Both the position numbers and the translations under genes were made by a program. Below, in pieces: positions 1 to 64,000 of a stretch of DNA of 64,000 nt (position 1 is its first letter; the number at the start of each line of letters is the position of its first letter). The stretch spans positions 1,488,001 to 1,552,000 of the forward strand of contig WIUZ02000006.1 in assembly GCA_015956445.1 (NCBI GenBank), given 5' to 3'. The notes beneath the pieces are model-generated. The model saw only the letters and a program-made list of their open reading frames with translations, did not search any database and was not told the origin of the DNA. The DNA is from Thelephora terrestris (taxonomy: Eukaryota > Basidiomycota > Agaricomycetes > Thelephorales > Thelephoraceae).

Positions 1-90
1 AACGAGATCCGGGAGCAGAACTGGTTGAATGAGGAGTTGGTGAGATCGGCCTTGGAAGTAGTACAGAGGATTCGCAGAGATATTGATTAA
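1..90 (+). CDS. 3' end of the L1 antisense accessory gene (partial)
   Basis: The frame ends at a TAA at position 90 and encodes the same C-terminal peptide as the L1 unit gene at 50444-51708 (ending ...RIRRDID). Only the tail is in the window, so nothing can be said about integrity. The gene is antisense to the LTR that contains it. Function unknown; the fuller copy suggests an acidic, coiled-coil-containing protein. Confidence 0.6.
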   Translation, partial: NEIREQNWLNEELVRSALEVVQRIRRDID

Positions 91-555
91 ATAACTCTTT
101 TGTACTATTTGGCTTCCAAGGAATCAATCTTCTATTTTGTTTATTGCGTGTGATCCATGAGTCGTAAAACATAATGGTTTTCATAAGTCCAATCCAAGGG
201 TCAGATTAATAAGCCGGTTGACTTCTGCGAGAGGTCAGCGCGCGACGCTTATTAATACATCCCTTGTTGTCGGTAGCCTGAATATCTACTAGTCGTCCAG
301 GGGCAACGGAGGGCCAGGTAGGGGGGATCTTCATGTGAAGGTCCGCCGGTACATGTTCATGTATTATACCTCGGGTCTTCTGGGGTATCTTGACTAGTAG
401 CACGTTCCACGTATTGGACTTTGAGTCGTTAAGCATAGGGCATACTGCATAATAAACAGTTTACCGCCGTGTTTAGGGCAGGGCACCAACTGACTTAGTG
501 GTGATGAGGCGTTAAATAAAGGAAATAAAAGGGGGTAAACGGCGAAATCATCACA
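1..555 (-). mobile_element. Partial L1-family giant LTR (inverted copy of 49990-50530)
   Basis: This stretch matches, in inverse orientation, the left part of the complete L1 LTR unit at 49990-52400, with only scattered base differences. The shared block stops abruptly at the TCATCACA terminus (555), the same terminus that borders the target duplication in the complete copy. It therefore marks the end of the LTR. The rest lies outside the window. The unit sits directly against transposase coding sequence starting at 556, so it inserted into the Tnp2 gene. Orientation is inferred from the complete copy, whose TATA box points the other way. Treated as a fossil LTR of retroelement origin; recent judging by similarity to its sister copy. 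Confidence 0.8.
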
Positions 556-2006
556 GGTGATACCCGGTCCCTCAAAGCCGTCATTGGAGCAAATCAATCA
601 TGCTCTCTCCCTCCTGGTTCTTGAACTCCTGGAGTTCTGGAAGGGCGTCTTCTACACACGGACCTACAAGTTCCCGAGTGGTCGACTTTTGAAAGGTGCC
701 CTTATCCCGCTCGTTTGCGACATGCTAGCCGCACGACAGGTCGCAGGGTTTGGAAGCGTCACTTCCACATTCTTCTGCACCTTCTGCTTGCTCACTATCC
801 AAGACATAGAAAATTTGGAGAAGCACACGTGGCCGGCACGCACATTCCACAGCCATCTTGAATGTGCCCTGGAGTGGAAGAACGCCCAAAGCGCACGCGA
901 TCATGAGCGGCTCTTTAGGTTACATGGGATACGCTGGTCGGCTTTACTCAAACTTCCGTACTGGAATCCCATCCTGTATACCGTCTTGGATTCAATGCAT
1001 GCAGCGTTCTTGGGACTCTTCCAAACCCATTGTCAGAAGGTTTGGAGGATTGATGTTTCCGTTGAGGGAGGTGATGGGTCTCTTCTTCGTCCCGAAAAAT
1101 CAGTCCAACGTCCATCGGATTCAGTCCTTCTCGAATGGCTGCAGCTTATCAAGGAAAACCCCAGCGACCTCCTGGAGCAACTCACTGCAGGGGATGTCCC
1201 AAAAAACATTCTCTGGCATATATGTGTTGACAACGGGCTGCGCCATGCAGGTGGAAAGCGGGCACTCGCAAAAGGGATCATTGATTGGGTACTCTGAACA
1301 CTTTACTTTGCATTCCATCACACTTACCTCCCCACAGAGATCCCAGGTTTCTCCAGATGAGATCTTTTTGCCGGAGGAGATCGAAGATGTGGAAATGGAC
1401 CAAGTCATCGCATCGGGGTCTGCCGACAATGCCCAAGACTTCCATCAGAAGGTAGCGATTGCAGAGAAGGCACTGCTTGAATCCGACAACAATCGAAATT
1501 TGGCTCGGCGAACGAAAAAGGACGTCCTTCAAGCATTGTGTCAGGACCGCCGCCTTGACGACAAAGGAGAGAAGATTGAACTGGCGTCACGACTTATCGA
1601 CTGGGTAGGTCCTGTTTCTTCAGTCATGCAAGAATAAATCTTGAATACCTACAGCGCGACATTCATCAACCTCGCAGCAGTGGTGGGCAACCGATCCGGA
1701 TATCCAGAGGCGTTCTCGGGAAGGATGTTCTGCAGCAAGTGTGGGACGATATGAGGCTAACCGAGCTTCCCTCGTGGATGAGCCCCGCACCACCAAACTG
1801 GGGAACTGCTGCTCGAGGGAAGCTGACTGCTGATCAGTGGATGGTTGTATGCACTGTGCATCTCCCCATCACTCTAATACGCATTTGGGGCAACCTCCGG
1901 GACCGTCGTTTCCACCTCCTCTGCAATTTTATGGATCTCACGTCATCTGTTCAGCTTGCGGATCAACGAGTCCTCAACGAGCGAATGATCCGCGACTCCG
2001 AGGCAC
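556..2006 (+). pseudogene. Tnp2-type (CACTA/Plavaka-like) transposase, central portion
   Basis: Reading from 557, the protein has features typical of basidiomycete Tnp2-like transposases: an IPGPSKPSLEQINH stretch, LIPLVCDMLAARQVAGF, a CxxC zinc pair (FFCTFC), then a downstream TELPSWMSPAPPNWGTAARG block followed by HLPITLIRIWG. Two GT-AG introns of about 50 bp (1289-1337 and 1605-1654) keep the frame. Two segments, one ending LAKGIIDW just before the first intron and one with TKKDVLQALC...ELASRLIDW, resemble SAP DNA-binding motifs. The role would be cut-and-paste DNA transposition in the nucleus. The left end is cut by an L1 LTR at 555 and the right end by an L2 LTR at 2007, so the gene is dead. 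The same gene resumes at 4946 and again at 28110. Confidence 0.85.
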
Positions 2007-2258
2007 TGTCAGCGTGCTGAATTTTATTCCCTTTTTGAACCATTTTTTTACACCCAACTTGCGCCCACTTTCCTTACCTATACCCCTTTCTTATCTTATC
2101 ATTTCCTTTATCACGACTCACACGTCATCAAGGAACACAGACAAGGACACTGATGATATTACACAAGGCGCACAGCGAAGACACGAGGCTATCAAACCGA
2201 CGAAGTTGAATCCGCCCGGACTCTATGGGCGAGGACTAAGGCGTACAAACCCTGGTCG

Positions 2259-4009
2259 TCAAGACCTGGTCTGCCAGTACTCCTCAGCACTGGCAACCTC
2301 CTCCTCCGTCCCCTCCGAGGCATTCTCGTCGACTTCCTCGTCGACCATCTCGACGACCCGAGCTTCCTCCAGACGATGAGCGACGGCCAACTGAACCTCG
2401 GCGCGAAGGCGGTTCCTCGCTGAATCGACCATAGTCTGATCCAGAGTCCTCTGGACTGACCAACCCTCCACTCTCTCGGTCAGTTGAGCCACCAGGCGAA
2501 CGGCCTCCGCTGCACGCTGGACCGACAAGAGCGTAAGGTCGGTTAAGCCGTTCACGTCGACGGACTCCACCGGAATCAGCTCGCCGCGATCCACGCAACA
2601 CTGTAGCATCGTCGCATCGGAATAGGACGGTGGATTCGATGTCTCCACCCTGGCGGACAACGTTGGGATTACTGGGACGCATGCGGTGCGCTGGACGAAG
2701 TGCCCCGCGATAAGGAACCCAACGACGAGCACGGATAGAACGTTGCCCACGCACCGGCGAGATCGACGGAGGCGGAATCGGAACAGCCACTTCGTTCTCC
2801 CCCGCGTACTCCAACTCGGGAGAACTGCTAACCGGATTCACGGCCGTCTCCTCAGACGTCTCGCGAACGACCTCCTCCCCGCCATCAGTATGTGCAGGTG
2901 TGCGGTACGACCCATCGGAAGCTAAGAAGAGATGTCAGTGGACAAGCCAAATATGTCAACCGACATCCCACCTATGGGAGAAGCCATCCGATCTGGTATC
3001 GACTCGTCCTCGGACTCGTCGCGGACCGCAGCCACCGAACGAGTACGGCAGTGACACAACCGCTCGCTCATCGATTCGACTCGAGCGCCCAACAAAGGCA
3101 AAGCGTCGTCCAACGTATCGACCTAGGAATGGCATGAGCTCTCTTGGACAAAGACCAGGAGAAGTCGCACCGACCTTGGTGTCGAGCTCATTCAGAGCCC
3201 TTCTATGACGGTTGAGCCGTCGGTCGACCTCGATCAGGTCTCGTTGAATGGTGTCATCCCGTTCCTTCAAGGACTCGACCAACCGATTGTGTTCTTCACG
3301 CATCGCCAGCATCTCGCTCTCAAACGTGACGCGAAGCGTATCGTTCATCAGGAGCAGCGTCTTCTTCATGTCCAACGCTTCCGAGTACATCCTACGGGCA
3401 TCATCTTTCGCTTCCTTCACCTCACGCTTCAGCCGCTCATTCTACAAGCCTGTCAGTGTTATCCCACAAGCGGGATGCACAGACCGACTCACCGCTTTCT
3501 GTTCGGTCCTCAAAAGGAACCAGAGACGGTGACCAACGGCTGCTGTAAAGTGTTGCGAACGAGTCGCTCCCGGCCACCTTCCTTCACCGTTTCCCAGATC
3601 GTAGATTCCCATCTTCAGGAGACCCCACAACGATGACGCCACCGGAGTCTCCCATGGCATACGCAACTCGGTGTCAAACGTGACCCCGCGCATAGACTCT
3701 TGCAACTTGTGGTCGATCAAGTTGTGGTACCACAGCTCGTCGTCTATGGTCAAGTAGTTGGGAGGCTTGGCTATCGTCGCCTCCAGTTGTCGAGCATCCA
3801 CTTTGGCGGCGACCGCGAAGATCTACGATGCGATGTCAGTTGTTGCCAGCAAACAGCGACACGTGACGTCGCACCTCGCGATAACTGGGGTACGCCACAT
3901 TAGCGTTCGGAAGAAAGTAGCTCTTGTTCTGTACGGAACGAGGATCCGCGGACTTGATGGTAGCGGTGCTATTCTCAGCACGGAAGACACGATCGGAGAT
4001 CATGGGCAT
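2259..4009 (-). CDS. Antisense accessory gene inside LTR L2a
   Basis: This is the counterpart of the gene at 59641-61392, with the same start peptide (MPMISDRVFRAEN), the same tail (EEYWQTRS) and the same succession of short coding blocks separated by small introns. It encodes a soluble protein of about 490 residues by analogy, with a long charged helical, probably coiled-coil, middle (blocks rich in E, K, R and L) and an acidic C-terminus. No known domain is recognised. It runs against the LTR's own TATA box, so it would need a separate promoter. Whether this copy is fully intact was not assessed base by base. Function unknown. Confidence 0.6.
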
Positions 4010-4460
4010 AATGGATGAGTAGTTGGTTGGTGGGATTGTTGACTTGGGAAGAAGGGAGTTTGATGGATCCAATGGCCGGTTCGCACTACGCTTTATTCGA
4101 CCCTCGACAGCGCTCGCGCCCTATTCGCCATTGGCTCGGCCCATCGTTTCACCGGTCCAGACTCCTCATACATTCGCCCTCGACATTCAAGCCCCACTCG
4201 GTCTTTTATTGTCCCGATCGAACGTGCTCACGCGTCGTCCTCTCATTGGTTCGTCCTTGCATGTGATATTATCCTTTGTCATTCCTTTCCCACACGATGT
4301 CATGACCCCTTTCTTATTCTCTCACGAACCCTGACCCATTAGTCATTCCCTTATCATTTCAATTCTATACTCCGGGCCGCTTACTGTTCGTGCTTACTCT
4401 CGGCCCTTCTTTGCTCCGAGTTATTATTAGATAGGGTTATCTATGTCCCGGCCACTCTCC

Positions 4461-4468
4461 TATATAAG
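4461..4468 (+). promoter_or_regulatory. TATA box of LTR L2a
   Basis: TATATAAG stands about 480 bp before the right end of the LTR, a spacing that leaves room for an R-U5 region. The inverted sister copy L2b has TATATAGG at the equivalent place (minus strand, about 59180-59187). This box sets the orientation of the LTR and shows that the accessory gene lies upstream of it, in what would be U3. Confidence 0.6.
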
Positions 4469-4945
4469 TACCAGTAGAGTAGCTGAGGACTCCCCATCTT
4501 TGATATCTCGGGAAGTCCTCTTCTCCTTGCAGCATCGGTGTAATTGCTGTAGGCCACTGAAGAGCTTATCGAGTAACTCCTTGAACCGTTCGCTCTCCTC
4601 TCTCACTCAGTCTTGACCCTTAACCGGTGTTTGAAGCGGACTCGGACACGACATCGAGTTCCGCACTGCTCTTTGGATCAAGTCATCAGTTTGAGGCGCC
4701 ATCCTCGGGCTCTTGTATCTGCCCTCAGAAGACGACAGGGATCTACCTGATAGAGGCTCGGCACTCCTGCTGTGAATTCGGACAACCTACCGGAGAACGC
4801 TCGTCCATCGTGTTTTGGACCACGTAGACTTTGGGTGGATATAGGGAAGTCGTTCCCCCTTTGCCCCATTGTTTCTTGTTGGTTGGAGTTGCGACTCACC
4901 AACAGCACTGGTACCTGAAGGGCGAAGAGTGGCCCTGACAGGCAC

Positions 4946-5066
4946 TCATGTCTCGCTATCTCAAGACAATGAAGACGCTATTCAAAGACGCTAAAATTCA
5001 ACCGATTCACCACGCGGCTCTGCATGCTGGAGATTTTCTCAGGCTTTTTGGGCCAAATCACTCAGT
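4946..5066 (+). pseudogene. Tnp2-type transposase, short middle piece
   Basis: This 120-bp island lies between the target duplications of two insertions (L2a on the left, element A on the right). It reads MSRYLKTMKTLFKDAK followed by IHHAALHAGDFLRLFGPNHSV. The HH-AL-----FLR-FGP pattern is a characteristic late block of basidiomycete Tnp2-like transposases, just before the region that carries on at 28110. It shows that one transposase gene was split by both insertions. Confidence 0.8.
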
Positions 5067-5070
5067 CCGA

Positions 5071-6189
5071 TGTCGCGACGTCGAAACTCTCAATCTCCGA
5101 TTCCTTCCTATTGGTCGTTCGACTCCATTGAGTTCCGGACTCTTCTTGGCCTCGCGACTGCCTCGAGGCAACCTTCACCCTGATCACCGGACCGCCTCTA
5201 TTGTTTCTCGGACGTTCTTCCCCGCTTCACGTCCCCTCTCGGGAACCCTGTTTCGAATCCTCGCGTTCTGCCATCTGCCACCCGCTACTCGACCTTCCGG
5301 AACTCTGATATCCCCGACGCCTCGTTCCCCTCGCCTTGCATCCTCGTTTCGACTCTCGTTCTAGCCCTTCGCCATCGCCATCTATCGTTATCAATTCCTC
5401 CCGCCATCGATCTCCGGTTATCCCATCGTTCTGTGCTCTCGTCCCCGCGAATCCTTATCGATCGGAACTTCCCGGTCGATCGATCAGTTCCATTCCCCGC
5501 ACCGTTCCGTTCTCCGGGCATTTGCCTCCATTGCTATCTTCCGCTCTCGATTTCTGTTCCCCTGCATTTTCTCCTGTATGACGCGGCTTCCTCTCGTGCC
5601 GTCGTCACCCCTTCGTCATCGTCCCTGTAGTTACTCAGCCTTCGTCATCGTTTCCCCCCCTAGTAGTTACCCCTCTTACCAAGTTCCTCTTAGTTTCGCT
5701 TTTCCGTTCCCCTTCTCTCTCACGGACTATCTCGACACTGCTTATTTAGGAGATTCATCGGTTTCCTTTATATACTGTGTCTTAGATAGCCTGGAATGCA
5801 TCGACTCAGATCCCCCAGTTCAGTTTCAGTCCGAGTTCTCCAGTTCTCCGGTTCGCTCTCCAGTTCTCAAGTCAAGTTCTCGGCTTCTCTGTGTCTTTTC
5901 TCTTGCTCCCACCAAAAGCCTGCCTCAGCTACTTTACGATTTCGCGGTGATTCTATATCGCAACTCTCAGCAACCTCGGTTCCTATCCCCCTCTGCTTTG
6001 TCTCGAATCTCGCGCTTTACTCTAGCCGTTGCGGTCTTCCCCGGCGATTCTCCAGACATCTTCGGGCATCTCTGAACAGCTCTTCTGTTCCGGTGGTCGT
6101 ACAGAACTCAACACTCAACCGGTACCCACCTCAACTGCTTGTACACTCTTTTTAGGGTATCCGACTACCCGGAGTGTTCAGTTAGTTCA
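5071..6189 (+). repeat. 5' LTR of element A
   Basis: Starts TGTCGCGACG and ends AGTTAGTTCA. The match with 26986-28105 stops sharply at both ends. A TATATA box lies at 5769-5774. The unusual length for an LTR (1.1 kb) leaves about 700 bp upstream of the TATA box, and this upstream half is open for a long stretch on the opposite strand. Confidence 0.93.
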
Positions 6190-6191
6190 CC

Positions 6192-6210
6192 TGGAACCCA
6201 CGCCGGGACC
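6192..6210 (+). promoter_or_regulatory. Primer binding site of element A
   Basis: TGGAACCCACGCCGGGAC begins two bases after the LTR end. It has the TGG start expected for pairing to a tRNA 3' CCA end. Element C has a very similar site (TGGAACCCACACCGAGAC on the minus strand near 52858-52841), so the two elements belong to one lineage. The exact tRNA was not identified. Confidence 0.7.
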
Positions 6211-6611
6211 GGTAACGTTGTGTTCTCCGAATTTCCACCATTCCTACCACTCGAGCTGAAGCTCGAGATCTTGCCGAACTTCGAGCTACTTTTGCAGAGA
6301 TCCACCAGACCTTCCGCACTCTTCAGCGGATTGAGAGAGTCGTTTTATCCTACCCACCCACCCGCGAACACAGCCTGGAGGAGGATTATCTTTCTTCTTT
6401 ATCTTCTTTAACCCCTTCCCCAGAGCCTGCTTCGCAACGCTATCTTCACTACTCTCCTTCTTTGAATCATATCTGGTCTTCTTCGCAACTCTCTTCGCAA
6501 CTCTCTGGATCTCCTGCTCGCTCTTCTACTTCTTCTCCGCTGCGGCCTTCTTCGCCGTTTTCCGATACTTCGCAACCCCTTTTTTCCCTTTTACCTTCGA
6601 TTTCTTCTCCA

Positions 6612-8777
6612 ATGCCTGACGGTTCCTCCTCCGGTGGTAATGATCACTACATGCCACTATCGCATACCAAAAGTGCCCCAGTCTTCTCCCGCGCATCAGC
6701 TCCGGCTTTCAAAGAGTTCTTCAGGAGTGTTGCCGCACTTGGAAAGCGCTGTGGTTTAGAGGACGCTGAAATGATCGATTGGGCTATTCGGTATGCCGGA
6801 GATGCCGGGGACGGTTGGGAATTCCTACCGTGCATGGCTGGCAACCCCACCTTCGACGAGTTCGAGCTCGCGGTTCGCAAGGGATATCCTGCCCTTGACG
6901 ATGCACGCCGCTACACCCATAACGAACTTACTAGACTCGTCGAACGAACTCAGAAGTCGGCAGATATGACGCGCGAAGACGTTGGAGATTACTATCGAGA
7001 GTTCCTCGCAATCTCCCAGTACTTGATCTCCAAAGGTCGGCTATCCACGCGGGAACAGGGAGCATCTTACCTTAGAGGTTTCCCGCAACCGCTTCGCGCT
7101 TCTATCCGTCGCCGCCTTGCCGCCAAGGATCTTGACGCACTTCCGGAGGATGGTTACAAGTTTGCAGCGATTCACGAAGCTGCTCTCTATGTTCTGTCTG
7201 CTGAGATAGACGATGACATCGTTTCCGCCCCTCGCGATGTCACCCAGCCACAGGGTATAGATGATTTGCTCAAACTTGTAACCAACCTCACGAACTTGGT
7301 CGCTTCGAACATCCAATCGCAGCAGCAACCGCAGAACACCTCACAGCCCCAGGCACCCCCAGTCGCTCAGTACCCTCGCGCTCCTCTCCCAGCTCCGGGA
7401 GGAGCAGTTCCAAACGTTCCCCAGTGGAACCCCCCGCGAGTGCCTGAAGGGAACGACTGTATGTTCTGCAGTGCCAAGGACCATTACGTGCGAGTGTGTC
7501 CCGTTGTCGAAGAATACCTTCGATTGGGGAAAGTCGTCCGCAACCAACAAGGGCGGCTTACTCTCCCCAACGGAAGGTATCCCCCCCGCAATACCCCCGG
7601 TCGCAACATGCGCGAACGGGTGGACAACTGCGCGACAACCGGACAACAGGACTTCAACGCCGTTTCCGCGAACTACCTAGAAGGTCCGAACGAGTACGTG
7701 TTCGAGTTCGACCTCTCTCCCGACGACCCAGCGCAGCCTACCGAAGAAGATGAGATCAACGAGCGGTTCAATATCATGAAAGCCGAGCTTGAGTCTCTTT
7801 GGGAAGCCCAAGTCCTAGCTACGCAGCAGGGTCGCCGAGAAAAGTTCGACGGAGTCGAAGTCCCCCAGAGAAAGACTGGTCCCCCTCCCTGCAAGAATCC
7901 TCCTGTTCCCCAGCCTAACGTTCACGGCCAGCGAGATCCATTTAAACCAATCAACAAAGATCCACCTCCTCATCTCGCCGGGAAACCAGGAGCTCTCGCG
8001 GGAACTTCCCAGAATCGCCCACAAGGTCCAATTAAGCCTATCGCTATGCAGCCCAAGCCATCCGCCGACGAATCTAGAACTCGCTACCACGCCGCTATCG
8101 AGGACTCAGCCAAAGCCTCCGACATTCTCGAACGAGTTCTCGATATAAAGATTCCGGTATCTGCTCGCGAAATCCTCACCGTCTCCAACGATGCCCGGAG
8201 ACAGGTGAAGGACCTTGTAACCTCTAAAAAGGTTTCGGCGAATCTACTGGAAGCAGGGACCACTGACTCTACTTATAGGATCGCGGAAACTTCCCCATTC
8301 GACGTCTATGAGTACTCGTCTCCATCTGCCGCTCCGTTCCTCCCGCTACGAGTGATCACTCTCAACCTCGCTCCAGGAGTGACACCCGAGTGTATCCTCG
8401 ACGGAGGATCGCAGATTGTGGTCATGAGACGCGACGTCTGGGAGAAGCTCCGCGTACCTATCACGGCGGACAGAGCTATGAAGATGGAGTCGGCGAACTC
8501 CGGGACGACTCTCACTCTCGGAGAAATCGAGAACTTCCCCGTGAAGATTGGACCAGTTACCGTCCATCTTCAGATCCAAGTCGTCCCTTCAGCTCCATTC
8601 GAAGTCCATCTCGGAAGGCCCTTTTTCGATGTCCTCAACTGCACTGAATACAGCCGAGCCGGCGGTGTTCACGAGATCGAAATAAAGGACCCCGAGACAG
8701 GAACTCCATATGTGTTCGCCACGCAGCCGCGCCAGCATAAGAACTCTAAGGGATCTGCGGTAAATTTTCGTATGTAG
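6612..8777 (+). CDS. Gag-protease of element A
   Basis: 6612 is the first ATG in a frame that stays open further upstream, so the true start is uncertain. The N-terminus is serine-rich. A Gag core follows (MPLSHTKSAP...EMIDWAIRYAGD). A CX2CX4HX4C zinc knuckle (CMFCSAKDHYVRVC) lies near 7459-7500. The C-terminal part carries an aspartic-protease-like block (ECILDGGSQIVVM) near 8388. The protein would form the particle and bind the element's RNA. The frame ends 17 bp before the pol ATG, which is in another frame, so the two are separate reading frames. The homologous protein in element C has the same order of parts. Confidence 0.85.
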   Translation: MPDGSSSGGNDHYMPLSHTKSAPVFSRASAPAFKEFFRSVAALGKRCGLEDAEMIDWAIRYAGDAGDGWEFLPCMAGNPTFDEFELAVRKGYPALDDARRYTHNELTRLVERTQKSADMTREDVGDYYREFLAISQYLISKGRLSTREQGASYLRGFPQPLRASIRRRLAAKDLDALPEDGYKFAAIHEAALYVLSAEIDDDIVSAPRDVTQPQGIDDLLKLVTNLTNLVASNIQSQQQPQNTSQPQAPPVAQYPRAPLPAPGGAVPNVPQWNPPRVPEGNDCMFCSAKDHYVRVCPVVEEYLRLGKVVRNQQGRLTLPNGRYPPRNTPGRNMRERVDNCATTGQQDFNAVSANYLEGPNEYVFEFDLSPDDPAQPTEEDEINERFNIMKAELESLWEAQVLATQQGRREKFDGVEVPQRKTGPPPCKNPPVPQPNVHGQRDPFKPINKDPPPHLAGKPGALAGTSQNRPQGPIKPIAMQPKPSADESRTRYHAAIEDSAKASDILERVLDIKIPVSAREILTVSNDARRQVKDLVTSKKVSANLLEAGTTDSTYRIAETSPFDVYEYSSPSAAPFLPLRVITLNLAPGVTPECILDGGSQIVVMRRDVWEKLRVPITADRAMKMESANSGTTLTLGEIENFPVKIGPVTVHLQIQVVPSAPFEVHLGRPFFDVLNCTEYSRAGGVHEIEIKDPETGTPYVFATQPRQHKNSKGSAVNFRM

Positions 8778-8794
8778 ACGGTCCTTCGAGAGAG

Positions 8795-11700
8795 ATGTCC
8801 TCCTCTCGGCAACGTTTCCACCCCCGGGAAATGTTCGCCCTCGTCGAAGTTCCGTCGCGATTACCCAGTTCTCTTAGAGCCACTTCTGGTTCATCTGCAC
8901 CCCCTTCACTTTCGTCGTCTTTCCCCCAGTTCGATTCTCCCCTTTCCCCTTCGTCGCCTGTGACTCGTTTTGAATCTATTGCTCCTTCTTCTTCGTTGTG
9001 GACCGTTGCTTCTTCTTCTTCCTCGATTTCTCCCTCCTCGTCTGCGAATGTCCTTTCCCCGGCGGAACTACCGCTACCTGTTTCTGCCTCCATTTTCTGG
9101 GACAATAGTGAGTCCCTTCTCGAGCCTACTGTACTTCCCGATAATGCATCTATTTTGAGCTCGTATTCCCCCGTTCCCTCTGCAAGTTCCTCTGAAACTC
9201 GGCATGTATTTTCACCTTCGCATGTATCCTCTTGCTTTTCTCTCCACTCACCTCAACCTGTATCTTCTCCTTCGCATGTGCCGATCTTCGTTTCTCCGGA
9301 TTCCTCTCTCCACCCCTCTCCTCTTGTATCTTCTCCTTCTCGTGTCCCGACTTTGATTCCTTCTCTCTCTCTTTCTCCGCATGTATCTTCATCTTCGCAT
9401 GTTCTGTTTCCTTTCGATTCTTCACTTCGTTCGCCTCCTGCCAGCGTTCTCCACACCTTCTTCCAGTCCCTATCCTCCTTGGATCGTCGGACCGCCTACT
9501 CCTCCTTCGCTACCCTTCGCAACGCTATTCCTCCTTCACCCACCAATCCCTACACTCCCATCCAGCTTGCAAGCCTCTGGATCTCCGAGCAGTTCACGGA
9601 GAATCCTTTTATCGAGCTGGAATGGGATGGTGTGGCTTTCCTCTACAAGAAGGTGGCGAACAAAACTAGGCCGGTCGCGACAACTCTTCCGGAGAATTTC
9701 CGAATTATTCGCCATGAGCATCCTGACCCTCTCGCTGGACTACTAGATCTTCCGGTCCACCCTCCTGACTTCCGCCCTACCGGGAGGTTCACTAGCGAGA
9801 GACGGGACAAGATGGCTATCGGAAAGGACTTACTTTGGCCCGAGGAAATCAAGCTTGCCGAGTGGATCGTGTCCAAGCACGATTCAGCCTTTGCCTGGAC
9901 AGACGACGAACGAGGATCTTTTGACCCCCAGTACTTTGCCCCCATCGAGATTCCGCATATCTCCCATATCCCTTGGGTACTTAAGCAAGGTCCGATCCCT
10001 CGCGGCATCCTTCGAGAAGTCATAAAAATCATTGAGGACAAGTGGCGGTCTGGAGTGTACGAACCCTCTTCTTCATCGTACAACAGCCGCTGGTTCTATG
10101 TCTTCAAGAAGGATGGCAAGTCTCTTCGTCTGGTTCACTCGCTCGAGCCGTTGAACGCCGTTACCGTTCGCAACGCCGCGATGCCTCCCTATACTGAGGT
10201 AGTCGCCGAGGACTTTGCTGGAAGATCGATCTACACCACTCTAGATCTCTATGTGTCTTTCGACCAGCGACAGTTACACGAGAAGTCCCGCGACATGACG
10301 ACGTTTAACACTCCTCTCGGCTCCTTCAGGCTTACGGTTCTCCCTATGGGATGGACTAACTCACCCGCAGTTCTCCAAGGTGACATCACGCACATTCTTC
10401 GCCCTGAGATTCCACATTGGACTCAGCCCTTCGCCGACGATGTTCCGATTAAAGGCCCCAAGACTTGCTACGAGTTCCCCGACGGATCCTTCGAGACGAT
10501 TGACGGAAACTCCGGTATCCGTCGATTCGTCTGGGAACATCTTGAGGCCGTTAATCGAATCATCCATCGCGTTCAGTCCTACGGCGCCACCTTCAGCGGA
10601 AAGAAAGCATTCATTGGCGTTCCGCAGGCTGACATCGTCGGACATGTGTGCACCTACGAAGGAAGAATTGCGGATCCTTCTCGAGTTCAGGCACTTCAGG
10701 ACTGGCCTATCCCGAAGAGCGTCTCCGAGGTTCGTGCGTTCCTAGGAACGTGCGGAGTCTTGCGAATCTTCATTAAGGGATATACGCTCATTGCACGGCC
10801 GCTGATTCAGCTGACTCGAAAGGACGTCCCCTTTGAGATAGGTCCCCAGCAGTTAGAGGCTTTCGAGAGACTGAAGCTAGCTGTGCTCAGTTCTCCGGCT
10901 CTACTTCCCATCGAGTATGAGTGCGATCGTCCCGTTATCTTAGCGGTCGACTCGTGCGCGAATGGAGTAGGGTATATCCTCTTTCAGCTCGGTGACAACG
11001 GAAAGCGGTATCCCAGCAGGTTTGGCTCTATCACCTTCAACGATCGTGAATCCCGCTACTCCCAGGCGAAGCTCGAGTTGTATGGCCTCTTTCGAGCCCT
11101 TCGCCACACTCAGCTATTCACGATTGGTGTTCGGAAGCTAGTCATCGAGATGGATGCCAAGTACATCAAAGGCATGATTAATAGCCCTACTCTCCACCCC
11201 AACGACGCTATCAACCGCTGGATCGCTGCTATCCTCCTCTTTGACTTCGAACTCGTTCACGTCCCCGCAGAGAGACACACTGGAGCTGACGGACTCTCCC
11301 GACGCCCCCGAGCTTCAGTAGATTCTCCTCGCGACGACGGTGAAGAGCTCGAAGATTGGATTGATGAGAACGCTGGCTTTTTCATTGGACTCCATTCCCC
11401 CTTTTCTTCTACTGACCCTTTGCTTCCTCTCATTCGTTCTCATGTGGCGAAAAAGCATGTATTTTCCTTCGGCTCTCCTTCGGTTTCTTCCTCCTCTGTT
11501 TTCTCCTCTTCTTCCGTTTCTCCTCCTCCTCCGCCCCCTCTTTCCCCGGAGATTCCCAGATCTCCAAAGGCTATCCTTCGCGACAAGAAGACTTCCCTCA
11601 TTCGGCAGTTCCTCGCCAATCCCCAGCGTCCTCCAGCCCTCTCTGATGAGCAGTACCGGCTCTTCATTCGACAGGCTACGAAGTTCTTCTTGTTCAAAGG

Positions 11701-12967
11701 AAGTCTCTATCGGAAGAATAAGACCGGTATTCCCCAGCTCGTCCCCGAGCCCGACGATCGTCTTGAGCTCATTCGCTACGCTCACGATGTTATGGGACAC
11801 AAGGGAATCTTCGCTACTACCCAGTCCCTTCTTGTCCGGTTCTGGTGGCCCGAGCTAGCCAAGGACGTCAAGTGGTATGTTAGGACTTGTCACGAGTGCC
11901 AAGTACGCCAGACCAAGTACTTCCACATACCACCGGTCGTTCCTACGGTTCCCTCCTTGTTCCGAAAGGCTCACATGGACACTTTTCTCATGCCTCGCGT
12001 TGGGAGTTACCGCTATGTTCTTCATGCCCGATGCGCGATGAGCTCTTGGCCAGAAGGACGAGCCGTTACCGCTGAGTCCCATCGGACTATCGCCGCCTTC
12101 ATCTTCCAGGACATCCTCTGTCGCTGGGGAGGTCTTGCTGAGATCGTCACCGATAACGCCGCTCCTTACATTGCCGCTGTGGACCTTCTTGGCGAACAGT
12201 ACGGTATCCACCACATCAGGATCTCTGGCTACAACTCTCAGGCGAACGGCATTGTTGAGTCTAAGCACTTTGACGTTTGTGAGGCGATTATGAAGACTTG
12301 CGGAGGCAACGAGTCAAAATGGCGGGAAGTCCTTCCCCAAGTTTTCTGGGCTGAACGAGTTACTATCCGGAAGTCTACTGGATATTCCCCCTACTTCCTC
12401 GCTCACGGAGTTCACCCCCTCCTTCCCTTCGATATCCTCGAGTCCACGTTCCTAGCACCCAAGCAGGATTTCGGAATCTCCACCGAGGAACTAGTAGCGC
12501 TCCGAGCGAGGCAGTTGGCGAAACGGCCTGAGGATCTAGAAGAAATGAGATCAAAGGTCACGAAGTCGCGACAACGGAACATCGAGCAGTTTGAGAAGCA
12601 GCACGGCTCTCGGATCATCGACTTTGACTTCAAGTCTGGAGCCCTTGTTCTAGTTCGCAATACCCGCATTGAGGAGTCCCTCAATCGGAAGACCAAGCCC
12701 CGCTATCTGGGACCCATGGTAGTCGTTCGCAAGACTACCGGGAAGTCCTACATTGTCGCAGAACTTGACGGCGCTCAGTCCGAGCTGCGAGTGGCTGGTT
12801 TCCGTTTGGTTCCCTACTTTCCCCGGTCGTCTACGGAGATCCCCATCGTTTCAGACGTTCCCGAGGAAGAGGACTCGACGTGGGAAGATCCCGAGGACAC
12901 TCGGTTCTTTTCCTCTCTGCCTGTTGACGATAGGCGTTATATTTCTTCTTCTCCTCCTCTGCTATGA
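8795..12967 (+). CDS. Pol polyprotein of element A (RT, RNase H, integrase)
   Basis: The frame is 1,390 codons. Its first 250 residues are very rich in serine and proline and carry no recognised domain. Reverse transcriptase follows, with TLDLYVSFDQRQL as motif A and FADDVPIKGP in place of the usual YxDD box. RNase H (LAVDSCANGVGYIL...VIEMDAKY) lies near 10.93-11.3 kb. Integrase has an HHCC-type zinc region (DVMGHKG...CHECQ) and a core ending in NSQANGIVESKH near 11.78-12.3 kb. No chromodomain is seen at the C-terminus. The frame looks open throughout. It is a Ty3/gypsy pol by domain order (RT-RNase H-INT). Confidence 0.9.
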   Translation: MSSSRQRFHPREMFALVEVPSRLPSSLRATSGSSAPPSLSSSFPQFDSPLSPSSPVTRFESIAPSSSLWTVASSSSSISPSSSANVLSPAELPLPVSASIFWDNSESLLEPTVLPDNASILSSYSPVPSASSSETRHVFSPSHVSSCFSLHSPQPVSSPSHVPIFVSPDSSLHPSPLVSSPSRVPTLIPSLSLSPHVSSSSHVLFPFDSSLRSPPASVLHTFFQSLSSLDRRTAYSSFATLRNAIPPSPTNPYTPIQLASLWISEQFTENPFIELEWDGVAFLYKKVANKTRPVATTLPENFRIIRHEHPDPLAGLLDLPVHPPDFRPTGRFTSERRDKMAIGKDLLWPEEIKLAEWIVSKHDSAFAWTDDERGSFDPQYFAPIEIPHISHIPWVLKQGPIPRGILREVIKIIEDKWRSGVYEPSSSSYNSRWFYVFKKDGKSLRLVHSLEPLNAVTVRNAAMPPYTEVVAEDFAGRSIYTTLDLYVSFDQRQLHEKSRDMTTFNTPLGSFRLTVLPMGWTNSPAVLQGDITHILRPEIPHWTQPFADDVPIKGPKTCYEFPDGSFETIDGNSGIRRFVWEHLEAVNRIIHRVQSYGATFSGKKAFIGVPQADIVGHVCTYEGRIADPSRVQALQDWPIPKSVSEVRAFLGTCGVLRIFIKGYTLIARPLIQLTRKDVPFEIGPQQLEAFERLKLAVLSSPALLPIEYECDRPVILAVDSCANGVGYILFQLGDNGKRYPSRFGSITFNDRESRYSQAKLELYGLFRALRHTQLFTIGVRKLVIEMDAKYIKGMINSPTLHPNDAINRWIAAILLFDFELVHVPAERHTGADGLSRRPRASVDSPRDDGEELEDWIDENAGFFIGLHSPFSSTDPLLPLIRSHVAKKHVFSFGSPSVSSSSVFSSSSVSPPPPPPLSPEIPRSPKAILRDKKTSLIRQFLANPQRPPALSDEQYRLFIRQATKFFLFKGSLYRKNKTGIPQLVPEPDDRLELIRYAHDVMGHKGIFATTQSLLVRFWWPELAKDVKWYVRTCHECQVRQTKYFHIPPVVPTVPSLFRKAHMDTFLMPRVGSYRYVLHARCAMSSWPEGRAVTAESHRTIAAFIFQDILCRWGGLAEIVTDNAAPYIAAVDLLGEQYGIHHIRISGYNSQANGIVESKHFDVCEAIMKTCGGNESKWREVLPQVFWAERVTIRKSTGYSPYFLAHGVHPLLPFDILESTFLAPKQDFGISTEELVALRARQLAKRPEDLEEMRSKVTKSRQRNIEQFEKQHGSRIIDFDFKSGALVLVRNTRIEESLNRKTKPRYLGPMVVVRKTTGKSYIVAELDGAQSELRVAGFRLVPYFPRSSTEIPIVSDVPEEEDSTWEDPEDTRFFSSLPVDDRRYISSSPPLL

Positions 12968-13499
12968 TTTTGTTTCCAGCTTATGACCCCTTCCACGACC
13001 CGTTACGATCTTTCATGACCTTCCCATCCTTCATTCTACGAATCTCCACACATTTCTTTTTTTATTTCTCCAAGCTCCTTTTGCCCCCCCCACGAAACCC
13101 AAGCCTATCATCATCATTGCATTACCTCAATTCTCTTTCTTCGAAAAAGTTCCTTTTAGTTCCTATCGTTTTCTTTCACCCTTTTCCTCGAATCACAGAT
13201 CCTATCCTCTCCATCCCCCCTACCAGTTTATGTTCCGCAACGAGTTCCCCAAGTTTCTTCACCAAGTTTCCAGTTCCGCTGTTCAATCTTCCACTTCTTT
13301 GCAACGTCCCGCTTCGTTTCTAAAGTCCCGAGGAGCTTCCCTCTTTGCTTCCACAAGTTTTCACCATGGACTCTTTTCTTAGATACTTTTCATCTTCATT
13401 CCTCATTCCTTCCCTTCGCGAGAACCAAGAAAACGTTGTCACATTCAAAACGCACGGCGGTGACAAAGTGTGGACCCGGCAAAACTAGCAAATACGGAA
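12968..13499 (+). other. Post-pol spacer of element A with an internal polypurine-like tract
   Basis: The stretch after the pol stop is pyrimidine-rich on the plus strand and has no convincing gene. It contains TAAAGTCCCGAGGAG at 13321-13335. The same 15 bases occur directly before the 3' LTR at 26970-26984, where they form the probable polypurine tract. The repeat brackets the antisense region of the element. Confidence 0.6.
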
Positions 13500-14403
13500 A
13501 AAGAAAGGAAGAGTTACCGAGGGCCTCCAGCCAGATAGTCCTTCACTTCCCCTCGGCCTCCTCCGGCTTCTTCTCCTCCCTCGAAACCGCTCTCCTCTTC
13601 CCCTCCTTCTTCGACATCGCAAACTCGTCTTCGGACTCAGAGGACGAAGGAACCTCGGATCACGCTGGAGTACCCGGATCTTCGACGATCTTCTCCAGGA
13701 CCTCGGCCATGTTCTCTCCCGCCTGAGGACTGACAACTCGAGGCTGCGACGGCCCCGCGACTGGCGAACTATCAACGGACATGGCACTGTTTCCAAGCAA
13801 GCGAGCCTGGAACTTCCGATCAATGTCCTCCCAGGCACTCTTTCGCAAATCTAGTCGCATCCTCCGGGAATCCTCGGCGAGGCGAGCACCTAGAAAGTCC
13901 GCGTACCATTCCCGGATCGTCATCCTCGGGAGCTCCAGATTGTCGACGATGTCATCGAACATCTGAAGGGACTCCAGCCCCCCCCGACCGGCACCCGGCT
14001 CGGTCTCTTGCACCTCCACGTTGCTCCCTTCGGAGAAGGCCTTCTTTATCGGCGTCGCGGCAGCCTTCCTCTTCGCCTCAACGGCTTTCTTCCTCCTCCC
14101 GATCCCCCCTAGGCTCTCCATGATCGACGGTGGATGAAGCATGGTGAACTCGTCCGTAAATGAGCACCGGCACTTGTTCTTCATGCAGTATTCGCACCAG
14201 ACGGTGACGTAGGCAAGATAGTACTTCCTCCAGAGCGGAACGCACTTCTTCTTCCTCGACTGGCACTCTCGGCAGGACTATTCCGTTCTCCAATCAGTTC
14301 CTGACCCCTCTCGGCCCTCGCAAATCGATGCTCACCGTCGGGAAAAGCTTCTTCGTCTCCGGTGACAGCCTGGAGTCCTCAAGTACTTTCATCTCGCTCA
14401 TAT
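13500..14403 (-). CDS. Antisense accessory reading region of element A, distal part
   Basis: On the minus strand several coding-looking blocks occur between pol and the site where element B inserted. The last one ends near 13530. They include a cysteine cluster (CEYCMKNKCRCSF) followed by a lysine/arginine-rich and then an acidic helical region. The cysteine spacing is reminiscent of a small zinc cluster, but no family is recognised. The region continues on the far side of element B and of a palindromic insertion, towards the 3' LTR. It is interrupted by these insertions and is treated as a fossil. Function unknown. Confidence 0.5.
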
Positions 14404-14408
14404 CCTTC

Positions 14409-14695
14409 TGTGAGCGTAGCGCCACCCCGACGGCGGCCAATCGGCCCGTAGTTAGATCAGGCAGAACCTTTACAATCACTTTATTTCGAGACACGCAACA
14501 ACCTTTGTTCCTTATCTAAAGTAGTCCTATATTACCTAAGCTACAGACCAGTATATAAAGCAGCTTAGGTAGATACTGAAACGAGGACGCTTTCGAACAG
14601 TTCTTACCCGTGTGTTTGCCTCAACTCGACTGAACTCACGTGACCCGGGATACCCAAATCACTTCCGAGTCCTAGCTCGAGTCTGAGGGTTCACA
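14409..14695 (+). repeat. 5' LTR of element B
   Basis: Runs from TGTGAGCGTAGCG to GAGGGTTCACA, with TATATAAA at 14552-14559. The preceding five bases, CCTTC, recur after the other LTR. It is far shorter than the LTR of element A, in keeping with a different lineage. Confidence 0.95.
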
Positions 14696-14879
14696 TTTTT
14701 TTGAACTCTGAAAGAATCCTAGTCCGAAAGGACAACCCTCTCAAACCTCATCTCTCAACAACCTTTTTCTTTTATCTTTTTCTCTACGCTCAAAAATTCA
14801 AGAAAAACCGCTCGGATTGGCCATCCGAGTGACCCAAAAACATCTCTTATCTCTATCGCGGTATCTTCTATTTTACGTC

Positions 14880-17800
14880 ATGACTAAAACTGAAAAAACT
14901 CGTTCTGCACAGGGCGAACGATCTAAACCCGGCTTCGAGTACCGACCCGTCACCAAAGAACCTAATCCCGGTCAAACTGACAGGGACTTAGGAGCAAGGT
15001 GGGGAACGGGCGAAGCGGGAGGAACGCGCAAGGCGCGAAAGAGGCAGCTCTCACCGGTTATACCGGGAGGCCTCGGTACCGGGACCGCTCAGGACGAAAC
15101 GGAGTCCCGAAGGACGAGCCTGGATCAACCCCGTGGGGGCATTGATCGGCCGTCGGATCCCAGCCTTGATCAAGCCCCTGGGGCCATTGATCGGCGGGAA
15201 GGCCTAGATCAACCACAGGGAGGTGGCAGTGATCGGCCCGGAACTAGCCAAAATCAACAGCCGTCGGGAGACGTTGATAGGCTAATCAATAGGAACAGGG
15301 AGCCGAGCTCCGTAGATAATAATAAAGACAAGACGGAGGGCGCACAGACTGACTCTGACTCCGGGTCTGAAAACCACGAAGACGAAGAGTCGCGAAGCGA
15401 CCCCGAGGAAGACGATCAGGAATCAGAGAAGAACTCTGACAAGGGTGACGTGATCGGTCACAATAAGAAGCGAAACCCATGGAAGAGGGTGTCGCGCAAG
15501 GCGTCCCGCGACTCAGACCGGTCCAAAGGGTCGAAGGACGTAGAGGATTTATTGGAACGCCCTGAGTCTAGGGACGGTAGTAGATATTTTCCTAAGGAAT
15601 TCAACACGGAAGATGAATCTAGTGACCCGGACCAGGACGAACCGGGTGACGACGACAAGGATAGCCAGTCGGGACGTGAGTCGCCCAAGAAAGGCAAGCG
15701 GGACAAACATAAGAAACCCAAGAAGGGCAAGGAACCTGTATGCCCAAAGGGGTTCGACAAATTCATGTCGTCGGTCATGCGGGCCGGTGGCAGTAGGCGA
15801 AACCCAGCTACGGAAATACTGAGCAGTATATCGGTCAGACACGACCGCAGGAACGTCCCGTCGGGCGTACACTTCACTAAGCCAGATTATATTGGTTCCG
15901 GAGGCGGAAAGAAATCTAAGGACGTACGCGAGAAAGGGAAACGTACTGAAGATAAAGGACGGAATTCTAAGAAATCAAGCGCTGGGAAGAAATCCAAACG
16001 GTCTAAGAAAAGGTCCCGGTCGACGTCATCGCACCCTACTTCAGATTCGTCGGACGAATCCGAATCGTCTGAGTTAGGGGAGTCCTCGGATTCCTCCGGG
16101 TCGTCGGAATCATCGGACGATTCATCATCTGCCGGAAAATCCTCGGAGGATGATGATGGGAAATCGAAAAAGAAGAAGGGAAAGTCGAAGAACAAAAAGA
16201 AATCGTCGCGATACAGGAAACGAAAGCGCGAGGAGAGAATGCTGAAGCGAGTGAAGGTGGACACGCCTAGCTCGTATAACGGAAAGGCAGATTTGGACGT
16301 CTTTGACAGGTGGACTTTTGAAGTCGAGACCTGGAAGGCGCTTAACCGCTTATCGAGCAAGATCGCGATTAAAATGTTAAATAAATATGTCACCGGCATG
16401 GCAGGGATATTTTACATGAAATACGTGGCCGGGAGAGAGGAACAATGGACCTTGAAGACTATATTTGAGGGACTATTCGACTACTGTTTCCCGAAGGGCT
16501 TCAAATCGGGACTAAGACGGAAACTGATGACTGCTACTCAGGGAAGGACACGAATCACCGAATATATTAGGGATATCGAATTGATGGCGAGCAGGTTCCC
16601 GGACGTTAACCGCCGGGGAATCATAGACATCGTGTGGTGGGGGATGAACCCGGACATACGAGTCAGGGCTGCTGAAATGGGGGCAAATCCAGAACGTTCG
16701 ACGTTGGATATGATCGTGGAATGCGCTGCGAGGGCAGAAGACGGGTTAATGGAAGCTGAACTAGTGCGCCGGTGGGAAGTGCAGAAGGAAAGCCGTACCT
16801 GGGGAAGGTTCGCGAGCCGTACGACCGGTCCCAAACCTTATCGGCCCTCGAAGGAGGGAGATAAGCCGGAGAAGGCTGATGGGAAAGACCGCGTCAGGGC
16901 GAACGCAGTAACCCCGCAACCCAGGGCGGGACCGTCTGGAACCAACGGTGGGCATCAGAAACGAGCCCGGATGGGAAAGAAGATCAGTCGCGAAAAGAGG
17001 GACCAGTTGCGCGCAGAAGGCAAATGCTTTCAGTGCGAGCAACCGGGCCACTCTCAACGAGACTGCCCCGAGCTGAACACAATGAAGCCACCTATAGTTA
17101 GGGCGAACAACGTGAATGTCGCGCGCCTCGAACGTCTGTCGAAGGCAAAGGACAAGGCTGACTTACAGGTTGGATGCGTGGCGTTGTCGAGGGGCGATCT
17201 TGCCGAAGAGGACGTCGTGGAGGACGACGCGACGCCGGAAATGCAAGCGGCGTATCGGCATTGCGCATCCATTTGGGGGGAAGACCCGAAATGGCTGGAT
17301 CCCAGGACCAGGTGGGAAAGCGACTATATCATTTATCAATACAATACTGGGATCGGGGAGCTCGTAGAGATCCACGCACCTCGGGAAAGCGGCCTTGGTA
17401 TAATTGAAGTAGACGTGAACAGGTTCAACGACCCGGAATTCAACCTCACCGACTTGTGGGGCACCCAAGCGAACACTGACATACCATGTGTTCGGGAGGG
17501 CGGGTTCCGGGATCATCGAACTTACCAAATCTGGAGGTGGTCGGCTATTAAATGGATCCGAGACCTCGTAAAGGACCAACTCGACCTAGGACAGAGCGAA
17601 GAAGAGGTCATGGTACAGCCTTCAATGGAAGGGTATTGCCTGAATATAGCGGGGTCGGACAAATATTATGGAGTGACTCACTCGGAAGTATTAGGCGACG
17701 CGTTCAACATCGGACGTATATTGGAAGTCTTGAGAACGACGAGGGACGTTGACGCAGCTGGATGCCATCCGGTGTTCAGGAACACCACCCTGAACAGTCG

Positions 17801-17919
17801 ACAAAGCCTGATGATGCACGCAACGAGGTTAATGGCGGGATCAGTCAGGCAGCGAAAGCAGGGGACGGAGGGCGTGAACTTACTCGAGAAAACCACGATG
17901 AAGATAAAGGACCAGTCCA
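14880..17919 (+). CDS. Gag of element B (interrupted at its 3' end)
   Basis: 14880 is the first ATG of the frame. The first 450 residues are a long, highly charged, low-complexity region (runs of D, E, S, K and R, with repeated DQP/IDR phrases between about 15.1 and 15.3 kb). A Gag core starts near 16.26 kb. A CCHC zinc knuckle (CFQCEQPGHSQRDC) lies near 17028-17070. The charged N-terminal half is much longer than in a typical chromovirus Gag. A palindromic element begins at 17920. Role: particle formation and RNA packaging. Confidence 0.8.
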
Positions 17920-18420
17920 CACTGGGGGCAGGGGCACCTGGAATCTGTGATTAAATCTTGATTACATTGTGAGTTCATGTGCAATTTTCAATGATTGTAA
18001 TCACCGATTCCAGGTTGATTACATTCCAAATGTTACCTTGACATGTGATTCAACTGTGCCCACCAACTCCATTTGAAATTTCCTCAAAATTTTCCCAAGC
18101 AATGTTTCCTGAATGCGCCCACTGGGCACATTGTGAAAACATCTCATGTTTTTGAGCGCATTTAGATTACATCTCAGACGATTGAAGAACATGTTGACTA
18201 CATTGCAGCATCATTTTTGCCAACAGGTAAAGAACATCCCAGAAACATTTGTAGAGAACATTTCAAATGTAATTGGTGGACATTGGCTGGATTAAATGTC
18301 AAGGCAACATTTGAAATGTACTCAACCTGGAATCGGTGATTACAATCATTGAAAAGTGCACATGAACTCACCATGTAATCAAGATGTAATCACTGATTCC
18401 AGGTGCCCCTGCCCCCAGTG
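17920..18420. mobile_element. Palindromic CACTG element, subfamily 2, copy a (501 bp)
   Basis: Starts CACTGGGGGCAGGGGCACC and ends with its reverse complement, flanked by the 3-bp duplication CCA (17917-17919 and 18421-18423). The two halves are inverted copies meeting near 18170, so the whole element can fold on itself. It is filled with variants of TGATTACAT/ATGTAATCA and AACATTTGAAATGT. No reading frame is present. The copy at 53899-54399 has the same length. Likely a non-autonomous DNA transposon moved by a CACTA-type transposase. Confidence 0.9.
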
Positions 18421-21400
18421 CCAGGAAGGTACCTGAACCGATAGTGGTGCTCGCGTCGATAAACGGACACGAGGTTCGCGCTCTAATCGATACGGGTTCG
18501 ATGGCCGACTTCATATCGACAACAGTTGTCGAGCAGCTGAAGTTGACGAAGGAGGTCTATACGAAGCCCTTGTCAGTACAGTTGGCGGTACACGGTTCGC
18601 GATCAAAAATCAATTGCGGAACCAGAGTCAGATTCCAATATCAATCAATTGATGGTGAAAGAAGGTTTGACGTCGCTAATTTAGACAATTACGACGTCAT
18701 CCTAGGAACACCATTTATTTACCAACATAAAGTTGTGATTGGACTAAACCCTCCCTGCGTCGTAGTCGGTTCCAGCGAACCATTAAATATAAACGGACCG
18801 GACATCGTGACTATCACGTCAGCCGCAGCGGATCTATTGGACGACGGGATGGATAAATTAAGGAAACAGCTAAGGGCAGAGGCGGAAGACCTCTGTCCCG
18901 ATACGCCGAGAACCGCACTACCTCCGTTAAGGGCGGTGAATCACACCATCCCGCTGATTGACCCTAAGAAAATATACCGGTTCAGGCCATCGAAATGCCC
19001 CGAGGCGTTTCGCGATCAATGGAGACTGAAGAAGAATGCCTACCTGGAAACCGGGAGGTGGCGTACGGCAACCGGACACAATGCTATCCCCTTGCTAATG
19101 ATCCCTAAAGTATCCGCAGCGAGTGATAAGCCTGGGTTAAGAACGGTGTTTGATAAGAGAGAACAAAACTCAAATACCTACAAGTTGGCGTCACCTCTGC
19201 CGGACATCGAGGAGATCCTGCGCGACGTATCGAAACATAAGTTCCGAAGCCTGATTGATGGGAAGGACGCCTATGAACAGATAAGGGTCATCCCTGAGCA
19301 CGTCGGACGTACGCTGTTCACGACACCCGACGGAACCATGGAGAGTTTAGTGATGCAACAAGGAGACTGTAATGCCGGCGCCACTTACCAAACGTTGATG
19401 AATCACATCTTCGCGCCGTACATTGGCGTCTTCATGTACGTCTACCTAGACGACATTATCATATTCTCAGATTCTGTAAGAGAACACGTCGATCACGTTA
19501 GAATAATATTTGACGTCCTACGCCGGGAGAAACTGTACCTTGGTCCCAATAAGATGCAGTTCTTCGCGAAAGAGCTGAAGATACTAGGACACGTAATCGA
19601 TGAGAAGGGAATCCGCATGGATCCTCACAAGGTGGACAAGGTAATGAACTGGAAAACACCCACCAATAAGGACCTATTGTGTAGCTTCATAGGCGCGGTA
19701 GGATTCCTGGCTCCCGACTGTAGGGGGATCAGGATCCCGATGGGACAATTGTCTACGTTAACAGCGGAACTAAGACCCTGGCGTTGGGATGCCACGGCTC
19801 AGCGGTCGTTCGAAGAAGTCAAGCGAATTGTAGACACTCACCGAGATGACCGACGGAAGGCGCTAGATTACTCGGAGGGTGCTGATCCCATATTCGTAAC
19901 GACGGATGGATGCCTTACTGGAGGCGGGGGATTCGTTAGCCAAGGGAAGGACCCCAAGACCGAGAACGTAGTGGCATTCTGGTCCGGTAAATGGAACGGC
20001 GCCCAGCAAAACTACCCTGTACACGAGCAGGAGTTGTTGGCGCTGGTCGAAACGTTGAAACGTTTCAGGGGAGTCCTACATGGCACGAAATTCACAGTTA
20101 GAACAGATCACAGAGCGTTGACTCACTTCATGCAACAGAGGAATCTGTCCGCGAGACAACATCGCTGGATAGATGTTCTCAGTGAGTTCGACTTCGAGAT
20201 CGAGTATATACCAGGCGAGACGAATGGATTCGCCGACGCCCTATCGCGGATCTATAGTGACGAATCACCGGGCATCATCAGAGCGCCGAGTGAACTCGTT
20301 GACGACAAGGACGAGCTGAAGACGTATCAGTCGGTGAAAGTGGGACCGGTATACGTCGAGGCGTACCTACTCTCATTGGTCAATGCTGAATTCAGGAGAT
20401 CGTCGCGATTGGCAAGCAAAACGAGTCCCCAATATAAAGAGACCCGGGACAGAGGGTCGGGAAGAAATCGGGAGACGACGGAAGAAACCCTTGAGAATAT
20501 CAAGACAGTCGAAGGTCGGAAAGACGAACCGGCCGCCGAGGGAGACGGGGAGGCCACTCCTCGACCCCAGGAGACGTCCCAAACGTCAACCACTCTGTTA
20601 CTGGATGTGTCCAGTGACCTAGGAGTCGAGTTCCCAGGTTGTATCCGGAACTGATATGGGGAAGATTCATTCTTCGACCCGATCCTGAAGAACCCGGATG
20701 AATTTAATAACTTCAAGGTGGAAGATGGACTTATTTACTTCACCTCGGATGGGACGGAAACGGTCGCGATCCCAGACGTTAAGATAGGCAGTCAGAATGT
20801 GAGGGAGCTCCTGATTCGTCAGGGTCACTCAATACTGGCGCACCTAAGCGCTGAGAAGACAGCTACCTACCTCAGGGATCAGGTCTGGTGGAAGACGATG
20901 GTTACCGACATCGACAAATATTGTAGGACCTGCCACGTTTGTGCGATCAGTAAGCCACAGAACGGGAAGCCTCAAGGGAAGTTGAAAACGATGCCGGTGC
21001 CTACACGCCCGTGGCAATATGTCGGGATTGATTTCGTGGGTCCACTCCCGGAATCTTCCAACAGAACGGGCGATTTCGACATGATCTGTGTCGTGATTGA
21101 CCTGCTGACTTCGATGGTTCACCTTGTTCCGTCGAAGCAGACTTATCGCGCTTCAGACGTGGCGGAATTGATATTTGATTCAGTCTACAAGTTACACGGG
21201 CTACCGGAACGTATTATAAGCGATCGTGATTCCCTGTTCACCGCGAAATTCTGGAGGAGGTTGCACGCGTTATTGAACACGGAACTCCGTATGTCGTCGG
21301 CGTTCCACCCGCAAACGGATGGGGCAACCGAGCGTGCGAACCGCACCATGACACAGATGATCAGGCAGTGTGTTAGCCCGAGTCAGAAGGATTGGGTGAT

Positions 21401-21589
21401 GAAATTGCCGGCGGTTGAGTTTGCGATTAACTCGGCAAGATCAAGTACCACGGGATTCTCACCGTTCCAACTTAACTACGGAAGGAACCCGAGCTCGCTT
21501 ATCTGGAAGGTTGAGGATGAATTCCCGGGAGTGCAAAGGTTTGCCGAACGAATGAAATTGGCTATAATGAGTGCCCACGACGCCATTAC
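18421..21589 (+). CDS. Pol region of element B, first part (protease, RT, RNase H, integrase)
   Basis: An aspartic-protease motif (LIDTGSMADF) lies near 18.49 kb. Reverse transcriptase has IDGKDAYEQIRV and the canonical YLDDIIIFSD near 19.44 kb. RNase H shows TTDGCLTGGGG and a final GETNGFADALSR. Integrase shows a zinc region (HSILAHLS...CRTCHVC) and the core blocks DFVGPLP, ISDRDSLF and HPQTDGATERANR. Domain order and the YLDD box mark a Ty3/gypsy chromovirus. The region is broken and is cut at 21590 by a palindromic element; treated as a fossil. Confidence 0.85.
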
Positions 21590-22954
21590 ACTGGGGACAA
21601 GGGTTGGTTTACTGAGTCAGTAAACTTTGAGTAAATTGCAAGCAAATGGAAAAAGAACCCAGCAAAAAACTTGCCTGGCAAGCACAAAGCAAATTCACAA
21701 TTTACTGAGCCAATTTACCTGCAATTTACTGGGTTCAGTATGCGCTCAGTATGTTTGCAGTTTACTGGGTCATGTGACCACAGTTTCCCCATTAGGTAAA
21801 CCTCGGAAAAATTCACAATTTACTGAACAAATTTACCAGCAATTTACTGAGCCGCTTGCCCAATCAGTATGTTTTTAATTTGCTGAGTGGTTTGATCATG
21901 ATTTACTGGACTCAGCAAACTGGAAAAAAACCAAACTGGTTTACTGACAACGTCCCTGATTGGTCAATTTTAAAAATAACCGAAAATTTACCTGGACGTG
22001 TCATTGTCAGTAAACTGCAAGTTTTCTTTCAGTAAATTGGAAATACACGTCAGGTAAACTGGGAAAACACATGACAGTTTGATTGTGGTTTACTGGACTC
22101 AGTAAATCAGAAAAAAACCTAACCGGTTTACTGACGATGTACCTGATTGGCTAATTTGAAAAAAACTCGAAATTTTACCAGGACGTGTCTTTATCAGTAA
22201 ACTGCAAGTTTTCTTTCAGTAAATCACAAGTACACGTAAAGTAAACCAGAAAACACGTGTAAACTGTAAGTAAATTCAAAGTTCACGTGTTTTCTGGTTT
22301 ACTTTACGTGTACTTGTGATTTACTGAAAGAAAACTTGCAGTTTACTGATAAAGACACGTCCTGGTAAAATTTCGAGTTTTTTTCAAATTAGCCAATCAG
22401 GTACATCGTCAGTAAACCGGTTAGGTTTTTTTCTGATTTGCTGAGTCCAGTAAACCACAATCAAACTGTCATGTGTTTTCCCAGTTTACCTGACGTGTAT
22501 TTCCAATTTACCGAAAGAAAACTTGCAGTTTACTGACAATGACACGTCCAGGTAAATTTTCGGTTATTTTTAAAATTGACCAATCAGGGACGTTGTCAGT
22601 AAACCAGTTTGGTTTTTTTCCAGTTTGCTGAGTCCAGTAAATCATGATCAAACCACTCAGCAAATTAAAAACATACTGATTGGGCAAGCGGCTCAGTAAA
22701 TTGCTGGTAAATTTGTTCAGTAAATTGTGAATTTTTCCGAGGTTTACCTAATGGGGAAACTGTGGTCACATGACCCAGTAAACTGCAAACATACTGAGCG
22801 CATACTGAACCCAGTAAATTGCAGGTAAATTGGCTCAGTAAATTGTGAATTTGCTTTGTGCTTGCCAGGCAAGTATTTGGCTGGGTTCTTTTTCCATTTA
22901 CTTGTGATTTACTCACAGTTTACTGACTCAGTAAACCAACCCCTGCCCCCAGTG
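21590..22954. mobile_element. Palindromic CACTG element, subfamily 1, copy a (1,365 bp)
   Basis: Starts CACTGGGGACAAGGGTTGG and ends CCAACCCCTGCCCCCAGTG, with the 3-bp duplication TTA (21587-21589 and 22955-22957). Two arms of about 680 bp are inverted copies meeting near 22272. TTTACTG/CAGTAAA and close variants recur roughly 30 or more times by eye, over the entire length. No coding capacity. Nearly the same sequence occurs at 25045 and 30334. Confidence 0.92.
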
Positions 22955-24429
22955 TTATTGGGTCGCGCATGGAAAATACTATTCAGGCTAATAAAAAGCG
23001 GGCGGTCGCGAACTATCAGGTGGGGGACCTGGTGTACCTATCTACGCGGAATATCTCGTTGCCTAAAGGACTGGCGAGGAAATTAGCCCCTAAGTACCTC
23101 GGGCCGTTCGCGATAACGAAGGTGCTAAGGGAGGGCGCAACTTACCAGTTGGACTTAAGCGAGGAACTAGTCAAGCGAGGGATCAACCCCGCATTTCACG
23201 CGTCGCTACTGAAACCACATTGGCCTAATGACGACCGACGTTTTCCCGGACGGCTGCCATCACAGATCCCCGGCTTCGGAAAGCGCCCGGAAGAGTGGGT
23301 TGTTGAGGCGATCGTTGATCATCAGGGAAAAGGGATTAATAGTGAATTTCAAATTGTGTGGAAAGCTGGCGATAAGACATGGGCACCTTACCGAGAGGTG
23401 GCACACTTGATGGCGATGGAAAGGTACTGCGAACTCATGGGAGTCGCAGGGCCTGGTGACCTGCCGGCTAAACGACACAGTGGGAAAGACAGGGAACGCG
23501 AGGTTACAAGTTATTCCTTGAGATTAACCGGCGAAACGTATAAAGGGGAGGTTGGGTTGGGAGAGAGACCTGACATCCCCACTATGCCTCGCAACTTATC
23601 TCACAGCGAATTCATCGCCTGCGCTTCCTACGCCCAGCACCTTCGCGACATCAGCCGTGGCCTACGTATGCCGCCTACTGGTCCGCCTCCTCCGGGTTAC
23701 GAGGAGTACATCCTCCTCGCATCTACTCAAGGACATCCCGCCGACGTCAACGATAGACCCTCGTCTTACCCCAGCAGCCACGGGCCTGGCGATCAGACCC
23801 ACTCTATCAGCATGCCTCCCGAGGCCTTCAATCATTTGATTGACTCCCAGGTCCGTACCATGGAGTTGGCGACCGGCTATCGCCCTCGATCGGGATATGA
23901 CTACCCGAAGCCGTACGGCCGGACTTACAAGTACCCTCGTGGTCGCGGACGCGGATTCAATAATATCAGGGGTCGCGGAGCTGGAAATAGAGGAACCCGC
24001 GGACGTCCTATCCCAGGGGGTCAGGGGATCAATCATAGGGCTCGTCCATCTAGTCGTTCCGACGATGACGTCGCCTCCCCGCCTACTTCGGGAGGGACTT
24101 CCCGCACCACTCGTCGAATCGGATCTGATCAACCCGTTGCTTCCGCTTCCGGCTTGGCGAACTCCAGCGCTGGGGCTTCGTCCTCCAATCAGTCCGGATT
24201 CAGGGAGGTGGTTAGCGAGGGAGATACCTCTTCTGAGGGAGGAGGGACGGTCTGCAGCTCGGCTACCACGTTCCTAAGGAGGGTCCCGGCTGACGAAGTC
24301 GAGGCTGCTCTCACCTGGAGGCACGAGGAGTTGGAGAGGAGGATGAACGGTGTGTCCGTCGAAGAAGACGACGATATGGAGGACGCGCAGGGTGAACCGG
24401 CCAGCGATGCTGAGGCCGAGAAGGAATGA
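22955..24429 (+). CDS. Pol region of element B, C-terminal part with chromodomain and RG-rich tail
   Basis: After the palindromic insertion the frame encodes the end of integrase (NISLPKGLARKLAPKYLGPF, FHASLLKPHW). A chromodomain follows (EWVVEAIVDHQGKGINSEFQ...KTWAPYREV) near 23.29-23.44 kb. The frame then continues for about 320 residues: a proline-rich stretch, an arginine-glycine-rich segment (PRGRGRGFNNIRGRGAGNRG) near 23.93-24.0 kb and an acidic tail. The chromodomain would direct integration to marked chromatin. The RG-rich extension is not standard for chromoviruses and may bind RNA. The frame ends about 100 bp before the 3' LTR. Confidence 0.8.
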
Positions 24430-24524
24430 AGGGTGATACCGAATTTTATTTATTTTCTCGAAATTTTTTTCTGACTACCCTACGGCGTTGAGGCAGTAGT
24501 GTTGGACACTACTGGGAGGGCGAC

Positions 24525-24811
24525 TGTGAGCGTAGCGCCACCCCGACGGCGGCCAATCGGCCCGTAGTTAGATCAGGCAGAACCTTTACAATCACTTTAT
24601 TTCGAGACACGCAACAACCTTTGTTCCTTATCTAAAGTAGTCCTATATTACCTAAGCTACAGACCAGTATATAAAGCAGCTTAGGTAGATACTGAAACGA
24701 GGACGCTTTCGAACAGTTCTTACCCGTGTGTTTGCCTCAACTCGACTGAACTCACGTGACCCGGGATACCCGAATCACTTCCGAGTCCTAGCTCGAGTCT
24801 GAGGGTTCACA
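24525..24811 (+). repeat. 3' LTR of element B
   Basis: Same 287 bp as 14409-14695 with about one difference. TATATAAA at 24668-24675. It is followed by the duplicated CCTTC, after which the antisense region of element A resumes. Confidence 0.95.
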
Positions 24812-26985
24812 CCTTCGCAATCACCTTCTTCTCCCTCTCCTGCTTCGCCGGAGTCTCCTTTTTCATTTCCCTCTTTACCTTCTTCTGCCCTTTTCCCCGG
24901 AGACTGCGCAACTTCGGCGTTGGAGGACTCCCCTGAGTCTCCTTCCATTCCTCGTCCATGGCTTCCGTTTCCTCGCCCCGAGTAGTGGTGGTCGGCGAGT
25001 CTGGAGTTACCTCTTTCCTCTTCGGGATGCGCTGCACTGGAGAACACTGGGGGCAAGGGTTGGTTTACTGAGTCAGTAAACTGTGAGTAAATTGCAAGTA
25101 AATGGAAAAAGAACCCAGCCAAATACTTGCCTGGCAAGCACAAAGCAAATTCACAATTTACTGAGCCAATTTACCTGCAATTTACTGGGTTCAGTATGTG
25201 CTCAGTATGTTTGCAGTTTACTGGGTCATGTGACCATGGTTTACCCATTAGGTAAACCTCGGAAAAATTCACAATTTACTGAACAAATTTACCAGCAATT
25301 TACTGGGCCACTTACCCAATCAGTATGTTTTTAATTTGCTGAGCGATTTGATCACAATTTACTGGACTCAGTAAACTGGAAAAAAACCAAACTGGTTTAC
25401 TGACGACGTACCTGATTGGTCAATTTGAAAAATAACCGAAAATTTACCTAGACGTGTCATTGTCAGTAAACTGCAAGTTTTCTTTCAGTAAATTGGAAAT
25501 ACACGTCAGGTAAACTGGAAAAACACGTGATGATTTGATCGTGGTTTACTGGACTCAGTAAATCAGAAAAAAACCTAACCGGTTTACTGACGATGTACCT
25601 GATTGGCTAATTTGAAAAAAACTCGAAAATTTACCAGGACGTGTCTTTATCAGTAAACTGCAAGTTTTCTTTCAGTAAATCACAAGTACACGTAAAGTAA
25701 ACCAGAAAACACGTAAACTTTGAATTTACTTACAGTTTACACGTGTTTTCTGGTTTACTTTACGTGTACTTGCGATTTACTGAAAGAAAACTTGCAGTTT
25801 ACTGATAAAGACACGTCCTGGTAAATTTTCGAGTTTTTTTTCAAATTAGCCAATCAGGTACATCGTCAGTAAACCAGTTAGGTTTTTTTCTGATTTACTG
25901 AGTCCAGTAAACCATGATCAAATCATCACGTGTTTTTCCAGTTTACCTGACGTGTATTTCCAATTTACTGAAAGAAAACTTGCAGTTTACTGACAATGAC
26001 ACGTCCAGGTAAATTTTCGGTTATTTTTCAAATTGACCAATCAGGTACGTCGTCAGTAAACCAGTTTGGTTTTTTTCCAGTTTACTGAGTCCAGTAAATT
26101 GTGATCAAACCGCTCAGCAAATTGGAAACATACTGATTGGGCAAGTGGCTCAGTAAATTGTGGGTAAATTTGTCCAGTAAATTGTGAATTTTTCCGAGGT
26201 TTACCTAATGGGGAAACTGTGGTCACATGACCCAGTAAACTGTAAACATACTGAGCACATACTGAACCCAGTAAATTGTAGGTAAATTGGCTCAGTAAAT
26301 TGTGAATTTGCTTTGCACTTTCCAGACAAGTATTTCACCAGGTTCTTTTTCCATTTACTTGTAATTTACTCACAGTTCACTGACTCAGTAAACCAACCCC
26401 TGCCCCCAGTGGAAGGAGGTACGAGAACATACGGAAGCTTCGCTCTCGGCGAAGGTCTCCCCGTCTTTGGAGTCTTCAGCGCCTTCACTTCCGTCGATGG
26501 AAGCCCCTCCCCGCTGATGAGGTTCCGTTGAACCACGTGCCGCAGGTACTCTACAACTGGGCCGTACGGCTGCACTCCCGCTTCCCGGCACACTTCATAG
26601 TGCCTCACCTGGGTTTCTTCATTAACAGGAAGCTCTCGCGCGAAGGTATCTCTAGGAGAAAACTCACTATCCAAGCCTTTACGAGAACGGTCCACGTTCT
26701 ATCCCCGGTACCTAGTTCCTCGAAAGTACTCAACCTCCACACCTCGCGGACAGATTCCCAGATCCCCTTAGTCGACGGATACGCAACCTTCACCTCTTCA
26801 AAAGTCCACGGAGAGTCGTTCTCGATAGATGGGAACAATCCTCCCTTACGATCAATCGCGTCAAGGGGACCGAACGGAGGAAGAGGGTTCCCCTTAGCGT
26901 CAGATGGGAACCAGGTCATAGAGAACGGAGGAAAGGTTAGCGAGTTGGCAACCGAGGACGGTTGATTTTTAAAGTCCCGAGGAGA
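24812..26985 (-). CDS. Antisense accessory reading region of element A, proximal part
   Basis: Between element B and the 3' LTR of A, the minus strand holds coding-looking blocks. One is lysine/glutamate-rich (24.81-25.04 kb). Others (26.42-26.95 kb) contain WTFEEVKVAYPSTKG and REVWRLSTFEEL. One of these frames runs unbroken into the U3 half of the 3' LTR, to about 27.3 kb. The palindrome at 25045-26411 splits the region. No known domain is recognised. The position parallels the antisense genes in LTR families L1-L3. Treated as a fossil. Confidence 0.5.
25045..26411. mobile_element. Palindromic CACTG element, subfamily 1, copy b (1,367 bp)
   Basis: Starts CACTGGGGGCAAGGGTTGG and ends CCAACCCCTGCCCCCAGTG, with the 3-bp duplication GAA (25042-25044 and 26412-26414). 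Same full-length inverted structure and TTTACTG/CAGTAAA filling as the copies at 21590 and 30334, with a centre near 25728. It lies within the antisense region of element A. Confidence 0.92.
26970..26985 (+). promoter_or_regulatory. Polypurine tract of element A
   Basis: TAAAGTCCCGAGGAGA directly precedes the TGTCGC start of the 3' LTR at 26986. This is the position expected for the plus-strand primer of an LTR element. An identical 15-bp copy without an LTR stands at 13321-13335. Confidence 0.6.
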
Positions 26986-28105
26986 TGTCGCAACGTCGAA
27001 ACTCTCAATCTCCGATTCCTTCCTATTGGTCGTTCGACTCCATTGAGTTCCGGACTCTTCTTGGCCTCGTGACTGCCTCGAGGCAACCTTCACCCTGATC
27101 ACCGGACCGCCTCTATTGTTTCTCGGACGTTCTTCCCCGCTTCGCGTCCCCTCTCGGGAACCCTGTTTCGAATCCTCGCGTTCTGCCATCTGCCACCCGC
27201 TACTCGACCTTCCGGAACTCTGATATCCCCGACGCCTCGTTCCCCTCGCCTTGCATCCTCGTTTCGACTCTCGTTCTAGCCCTTCGCCATCGCCATCTAT
27301 CGTTATCAATTCCTCCCGCCATCGATCTCCGGTTATCCCATCGTTCTGTGCTCTCGTCCCCGCGAATCCTTATCGATCGGAACTTCCCGGTCGATCGATC
27401 AGTTCCATTCCCCGCACCGTTCCGTTCTCCGGGCATTTGCCTCCATTGCTATCTTCCGCTCTCGATTTCTGTTCCCCTGCATTTTCTCCTGTATGACGCG
27501 GCTTCCTCTCGTGCCGTCGTCACCCCTTCGTCATCGTCCCTGTAGTTACTCAGCCTTCGTCATCGTTTCCCCCCCCTAGTAGTTACCCCTCTTACCAAGT
27601 TCCTCTTAGTTTCGCTTTTCCGTTCCCCTTCTCTCTCACGGACTATCTCGACACTGCTTATTTAGGAGATTCATCGGTTTCCTTTATATACTGTGTCTTA
27701 GATAGCCTGGAATGCATCGACTCAGATCCCCCAGTTCAGTTTCAGTCCGAGTTCTCCAGTTCTCCGGTTCGCTCTCCAGTTCTCAAGTCAAGTTCTCGGC
27801 TTCTCTGTGTCTTTTCTCTTGCTCCCACCAAAAGCCTGCCTCAGCTACTTTACGATTTCGCGGTGATTCTATATCGCAACTCTCAGCAACCTCGGTTCCT
27901 ATCCCCCTCTGCTTTGTCTCGAATCTCGCGCTTTACTCTAGCCGTCGCGGTCTTCCCCGGCGATTCTCCAGACATCTTCGGGCATCTCTGAACAGCTCTT
28001 CTGTTCCGGTGGTCGTACAGAACTCAACACTCAACCGGTACCCACCTCAACTGCTTGTACACTCTTTTTAGGGTATCCGACTACCCGGAGTGTTCAGTTA
28101 GTTCA
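26986..28105 (+). repeat. 3' LTR of element A
   Basis: Matches 5071-6189 with about five differences, including one length change in a C run. TATATA at 27685-27690. Followed by CCGA, which also precedes the 5' LTR. Transposase coding sequence resumes immediately after. Confidence 0.93.
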
Positions 28106-28970
28106 CCGAGCTTTTGGCGGAGAAAGGTACCTCGAAGTATTGGGACTGCAAAACGTCAACAACAAGTCGGGTTTGTGATTTACACAAAGATACACCTGCA
28201 AAACTTACGATATTCCAGGGGATTTAGAGGCCACCTTCATGACTTCTGTTTGTCGAAGTTCAAACCTCCAAGCGTTGGTAGACTCGTGCGGCCTCCCGAA
28301 CCCAGCCAAGCCTCTGTTATCCGCGTACAACACCATCGTCAACGAAGACCACCGAGGCACTCGACTTGCCAATGAAGACCACCACCCCCCAACAAAACCC
28401 CCCGTTATGAGACCCTGGATGACGAGTCTTACCGACTTTTGCTGCAGGCATTTAACGAGAAGTTTGAAACCGTGAGGTACACTTCTGAGAGTGACCCGAG
28501 ACGTCGACAAGCTCGAAAAGGTTTCTATTCGTGGTGTGGTGTATGCTCACGAGAGGTCGCTGCCCCGTGACAGCAATGTCCTGTTTCGGCGTTTGGGTGG
28601 TTTGACCTCAAGGGTCGGCAGAATCCAGTAGATATTCTGTCTTCGGCACCCAACTCCGGATGGCCTCATGATGCAGGCAACTTACGCCATTGTGCGTGAA
28701 TACCTACCGTTCTTGGACGAAGTGAAACAATCACAGTACACCCAATTCGGCTTCGCAGGCGGCTTCCTCTGTCATCGTGAAAGATGGAACAGGTCTCACA
28801 TAGTCGAATTGACCGGCATCATCTGCCATTTCGCAAAGTTCACGCTGCAGGGCGGTTTTATGCACGTTCTTCCCCTGAACAAGGTGAGAAGCTTGCTACC
28901 CGAGCGTACCCGCACGCTAACTACGCTCAAGATGATGGACTCCTATGATCTCCCTTCTGTCATCTTGTAG
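28106..28970 (+). pseudogene. Tnp2-type transposase, C-terminal portion
   Basis: Just after element A the sequence reads FGGERYLEVLGLQNVNNKS. It then splices through a GT-AG intron (about 28163-28210) into DLEATFMTSVCRSSNLQALV, a block characteristic of Tnp2-like transposases. A final part (YAIVREYLPFLDEVKQSQYT...FAKFTLQGGFMHVLPLNKV) ends with a stop at 28968-28970. Together with 556-2006 and 4946-5066 these are pieces of one transposase gene of the CACTA type. The pieces are separated by the L2 unit and by element A with its nested inserts, so no functional product can come from here. Confidence 0.8.
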
Positions 28971-29279
28971 TCTTTCGCTGACTGTGTGGTACTTGTTAGT
29001 TTCTGTCTTCTTTCCTTTCCTAGATAAGGGTTGTGGGCCCATGATTGAAGTAATGTGATTGATTGTGCGCAACTTTTTTATTATCAAAAAACGGTGTCAG
29101 AGCATCAACAAGCACTCAAGTACTCAATATCAACGTTAACGGGATCTTCGCTCTTTCATTGCGTGTCAACCCACGTGGTCATCAAGATAAATAGCCTACG
29201 CCTCTCGTTTCGCCTCTCGCTCCCCCCAACTTCCTCTTCCACTTTTCATCACTTCGTTTCCTCCTAGTCAACACCGGAA
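28971..29279. other. Intergenic region between the transposase and the coiled-coil gene
   Basis: No coding region or repeat is seen. It presumably holds the transposase terminator and the promoter of the next gene. A weak TATA-like GATAAATAG lies near 29188, about 90 bp before the next ATG. Confidence 0.4.
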
Positions 29280-31926
29280 ATGAACGCAGGCCATAACAAG
29301 ACGTGGGTCCCAACATCACCTTCACCCACGGGATTCTCTTCAACAACTCCTTCCAGACCTAACAACGATGTTGGCCATCTGATGTCTAAGAGCAGCAGCG
29401 CTTCAGACGCATCTAGTATCGTCATCGACGTTGACAGTGACATGTGGGTAGCTGTTTTCCCACTGGTGACGGTGGGAGCTTACTATGTCGCCCTAGTAGC
29501 GCTGATACCACACCGTAAACGATCTCTGATTCTAATACTTGACATCGGGCGGTGACTTTCTTTCACAGTCTGATTAAGGAGTCGACGCTGGACCCAGACT
29601 TACCGTTTCCGAGCCACGTCCACCCATCTCCTGGTGACCGGTAGGCTCTTTGCTCCGAAGTTTCTCCCCTTTCTGAAAGATATGCAGCCTGTCGACGAAT
29701 CAAGTTTCAGACCCCATCTCGGCCGTTACGGCTCAACTTCACGCAGTCGCAGCTCAGCTTCGATCGGAAAATCAACAGATAGAGGCAGAGATGTCTGGGA
29801 TCATTCAACAGATCACCGACACCACTTCTTTTGTCGGGAAGGGGAGTCCCAGCCCCGACTGGCGCTGGACTCTCGGTTCTAATGTCGAAGCTCGGTTACT
29901 CCGGTCCTCCTACGATGAACTATGGGATCGCCACGTGAAGTCCACCTGTGAGATCACGGCGGGTATCTCTTTGCAGATGTTCCAAAAACATGTGGCTTTG
30001 TGGAAGCATTACAAAACGATGCTCAGGAGTCATGCAGTACTAGCGGACGACCTTCAACGCCTGACGAGACAACTCATGACCCCTCTCGGTGTGCGTCTAT
30101 TTTCCCCATCTCCCATCTGTATCTATGCCTGATCTAATAACAATCGCAGCCCACCGCTGAGCCCTTTTTTATCTGCCTAGAGGTGTTTTCCACATTGGTC
30201 CCGTCCCTTCCCTATACTCATTTTCTCTACAGGACGACGACTTTCCAATCATTGGACCGGAGGTTGTGCGTATCCTTCGATATCAGCATTGCAATTTTTA
30301 TGGTAAACTTTCTTTAGATTTTGAAGGCCCTCACACTGGGGGCAGGGGTTGGTTTACTGAGTCAGTAAACTGTGAGTAAATCACAAGTAAATGGAAAAAG
30401 AACCCAGCCAAATACTTGCCTGGCAAGCACAAAGCAAATTCACAATTTACTGAGCCAATTTACCAGCAATTTACTGGGTTCAGTATGCACTCAGTATGTT
30501 TGCAGTTTACTGGGTCATGTGACCACAGTTTCCCCATTAGGTAAACCTCGGAAAAATTCACAATTTACTGAATAAATTTACCTGCAATTTACTGAGCAAC
30601 TTGCCCAATCAGTATGTTTTTAATTTGCTGAGTGGTTTGATCACGGTTTACTGGACTCAGTAAATTGGAAAAAAACCAAACTGGTTTACTGACAACGTCC
30701 CTGATTGGTCAATTTGAAAAATAACCAAAAATTTACCTGGACGTGTCATTGTCAGTAAACTGCAAGTTTTCTTTCAGTAAATTGGAAATACACGTCAGGT
30801 AAACTGGGAAAACACGTGACAATTTGATCGTGGTTTACTGGGCTCAGTAAATCAGAAAAAAACCTAACCAGTTTACTGACGATGTACCTGATTGGCTAAT
30901 TTGAAAAAAACTCGAAATTTTACCAGGACGTGTCTTTATCAGTAAACTGCAAGTTTTCTTTCAGTAAATCGCAAGTACACGTAAAGTAAACCAGAAAACA
31001 CGTGTAAACTGTAAGTAAATTCAAAGTTTACGTGTTTTCTGGTTTACTTTACGTGTACTTGCGATTTACTGAAAGAAAACTTGCAGTTTACTGATAAAGA
31101 CACGTCCTGGTAAAATTTCGAGTTTTTTTCAAATTAGCCAATCAGGTACATCGTCAGTAAACTGGTTAGGTTTTTTTCTGATTTACTGAGCCCAGTAAAC
31201 CACGATCAAATTGTCACGTGTTTTCCCAGTTTACCTGACGTGTATTTCCAATTTACTGAAAGAAAACTTGCAGTTTACTGACAATGACACGTCCAGGTAA
31301 ATTTTTGGTTATTTTTCAAATTGACCAATCAGGGACGTTGTCAGTAAACCAGTTTGGTTTTTTTCCAATTTACTGAGTCCAGTAAACCGTGATCAAACCA
31401 CTCAGCAAATTAAAAACATACTGATTGGGCAAGTTGCTCAGTAAATTGCAGGTAAATTTATTCAGTAAATTGTGAATTTTTCCGAGGTTTACCTAATGGG
31501 GAAACTGTGGTCACATGACCCAGTAAACTGCAAACATACTGAGTGCATACTGAACCCAGTAAATTGCTGGTAAATTGGCTCAGTAAATTGTGAATTTGCT
31601 TTGTGCTTGCCAGGCAAGTATTTGGCTGGGTTCTTTTTCCATTTACTTGTGATTTACTCACAGTTTACTGACTCAGTAAACCAACCCCTGCCCCCAGTGT
31701 CAGCGCTCGTCAGCGGGGTTCTACACAATTTTTGCAGGCGCAACAACCTACTACTGGCGGTGGACCCTCGCAAACAACCCCTATGGCCATACCCGTGAAT
31801 CGTTCCTCCAGTCACTCAAAGAAGAGGCCTCTTGAGCAGACAAATAGCGTCAATCACTTGGGACTTTGTAACACTCGGATCCCGCCCGCCCCGTTGAAGC
31901 GAAGGAGGTTGGGGGACGCCGCCTAA
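29280..31926 (+). CDS. Unknown coiled-coil protein with basic C-terminus, split by a palindromic element
   Basis: ATG at 29280 opens a serine/threonine-rich N-terminus (MNAGHNKTW...). Splicing at 29444/29568 leads to LIKESTLDPDLPFPSH. A helical region follows (ISAVTAQLHAVAAQL..., EAEMSGIIQQITDTT), then SPDWRWTLGSNVEARLLRSS. A small exon (DDDFPIIGPE) and a last exon end in PLKRRRLGDAA with a stop at 31926, a probable nuclear signal. The last exon is split by the element at 30334-31699. The gene follows the Tnp2 gene on the same strand, so it may be the accessory DNA-binding gene of that transposon, but this is inference. No known family is recognised. Confidence 0.55.
30334..31699. mobile_element. 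Palindromic CACTG element, subfamily 1, copy c (1,366 bp)
   Basis: Starts CACTGGGGGCAGGGGTTGG and ends with its reverse complement, flanked by the 3-bp duplication TCA (30331-30333 and 31700-31702). The arms meet near 31016. It has the same TTTACTG/CAGTAAA filling as copies a and b. It interrupts the last exon of the gene at 29280-31926. Confidence 0.93.
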
Positions 31927-32152
31927 AGTCCAATGGCTAGTAGTCAAATATCCAGCTTACCCCACCTATTCTATAACTCCGTCACTTCATAAATCACGTC
32001 TCTAGTCAACCAGTCTTTCTTCGTTTATACCTTAAATACCTTTAACTTTTGAACTCATTTTCTCGATTTGTCGGGGTTTGATTGATTGATCAACGTCTTA
32101 CTCTGCAATCGCGCGTGTCGTGTCGTGTGGCTTATCGTCATCCAAAGCTCCC

Positions 32153-33598
32153 ATGTCGGCGCGCTGATACGAGCGCGAAACAACCATCGCCGGACTAAAG
32201 GAGACGATCTCAGCTTTAGAATTTTCCCCGGACGGAAAGGTTCTTGCTAGCGGATGCGAAGATGGTTCCGTAACGATATTCTCGACCTTGGATTGGAAGC
32301 CCCTCCAGACGTTCATCGATGCTTCGCCCTCAACGTCGTTGGTTTGGCACCCTCAGGTCGAAGGCCTTCTCTTTTGTGGCTTCAGGAGTGGCGACGTTCA
32401 TACCCTCCAAACCAATCGTCCTCAGGTAAGAGCCATGGAACTGCTATCGTAATTAAACTAAAGAATAAATCTCTCTACAGCGTGACCTCAAGATCTGGAC
32501 AGACAAGAGTCCCGGGCCAGTTCATTGTTTGACTCACGATTCTGGACAAAACGTCCTTGCCTTAGGATCTGGGAAAGATGTCGTTCTGACCAATTATAGC
32601 ACCCGGGACGAGGATTCTTTATCGTGGTATAACACTCGTCGTTTACCCCCTCCTCCCAGCTTCATCCACCTTCACACCAGCAAACACCCCGACCAAGCAG
32701 CTCAATCAGTTCATTTCCTCCAAGAGCCAAACTCGGTCGTCGTTTCGTACCTCCATCACGGTATTACGTTAAGTTCTACCACCTCTCGCTCTGCGGCAAC
32801 CAACTAACCCCTTTACAGGTGTTGGGACAGGAATTCTCTATCTCTTGTTTGGCAGATCACACCACGGTCATGTCAAATGTTTGTTGCAACTTCAATCGCC
32901 TGTCGATCTTCACGCACCCTGACTTTCTCCAAGTGGCCGGTCTTGTTTATCAACAAATAACGGGACAATTGCAGTAACTAACCTATTCGACGGGGTTGAT
33001 TGGTACAGCATCAAAAGCCAGCGCTTGGTTGACTCATTCAGGATGTTGATTGAAGACAACATCGTCGCACCAATCATCTTTGATGGCACAGGTTCCTGGA
33101 TTAGTGGCGGAAGCTGCGGTGCTGTGCGAGTCATATGTCCCTTCCCTGCTATTGGCATTGAAACACTGGAGCTGGAAGGTGAGTAGCATTGGAGGTGCTG
33201 TGATAATAACACCTGTAACTTGTTAAAGATGGAAAGATCGTACAAGCACTTGTGAGCACGAACTCGGATGGTTATCTCCATCGCCCTCACCAATCGTCTA
33301 GGCTTATACCTCAAAATCTAACGGGAGACCGCTTTTGGCAGCAGGGACATCGGAACTTGGTTCGCAGACCGTAATTGCAGTATGGAGAGAGTCTGGTCAA
33401 GGTTGCAGCCAGAGTGTCGCCTCTGACTCCAAGGCTTGTGATCCTTCCTTGGCGGAAGCTCATATCGCTGAGAAGCCACAGGGTCCCACATTGCCGTCGT
33501 TGGCCTTCTTGTTTACTTTCTCCGTCGTGTTCCTCTGGTGCGTAGATTGCATCTACACTCGGATCGTACGAGCTCACGCGCCTACTGCGCGACTCTAG
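32153..33598 (+). pseudogene. WD40-like protein with C-terminal membrane segment, decayed
   Basis: The coding part reads YERETTIAGLKETISALEFS with SPDGKVLASGCEDGSVTIF, a clear WD40 blade, followed by SLVWHPQVEGLLFCGFRSGD. After GT-AG introns come LALGSGKDVVLTNYS and LVDSFRMLIEDNIVAP blocks. The end (LAFLFTFSVVFLWCVDCIY) is a strong membrane helix, giving a tail-anchored WD40 arrangement. The first ATG (32153) is followed four codons later by TGA (32165-32167), so either the start lies elsewhere or the gene is dead. It resembles the next gene downstream in layout. Function unknown. Confidence 0.6.
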
Positions 33599-34269
33599 CT
33601 TTATCTGGTTTGCGACGATCGTTTCGCACTGAGGGCCAACCTCGTGGGGTAGCTTACGTCCATAGGAACAATAGTGAGATCTGTTTCCGCACAATGCGGC
33701 TTTCCACAACCTTGAACTGCATGCCAGCCGCCCCTGTATCCCGCTCCAACAACGCTGAAGATGCGAAGATCTTATCGCCCTTCTCACATGCCTACCACCA
33801 ACATTCCATGCATCGCAACGGGGCTTTAGATTTTGCTACACAGTGGAGTATGTGTACTCGCGTGGGTTCTCGAGGTAACAATGTTGTTATCATCATCAAT
33901 GGGGACATGCGAGTTTATCAGAGGGACACTGGGTTTAACTCCGCTATCCGACGATGTCCTTCTTCCTTCCTATCTGTCTCTTAGTTTTTTTTTCATCTTT
34001 GTCAAAGTGTTGCGCACGCCCGCTTCCCCACCTGTTCAGCTCGCGCAATAGTCATGTGATCTGTTCTTTCTCCATGGGCAACAAATCCAGCAGGCCCTTG
34101 TTTCGAGAAGGTGCTCAAGACATCCAACGCTCCGTCTAACCCCAGGCCCTGTCACGCGAGGTCGTGACGACTGCACGACCCTTGACGCTTTGAAGAGAGC
34201 ATAAAAGAGAGCCACGATGCGTGAGTGGCTAAACACCTCTCTCTCTCTCTTTCCTCATCCCAACGAAAG

Positions 34270-35832
34270 ATGGCCCACTACGAACTAAACTTCACTGTCC
34301 CCTCCACCAGGAGTCGCATAGCATTCATCGAGTTCTCCCCATGTGGTAGATTCCTTGCGGTCGGAGAACATCAATCCTGGCTACACATCCTTGACAGATG
34401 CACCGGATTTCACTCCGTTCTTTCAGCTTTTACGCCTACTGGACCCACAGCTCTTGTTTGGGAAACTTCTGGGGCGTTCTACGTTGGGTTGAGTGATGGA
34501 TGCTTCATCCATTACCAGATTGATCTCGAGGGTAAGAAACTGGTGGAAGGCGTCAAGAACAATCTGTTCTGCGGGTCATTCCCTATAACTGCGATGGCCT
34601 TGGACGCAGAGTCCAAGACACTTGCGTTATCTGTGGGTCCGAATGTCTTTGCGTTTCGGAGGATCTGGGACACAAGTGCGCTTTGTTCGTTGATAGATTG
34701 GAGCAGTGAACTCATATTTCTCAAGGTGGTTTTCGCTTCATTGCCAATGTATCAAGCCGGTTCAATTTCGCAAGTGACCCAGGGAGGCCGGTTCCTCCAT
34801 TTCCGAGGACCATTTCTTTCACCCCCGACAACACTCTCGTTGTCACGTTTTGCCGTCAGAAGATTGCGTGAGCCACACGATCCCATACCCAAGACCCAAC
34901 CTCACTTCCTTTGCCGATAGGTCAATCGCGCTCGAGTTTGATGACGATTCAGGTCTACGTACTTCGTTCCAAACAGCGACAGTGTCGGTGCACCTTTCTG
35001 CTCGCCGATCTTTGACTAACACTAACATGGTAAATCACGTAGCGATTACTCCGGACTACCTCTATTGAAGGCTATCGCATCTGCAAGTGAACAAGAGATC
35101 CATAAACTCAACCGTTGCAGGATCTACGGCAGTGAGCCTCAACCGGACGGCGAAGAATCCCAATTCCTCCTCATCAATGGGGGTGCAGCGACACTATCCT
35201 GCGTTGCGCCCGGTGTGGCAATAATCAAGGACCTCGTCACTCAGCGCAAGATCCAGGAGTTGAAGCACACAGGTACTTATTTTGGTTTAAATCTTGTGTG
35301 GCAAATTTAATGCGTCCACCAGTAATTTCCGGCAACTGTGTCCCCGTGATGGTATGTGCCGGTTTTGCTTGAAGATTCAATATACTCACCATTCACTTAC
35401 ATGCGAAGGCCCACCATGCTTCAAACAACCAGTACAGCATTGTAACAGCGGATCGTGTCGCGATCAAGGTTTGGACCGCACGACGAGCACCCCATCCCCA
35501 GGGTGAGGTGAGTGGCAGTTTTTTCAGCAGGGGACTCAAATACTGATCAATTGGCCAGCCGCGCCATGGATTCCTGACACGAAAGTGTTGGGTAATTGTC
35601 ACCCTGCTTGTAGCATCGGTTATCATATTGCAGAGGCAAATTGGAAGAATCCCCGATGTAGGCGAGGTAATCCCGACGCATTGATATTGACGTGACGTGC
35701 TAACCTACGTCCCAGATCTTGACCTTTTCCTCTCGAATCACGCTGGCGTTCATGCAACTATGCATCCGATTCGGATCTGTTGTTCTCTATGCCGCTGAAG
35801 ATGTCGTGTCGGGTTTGGCCGGCAGTCTGTAG
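34270..35832 (+). CDS. WD40-like protein with C-terminal membrane segment, paralogue of 32153-33598
   Basis: ATG at 34270 follows a TATA-like CATAAAAGAG near 34200. The start MAHYELNFTVPSTRSRIAFI with FSPCGRFLAVGEHQSWLHIL aligns with the upstream gene. Further blades include ALVWETSGAFYVGLSDG and ITAMALDAESKTLALSVG. Several short introns are needed. Near 35.58 kb one frame gives a membrane helix (CWVIVTLLVASVIILQ). The frame ends SGLAGSL at 35832. The exact exon set after 34.85 kb is uncertain and the gene may be decayed. The two genes are probably a tandem duplicate pair of a basidiomycete WD40 family. Confidence 0.55.
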
Positions 35833-36221
35833 CGATCTGACGCGAGGGTTTGAGAGTCTGCGTCTCGCTTGCACCCTTTGGTTTCATACTTGTGAAGGCA
35901 CGTAGCTCAATGCCGATTCTATGTACACAACCTGTTCTTCTTTATACGCCGCTGGACCCACGCAATTGCATCAGTTTCTTTCTCATCGCGCCATCTGGGT
36001 CAAATATCATTCTGAAATACGTGTGATCAAGGGTTTGCCGGCCATCGCGTCAGCCGGAGGAGCGATTGTGGGAACTTGATGGGACCCCCTGGTTCCGAAG
36101 AGGGATCCGGGTGTTCAACGTTCAAGGTCTCGATGTATGCGTCGTCAACGCTTCCGACACATCGCTATCGATGCGATTCTTCTTTAGAACCTCAGAAATA
36201 ACCTGTGTTTGTAGTGCTTTC

Positions 36222-36790
36222 ACTCAATACATGTTATTCACGGTTTTCGGCGGCCATCATGTGCGTGGGAATATCGCTGGACCTTCGATTTGATGGAAAT
36301 TTGGACGACGAACTTCGTTGTTCCCCTCATCCTCCCCCATCGGCGCAGAACGGCGTCATAAAACATGGACGCCTCGCTTTCTCTCACTCTTCAACAGTGT
36401 TTCGTGATGGCCGATTTGCTGCCATCCTCGACTGGGGCAACTCTGCAACCCCCTCTCCCTTCAACTCCTCGGTTTCCAAATCTCGTCTCCTTGGCTCGTA
36501 TCCCCTTGCGTCGTATTTTCCAACCTCTCAATCACATGCCTTTCGTCCCTTTTGCCATTCACGGCCACTGGTGCCGCCCCGAACAACCCCGGCCCTGAGA
36601 ATCCACGATTGGAAAGAAGTCAGGCAAGGATGGAGGAGCAGACGGTCTTCCTCTAGACAGTAAGTATGTATCTCTGGCACTCTCTTCTCTTCCAGCCTTA
36701 TCTAATGCGTGCCTATTGGATGATAGGGACACCGACGACGAGTTCAAAACAATCATCCCCTTTCCTATCGTCCACTGTTTGCACTTCCTC
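36222..36790 (+). repeat. Direct repeat R1
   Basis: About 570 bp that recur in the same orientation at 40405-40980 with roughly 90% identity by eye. It starts AATACATGTTATT and ends near CTATCGTCCACTGTTT. The repeat contains the 5' region of the gene that follows, including a GT-AG intron whose flanks read GLPLD/RDTDDEFKTII. R1 and R2 bracket the DUF2415 and cullin remnants, so they look like ends of a tandem segmental duplication. Confidence 0.75.
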
Positions 36791-39335
36791 ATCCATCCGC
36801 TTTCACCCCACGTCTCATAGTCCGTGTTCAGTACCGTCCATCTGGCCCCATAGGATTGTCGCCAGTCTCACCGTGCTTAGACACCGCGCTTAGACTCCCC
36901 TTCGACCTGCTCATCGCTTCACCTCATCCAACTCCAACGCTTCTTCCTTCCGAGTCAGCTACGTCTCGTAAGGAACTCACTGCCGTCTTCGCGAGCAAGA
37001 GGAAGCGCTCTTCGTTGGAATCCGATAACGAGGAAGACACCCTCGCTGCTCTGGAATAAGTTCGAGGAACATGTAAAAAAGGCTGGTCGTGCTCAAGTCA
37101 GTCTCGATCAATCCACCTTGCGTCGTCTCCCAACCACCGTAAACCCACCTCCCCCCTCCGACTATTTCTGCAGCCTTGGCAAGCCAACCCACCCTCGACT
37201 TCCATATCTCCCATTTCAAGAGCTCCATCGCCTCCTCCAGGCCCCCGTTGAACCTCTCCAAGGTCAGTTGCGCTCTTCTGTCCGACAGATATCCTTGGGT
37301 ACAACTAGCGTCGCCCTGTCGCTTCCCCGTCTTCCTCGTTCCCGGCAACCAGTGAACTCACAGCCAGCTACAGATCTACGAAACTTTCGAGAGCGACCAG
37401 TATTAACGGATCGATCCTACACCTATATGCTCTCCGACCAACCATGGCTGTCCAAAGGCCATCTCTACTCTCACCTCCCACCCCCACATCTTCGGTTTCT
37501 ACAGAAATCACGACTGGTCATGTGTACGTTGCCCTCACCTTCCTCTGCAATCGCCTTCCGCTCACGTCGATGTTCTCCGCATCCATCAAGTCAACTCCGA
37601 GATTTACTTATTTGCCCTCACGAACGTGGCGTAGTGAATTATGTGCAAGGCCGTTCAATATTAGAGCAGAATCTTTTCCGTTCGGGCTCGAAGCGAGCGA
37701 TCGCGAACCTCCCGTTCACCCCAAACACCCTCTCATCGTTGCGCCTCCCCGACTCCACAACGACACTCCTTGCAGCGGGTGGACAAGATGCAGAACTCCA
37801 CTTATCTCTACACTCTTTGTCCCCATCCTCATCCACTTCTTCGTCGCCTCCCCATCACCGGTCCTCTCGCCCGTACCAAACTCAACTTCAAGGCTCCATT
37901 AACAATTCCGTTATGTTGACTTCGCTGAGCCTGACCAAGGTTAACACGCCAGCAGCGTCGAACCGAGAGTTGCAGTCAGCAACAACGATTGTTCAGTCAA
38001 ATTCTTCGAGGTAAACATCCGATCGTCGGACAGCTCCCCTGCGGCTTCCAGGTTAAAGGACCTTGGAGTTCTGCGGATAGACGTTCCCGTGAACCACTGT
38101 GAGTCACTTTCCAAATATGCGACCGGCTGCATCTCATAACGATCCATCAGCGTCTGTATCTCCTGATGGCCGAACCCTTTTGTCAGTTGGCGATTCACCG
38201 CAAGTGTACCTCCACCACATACCCGGCTTCTCCCATCTCTCTTTCGAATCAATTGCGAAGTACTCGCTTGTACCATATACGCCATCGGTTTTCACCCATC
38301 AATACTACTCTCCCCAGTACCCTCAGCCCTCCCTACCTGCCTCGTTTTCGACATTGTATTCGGATGGAATGAAGTTTGCCGTGGCAAGTCAAGAAGGCGT
38401 AGCGGTTATTTGGGATGTTCGCAGTTCAAAGCCACTCAAGGTCCTCGAAACTGATTGCACGCGGGGGAAGGAAAGAAGGGCTACAGGGGAGGCTAGTGGA
38501 TACATGTATGAGGAAGACCTCTGGGATTGGAGTCGAGGCGGATCACGGGCACCGGGATGGGGTATTCGAAGCATCAAGTTCTCTCCTGAAGGTGCTGATG
38601 GCAAGGAAGTACTTGTTTTCACTGAGGTGAGTTTCTTCCACTCTCTCGTTCTCTACCTGATCCGCTGACAATGGAACCTTGCAGCACACATCTCTGCTGC
38701 ATTTTATCGACGCCTGGACGTTTGAAACTGAACAGATAGTCCGGGTACCCGATCCGACCATAAGTTGACTCCGGAATTCCAGTAGACCTGGCCATCGGTC
38801 CACCAGATCTGAGTCTGCCATCCCAGCCCTTCCTACGACCAACTCTATGGGCTTGCATCTTATGGACGGGCCCTTTACTTCTGACGAAGAGTTGGACGAT
38901 GGTGGTGTGGTTGTCGTTCCTAGGCTGGGGTCTACCAGGGAAGAAGAGGACATTAGTAGGCTCCTACGCAGGCACGGTTTGCGCACGACCCGAACGAGAC
39001 TCAGGCCCGCGCGTAGACGGTCGGAGTCACACCAAGACGGAGATGGGGACATGGAAATGACCGATGTGGACGAACAAGGAGATTGGGGAGATGGCATGGA
39101 AGTTGATGAGTTGGACACGGAGTGCCTGAGCTCTGCTGCTGGATCGAGGGCTGCATCGCCGACTTACACTCCTCCATCACACACCTTCTCATCCCCCTCA
39201 CTTACCACCCCGACCCTATCCCCCGGACCACCATACGTTGGGCCAACCACGAGGAATGCGGACGATAAACCCAGTCACGACCAGCTCTATGACGACCCTG
39301 CGTGCCCTTGCGAATGCAAGCCGGGCGAGTTTGGC
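36728..39335 (+). pseudogene. DUF2415-type WD40 protein, decayed
   Basis: Recognisable blocks include RKELTAVFASKRKRSSLESD, HVKKAGRAQVSLDQSTLRRL, LICPHERGVVNYVQGRSI, TTTLLAAGGQDAELHLSLH, SVSPDGRTLLSVGDS and FAVASQEGVAVIWDVRSSK. A final HTSLLHFIDAWTFETEQIV block follows a short intron (about 38626-38684). The last two blocks match the WD40/DUF2415 family of fungal proteins of unknown function. The gene is broken in at least two places: a one-base shift near 37050 (between EEDTLAAL and WNKFEEH) and a stop at 38765-38767 soon after IVRVPDPTIS. An acidic tail follows to about 39.24 kb, where the frame runs into a cullin segment. The 5' end is unclear. Confidence 0.65.
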
Positions 39336-39339
39336 TGCA

Positions 39340-39961
39340 GTCTTGAGGCTCGTTGGCGAGGGCGGCACCGCTACGGAAGTTGATCCCAAGGCTTACGTGG
39401 ACGCATTGCTTGAGGTCCATCGCAAGAGCTCAGAGACGGTCAAGAGGAGCTTCAAAGGCGAGGCCGGTTTTGTCGCTAGTCTGGACAAGGCCTGCAGAGA
39501 TTTTGTCAACAAGAACGCCGCTACTGGCACTTCGAGTACCAAATCTCCTGAATTGTTGGCTAAGCACACGGATGCTTTGTTGAGGAAGAACAACAAGATG
39601 GCTGAGGAAGAGGATCTCGAGAGCGCCTTGAACCGAGTGGTGCGTACCTTCTCTGGCTACCTTTGCGGAACACGACCCGATCTGCTTTTCAGATGGTATG
39701 ATGGTATCATTCAAGTACCTCGAGGACAAGGACGTCTTCCAGACATTTTACACCACTAAACCCTCCAAGCGCCTTATCCACGGAGTGTTGGCATCGGACG
39801 AGGCTGAAGCAAGCATGATCTTGAAACTGAAGGAGGCGTGCGGTTTCGAATACACGAACAAGCTCCAACGCATGTTCACGGGTGCGTGGTCAGAGTATGG
39901 CCGATGGATTGACATTGACGCTTTCCATTCTTCACTCTAGATATGAGCCTGAGCAAAGACA
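39340..39961 (+). pseudogene. CUL1-like: Cullin-1 fragment
   Basis: The residues VDPKAYVDALLEVHRKSSET, GEAGFVASLDKACRDFVN, LLAKHTDALLRKNNK and [15 protein letters not shown] are diagnostic of the middle of cullin-1, the scaffold of SCF ubiquitin ligases. The match ends in MFT/DMSLSKD. Introns are kept (39640-39692 and 39882-39940), so this is a genomic copy, not a retrocopy. Both ends of the gene are missing. An 8-bp near-duplication (ATGGTATG/ATGGTATC) right after the first acceptor breaks the frame. The piece is abutted directly to the DUF2415 remnant, giving a chimeric junction near 39340. Confidence 0.8.
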
Positions 39962-40404
39962 AACGAGCTGTCCGCCATCGAAGCCAAACGACGACAGAAT
40001 ACCCTAACGGCGCGGCGCAGCAGGAAGCGCAAGCTCGAACATCAACACGACTCAGAGACCACTAGAGAACGAACGTGCCGAAAGTGACGCTGGAAGCAGA
40101 TGGCGTTGGCGTTCGAGGCGATTTCGAGCAGCGGAATTTGCATCTCTCCAGATTTTGCGATTTAACTTGGATCCGTCTCTTCCCGAATCCTTGTTGTTTC
40201 TTCCCTGTTCTCGGACTCTCGAACGAGGTTTTCATAACCCGTGGACTCAATTTCTTCCTGTTTTTTTTAGTCTATATGCCTCCCCGCGTCAGTAACCCTC
40301 TTCCCCGTTTGTATTCTCTCTGCTCTGGTGTCGTTTAAATCTTCCTGTACACCTTCTTCTCCCAAGACTTCTTTCCTCATCTCTCTGACCAGTCGATACC
40401 ATTT
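39962..40404. other. Spacer with no recognised gene
   Basis: After the cullin match ends the frame soon closes. I see no gene, repeat or RNA structure here, only some pyrimidine-rich runs near 40.26 and 40.3 kb. Confidence 0.4.
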
Positions 40405-40980
40405 AATACATGTTATTTTGATGTTATTCTCGGTTTTCGGCAGCCATCATGTGCGTGGGAATATTGCTGGACCTTCGATTCGATGAAAATTTGAACGACG
40501 AACTTCGTCGTTCCCCTCATCCTCCTCCATCGGCGCAGAACGGCATTGTAAAACATGGACGTCTCGCTTTCTCTCACTCTTCAACAGTGTTTCGTGATGG
40601 CCGATTTGCTGTCACTCTCGACTGGGGCAACTCTGCAACCCCCCTCTCCCTTCGACTCCTCGGTTTCCAAAGCTCGTTTCCTTGGCTCGTATTCCCTTGC
40701 GTCGTATTTTCCAACCTCTCAATTACATGCCTTTCGTCCCTTTTGCCATTCACGGCCACTGGTGCAGCCCCGAACAACTCCAACCCTGAGAATCTACGAT
40801 CGGAAAGAAGTCAGGAAAGCTGGAGGAGCAGACGGTCTTCCTCTAGACAGTAAGTATCCTGGCACTCCCTTCCAGCTTTATCTAATGTGTGCCTATTGAA
40901 TGATAGGGATATCGACGTCGAATTCTAAACAATCGTCTGCATTCTCGTCTCATTCCCTCACCTATCGTCCACTGTTTTGC
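40405..40980 (+). repeat. Direct repeat R2
   Basis: Second copy of R1 (36222-36790), about 4.2 kb downstream. It has small length differences, including extra bases near its start and in the intron. It ends at the border of the large palindrome, so the second copy of the duplicated locus is cut off after its 5' part. Confidence 0.75.
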
Positions 40981-42113
40981 AGTAGTACTTATTAAAATGA
41001 TTAAGACTTTGTGACGTTTTGTCTTAAAAGTGAATGATTTTTCTCATGAGTTCCTCAATGCCCCCAAGGGGGCAAATTTTACTCATAGAGTATTAATCAA
41101 AATTATGGGGGGGACTAGGACCCAGCTGACCGGGCACTGGTGTTCCCAATTAGGCAGGTGCCGATGGTGTGGATGACCCGGGAGAGTGGATCGCTTATAT
41201 AATGAAAAATAGACTGTGGGAATTTCCGATCAAAATTTTCCCAAAAGGGAAATTTTGATGGCTGATATAAGCAGGTCATGTGACTGGAAGAAGTGGGTTT
41301 TGGTTATGTAAGCAGGTCATGTGATCGACCAAAAAAGGAAAGTTTTGATGGCTTACATAAGCGTCTCAAAAATGATTTTGGCATTGAATTTCCTTTTTGG
41401 AAAATTTTGATGGCTGACATAAGCGGGTCATGTGACTGGAAAAAGTGGGTGTTGATTATGTAATCAGGTCATGTGACCGACCAAAAAAGGAAAGTTTTGA
41501 TGGCTTACATAAGTGTCTCAAAAATGCGTTTGAAGGGGTTTTTCCTAAAAAGGAATTTCCTTTTTAGGAAATATTTGATGGATTACCAAAAAAGGAAATT
41601 TTGATGGCTTACATAAGCGACTCAAAAATGATTTTGACAAAAAATCCCAAAAAGGAAATTTTGATGGCTTACATAAGCAACTCAGAAATGATTTTGGCAA
41701 AAATTACCAAAAAAGGAATTTTCCTAAAAAGGAAATTATGCGCTAGAAAATTCGGAAAAATGCCAGAAAAATCCTAAAAAATACCGAAAAAATTCCCACA
41801 GGTCTAGAAAGTGCCCAAAATGGTAAATCAATTCCAGGAATATCCAAAAAATTGTTTTTCTGGCTGGAAAAATCAGGAAAAAATCCGAAAAAATTCCCAA
41901 AAATTCCAGAATATAGATAAATATTTTACCAATTTTTTTAATTTTTTTTGGTCCATTGAATAGCCCATAATTCCAATATTAATGTATTTTTTGCCCAAAA
42001 AATTCATAAAAATTCCAAAAAATAAAAATAAAAATAGGAAAATACAAATATATCTATAACATTCATTACACCATGAAGTAAAGACCAGTTTGTGGTCATA
42101 AACCAGCCCTAAA

Positions 42114-42330
42114 CCTAGTCCTGGACCTAACCTAACCTAAGCTAGCCTAACCCTAACCCTAACCCTAACCTAGACCTAAACCTACACCTAACCTAACCTA
42201 AACCTAACCTAACCTAAACCTAACCTAACCCCAAACCTAACCTGCTCTAAACCCAGCCTGCCCTAAACCTAACCTAGCACCAAACCTAAACCTAAACCTA
42301 AACCTAAACCTAACCTGCCCTAAACCTAAC
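42114..42330 (-). repeat. Telomere-like CCTAA repeat block, left arm
   Basis: Irregular CCTAACC, CCTAAACC and CCTAGCC units, with CCCTAACCCTAACCC in the middle. The mirror block lies at about 43410-43625 as TTAGG on the plus strand. The block is mostly degenerate, so it is not a fresh telomere tract. Confidence 0.75.
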
Positions 42331-43409
42331 TCTGACCTGGCCTAGTTCGGTCTTATCTTATCTTATCTTATCTATCTTATCCTGTCCTACCTACCCTAGA
42401 CCAAACCTAACCTGACATAGCCAACTTAACCTAGTCCACCACAGATCACCCAACCTAACCTAAAGTGGTCCACCTGACCCAGACTGATGCAGCTTGAGTT
42501 TATCTCTTCTAATCAGCTGTTATCTTATCTGGCCTTAATCTAAATACCCTAGCTAACCAACATTTAACCCAACCTCACCTGGCTCACCAGCAAGTAAATG
42601 TGCTACAGGAACACACCCTGAGCTGCACTATCCCATATCCTGTATCCAACTGTCACTCAAACACAAGAATTGTGGTGGACCTACAAGTTAGTGGACCCAT
42701 AAGCCCACAGACCCACAAGCATAGGCTGCTCACTCAGCGGAGACATTTGTTATCCAACCTCACCCACGTACCACCCTCACCCTGGATTCTGTGCCAGACC
42801 ACAACTTCACCACGGCTCAAGTTCAACCACCTGGCTAAACCCATGTACAATCAGGTCTACAAATCCATGGATCCATAATCAACAGTCTATCAACCTGACT
42901 TGCAGGTTCGGCCAGGTGGTTGAACTTGGGCCGTGGTGAAGTTGTGGTCTGGCACAGAATCCAGGGTGAGGGTGGTACGTGGGTGAGGTTGGATAACAAA
43001 TGTCTCCGCTGAGTGAGCAGCCTATGCTTGTGGGTCTGTGGGCTTATGGGTCCACTAACTTGTAGGTCCACCACAATTCTTGTGTTTGAGTGACAGTTGG
43101 ATACAGGATATGGGATAGTGCAGCTCAGGGTGTGTTCCTGTAGCACATTTACTTGCTGGTGAGCCAGGTGAGGTTGGGTTAAATGTTGGTTAGCTAGGGT
43201 ATTTAGATTAAGGCCAGATAAGATAACAGCTGATTAGAAGAGATAAACTCAAGCTGCATCAGTCTGGGTCAGGTGGACCACTTTAGGTTAGGTTGGGTGA
43301 TCTGTGGTGGACTAGGTTAAGTTGGCTATGTCAGGTTAGGTTTGGTCTAGGGTAGGTAGGACAGGATAAGATAGATAAGATAAGATAAGATAAGACCGAA
43401 CTAGGCCAG

Positions 43410-43625
43410 GTCAGAGTTAGGTTTAGGGCAGGTTAGGTTTAGGTTTAGGTTTAGGTTTAGGTTTGGTGCTAGGTTAGGTTTAGGGCAGGCTGGGTTTAGA
43501 GCAGGTTAGGTTTGGGGTTAGGTTAGGTTTAGGTTAGGTTAGGTTTAGGTTAGGTTAGGTGTAGGTTTAGGTCTAGGTTAGGGTTAGGGTTAGGGTTAGG
43601 CTAGCTTAGGTTAGGTTAGGTCCAG
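43410..43625 (+). repeat. Telomere-like TTAGG repeat block, right arm
   Basis: Inverted counterpart of 42114-42330, with a TTAGGGTTAGGGTTAGG core near 43580. The CCCTAA block lies to the left and the TTAGGG block to the right of the 1-kb centre. Each points outwards from the centre, as at the two ends of a linear molecule. Confidence 0.75.
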
Positions 43626-44613
43626 GACTAGGTTTAGGGCTGGTTTATGACCACAAACTGGTCTTTACTTCATGGTGTAATGAATGTTATAGATATATTT
43701 GTATTTTCCTATTTTTATTTTTATTTTTTGGAATTTTTATGAATTTTTTGGGCAAAAAATACATTAATATTGGAATTATGGGCTATTCAATGGACCAAAA
43801 AAAATTAAAAAAATTGGTAAAATATTTATCTATATTCTGGAATTTTTGGGAATTTTTTCGGATTTTTTCCTGATTTTTCCAGCCAGAAAAACAATTTTTT
43901 GGATATTCCTGGAATTGATTTACCATTTTGGGCACTTTCTAGACCTGTGGGAATTTTTTCGGTATTTTTTAGGATTTTTCTGGCATTTTTCCGAATTTTC
44001 TAGCGCATAATTTCCTTTTTAGGAAAATTCCTTTTTTGGTAATTTTTGCCAAAATCATTTCTGAGTTGCTTATGTAAGCCATCAAAATTTCCTTTTTGGG
44101 ATTTTTTGTCAAAATCATTTTTGAGTCGCTTATGTAAGCCATCAAAATTTCCTTTTTTGGTAATCCATCAAATATTTCCTAAAAAGGAAATTCCTTTTTA
44201 GGAAAAACCCCTTCAAACGCATTTTTGAGACACTTATGTAAGCCATCAAAACTTTCCTTTTTTGGTCGATCACATGACCTGCTTACATAACCAAAACCCA
44301 CTTCTTCCAGTCACATGACCTGCTTATATCAGCCATCAAAATTTCCCTTTTGGGAAAATTTTGATCGGAAATTCCCACAGTCTATTTTTCATTATATAAG
44401 CGATCCACTCTCCCGGGTCATCCACACCATCGGCACCTGCCTAATTGGGAACACCAGTGCCCGGTCAGCTGGGTCCTAGTCCCCCCCATAATTTTGATTA
44501 ATACTCTATGAGTAAAATTTGCCCCCTTGGGGGCATTGAGGAACTCATGAGAAAAATCATTCACTTTTAAGACAAAACGTCACAAAGTCTTAATCATTTT
44601 AATAAGTACTACT

Positions 44614-44876
44614 GGGGAAAAAGTGATTGCGGTGTCCTGCGCAGGTACACAACATGGAAACTTGGGATGTACTTAAGGTGAAATACATGATGGAAACCTC
44701 AGGGACACTGTGGGTGTCCTTGAAAATAACTGAGTCAGTAAACTGCAGGCACACAGGTAAGGAACATTTTGAATGGAATTGACATGACCCCAACAGGATT
44801 AGTGCAAGTAAATTATCCATTTCCTTGCAGTGTATTTGCAGTGTACCGGGCCGGAACACTAGACTTTGTCCCCAGT
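44614..44876. mobile_element. Palindromic-type CACTG element, subfamily 4, left-truncated
   Basis: The right end is CTTTGTCCCCAGTG. The left end, ACTGGGGAAAAAGTG, is nearly its inverse but lacks the first C, where it meets the large palindrome. It contains GCAGTGTATTTGCAGTGTAC, and also CTGAGTCAGTAAACTG, which is the motif of subfamily 1. It lies in the pol gene of element C. No target duplication can be read because the left flank is gone. Confidence 0.7.
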
Positions 44877-46492
44877 GAGATGTGTCCAAGGATGTCGGCC
44901 TGAGGTACTCTGATGAAAGCCTTCTTCCCACTAAACGTAGCCCCATAGGACTTGACGCGCTGGATGATCCGGTGGACTGCTTGGAAGTGCTCCCAGACAA
45001 ATCGTCGAATGCCTGGGTTTTCGGGGATGGTCTTGTACGTTCCGTCGGGAAGCTCGTATCGCGACTTTGGGCCTTTGATGGGGACATCGTCGGCGAAAGG
45101 CTGGGTCCAGTGCGGGATTTCGGGTCGAAGAATGTGGGAGACGTCTCCCTGTAGCACGGCTGGGGAGTTGGTCCAACCCATCGGTAGAACTGTGAGTCGG
45201 AACACGCCAAGGGGGGTGTTGAACGTGGTCATGTCGTGAGAGTCGGGATGAAGCTGGCGCTGGTCAAAGGAAACGTATAGGTCGAGCGTGGTGTAGATGG
45301 AGCGACCAGCGAAGTCTTCAGCAACCACATCAATGTAGGGAGGCATGGCAGCGTTCTTGATCGTAACGGCGTTGAGAGGCTCCAGGGAATGGACCAGACG
45401 TAAGGACTTCCCATCCTTCTTGTAGACACAGAACCATCTACTGTTGTAGGAGGAGGACGAGGGTTCGTAGACACCGGACTGCCACTTGTTCTCGATGATC
45501 TGGGTGACCTCAGAGAGGATCCCGCGAGGGATGGGGCCTTGTCTGAGTACCCAGGGCGTGTGCGCGATGTGCGGGATCTCGATGGGGGCGAAGTACTTGG
45601 GATCAAATGTCCCTCTCTCGTCGTCGGTCCATGCGAATGCCGTGTGATGGGTGCTAACGATCCACTCCGCGAGCTTCACTTCTTCTGGTAGCAGAAGTCC
45701 TTTGCCAAGCGCCATTTGCTTCCGGCGTTCGGGAGTGAAGCGGGGGACGGGGGTGTATTCGGGAGGGTGCGTAGGCAAGGGAGGCATGTCGGCAAGGGGG
45801 TCGGGATGGTCGTGCCGAATGATCCGAAAGTTCTCTGGCAGGGTGGTGGTGACGGGTCGAGTCTTGTTCGCCACTTTCTTGTACAGGAACGTGGATCCAC
45901 CGAAGGTCTCGCTAGCGAGCGGGATCTGGGAGTAGAGCTCCGATAACCACATGCTGGCTGCTCGTGCGGGAGTAAGAGGGTCGAGAGGGGGAGATGGTAA
46001 CTCTTCGCGAAGGGCTGCAAACTCTGTCGAAAGGTCGCGACGGGCGGGAGCATTACCCATCGCGAGGAAGAAATGTTCTAGGCGTTCTGACGAAGTTCCT
46101 GCCACTTCGAGAGGCGGGTAACCGTCTTGGGTGTCTGCATGGTTTTGGGGTGATCCTTCCGTCACACTCGATCTGAGAGCTCTGTAGACCTCTAATGCCA
46201 GGTGGCGGGTGAGAGCTGGTGTCGATGAGGTGGTCGCGACGTTGGGAGGATCGGGGATATCGAGAGTGGAGCGATCCGGTGGGGTCTCAGGATGGCCATC
46301 TATAGAATCGTATCCTATGAAGAAAGAGGAGAAAGGAGTGGGGGCAGCATAGCAGGATGATATGGGGAAAGGAGTGGAGGAGAGAAAAGGAGAAAGGACG
46401 GAGGAAATCGAGACAAGAGGAGGTGGGAGAGGAGACATAGGTGAAACTGACGCAAGTTCTGGGTAGAGGGGACCGGGACAGGGAGGTATCAT
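44877..46492 (-). CDS. Pol of element C, N-terminal part through reverse transcriptase
   Basis: A proline/serine-rich leader is followed by blocks shared with element A: FLYKKVANKTRPV, LPENFRIIRH, EWIVSTHHTAFAWTDDERG and the RT core with TLDLYVSFDQRQL and FADDVPIKGP (near 45.08 kb). The frame ends in the palindromic insertion at 44876, just after the ATFSGKKAF block. It shares the FADD variant of the YxDD box with element A. Truncated fossil. Confidence 0.8.
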
Positions 46493-46657
46493 AGAGTATC
46501 CGATGTTTTGCGGCCTGCAGCTTGGCGTGCACTGCAGACACTGGGAGTCGGTTGGGTCGGGACGCGGGAGTAGGTTCAGACGGCTCCACGAAGATGTGGG
46601 GCTCTTTGCGCGAGAGCGGGGGAGGTTGGGGCTCTGTCGTGACCGTAGTGCCGTCTG

Positions 46658-47116
46658 CTAATGAAAATTTACCGCTTCCTCGGGATTTGGTTGAGGAGAC
46701 TTGCGGATTCGGGGCTGCATCGCAAACACGTAGAGCTTTCCCGTTTTCGGATCTTTGACGCGGATCTCGTGCTTCCCTCCTGCGCTGCTGACTTCGGAGC
46801 AGCTGATGACATCGAAGAAAGGTCGTCCTAAAAGAACCTCGAAAGGCGCTTCTTCAACGACCTGGATCTGGAGATAGATAGTGATGGGACCGAGCTGAAC
46901 TGGGTGGTCTTCAATAAGGCCTAGCGTTATGGTGGTGCTTGCGTTCGCCGACTCCATTGGCATAGCGCGACTCGCGACGATGGGTGCTTGCAATCGGGAC
47001 CAAACATCCTTTCTCATCACCACGACCTGAGCACCTCCGTCGAGAATGCACTCGGGTTCGACACCCGGCCCAAACGTCAGGTGGATGACGCGAAGGGGAA
47101 GGGAGGAGGCTGCTGC
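46658..47116 (-). CDS. Protease end of the Gag frame of element C
   Basis: Reads SLPLRVIHLTFGPGVEPECI with the protease-like ECILDGGAQVVVM, then a ...LLGRPFFDVISCSE block. It corresponds to the last part of the gag-protease frame of element A. The palindromic element at 47117-48069 separates it from the rest of gag. Pol begins downstream in another frame, as in element A. Confidence 0.75.
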   Translation of the reverse strand, partial: AAASSLPLRVIHLTFGPGVEPECILDGGAQVVVMRKDVWSRLQAPIVASRAMPMESANASTTITLGLIEDHPVQLGPITIYLQIQVVEEAPFEVLLGRPFFDVISCSEVSSAGGKHEIRVKDPKTGKLYVFAMQPRIRKSPQPNPEEAVNFH

Positions 47117-48069
47117 CACTGGGGGCAAGGGGTCAAATACCCAGTGGGTACATGCTGAACACATTGTGATCACAGTCAACAAGTGATCACAATGTGCCCA
47201 GTGGGGGAAATATGAATACATTCAAAATGTGCCTGGCCATGTGAGTCCAATGTGCCCTGTAGGCACATTTTGATTGTGATCACAATGTACCCATCAGTGT
47301 GATCTCAATGTGCCCACTGGGGACATTTTGATTGCGATCACAATGTACACATCAATGTGAACTCAATGTGCCTGCTGTGCACATTTTAATTTCTTTCACA
47401 ATGTTCCCATCAATGTGTTCACAATGTACCCAGCTCATTACATAATAGTTTCTTTCACGATGTTGTCCACAATGTGTCCAGCATGTGGCTGAGCCACTCA
47501 TTCAAAATTCTTTCAAAGATTACCCAGTGATGTGTCCATAATGTCCCCAGGGGGTTCTTTTTGAAGTAATCACAATGTAATCTCAATATTGTTTGATTTC
47601 ACCATGAACTTTCAAAGAAATCACTATGTGTATGGCTGTCCACATTCTAGGCACATCACTGGATACTTTGTGAAAGAAGTTTGAATGAGTGGCTCAGCCA
47701 CATGCTGGACACATTGTGGACAACATCGTGAAAGAAACTATTATGTAATGAGCTGGGTACATTGTGAACACATTGATGGGAACATTGTGAAAGAAATTAA
47801 AATGTGCACAGCAGGCACATTGAGTTCACATTGATGTGTACATTGTGATCGCAATCAAAATGTCCCCAGTGGGCACATTGAGATCACACTGATGGGTACA
47901 TTGTGATCACAATCAAAATGTGCCTACAGGGCACATTGGACTCACATGGCCAGGCACATTTTGAATGTATTCATATTTCCCCCACTGGGCACATTGTGAT
48001 CACTTGTTGACTGTGATCACAATGTGTTCAGCATGTACCCACTGGGTATTTGACCCCTTGCCCCCAGTG
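47117..48069. mobile_element. Palindromic CACTG element, subfamily 3, copy a (953 bp)
   Basis: Starts CACTGGGGGCAAGGGGTC and ends with its reverse complement, with the 3-bp duplication TGC (47114-47116 and 48070-48072). The arms meet near 47593. It is filled with CACAATGTGCCCA, ATGTGATC and CCCAGTGGG motifs, the last of which echoes the element's own termini. No coding capacity. It shares length and sequence with 55390-56342. Confidence 0.92.
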
Positions 48070-49971
48070 TGCGGAGGATGAGGAGTCGTACTTCACGAGG
48101 TCCAAGAAGACTAAGGGGGGTTCTGCATCGAAACATCCAGCTAGGTAAGCATCCACTTCATCGACTTCTACCGTGTTGGCCGAGATCTTCTTGCTGGTGA
48201 CAATCTCCCTGACGTGTTTTCGAAGGTCGGGAGCGACGGCCAGAAGTTCGCGAGCGCTGAGGTTGACCTTGGAGTCGAACACACGATGGACTATGTCGCT
48301 TGTCTTCACGTTGTGTTCGACTGGGGCCTGGAAGCGATACTTGGAGTCGTCGGGAGGTGGTCTAGGTGGATAGGAGACTGGTCGCATCGGTCCTTGGGGG
48401 CGCTGTGTCTGGCGATCTCCCGCTCGAGCTCCAGGCTTTCCGGAGGTATTGGCGGGGTTCGTCTGGGTCTGGGTAGGAGCAGGAGTGGGCTTGGGCGGTC
48501 CCGACTCGCGACTGGCTGGGGTAGGGCCCGTAGGGGCAGGTGGTAATCGTCCATCCCTTCGGGGTGGGCCCGTCCTTCTCGCGATCTCAACACCGTCAAA
48601 CCTGACTTTCTTGGGGCCAGTCTGCAGGGCGTAGATCTGGGCGTTGCAAATGGAGTCGAGCTGGGCTTGCATCAGTTCGACTTGTTCTAGTGTCTCGTCG
48701 TCGTACTTGGAGAGGGGGGTAGGAGCGTAGCGATTCTCGACGGGAGTGTGTGGTATGCTGGTAGCCGCGTAGTCCTCCTGGTCGGGATCGTATTCCTCCT
48801 CGAAGAGGTCGTACTGTTCGTCGGGATGGGCATAATACTCTTCGGCAGGGGGGTCTATGTCTATGGTGAACACACACTCGTCTGGACCTTCTAAGAAGTT
48901 GGTTGCAAAGGCGTCGCGACCTTGTCCTTCGTCGAGGCCCTCTGATGTCCAGTAGTTGTCGATACGTTCGCGAAGGTTCTTGCCGGGGATGTTGCGTGGA
49001 GGGTAGCGGCCATCGGGTAAGGATAGCTTCCCGTAGCCGTTCTTGATGACCTTTCCTTGTACAAGGTAGTCCGCTGCGATGGGGCAGTCGCGAACGAAGT
49101 GGTCATGGGCGCTACAGAACACGCAGTTCTGGGTGTACTGCTCTGGGTTTAGGGTGTTCCACCGGAGGATGTTTTGAAATACTCCTCCCGGAGTAGTCTG
49201 GGAAGTAGCGGGACGAGGGAGGCGTGGTGGAGGGGCAGAAGGAGGGGGCCCACGGCGAGGCTGTACGTTCGCGGTGAAGACCCGAGTCAGGTTTGACATC
49301 GCCTGGATGAGCTCGCTGACGCTCCCCTGCTCTGCGGGCTCCGTCTTCGGGATGACAGCTCGAGAGTCGGGGTTGTCGTCGGGAGCGCGTGTGTTAAGGA
49401 CAAACAACGCAGCCTCGTGGACATCAGAGAACTGGTAGCCGTCGTCAGGAAGGACGTCAGGCTTCTTGATCGACAGTCGATGCAGGATTTGTGCGCGGAT
49501 AGGCTGGGGGAATCCCCTGAGATAGGCGGCGTCACGCTCCTGAGCGGTGTAGCGTCCCTTCGCAATGAGGTACGCGGAATAGGTAAGGAAGGACCGGTGG
49601 TAGTCGCCGAGGTCTTCGCGACTCATGTCCCGGTACCCGCGAGTGCGCTCCAGGAGGGTATCCAGATCTCGAGTGGTCCAGCGGCGGTCCACCTGGAGGT
49701 GGGAATAAAGATGTCTAACTTCGATCTTAAACTGGGCCCAAGTGGCGGGAGTGTGAGCGAGGACGTCCGGGTGCAAGCAGGGAACATGCTCCCAGGATTC
49801 AGCTGCGCGACCGGCGTAACGCTGAGCCCAGTCAATCATCTGTGCGTCGTCTAGACCTGCGCGCTTGGCTACCTCCTCGAGCTCGTCAAAGAAGGTCTTG
49901 AAGCCTTGCTCAGTATCGGAGGCGAACCGAGGAGCCTCGCGACTGTGCGTCAGGGGCATGTTGGCCGTCAT
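48070..49971 (-). CDS. Gag of element C, main part
   Basis: The frame starts MTANMPLTHSREAPRF and matches the Gag core of element A (DAQMIDWAQRYAGRAAESWE against EMIDWAIRYAGDAGDGWEF). A zinc knuckle CVFCSAHDHFVRDC lies near 49.1 kb. A proline-rich linker follows, ending in the LSARELLAVAPDLRKHVREI block, before the palindromic insertion. The L1 unit to its right separates it from the gag N-terminus at 52406-52742. Confidence 0.8.
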
Positions 49972-50443
49972 TGCTGGATAAGATACGGGTGTGATGATTT
50001 CGCCGTCTACCCCCTTTTATTTCCTTTATTTAACGCCTCATCACCACTAAGTCAGTTGGTGCCCTGCCCTAAACACGGCGGTAAACTGTTTATTATGCAG
50101 TATGCCCTATGCTTAACGACTCAAAGTCCAATACGTGGAACGTGCTACTAGTCAAGATACCCCAGAAGACCCGAGGTATAATACGTGAACATGTACCGGC
50201 GGACCTTCACATGAAGATCCCCCCTACCTGGCCCTCCGTTGCCCCTGGACGACTAATAGATATTCAGACTACCGACAACAAGGGATGTATTAATAAGCGT
50301 CGCGCGCTGACCTCTCGCAGAAGTCAACCGGCTTATTAATCTGACCCTTGGATTGGACTTATGAAAACCATATGCTTTACGACTCATGGATCACACGCAA
50401 TAGAAAGAAGATTCGTTGGAAGCCAACAGTACAAAAGAGTTAT

Positions 50444-51708
50444 CTAATCAATATCTCTTCGGATCCTTTGTACTACTTCCAATGCCGACCTCACCAACTC
50501 CTCATTCAGCCAGTTCTGCTCCCGGATCTCGTTCGGGTCTACGTCCGACAGGTCGTCGTAATCTGGAAGCTCTGTGTCAGAGTTCGGTTCGCTATCGGGA
50601 ACGAACTCGGCATACGGATCATACTCCAGAGCAGGCCATTGATGGCGACTACCCCAAGGAGTAGACACGAACTCAGGACGAGGAGTGTCCCTACGGACGA
50701 CTCCCACGTTCTGATAGAACTCGTCGCTCCCAATCTCGATAACCTCATCATCAACGGGAACCAACCTGTTCTCGTGACGAACCAACAAACGAGCGGGTGG
50801 TGACTCAGCCCGATTGGGAATTATCGGCGACCCGGCCTGATGCAGAATCTCCTCTCTCTCTTCTTCTTCGACTCGGACCTCCGGCTTGTTACACCTCCTC
50901 TGGAGATCCCGGACTTCTCCGGTCAACTCGGAGACACGGCGGGTAAGGCGAACCTAAAGGAATAGGGTTAGAAGATATCGAAAACCTTCAACCCCTACCC
51001 CTTACCTTATCGTCCTCCAACTCTCCGGTTTTGGTAACCAGAGCCCGGACCAAGTCCTTGAGGGTAGTCACCTCTCCCTAAAAGGAAATGTTGGGTTAGA
51101 GAAAGTCAATTATCTCCCGACCCCACATTTACCTTAAGCAAATCAATGTCGGCCCCCTGCCGAACAAGGTTATCCTCCTGTCCGTGAATAACTCCCTGCA
51201 TATCTTCCTTCCAGTTCTCCAAGACCTCTATCTCCTCGCGACGACCATCGATACGCTCGTTAACGTGAGCCACTTCGTCCATCAGCATGGACCCAACGTT
51301 CCCCGTATGGAGAACGCTGGCCTCCAACACGGAGTTGAAGGTCTCGTTGGACTCCGTCACGAACTCAACACCCCTATTAAGGAGTTCGTTCGCATAAGGG
51401 TTAGTCTCGATGCGCGCCAACTTGCGCCGAGACACCCTTCGAGCAGCCTGGAGAAAGTCCCTGAAACCTAAAAGGAGTTAGCTTGGTTTCCTAGATCGGA
51501 ATTCGCAAGCAGGGCCCCCACCTAAATCAGAGAACCCCTCATTAGGGTCGGCGGTGGCGGTCCGGTCCATAACCGCTCCCAAAGTAGGATAAGGGCGAGA
51601 CGGATCACGGCGGGCATGGGAGAAGCGGTCGATGTTGAAGTTGTTCTCCTGAACAGGAGAATAAGAGGAAGAGCGACGAGTGGGATTGCGAGTAGAAGCA
51701 CGAGGCAT
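50444..51708 (-). CDS. Antisense accessory gene inside LTR L1b
   Basis: ATG at 51708 (MPRASTRNPTRRSSSYS). Coding blocks separated by short introns encode a long helical, probably coiled-coil region (VNERIDGRREEIEVLENWKE; VRLTRRVSELTGEVRDLQRR) and an acidic C-terminal part, ending RIRRDID at 50444. No known domain is recognised. The frame layout suggests about five exons. The gene runs opposite to the LTR's TATA box. The layout (short N-terminal exon, coiled-coil middle, acidic end) is like that of the L2 gene, although the sequences do not align by eye. Confidence 0.6.
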
Positions 51709-52136
51709 ATTGGCTGTGTAACAAAGATGGGTTTGTTGGAAGACCAGTCATCCAACCCCCTTTGGTTATATACCAAATGCCACGCCCCTTCCACGACTCA
51801 GGAGTTGAGTCATCATTTCTATTGTTTACTGCGCATGACCCACATGACATCATATGCCCCTATTTCTTAGTCATATGCTCCCCTTTTGCCATTGGCTGTT
51901 AGTCAGCCATACCCACATTCCTTCCGAACATTCTCAGGATACGTCATGCTTTGTAACTGCTTTGCAATGCTCTCAAATTGCTATTGGCCGCCACACTTTC
52001 GTTTATCAGCTGATAATTTGTAGCATTAGTCACCACGTAACGCACAGACCATGCAGTGCTGTGCACGGACCATGTTTGTCTGTGTTTGTATCATTAGGGT
52101 AGTTACATGTCACTGTCACATCACAAATCTAAGTAG

Positions 52137-52144
52137 TATATATA
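52137..52144 (+). promoter_or_regulatory. TATA box of LTR L1b
   Basis: TATATATA followed by CTCAGAGTAG, about 260 bp before the LTR end. It gives the orientation of the LTR and the likely start region of retroelement transcription. Confidence 0.55.
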
Positions 52145-52405
52145 CTCAGAGTAGTTTAGCCTGTACTCCTTAGATTTGTTATCATCAGACTCTCCGTGAC
52201 CTCTACTGCTGTGTGCTTAGAGCAAGAGTGCCTGAAGACCCTTGTCTCCTTCTTTCTCCTCTTCTCCAATCTAGTCTGTGAAGAGACTTCCGATATCCCT
52301 GGGTTTGCAATAGGGCTATAACTGTGTGTTTGCCCCCTAAGTGCGATAGGTTTGGATAGCAAGAGTGCTATAGAACTGTAGAGGTCGCGTCGGCCTGACA
52401 ACGGG

Positions 52406-52742
52406 TGGGTGGGTGGGAAAAGTTGGTGTCGTGATCGGGAGGGCCTGCGCGAGTCACGACAGGGAGTCTGGGGGAGTGGGCGATCGCGACGGCGGAACGG
52501 TGCCTGGCAAGTCTGTGGGTGAAGATAGTGGGGTGCGGAAGAAGGTCTCGTCTTGTTCAGGATGCGGGAGAGGGTTGTTTGATGAGGAGGTGATCTGCCG
52601 GGCTACGATGGCGGAAACGACGTTGTCGAGTAGAGAGAGAGTCTGGCGAGTGTCGAGAATAGCCTGTCGGGCTTCCCGAACGTCTTGGTTAATCTCGGCT
52701 GGGGCTTGCAAAGCCAGGAGCCAAGTGCGAGATCGCGTCTGA
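52406..52742 (-). CDS. N-terminal part of Gag of element C
   Basis: Reads LALQAPAEINQDVREARQAI followed by LDTRQTLSLLDNVVSAIVAR, then a proline/serine-rich stretch. The equivalent part of element A (before its MPLSHTKSAP block) has the same character. It lies directly right of the duplicated ACGGG of the L1 unit. The protein start is uncertain. Confidence 0.55.
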
Positions 52743-52859
52743 GGGGGGGAGAAATCTAGCGGGATAACCTTTTGCGCACGACCTCGTCCGTGGGGTGGAA
52801 TGGCTGATAGCTTCTAGCCAGAAGTGACCTCCGAACCGGTCTCGGTGTGGGTTCCAAAA

Positions 52860-53884
52860 TGAACTGCTACTATCCGGGTGGAGTCGGGACACGACCAGAA
52901 TAGCAGAAGCGGGGTGAGGGGTCACCGGTTGTGCAGAGGTCGGGAAGGGGAGAGAAGCTAGACAGAGGAGAGGGAACCACGGTAGGTCGCGACATTGTTG
53001 GGACGAGAAGGGAGAACTCTGTACTAGCAAACTCCTGCTAGATGATGATGATGGGCTAGGGGGCTAGTGGGCGATGGGCTAGTAGGCTATTGGAACTATG
53101 GGGCTAGTGGAATCGATGTCAGAGCGAGGAGCTGGAGGTGTTCGATGATCAGGTCGTTCAGGCAGAAGGGAGAAGAGGTGTGAAGAGGCCCAGGGGTTTC
53201 TTGTTCGTTCAACTAGCTAGTACAGGGTATTTATAGGTAGGGACAGTGCGATCTACGCGAAAGAGATGGGAAAAGTAGCAAACAAATGGAGAAACGGTGA
53301 GAGAATAAGAACAGGTAGATAGAAAGGGATAAACGAGAGTCCGACGCAGGGTAGGGAGACGAACGGTTCATCGGGAGGCCGGAACGAGGCTGGGACAGGT
53401 CTTACCGAGAGGATGGAGCGATCGTGAGAAACAGAGCCAAAAGGGGAAGTCTACGGGTTCGAGATCAAAAGATCGTAACCGGGCGGGAGAGCGGGAGCAG
53501 TCGAAGATGATTGGCGAGCGAGAGGGAACGAGTCGACACGTGTCTAGACTGAAGGGAACCGGACTGAGGGAGGGGACGCGTCATCTCGACGGGATAAGGG
53601 ATCGGGGGACATCGGCCGATCGCAAAATCACGTGCCATTCGGGAAGGACGGCCACAGAGGTGGAAGCAGCGTGTGATGACGCACGTCGAAGGGATTGTGG
53701 GAACAGCTCGATGATCGGGACGTCAAGTGGGCGTGACCTCCCGTGACCGATCGAGGGGCCGTCGGTTCGCGTAGGGGGTTTCGTCGAGATAGACGGGGTA
53801 GGAGCTGGGACTGGAGCTTAAGTCGAAGCTCACACGAATAGACGGCGGGTCACCGTGACCCGAGATCTTGATGGCCCGGCGTCA
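52860..53884 (-). repeat. 5' LTR of element C
   Basis: On the minus strand it would start TGACGCCGGGCC and end GTAGCAGTTCA, two bases before a primer site (TGGAACCCACACCGAGAC). TATAAATA reads on the minus strand at 53235-53228. Length (about 1 kb), position of the TATA box and primer site all agree with the LTR of element A, though the sequence is well diverged. The outer boundary is less sure than the inner one because no second LTR is available. Confidence 0.65.
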
Positions 53885-53898
53885 TCCTGTATGCCAAA

Positions 53899-54399
53899 CA
53901 CTGGGGGCAGGGGCACCTGGAATCGGTGATTACATCTTGATTACATGGTGAGTTCATGTGCACTGTTCAATGATTGTGATCGCCAATTCCAGATTGATTA
54001 CATTTCAAATGTTACCTTGACATGTAATTCAACTGTTGCCACCAACTCCATTTGAAATTTCCTCAAGATGTTCCCAAGCAATGTTTCCTGAATGTATCCA
54101 GTGGGTACATTGTGAAAACATCTCATGTTTTTGAGCGCATTTAGATTACATCTCAGACAATTGAAGAACATGCTGATTACATTGCAGTATCATTTTTGCT
54201 GACAGGTCAAAGGCATCCCAGAAACATTTGTTGAGAACATTTCAAATGGAATTGGTGGACATTGGTTGGATTACATGTCAAGGTAACATTTGAAATGTAA
54301 TCAACCTGGAATCAGCAATTACAATCATTGAAAAGTGCACATGAACTCACCATGTAATCAAGATGTAATCACCGATTCCAGGTGCCCTTGCCCCCAGTG
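53899..54399. mobile_element. Palindromic CACTG element, subfamily 2, copy b (501 bp)
   Basis: Starts CACTGGGGGCAGGGGCACC and ends GGTGCCCTTGCCCCCAGTG, with the 3-bp duplication AAA (53896-53898 and 54400-54402). Same length and content as 17920-18420 (TGATTACAT/ATGTAATCA filling). It lies between the 5' LTR of element C and an unknown host gene fragment. Confidence 0.92.
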
Positions 54400-54402
54400 A
54401 AA

Positions 54403-54694
54403 CACAGATGCCAAAGAGGTGTTATGTGATGATCCGTATTGATGACCTGGTTCTGGGTGTCGAGATGGGGTCCGAAATGGGGGCCCAACGGGCTCGTTTC
54501 GATGTGATATCTCCCCAAATTGATGCGGAAAGGAAGAGGTTCTAGCACTGGTATATTCGTTTTGCGTTCCGACTGGGGAACGTTGCTCCGGTTCAAAAGA
54601 ATATGTTGCGTTTATTGGAGCATCATCCCGCTGGCGGCGAGTATCATAGTGCAAAACTGATTCTGCGTTCGGATCTTCACCCGCGCCACGGAAC
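54403..54694 (-). pseudogene. Unknown host gene fragment, part 1
   Basis: The minus strand reads HYDTRRQRDDAPINATYSFE followed by NEYTSARTSSFPHQFGEISH and a proline/histidine-rich tail. No domain is recognised. It is cut on the right by LTR unit L3 and on the left by a palindromic element and element C. The same open frame seems to reappear across L3 at 57908-58036 (DNGRVHYYDREPRTPHPPMP). Confidence 0.45.
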
Positions 54695-54965
54695 TGTCAC
54701 GAACGCGTGACATAGTAGCTAAAATCACACAGATAATCCAAGACATTGATCTTATTCGTAGTAGTAAAAGTACAAAGGCGGCAGATAAAAACTACAAACT
54801 TAAACAAGGACAAAAGGGTCCACATCACAAGCACAGTCCTGAGCAAAAGGGCAGCGATGAGCAAAGTGGTGAGGGTTATGTACACTCTCAGGGCAATACG
54901 AATACGCCCGCGTCACCGGATCCTGCCAACATTCCCTACACCCCAACACATCATGATATAGACTA

Positions 54966-56659
54966 TCATGCATCTCCCGCCTCACGTCCGACAAGGCTGC
55001 GCTCACTAATGCGAACCCATAGCGGTCTTGGAGACCCACCACTTCCACCTTCAACTTCATCCGAACTTGACGTGACTTGTCGGAGGGACGACAGCGTTGA
55101 CCAGAACGAGTCATCGGACTCTTGCGGGTCTTCTTCTTCTGGGACCTCTCCACCATCTGATGAACTGGGGCAGGACTCCAGGGAGGGGATGGAGGGAGAG
55201 GAACGCCCTGATCCTGGCGGTGGCGAAGGGACGACTGGGGACTTGCAAGGGGGGTCGGTGCAATAAGTCCCATGGCACTGATGTCCGAAATATCGGAAGA
55301 GAGATGCCTGGAAAGGTCCCCAATGTTCCAAAGCAAAGTGAGAGAAGTCATCATTCAAGCTGTTCATGATGACGTACATGAGGTCCACACACTGGGGACA
55401 AGGGGACAAATACCCAGTGGGTAAATGCTGAACACATTGAGATTACAGTCAACAAGCGATCACAATGTGCCCAGTGGGGAAAATTTGAATACATTCAAAA
55501 TGTGCCAGGCCATGTGTATCCAATGTGCCCACTGGGCACATTTTGATTGTGATCACAATGTACTCAGCAATGTGATCTCAATGTGCCCAGTGGGGACATT
55601 TTGATTGCAATCACAATGTACCCACCAATGTGATCTCAATGTGCCCAGTGGGCACATTTTAAATTCTTTCACAAAGTGCTCAGCAATGTGTTCACAATGT
55701 ACCCAGCTCATTACATGATGGTTTCTTTCACAATGTTGTCCACAATGTGTCCAGCATGTGCCTGAGCCACTCATTCAAACTTCTTTCACAAAGTATCCAG
55801 TGATGTGTCCATAATGTCCCCAGGGGGTACTTTTTGAAGTAATCACAATGTAATCACAATATTGTTCAATTTCACCATGTATTCTCAAAGAAATCATCAT
55901 GTATATGGCTGCACACATTCTGGACACATCACTGGATACTTTGTGAAAGAAGTTTGAATGAGTGGCTCAGGCACATGCTGGACACATTGTGGACAACATT
56001 GTGAAAGAAACCATCATGTAATGAGCTGGGTACATTGTGAACACATTGCTGAGCACTTTGTGAAAGAATTTAAAATGTGCCCACTGGGCACATTGAGATC
56101 ACATTGGTGGGTACATTGTGATTGCAATCAAAATGTCCCCACTGGGCACATTGAGATCACATTGCTGAGTACATTGTGATCACAATCAAAATGTGCCCAG
56201 TGGGCACATTGGATACACATGGCCTGGCACATTTTGAATATATTCAAATTTTCCCCACTGGGCACATTGTGATCGCTTGTTGACTGTAATCTCAATGTGT
56301 TCAGCATGTACCCACTGGGTATTTGTCCCCTTGTCCCCAGTGACACGCTTCTCCAATTTCACAATCCTATCCTCCCTCTCCCTCTCCATGGCATCCAACA
56401 AAAGGACGGCTCCAGGGTGCTCAGCTTGAACCTGAGGCCTAGAAAGCCTGGGGTCTTTGTACCCAGCTTGTTCCCAGAACTCGGTGGGAGCGTTATGAGC
56501 GGTGAGGAAATCGACGGCGACTTGGTTGTCATGGGCGATATTGGCGGGGGAGTCGTACAAATGTTGCTCCACGTCGTAGGGAGCATTCGTCTCGAAGGAC
56601 GGAGTAAAGGGGGTGGCAGCAGCACTGAGCACGGCGTTGTTGGCAACGAAGGCAGACAT
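54966..56659 (-). CDS. Antisense accessory gene inside LTR L3, split by a palindromic element
   Basis: ATG at 56659 (MSAFVANNAVLSAAATPF). The first exon contains VAVDFLTAHNAPTEFWEQAG and ends in a helical ALLLDAMEREREDRIVKLEK-like stretch. The palindrome at 55390-56342 then intervenes. Beyond it lies VDLMYVIMNSLNDDFSHFAL, then a cysteine-containing CHGTYCTDPPCKSP and an acidic serine-rich end. No family is recognised. As in L1 and L2, the gene is antisense to the LTR and upstream of its TATA box. Confidence 0.5.
55390..56342. mobile_element. Palindromic CACTG element, subfamily 3, copy b (953 bp)
   Basis: Starts CACTGGGGACAAGGGGACA and ends with its inverse, with the 3-bp duplication ACA (55387-55389 and 56343-56345). 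Same length and motif set as 47117-48069 (CACAATGTGCCCA, CCCAGTGGG). It is inserted in the antisense gene of LTR L3. Confidence 0.92.
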
Positions 56660-57103
56660 AGTAGTAACGAATATTTGAGAGAGGAGAGTAGTGCTGGTGA
56701 TTGTGGGTGGAAAAGAGGCGATGGAGGGAACGATCATTAATCCCTCTGACTTAAATACATCCTGACTCAAGGAAAGAACCGGGAAGAGAAACAATAACCC
56801 ATCATCCATTAAAGTCCTAATTAGGATAAACAAACCCTCAGCCCCAATTGCGATCCCATCAAACCCTGAGAAATCCCTATCGATCATGGGAAATCCCCAC
56901 CACGCTTCTATTACTACCATGAAACACGAGAAATCCCCGAACACTTCCATCGACTCGCGCCTCTACTGTTCCCGTATTAGTAATTACCATCTGTCGTCTA
57001 AGTCCCCTCATTCTGACTCATCTACCCTACCCTAAACTACGCACAGACCATGTTGATTCCTGTTTGACTTGTTGTAGAATAATGACTCCTGTAGAGGATT
57101 GGG

Positions 57104-57110
57104 TATATAA
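57104..57110 (+). promoter_or_regulatory. TATA box of LTR L3
   Basis: TATATAA followed by GGAAGAGTG, about 150 bp before the ATG at 57259. It could drive both the LTR transcript and the 207-codon frame. Confidence 0.6.
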
Positions 57111-57258
57111 GGAAGAGTGTTCGCTCCTTCTTTTCCCCATTCTCAATCTCTTCTGTACTCCTCTACCCACAATCTGAATATAAAAAGTAAGCCTGAGGAA
57201 TTCTCCTCACGTCTTACTCCTCCTAACCTATTCTAAGCAGGAATCCTCCTGCCAGTGT

Positions 57259-57882
57259 ATGTTCAGTGCTCCCAATCCTTTCCCCTCCACTAGCCCAGTC
57301 ACTCGCCCTGATATCCCCGACGCCAGGAGATCTATCTGGGAGTATAAACTCATCAGGAGTCTCCAAGTAAATCGTACAAACGGTTTACTAACCCATTTCC
57401 CTTACTACCGTCCCTTCGCTGCCCTCAACGCAGGAGTCACCACTCCTCCTTTCCTCCTAGGCGCAGATCATCAGTTCCTTTGGAACTCCGACCTCACTGA
57501 GAGCGTCCTAGCAACCGTCTATTTCAGTGTTAGCCCTGCCTTTTACTTCCCTTCTCCCAAAGTTCATCTAACCACCAATGTTCACACTCACTGCCCTGCC
57601 CTTATCGTTCTTTGGTGGGATATTCCAACTGAATTACCTTATTCGATTATAGAATATCTCGTTCAATTCGAACAACTCAGCGGTCAAGACTTTGAACCGT
57701 TCGTTCAACAACTATCTCAATTCTGCCACGACCATCACTCGCCTGTCCATCCTTATCAAACAGAGTCACCACTCTCACTTGATATTCCCCCTCTCCTCGT
57801 CTCTACACCCGGAACCCCCTTCCGCACTCGACCCGACACCCCTCACCCATCCGCTAATCCTCTAGCGTCCCACAAACAGTAA
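57259..57882 (+). CDS. Unknown 207-residue frame in the downstream half of LTR L3
   Basis: ATG at 57259 lies 150 bp after a TATA box and the frame ends 20 bp before the LTR terminus. The product starts MFSAPNPFPSTSPVTRPDIP and has a compact, aromatic middle (FLLGADHQFLWNSDLTES; CPALIVLWWDIPTELPY) that looks like a folded domain, then a proline/serine-rich tail. It matches no family I recognise. The other LTR families here do not show a frame of this length in that position. Confidence 0.5.
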   Translation: MFSAPNPFPSTSPVTRPDIPDARRSIWEYKLIRSLQVNRTNGLLTHFPYYRPFAALNAGVTTPPFLLGADHQFLWNSDLTESVLATVYFSVSPAFYFPSPKVHLTTNVHTHCPALIVLWWDIPTELPYSIIEYLVQFEQLSGQDFEPFVQQLSQFCHDHHSPVHPYQTESPLSLDIPPLLVSTPGTPFRTRPDTPHPSANPLASHKQ

Positions 57883-57907
57883 GCAGGCCTACAACCCTGA
57901 CAGGAAC

Positions 57908-58036
57908 GGATGCGGAACAGGCATCGGGGGGTGCGGTGTTCGAGGTTCACGATCGTAGTAGTGGACTCTCCCGTTGTCGCTGTACACTGGTGAGAAGGCG
58001 TTGTGATCCGTGTCACCTTGGGACGGTGGGAGGGGG
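57908..58036 (-). pseudogene. Unknown host gene fragment, part 2
   Basis: The minus strand reads IPLPPSQGDTDHNAFSPVYS then DNGRVHYYDREPRTPHPP. It abuts the duplicated GGAAC of L3 and appears to continue at 54694 on the far side. The other end meets a partial palindromic element. Nothing more can be said of its function. Confidence 0.4.
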
Positions 58037-58522
58037 ATCCGGGAACACTGCAAGGAAACTGGAAAACTGGGAACATTTTGAATGAACTTGTGATGTTCCC
58101 AGTTTTTCCAGTTTCCTTGCAGTGTTCCTGCAGTGTTCCTGACCTTTGCCAAACTCAGTACATCACAGTCGGTGGCACCAGTACATTCTGGATGTACCAC
58201 CCCAGAACACTGCAAATACACTGTTTGGGTGCATTTTGAATTTTCCTGACCAGGAACATTGTAAATGTGCTGATCGTCAACATCGAGGGAACTTTCTTTG
58301 GGAAAATTCTGAATGTACCCATGGATTACCTAATGGGAACATCACTGGAACACTGTGAATGTACTGTCCATTTTCTGTCCTGGAACACTGCAAGGAAATT
58401 GGCCTGGAAAATTCAGGATGTCTTTGCAATGTACTGGGTCTGTTTTTGCCAGGTACATTGTCCATTTCCTTACAATGAACTTGCAATGTTCTGGACCGTA
58501 ACACCACCCCTTGCCCCCAGTG
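58037..58522. mobile_element. Palindromic-type CACTG element, subfamily 4, partial
   Basis: The right end (CACCCCTTGCCCCCAGTG) is intact and the interior is filled with GCAGTGTTC/GAACACTGCA and TTCCTTGCAGTG motifs. The left end lacks the expected CACTGGGG terminus, so its left border is approximate. The bases after the right end (ATT) have no partner. It shares its terminal 60 bp layout with 44614-44876. Confidence 0.65.
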
Positions 58523-58702
58523 ATTCTTGAATCTTAGCTCAGACATCGAAACAACCACGTCCTAACGACACATCAGCCACTTGTCTTACCAAGAGAACTC
58601 AGACTTATCCCTGAAGGCTGGTATGGCAGACGCTTATGCTTGCCTATTTCACCATCAGCCCGGACGCCACAACATCAACATCCTCATGACACAAGCCACC
58701 TG
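58523..58702. other. Short spacer between a partial palindromic element and L2b
   Basis: No gene is supported. Its last part, near 58650-58700, resembles the sequence right after L2b (61650-61700; both contain an ACATCCTCATGAC-type stretch). It may be the upstream region of the gene at 61961. Confidence 0.35.
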
Positions 58703-58707
58703 TTTAC

Positions 58708-61643
58708 TGTCAGGGCCACTCTTCGCCCTTCAGGTACCAGTGCTGTTGGTGAGTCGCAACTCCAACCAACAAGAAACAATGGGGCAAAGGGGGAACGACT
58801 TCCCTATATCCACCCAAAGTCTACGTGGTCCAAAACGCGATGGACGAGCGTTCTCCGGTAGGTTGTCCGAATTCACAGCAGGAGTGCCGAGCCTCTATCA
58901 GGTAAATCCCTATCGTCTTCTGAGGGCAGATACAAGAGCCCGAGGATGGCGCCTCAAACTGATGACTTGATCCAAAGAGCAGTGCGGAACTCGATGTCGT
59001 GTCCGAGCTCGCTTCAAACACCGGTTAAGGATCAAGACTGAGTGAGAGAGGAGAGCGAACGGTTCAAGGAGTTACTCGATAAGCTCTTCAGTGGCCTACA
59101 GCAAATACACCGATGCTGCAAGGAGAAGAGGACTTCCCGAGATATCAAAGATGGGGAGTCCTCAGCTACTCTACTGGTACCTATATAGGAGAGTGGCCGG
59201 GACATAGATAACCCTATCTAATAATAACTCGGAGCAAAGAAGGGCCGAGAGTAAGCTGGAACAGTAAGCGGCCCGGGATGTGGAATAGAAATGATAAAGG
59301 AATGACTAATGGGTCAGGGTTCGTGAGAGAATAAGAAAGGGGTCGTGACGTCGTGTGGGAAAGGAATGACAAAGGATAATATCACATGCAAAGACGAACC
59401 AATGAGAGGACGACGCGTCAGGTCGTCCGCTCGGGACAACAAAGGACCGAGTGGGGCTTTGAATGTCGGGGGCGAATGTATGAGGAGTCTGGACCGGTGA
59501 AATGATGGGCCGAGCCAATGGCGGATAGGGCGTGAGCGCTGTTGAGGGTCGAATAAAGCGTAGTGCGAACTGGCCATTGGATCCATCAAACTCCCTTCTT
59601 CCCCAAATCAACAATCCCACCAACCAACTACTCATCCACTATGCCCATGATCTCCGATCGTGTCTTCCGTGCTGAGAACAGCACTGCTACCATCGAGTCT
59701 GCGGATCCTCGATCTGTGCAGAACAAGGGTTACTTCCTTCCGAACACCAACGTGGCGTACCCTAGTTATCGCAAGGTGCGACGTCACGTGTCGCCGTTTA
59801 CTGGCAGCAACTGACATCGCATCGTAGATCTTCGCGGTTGCCGACAAGGTGGATGCTCGACAACTGGAGGCAACGATCGCCAAGCCTCCCCACTACTTGA
59901 CCATAGATGACGAGTTGTGGTATCACAACTTGATTGATCACAAGTTACAGGAGTCTATGCGCGGGGTCACGTTTGACACCGAGTTGCGTATGCCATGGGA
60001 GACTCCGGTGGCGTCATCGTTGTGGGGTCTTCTGAAGATGGGGATCTACGATCTGGGGAATGGAGAAGGAAGATGGCCTGGAGCAACTCACTCCCAACAC
60101 TATACAGCAGCCGTCGGCCACCGCCTTTGGTTCCTATTGAGGACGGAACAGAAAGCGGTGAGTCGGTCTGTGCATCCCGCTTGTGGGATGACACTGATTG
60201 ACTTCTTGGAATGAGCAGCTGAAGCGTGAGGTGAAGGAGGCGAAGGACGACGCCCGTAGGATGTACTCGGAGGCGTTGGACATGAAGAAAACGCTCCTCC
60301 TTATGAACGACACTCTTTGGGTGACGTTTGAGAGCGAGATGCTGGCAATGCGCGAGGAACACAACCGGTTGGTTGAGTCCTTGAAGGAACGGGACGACAC
60401 CATCCAACAAGACCTGATCGAGGTCGACCGACGGCTCAACCGTCATAGAAGGGCTCTGAATGAGCTCGACACCAAGGTTGGTGCGACTTCTCCTGGTCTT
60501 TACCCAAGAGAGCTCACGCCACTTCTAGGTTGACACGTTGGACGACGCCTTGCCATTGCTGGGTGCTCGGGTCGAGTCCATGAGCGAGCGGTTGTGCCAT
60601 TGCCGCACTCGTTCGGTGGCTGCGGTTCGCGACGAGTCCGGAGACGAGTCGATTCCTGATTGGATGGCTTCTCCCATAGGTGGGATGTCGGTTGACATAT
60701 TTGGCTTGTCCACTGACATCCCTTCTTAGTTTCCGATGGGTCGTACCGCACACCTGCGCATACTGATGGCGGGGAGGAGGTCGTTCGCGAGACGTCCGAG
60801 GAGACGGCCGTGAATCCGGTTAGCAGTTCTCCTGAGTTGGAGTACACGGGGGAGAACGAAGTAGCTGTCCCGATTCCGCCTCCGTCGATCTCGCCGGTGC
60901 GTGGGCAACGTTCTATCCGTGCTCGTCGTTGGGTTCCTTATCGCGGGGCACTTCGTCCAGCGCACCGCATGCGTCCCAGTAATCCCAACGTTGTCCGCCA
61001 GGGTGGAGACATTGAATCCACCGTCCTATTCCGATGCGACGATGCTACAATGTCGCGTGGATCGCGGCGAGCTGATTCCGGTGGAGTCCGTTGACGTGAA
61101 CGGCTTAACCGACCTTACGCTCTTGTCGGTCCAGCGTGCAGCGGAGGCCGTTCGCCTGGTGGCTCAACTGACCGAGAGAGTGGAGGGTTGGTCAGTCCAG
61201 AGGACTCTGGATCAGACTACGGTTGATTCAGCGAGGAACCGCCTTTGCGCCGAGGTTCAGTTGGCCGTCGCTCATCGTCTGGAGGAAGCTCGGGTCGTCG
61301 AGATGGTCGACGAGGAAGTCGACGAGAATGCCTCGGAGGGGACGGAGGAGGAGGTTGCCAGTGCTGAGGAGTACTGGCAGACTAGGTCTTGACGACTGGG
61401 GTTTGTACGCCTTAGTCCTCGTTCATAGAGTCCGGGCGGATTCAACTCCGTCAGTTTGGTAGTCTTGTGTCTTCGCTGCGCGCCGTGTGTAATATCATCA
61501 GTGTCCTTGTCTGTGTTCCTTGATGACGTGTGAGTCGTGATAAGGGAAATGATAAGATAAGAAAGGGGTATAGGTAAGGAAAGTGGGCGAAAGTTGGGTG
61601 TAAAAAATGGTTCGAAAAGGGAATAAAATTCAGCACGCTGACA
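58708..61643 (-). mobile_element. L2 giant solo-LTR-like unit, copy b
   Basis: Inverted copy of 2007-4940. On the plus strand it begins TGTCAGGGCC and ends CACGCTGACA, flanked by the 5-bp duplication TTTAC (58703-58707 and 61644-61648). Its own duplication shows that it is an independent insertion and not part of a larger inverted duplication. The TATA box reads on the minus strand near 59187-59180. It lies about 310 bp upstream of the ATG of the gene at 61961. Confidence 0.87.
59641..61392 (+). CDS. Antisense accessory gene inside LTR L2b
   Basis: ATG at 59641 (MPMISDRVFRAEN) and stop at 61390-61392. About five short introns with GT and AG ends (roughly 50-65 bp each, between 59.78 and 60.96 kb) separate coding blocks that stay in frame, giving about 490 residues. 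A globular N-terminal part (LTIDDELWYHNLIDHKLQES; SSLWGLLKMGIYDLG) is followed by a strongly helical, probably coiled-coil part (LKREVKEAKDDARRMYSEAL; EEHNRLVESLKERDDTIQQD), then a proline-rich linker and an acidic helical tail. No known domain is recognised. It looks intact. It is antisense to the LTR and starts about 450 bp from its TATA box, facing away. Confidence 0.65.
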
Positions 61644-61884
61644 TTTACCATCAGGCCGAATGCACGATCTTCTCCTATCTTCAACGTCAACACCACATCC
61701 TCATGACCCAACAACCCCTCTTAGAAAGAAAAGACAGATTTGCCGCCTGCAGCTGGCAAATCCTTGGCCACTCGATCTGCTCAAACCCCTCATTCTTATC
61801 CCAAATTGTCAATCTGCAACATACTCGTGACACACTGGTTCGCGGACTTAGTAAGCGACTTACTAAGACCCCCCCACGGGTGGT

Positions 61885-61900
61885 CAGCACATATAAGGCA
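61885..61900 (+). promoter_or_regulatory. Probable core promoter of the gene at 61961
   Basis: ACATATAAGGCAGC near 61888-61901 is a TATA-like box about 65 bp before the ATG at 61961. It supports the choice of that start over the open frame that continues further upstream. Confidence 0.45.
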
Positions 61901-61960
61901 GCTTTGAACACCCCACATACACTTCCCCACCCCCACTCAGATCCCCACATCCCTCTCTCA

Positions 61961-63238
61961 ATGACCGACAACCTTTTGCCTGGCATGTCGTTCCAGGACC
62001 ACACTGGTCCTGATGGCATTTATGCTTCCTGCCACAAGAAATTCATTGATCATCCTGACTCGCTTGCTCGTATTAACTTCAGTTCAGACTTCCTCGCCCA
62101 AACCAATGTATGGCCTGTCGACCACTACGCCACTCGCTTCTATCGACCTTTGGACATTGACCAGGACCTCGCCATGACACTCTTTGGTGAAGTCTTGGAT
62201 GAGTCCAATGGAACTGGCCTTGGTGTGAAAGGCGGCTCAAAGCGCACCAATGTAAGCCCTTCTTTTGATCTCAACTTTGCCTTGCTGATGTATTACGTAG
62301 CCCAAGTTCATGGATCCCATCAAGATCAAAGACATCCTCACGCTAGGAGTCCCAACTGATGCAGACAAGCCGCTTGTTGACCTCTTCAATGACCAGATTG
62401 TTACCCTTCGACAGGTTGTTGAAGAGCTCCCTGTATCCCCTGGTAGTGAGGCATGTAAAATTCCTTGCTCAGGGTTATATCCTCACTTACAACTTCACTT
62501 AGGACTATAAGAAACGGGTGCAGTGGACCAAACACAGGATGGGCGCCATTGACCCTTCAATCATTTCTGTCAACTTGCCATACAAGTATATGGTATGTCA
62601 CTCCGGAGTTATTTACTCTTGATCGACCTCACCTTTGCTTACAGCAACTGCCTAAGCCAGCTGCATCCGCAAAGTTGCAAAAGTGCATGTCGGACAAGGA
62701 CATTGGTGACTCGAAGCCAGGTTTGTATTGAACTGTCTTCTGTGCACTTAGTTTGTAAGCTCATCCTTACACAGACCAGATTTTGTTGACATCCACCTAT
62801 GAACCTGACAGGATGGGCGATTTTGACCAGAGTCTCAAACTCCAGGGTGCTCAATTGACCCAGCAGCCGATCTACGATCAAGACTCAGAGCTCGTTCCAC
62901 CGTGTAAAGCTCCATTCGTGTTTAGGAAAGGCGCCTTGATCGCGGTCGAAGCTCAACTTTCGGTCTTTCATTTCGTCAACGATCCCAAAGACCCTAATCA
63001 TGTAGGTTCTTTTCTTTGTACCTCCTGCGCCCTCAGCTAAAATTTGTTCCAGCTCTTTCAACTTTTGGCCTCCAGGGTGAAGATATTGGCGCCATCTCCC
63101 TTGGCATATCAGGAGCTAAAACCCTTCCACCCCCTTCCTCAAAGGAAAGTCCTCCCATCCCGCAGCTCCATGTTTGACACAATGATGCTCAAAACCAGTG
63201 GAAAAGCCACAGGTTTGAACATGGACCTCAACACCTAA
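61961..63238 (+). CDS. Six-exon gene of unknown function (about 339 residues)
   Basis: Exons: 61961-62251, 62301-62450, 62503-62592, 62645-62720, 62775-63001 and 63053-63238. All introns are about 50 bp. Five of the six-exon junction signals are GT-AG or fit one clearly, while the second intron needs a GC donor (GAG/GCATGT), since the nearby GT would bring a stop. The protein starts MTDNLLPGMSFQDHTGPDGI and contains VKIL-type hydrophobic blocks and a FVFRKGALIAVEAQLSVFHF strand-rich block. No signal peptide or membrane helix is seen. I do not recognise the family. The intact frame suggests a living gene. L2b inserted about 310 bp upstream may affect its control. Confidence 0.7.
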
Positions 63239-64000
63239 TCCTGGGCAACTCAAGAAAGCCAACATGGCACAATTTTGCTGCCTATCTTTCTTCGGTCAAG
63301 TTGTTGTACTGATATACAAGTGCCTTCTCCCTATGTGATTATTCCTGTAGCTACATCTATGTACTGGTCTTGTTGAATCATCAAACCTCAGTCACAAATT
63401 GCTCCTCGGTTCTGCCACCTGTTTGTATTATTTAGTGCAGTATCGTAAATAAATAAAATAAGAGGAGAACACGAACAAAGAAACCCAATTTGATCGACTG
63501 GCCGATCCAAATGGCCGCACTTGGGTGTGATGGTGTAATCACTTTTACGCCATCCATCAAAATCCCTGTCAGGCGTTCAAACTTTTCATGCAATGCTGCT
63601 TACTAAGGGTAGAGTCACCACGCCTCTTTGCTCGATGAGAATTGAGCATTTGATGGGTTGCCACAAAAAATTTGCCTGCATCTTTGTAAGGTCATTTATA
63701 AACTAGAATCACTCGTAGCTATGTCAATGTGTTGGTATCAATATCTTATTTTGAATCACTATTCTACCGTCCTGGGTGTTGCCGCTTGCCGGCCCTAGTC
63801 CTTGTTTCCTTTCCTACTGCATTGCAGAGTTGTTCAAAAGATATCCTCCGCATCTGGTTTGCACGGTGGTCTTCCAGCCAACATTGTTCAAACACCCTCC
63901 CCAGATTTTTGGCGGATCTGAGGTGTGCTGCCTCCTCCGGTTTCTCCAGTCCAGTTCCCTCAATGTTTAGCCACATTGACATCAATGTTAACATCCAGCC
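63239..64000. other. Downstream intergenic sequence
   Basis: An AT-rich 3' region with AATAAATAAAATAAG near 63450, a plausible 3'-end signal for the preceding gene. No supported gene, RNA or repeat is seen up to the window edge. Confidence 0.4.

Follow-up and report, generated by a model that had tools for sequence, protein, structure and literature searches.

Near-palindromic CACTG-ended elements in Thelephora terrestris: probable non-autonomous CACTA/EnSpm-type transposons with arms probably homogenized within long copies

Introduction

Transposons of the CACTA/EnSpm family are recognized by short conserved ends, 3-bp target duplications and subterminal repeats, as set out in the accessible parts of two studies (PMC12730594, PMC2613891). 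The non-autonomous Tgm elements of soybean, which belong to this family, combine conserved short CACTA ends and a 3-bp duplication with subterminal arrays of short repeats that vary between subfamilies of one species, and the available sections of that study pose the question of how fast the subterminal repeats coevolve with the proteins that read them (PMC2613891). For fungi, EnSpm elements are described with CAC..GTG ends and 3-bp duplications, Plavaka elements with TGT..ACA or CATCA..TGATG ends, and the KDZ elements Dileera and Kyakuja with 8-bp and 7-bp duplications, respectively; the accessible part of this source mentions palindromic derivatives for none of the three groups (PMC12730594). 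Cryptococcus CNIRT6 is a CACTA-group element with 24-bp TIRs that start with CACTG. Its predicted full length is ~7.5 kb, it has a transposase gene, and a palindromic body is not described in the available portion of the report (PMC12810828). A further related design is that of Drosophila Galileo, a foldback-like element of the P superfamily for which the THAP domain of the transposase has been shown to bind at several sites; in the F group, single copies carry unequal numbers of tandem repeats in their two TIRs, according to the accessible sections (PMC3573991, PMC3688188).

Here we describe elements from the basidiomycete Thelephora terrestris that share the CACTG start with CNIRT6, the CAC..GTG ends and 3-bp duplications with fungal EnSpm, and the subfamily-specific subterminal arrays with soybean Tgm. 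Whereas the Tgmt* type has a 13-bp TIR and asymmetric subterminal repeats, as far as its available description goes (PMC2613891), the long elements reported here are inverted nearly throughout and consist of one mirrored array and nothing else. Unlike Galileo they have CACTG ends and 3-bp duplications, and changes in their arms are mostly two-armed. Our search of the open-access literature found no account of end-to-end palindromic CACTA-type elements with homogenized arms.

Results

The window, that is the whole 64,000-nt stretch of DNA analyzed (assembly GCA_015956445.1, contig WIUZ02000006.1, positions 1,488,001-1,552,000, forward strand), contains seven complete elements. In agreement with the initial annotation, all seven begin with CACTGGGG and finish with CCCCAGTG, and each is flanked by a matching 3-bp duplication. 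Two belong to a 501-bp subfamily (17920..18420, duplication CCA, and 53899..54399, AAA), three to a 1366-bp subfamily (21589..22954, TTA; 25045..26411, a 1367-bp copy, GAA; 30334..31699, TCA) and two to a 953-bp subfamily (47117..48069, TGC; 55390..56342, ACA). The copies at 17920 and 21589 are insertions in a young Ty3/gypsy element on the + strand (14409..24811), which has both LTRs (14409-14695 and 24525-24811) and CCTTC on both flanks. The copy at 47117 adjoins Ty3/gypsy coding sequence and carries 58-bp repeat units in each arm; the 953 family also includes members of 836-837 bp. Two partial elements are also present, both on the - strand. At 58042..58522 lies a palindrome of the ~875-bp subfamily that keeps its loop and right arm and lacks the left one; full copies of this subfamily were found outside the window. 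At 44614..44877 a remnant of another arm type (CACTGGGGACAAAGTCTAGTG) abuts a different 3.6-kb palindrome at 44614; its end at 44877 was considered as the start of a long element and rejected, as the sequence halts at another palindrome. The boundaries assigned earlier held for most of these features and were corrected for the start at 21589, the right end at 44877 and the last piece, 58042-58522. Rfam gave no matches in the window, and no reading frame of at least 200 aa lies wholly within any of the seven complete elements.

Over all sequence examined, the 3-bp flanks were equal in 27 of 28 two-ended elements and included many different triplets; the count was restricted to copies in which both ends were exact CACTGGGG, a selection rule for 27 of the elements. 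An arm-similarity test blind to the flanks passed 28 end pairs, 27 of them with equal 3-bp flanks, and the remaining pair (47315-47871) corresponds to a repeat inside the element at 47117. Control flanks shifted outwards by 3, 6, 9 and 12 bases matched in 1, 1, 0 and 2 of 28 cases. A search by neighboring ends yielded one more two-ended element, the single exception among the 28: an internally deleted 875-type copy (L062:1260-1823) with unequal flanks, TCC/AGT. One 943-bp copy carries a TACTG end. An element-free site was found for 12 of 27 insertions tested and was ungapped for eight, among them L018 for L021 (98.7% over 155 bp), L079 for L064 (95% over 240 bp) and L074 for 55390..56342 (91.6% over 227 bp), the sole window copy with an ungapped site. 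The elements are genuine and mobile. Genome-wide, CACTGGGGNNAGGGG gave 161 + 158 matches versus 4 + 0 for the reversed control. Searches with the ends of four subfamilies gave 47 + 41 (1225 type), 84 + 80 (1366/872), 208 + 202 (953) and 30 + 25 (875) matches, with one control match altogether. The 40.6-Mb genome contains ends for roughly 350 elements of these four subfamilies.

In each long element a single subterminal arm is present twice in inverted orientation, head to head, with a short loop in between. These palindromes are near-perfect and 0.9-1.4 kb long, the loop in many of them measures 6-51 bp, and loop positions agree across subfamilies (875 with 1225, and 953 with 943). In all three 1366 copies of the window a 187-bp duplication is present in both arms. 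The arms of 30334..31699 pair without mismatch (0/670, leaving out a 26-bp spacer) and those of 21589..22954 with 10 mismatches in 671 pairs (24-bp spacer left out); the arms of 25045..26411 are more diverged than those of the other two. For one strand of an 876-nt copy the predicted fold was one full-length hairpin of -588.8 kcal/mol, whereas 20 shuffled controls averaged -118 kcal/mol. Near-perfect palindromes of such length are generally unstable in model cells. The claim that the elements are inverted repeats from end to end stands for nearly the whole length of the long subfamilies and fails for the 501-bp subfamily, in which BLAST of the two window copies paired only the outer ~167 bp, at 89-91%. 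In nine copies of this subfamily 94-102 of about 250 ungapped pairs were mismatched and the central non-palindromic stretch was 231-303 bp. Judged by position alone, contig C3 has nested ends that mirror each other, at 275 and 276 bp.

The subfamilies had been thought to differ in all internal sequence, which is refuted by comparison of their arms. Among the 21 pairs of seven arm types, 15 match at E <= 0.01 and nine at E 1e-5 or better, with values as low as 5e-50 between named subfamilies; the other six pairs did not match at E 0.01, and the match links connect all seven types. What differs much between related arms is a short recurring motif. Examples are TTTACTG (17 per arm versus 0.23 in dinucleotide shuffles), TGTGCCCA (6 versus 0.10), GTACTTT (6 versus 0.12) and GTGTTCC (4 versus 0.10), roughly 20 to 90 times commoner than in shuffled sequence for motifs that were picked after inspecting the arms. 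An 11-bp lag was within the top six direct lags in 8 of 8 subfamilies examined (2.0-3.5 sd, without a shuffle control). In total, this one genome contains hundreds of insertions and about ten arm types that are related to one another and differ in their repeated motif. The recurring motif may guide the enzyme that moves the elements, and families may have swapped it.

The two arms of a long element mostly resemble each other more closely than they do arms of other copies. In the four long subfamilies the nearest relative was the partner arm of the same copy for 26 of 32 arms, the 1225 family reaching only 6 of 10 with copies that differ by under 3% on average; the corresponding number for the 501 family was 0 of 18. 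Variants present in exactly two arms occurred in the same copy in 22/22, 46/58, 13/15 and 26/29 cases, where 11-20% was expected, and in 1/10 cases in the 501 family. Since partner arms are mostly nearest relatives and two-arm variants lie mostly within one copy, we conclude that arms are homogenized within elements; the 501-bp subfamily lacks homogenization, so the process is not general. Outside the loop, 5 of 16 long copies were free of mismatches. Mismatches were clustered in six of the remaining 11 (P below 0.005) and unclustered in five (P 0.085-0.77). The arms of L021 (918 bp) are unlike in length changes, with 90 gap columns, and its family has 124 one-arm and zero two-arm gap columns. 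For the 1366 copy inside the young gypsy element, the 10/671 arm mismatches compare with 1/288 between the LTRs (P = 0.19, or 0.049 with the loop counted in); this excess is not significant, so that homogenization at transposition and at a later time are not separable by it.

Profile searches of the T. terrestris genome for transposases were performed with PF02992, PF18759 and PF18758. They gave 73 matches for PF02992 (Tnp2), and Plavaka and KDZ genes were abundant, with 132 and 125 matches. By-eye comparison placed none of 28 PF02992 matches on C1-C8 between facing CACTGGGGNNAGGGG ends within 15 kb on each side, using a pattern that misses some ends, such as those of the 1225 type. Three of 30 Tnp2 loci with 1.5-kb flanks show CACTGGGG ends, in each case from miniature elements that lie next to the transposon or within it; long flanks were examined at three loci. 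A 911-aa Tnp2 group (L069) was rejected as partner, its inverted repeats beginning with TGTTGAGC and not with CACTG, and the L009 Tnp2 element (L071, L080) had no ends of the CACTG palindrome kind. L061, where a gene follows an 875-type arm, resembles by eye a nested LTR element. At L004 gene-like sequence follows an arm. With 4.5 kb added, this locus was rejected as a single element; in the joined sequence the facing end, at 4794, belongs to a separate 943-bp palindrome with CCA on both flanks and TACTG as left end. Two 953-type intervals (C23:2046812-2057238 and C8:705464-713487) contain KDZ matches, which we take as presumed nesting. Nested insertions or the autonomous partner could underlie long end pairs such as C56:604290-612232, C23:1695320-1701726 and C3:985719-996621. 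The Tnp2 loci and element stretches examined yielded no autonomous partner with such ends.

Discussion

No Tnp2 gene on an element with matching ends was met among the loci examined; the CACTA/EnSpm assignment proposed at the outset is based on the ends, the duplications and the subterminal repeats. CACT(A/G) ends are present in the seven window copies, the 3-bp duplication is without fixed sequence (27/28), and clusters of short subterminal repeats are present as family-specific motifs. The elements also have the features of MITEs (noncoding, high copy number, TIR, duplication), with lengths of up to 1366 bp that exceed the usual MITE range. With inverted repeats that are long, internally repetitive and arranged about a loop, they resemble foldback-like elements; the 9-bp duplication made by Drosophila FB is absent, there being 3 bp here. 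Also absent is the TWA target duplication preferred by PIF/Harbinger, as duplications include CCA, TGC, AGA and GAT. The ends described for Plavaka in the accessible part of the fungal survey (PMC12730594) were not seen, the ends here being CACTGGGG.

We consider it probable that these elements are of CACTA/EnSpm type and non-autonomous, that they consist of two subterminal arrays set back to back, and that the arms of the long ones are homogenized within each copy. A CACTA-type transposase would act in trans on the CACTG ends, and the repeated motif would form a putative landing array for a TnpA-type subterminal DNA-binding protein. Subfamilies may differ because the motif tracks different TnpA-type proteins. 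Copying of one arm onto the other would keep both alike, most likely by way of a hairpin or cruciform arising from the palindrome itself, in which mismatches would be repaired and the loop left alone.

The likeness of arms could instead reflect youth and descent from several perfect-palindrome sources, without continuing exchange between arms. Copies could inherit symmetry, and the five of 16 long copies that are perfect outside the loop, together with the 1225 copies under 3% apart, indicate that much of the family is recent. We find this somewhat unlikely, however: the sources must have regained symmetry after each change (two-arm variants, the 187-bp duplication), six of the 11 testable copies show clustering of their mismatches, and the coinciding loop positions of different subfamilies are unlike independent new inverted duplications. 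It is rather doubtful that the palindrome is a device for concerted change, by which each element folds on itself, a variant motif in one arm is copied across, whole arrays of recognition sites switch together and subfamilies represent successive codes. Such codes would record a race between the subterminal DNA-binding protein and the elements that parasitize it, and the nested ends on C3 would stem from an insertion that both arms acquired by copying.

Concerning the mobilizer, 3-bp duplications are also made by Chapaev3- and Academ-like lineages, and a transposase outside CACTA/EnSpm, for example of these lineages, might move the elements. The 28 Tnp2 matches without bracketing CACTGGGGNNAGGGG ends and the many Plavaka and KDZ matches are compatible with this, but CAC..GTG ends with 3-bp duplications are the fungal EnSpm pattern, Plavaka ends differ, named KDZ elements give 7-8 bp duplications (PMC12730594, accessible part) and the duplications depart from the TWA preference of PIF/Harbinger, which makes such a mobilizer quite unlikely. 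That the elements persist through hairpin transcripts used by host or transposon for RNA silencing of the mobilizer is very improbable; the full-length hairpin predicted for the 876-nt copy would fit, but such folding is common to any palindrome and, in an unsystematic look, arms were not met within coding sequence. Missed-adapter reads can produce inverted duplications, and an assembly artefact from hairpin reads was considered. Its probability is negligible in view of fixed lengths at many loci, duplications in 27/28, element-free sites, non-symmetric loops and mismatches between arms.

The presence of these arm types and motifs in one genome makes the coevolution of repeats and proteins testable by sequence and binding assays. 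A fungus that keeps many near-perfect palindromes also makes it possible to examine, in a natural setting, how palindromes replicate and whether mirror arms undergo gene conversion.

For a RIP-like bias, with polarity assigned by majority, private changes in one arm were nearly balanced, with 38 C>T plus G>A and 31 of the reverse kind, out of 103. Private changes in both arms leaned toward C>T/G>A, with 47 versus 22 out of 107.

Insertion and recent movement

All seven complete elements that the initial annotation had placed in the window (17920-18420, 21589-22954, 25045-26411, 30334-31699, 47117-48069, 53899-54399 and 55390-56342) were recovered with the claimed ends and 3-bp duplications; the start of the second moved from 21590 to 21589, its ends and duplication being as described. 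End pairs were formed by arm similarity in all sequence examined while the flanks were ignored, so that the duplication test was free of selection. Equal 3-bp flanks were found in 27 of 28 such pairs, the exception being an internal repeat within the 47117 element, and outward-shifted control flanks were equal in only 0-2 of 28. A second pass over neighbouring ends added one more two-ended copy, an internally deleted element of the 875 type (types are named by length in bp) at L062:1260-1823, with flanks TCC/AGT. The expectation that other genomic copies would carry duplications thus held for 27 of the 28 two-ended elements of both passes and failed for this deleted copy. When the joined flanks of the 27 insertions were compared with the sequence examined, empty-site counterparts spanning the insertion point were found for 12, eight of them ungapped (for example L018 for L021, L079 for L064, L028 for L002 and L074 for window 55390, the L numbers denoting loci elsewhere in the genome), and none was found for the other 15. 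Among the window copies only 55390 had an empty site. The elements insert with a 3-bp duplication.

Two copies interrupt a very young Ty3/gypsy element (14409-24811, CCTTC flanks) whose two LTRs differ at 1 of 288 compared positions, and their movement was therefore recent. In the 40.6-Mb genome, whose contig C56 contains the window, single-pattern searches for four subfamilies gave 369 forward and 348 reverse ends against a control total of 1, with the 501, 840 and 943 types additional to these; the general end pattern gave 161 + 158 matches genome-wide versus 4 + 0 in the control. Nesting of elements is common. Elements at L021:2432-3349, L010:1-416, L081:4189-4499 and C15:320796-321631 lie in or beside elements of the Tnp2 and Plavaka kinds and within a copy of the 875 type. 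At C3:985719-996621, judged by end positions only, the left side carries an end of the 875 type at 985719, followed 275 bp inward by one of the 953 type; the far side mirrors this with a 953-type and an 875-type right end separated by 276 bp.

Mirrored arms and concerted change

The elements contain no long reading frames, and the arms of the long subfamilies measure ca. 420-680 bp. With strict ungapped pairing of the arms the unpaired centre was 6 to 117 bp in most long copies; the values of 242, 542 and 213 bp for L002, L021 and window 25045 arise because small indels shift the arms out of register. One strand of 876 nt folds to a single hairpin.

The relationship between arms was examined in 32 arms from 16 copies of the 875, 953, 1225 and 1366 types; the 918-bp L021 element was counted under 953, and the 840 and 872 types, each represented by a single copy, were left out. 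An arm's own partner was its nearest relative for 9/10, 6/6, 6/10 and 5/6 arms, respectively. Variants present in exactly two arms occurred both in one copy in 22/22, 46/58, 13/15 and 26/29 cases, where 11-20% was expected; the binomial P treats variants as independent. Contrary to the initial annotation, the 501-bp subfamily is not fully palindromic. Only 1 of its 10 two-arm variants fell within one copy, and in nine copies the mean distance was 0.067 to corresponding arms of other copies versus 0.251 to the own partner arm. The arms of this type evolve separately.

In 16 long copies, including the 872 copy and excluding L021 and the 840 and 501 types, five had zero mismatches outside the loop; mismatches were clustered at P < 0.005 in six of the 11 imperfect copies and unclustered in five. 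Length changes are partly mirrored as well. Each of the three window copies of the 1366 type carries a 187-bp duplication in its two arms. When their centres are aligned, the 875 and 1225 types differ by a stretch that lies within the arm. Among 100 of 410 953-type matches listed (exact matches only), 25 close pairs comprised 12 of 953 bp, four of 836-837 bp, three of 918 bp and six others of 669 to 907 bp. The 836-837-bp pairs are 116 bp shorter than 953, or 2 x a 58-bp unit; for all 25 pairs except L021, symmetry is suggested by length alone. L021 has one-armed indels. The arms are mirrored and their change is concerted.

Relatedness of subfamilies and arm motifs

The subfamilies had been considered unrelated inside, which proved incorrect: comparison of the left halves of seven types (501, 840, 872, 875, 953, 1225, 1366) gave matches at E <= 0.01 for 15 of 21 pairs and at E 1e-5 or better for nine, while six, e.g. 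501 versus 1366, had no match at E 0.01. Collinear from base 1 are 875 with 1225, 1366 and 872, 840 with 953, and 501 with 840. The L007 arm matched 840 (E 5e-27), and the match of 953 to the 943-bp type spanned the whole length of the latter (E 3e-28). Of the window partials, 44877 belongs to a different arm type, whose match to 875 starts at base 1 (E 1e-19); 58522 is half of an 875-type palindrome. Ten arm types fit one alignment of ca. 260 bp.

The arms are packed with short repeats. For motifs picked after inspection of the sequences, counts per arm (shuffles in brackets) were 17 (0.23) and 10 (0.15) for TTTACTG in the 1366 and 872 types, 6 (0.10) for TGTGCCCA in 953, 4 (0.10) and 5 (0.21) for GTGTTCC in 875 and 1225, and 6 (0.12) for GTACTTT in 943. 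By eye, the motifs substitute for each other at several equal positions of the ten-type alignment. A direct lag of 11 bp, about one helical turn, ranked in the top six in 8/8 subfamilies, as did one of 58 or 116-118 bp in 6/8, with peaks of 2-5.5 sd without shuffle control. The arrays resemble the subterminal binding arrays of CACTA elements. Soybean CACTA elements have conserved ends with subterminal motifs that diverge between subfamilies of one species, probably along with their binding proteins (PMC2613891).

Classification and possible mechanism

The CACTA/EnSpm assignment is supported by the ends, the 3-bp duplication and the subterminal repeats; the elements depart from the short terminal inverted repeats and asymmetric ends of usual CACTA elements and are here termed CACTA-like. 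Functionally they may be CACTA elements reduced to two binding arrays; they have the appearance of Foldback elements. Galileo is the nearest precedent, with long repetitive arms containing multiple binding sites (PMC3688188), but repeat numbers differ between the two arms of one F-group copy (PMC3573991).

A CACTA-type transposase would be supplied in trans, with a TnpA-like protein sitting on the motif arrays. Symmetry could stem from repair in a hairpin or cruciform formed by folding, or from gap repair that copies one of the arms. The loop is unable to pair and stays unlike, in agreement with the prediction of the hairpin reading. With regard to a possible renewal of symmetry at each move, in the 1366-type copy within the young gypsy element 10 of 671 arm pairs were mismatched versus 1 of 288 LTR positions, a difference that was not significant (P = 0.19); counting the loop gave P = 0.049.

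Profile matches in the genome numbered 73 for PF02992 (Tnp2), 132 for PF18759 (Plavaka) and 125 for PF18758 (KDZ). The Tnp2 carrier with matching ends that the initial annotation had proposed to look for was not found: facing general-pattern ends within 15 kb were seen by eye around none of 28 PF02992 matches on C1-C8 (exact-form ends, 100 of 319 listed), and of 30 Tnp2 loci taken with 1.5-kb flanks three had CACTGGGG ends, which in every case were those of miniature elements. One Tnp2 group bears TGTTGAGC ends.

Neighbouring features

Frames at window 539-1637 resemble by eye part of a Tnp2-like transposase and matched no Pfam family at E 0.001. A different near-perfect palindrome of 3.6 kb (40980-44614; arms of 1443 nt + 401 nt at 99%, ends CAGTAGTACTTATT) has no target duplication evident by eye, holds CCTAA telomere-like tracts at 42108-42329 and abuts the remnant at 44614-44877. 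A 2.9-kb inverted repeat with 94% identity (2007-4941 and 58707-61643) lies close to both window ends. At C1:1345394-1345648 an exon-like minus-strand frame, which may resemble the agaricomycete DUF6532 family, adjoins a lone arm. Named relatives of one window Ty3/gypsy protein, among the 120 matches listed, are from agaricomycetes such as Ganoderma, Mycena, Trametes, Grifola and Pleurotus, which makes an agaricomycete the most likely host. A 1.1-kb pair has 99.6% identity (5069-6191 and 26984-28107); the gypsy element at 5-13 kb may have its solo LTR in the second member.
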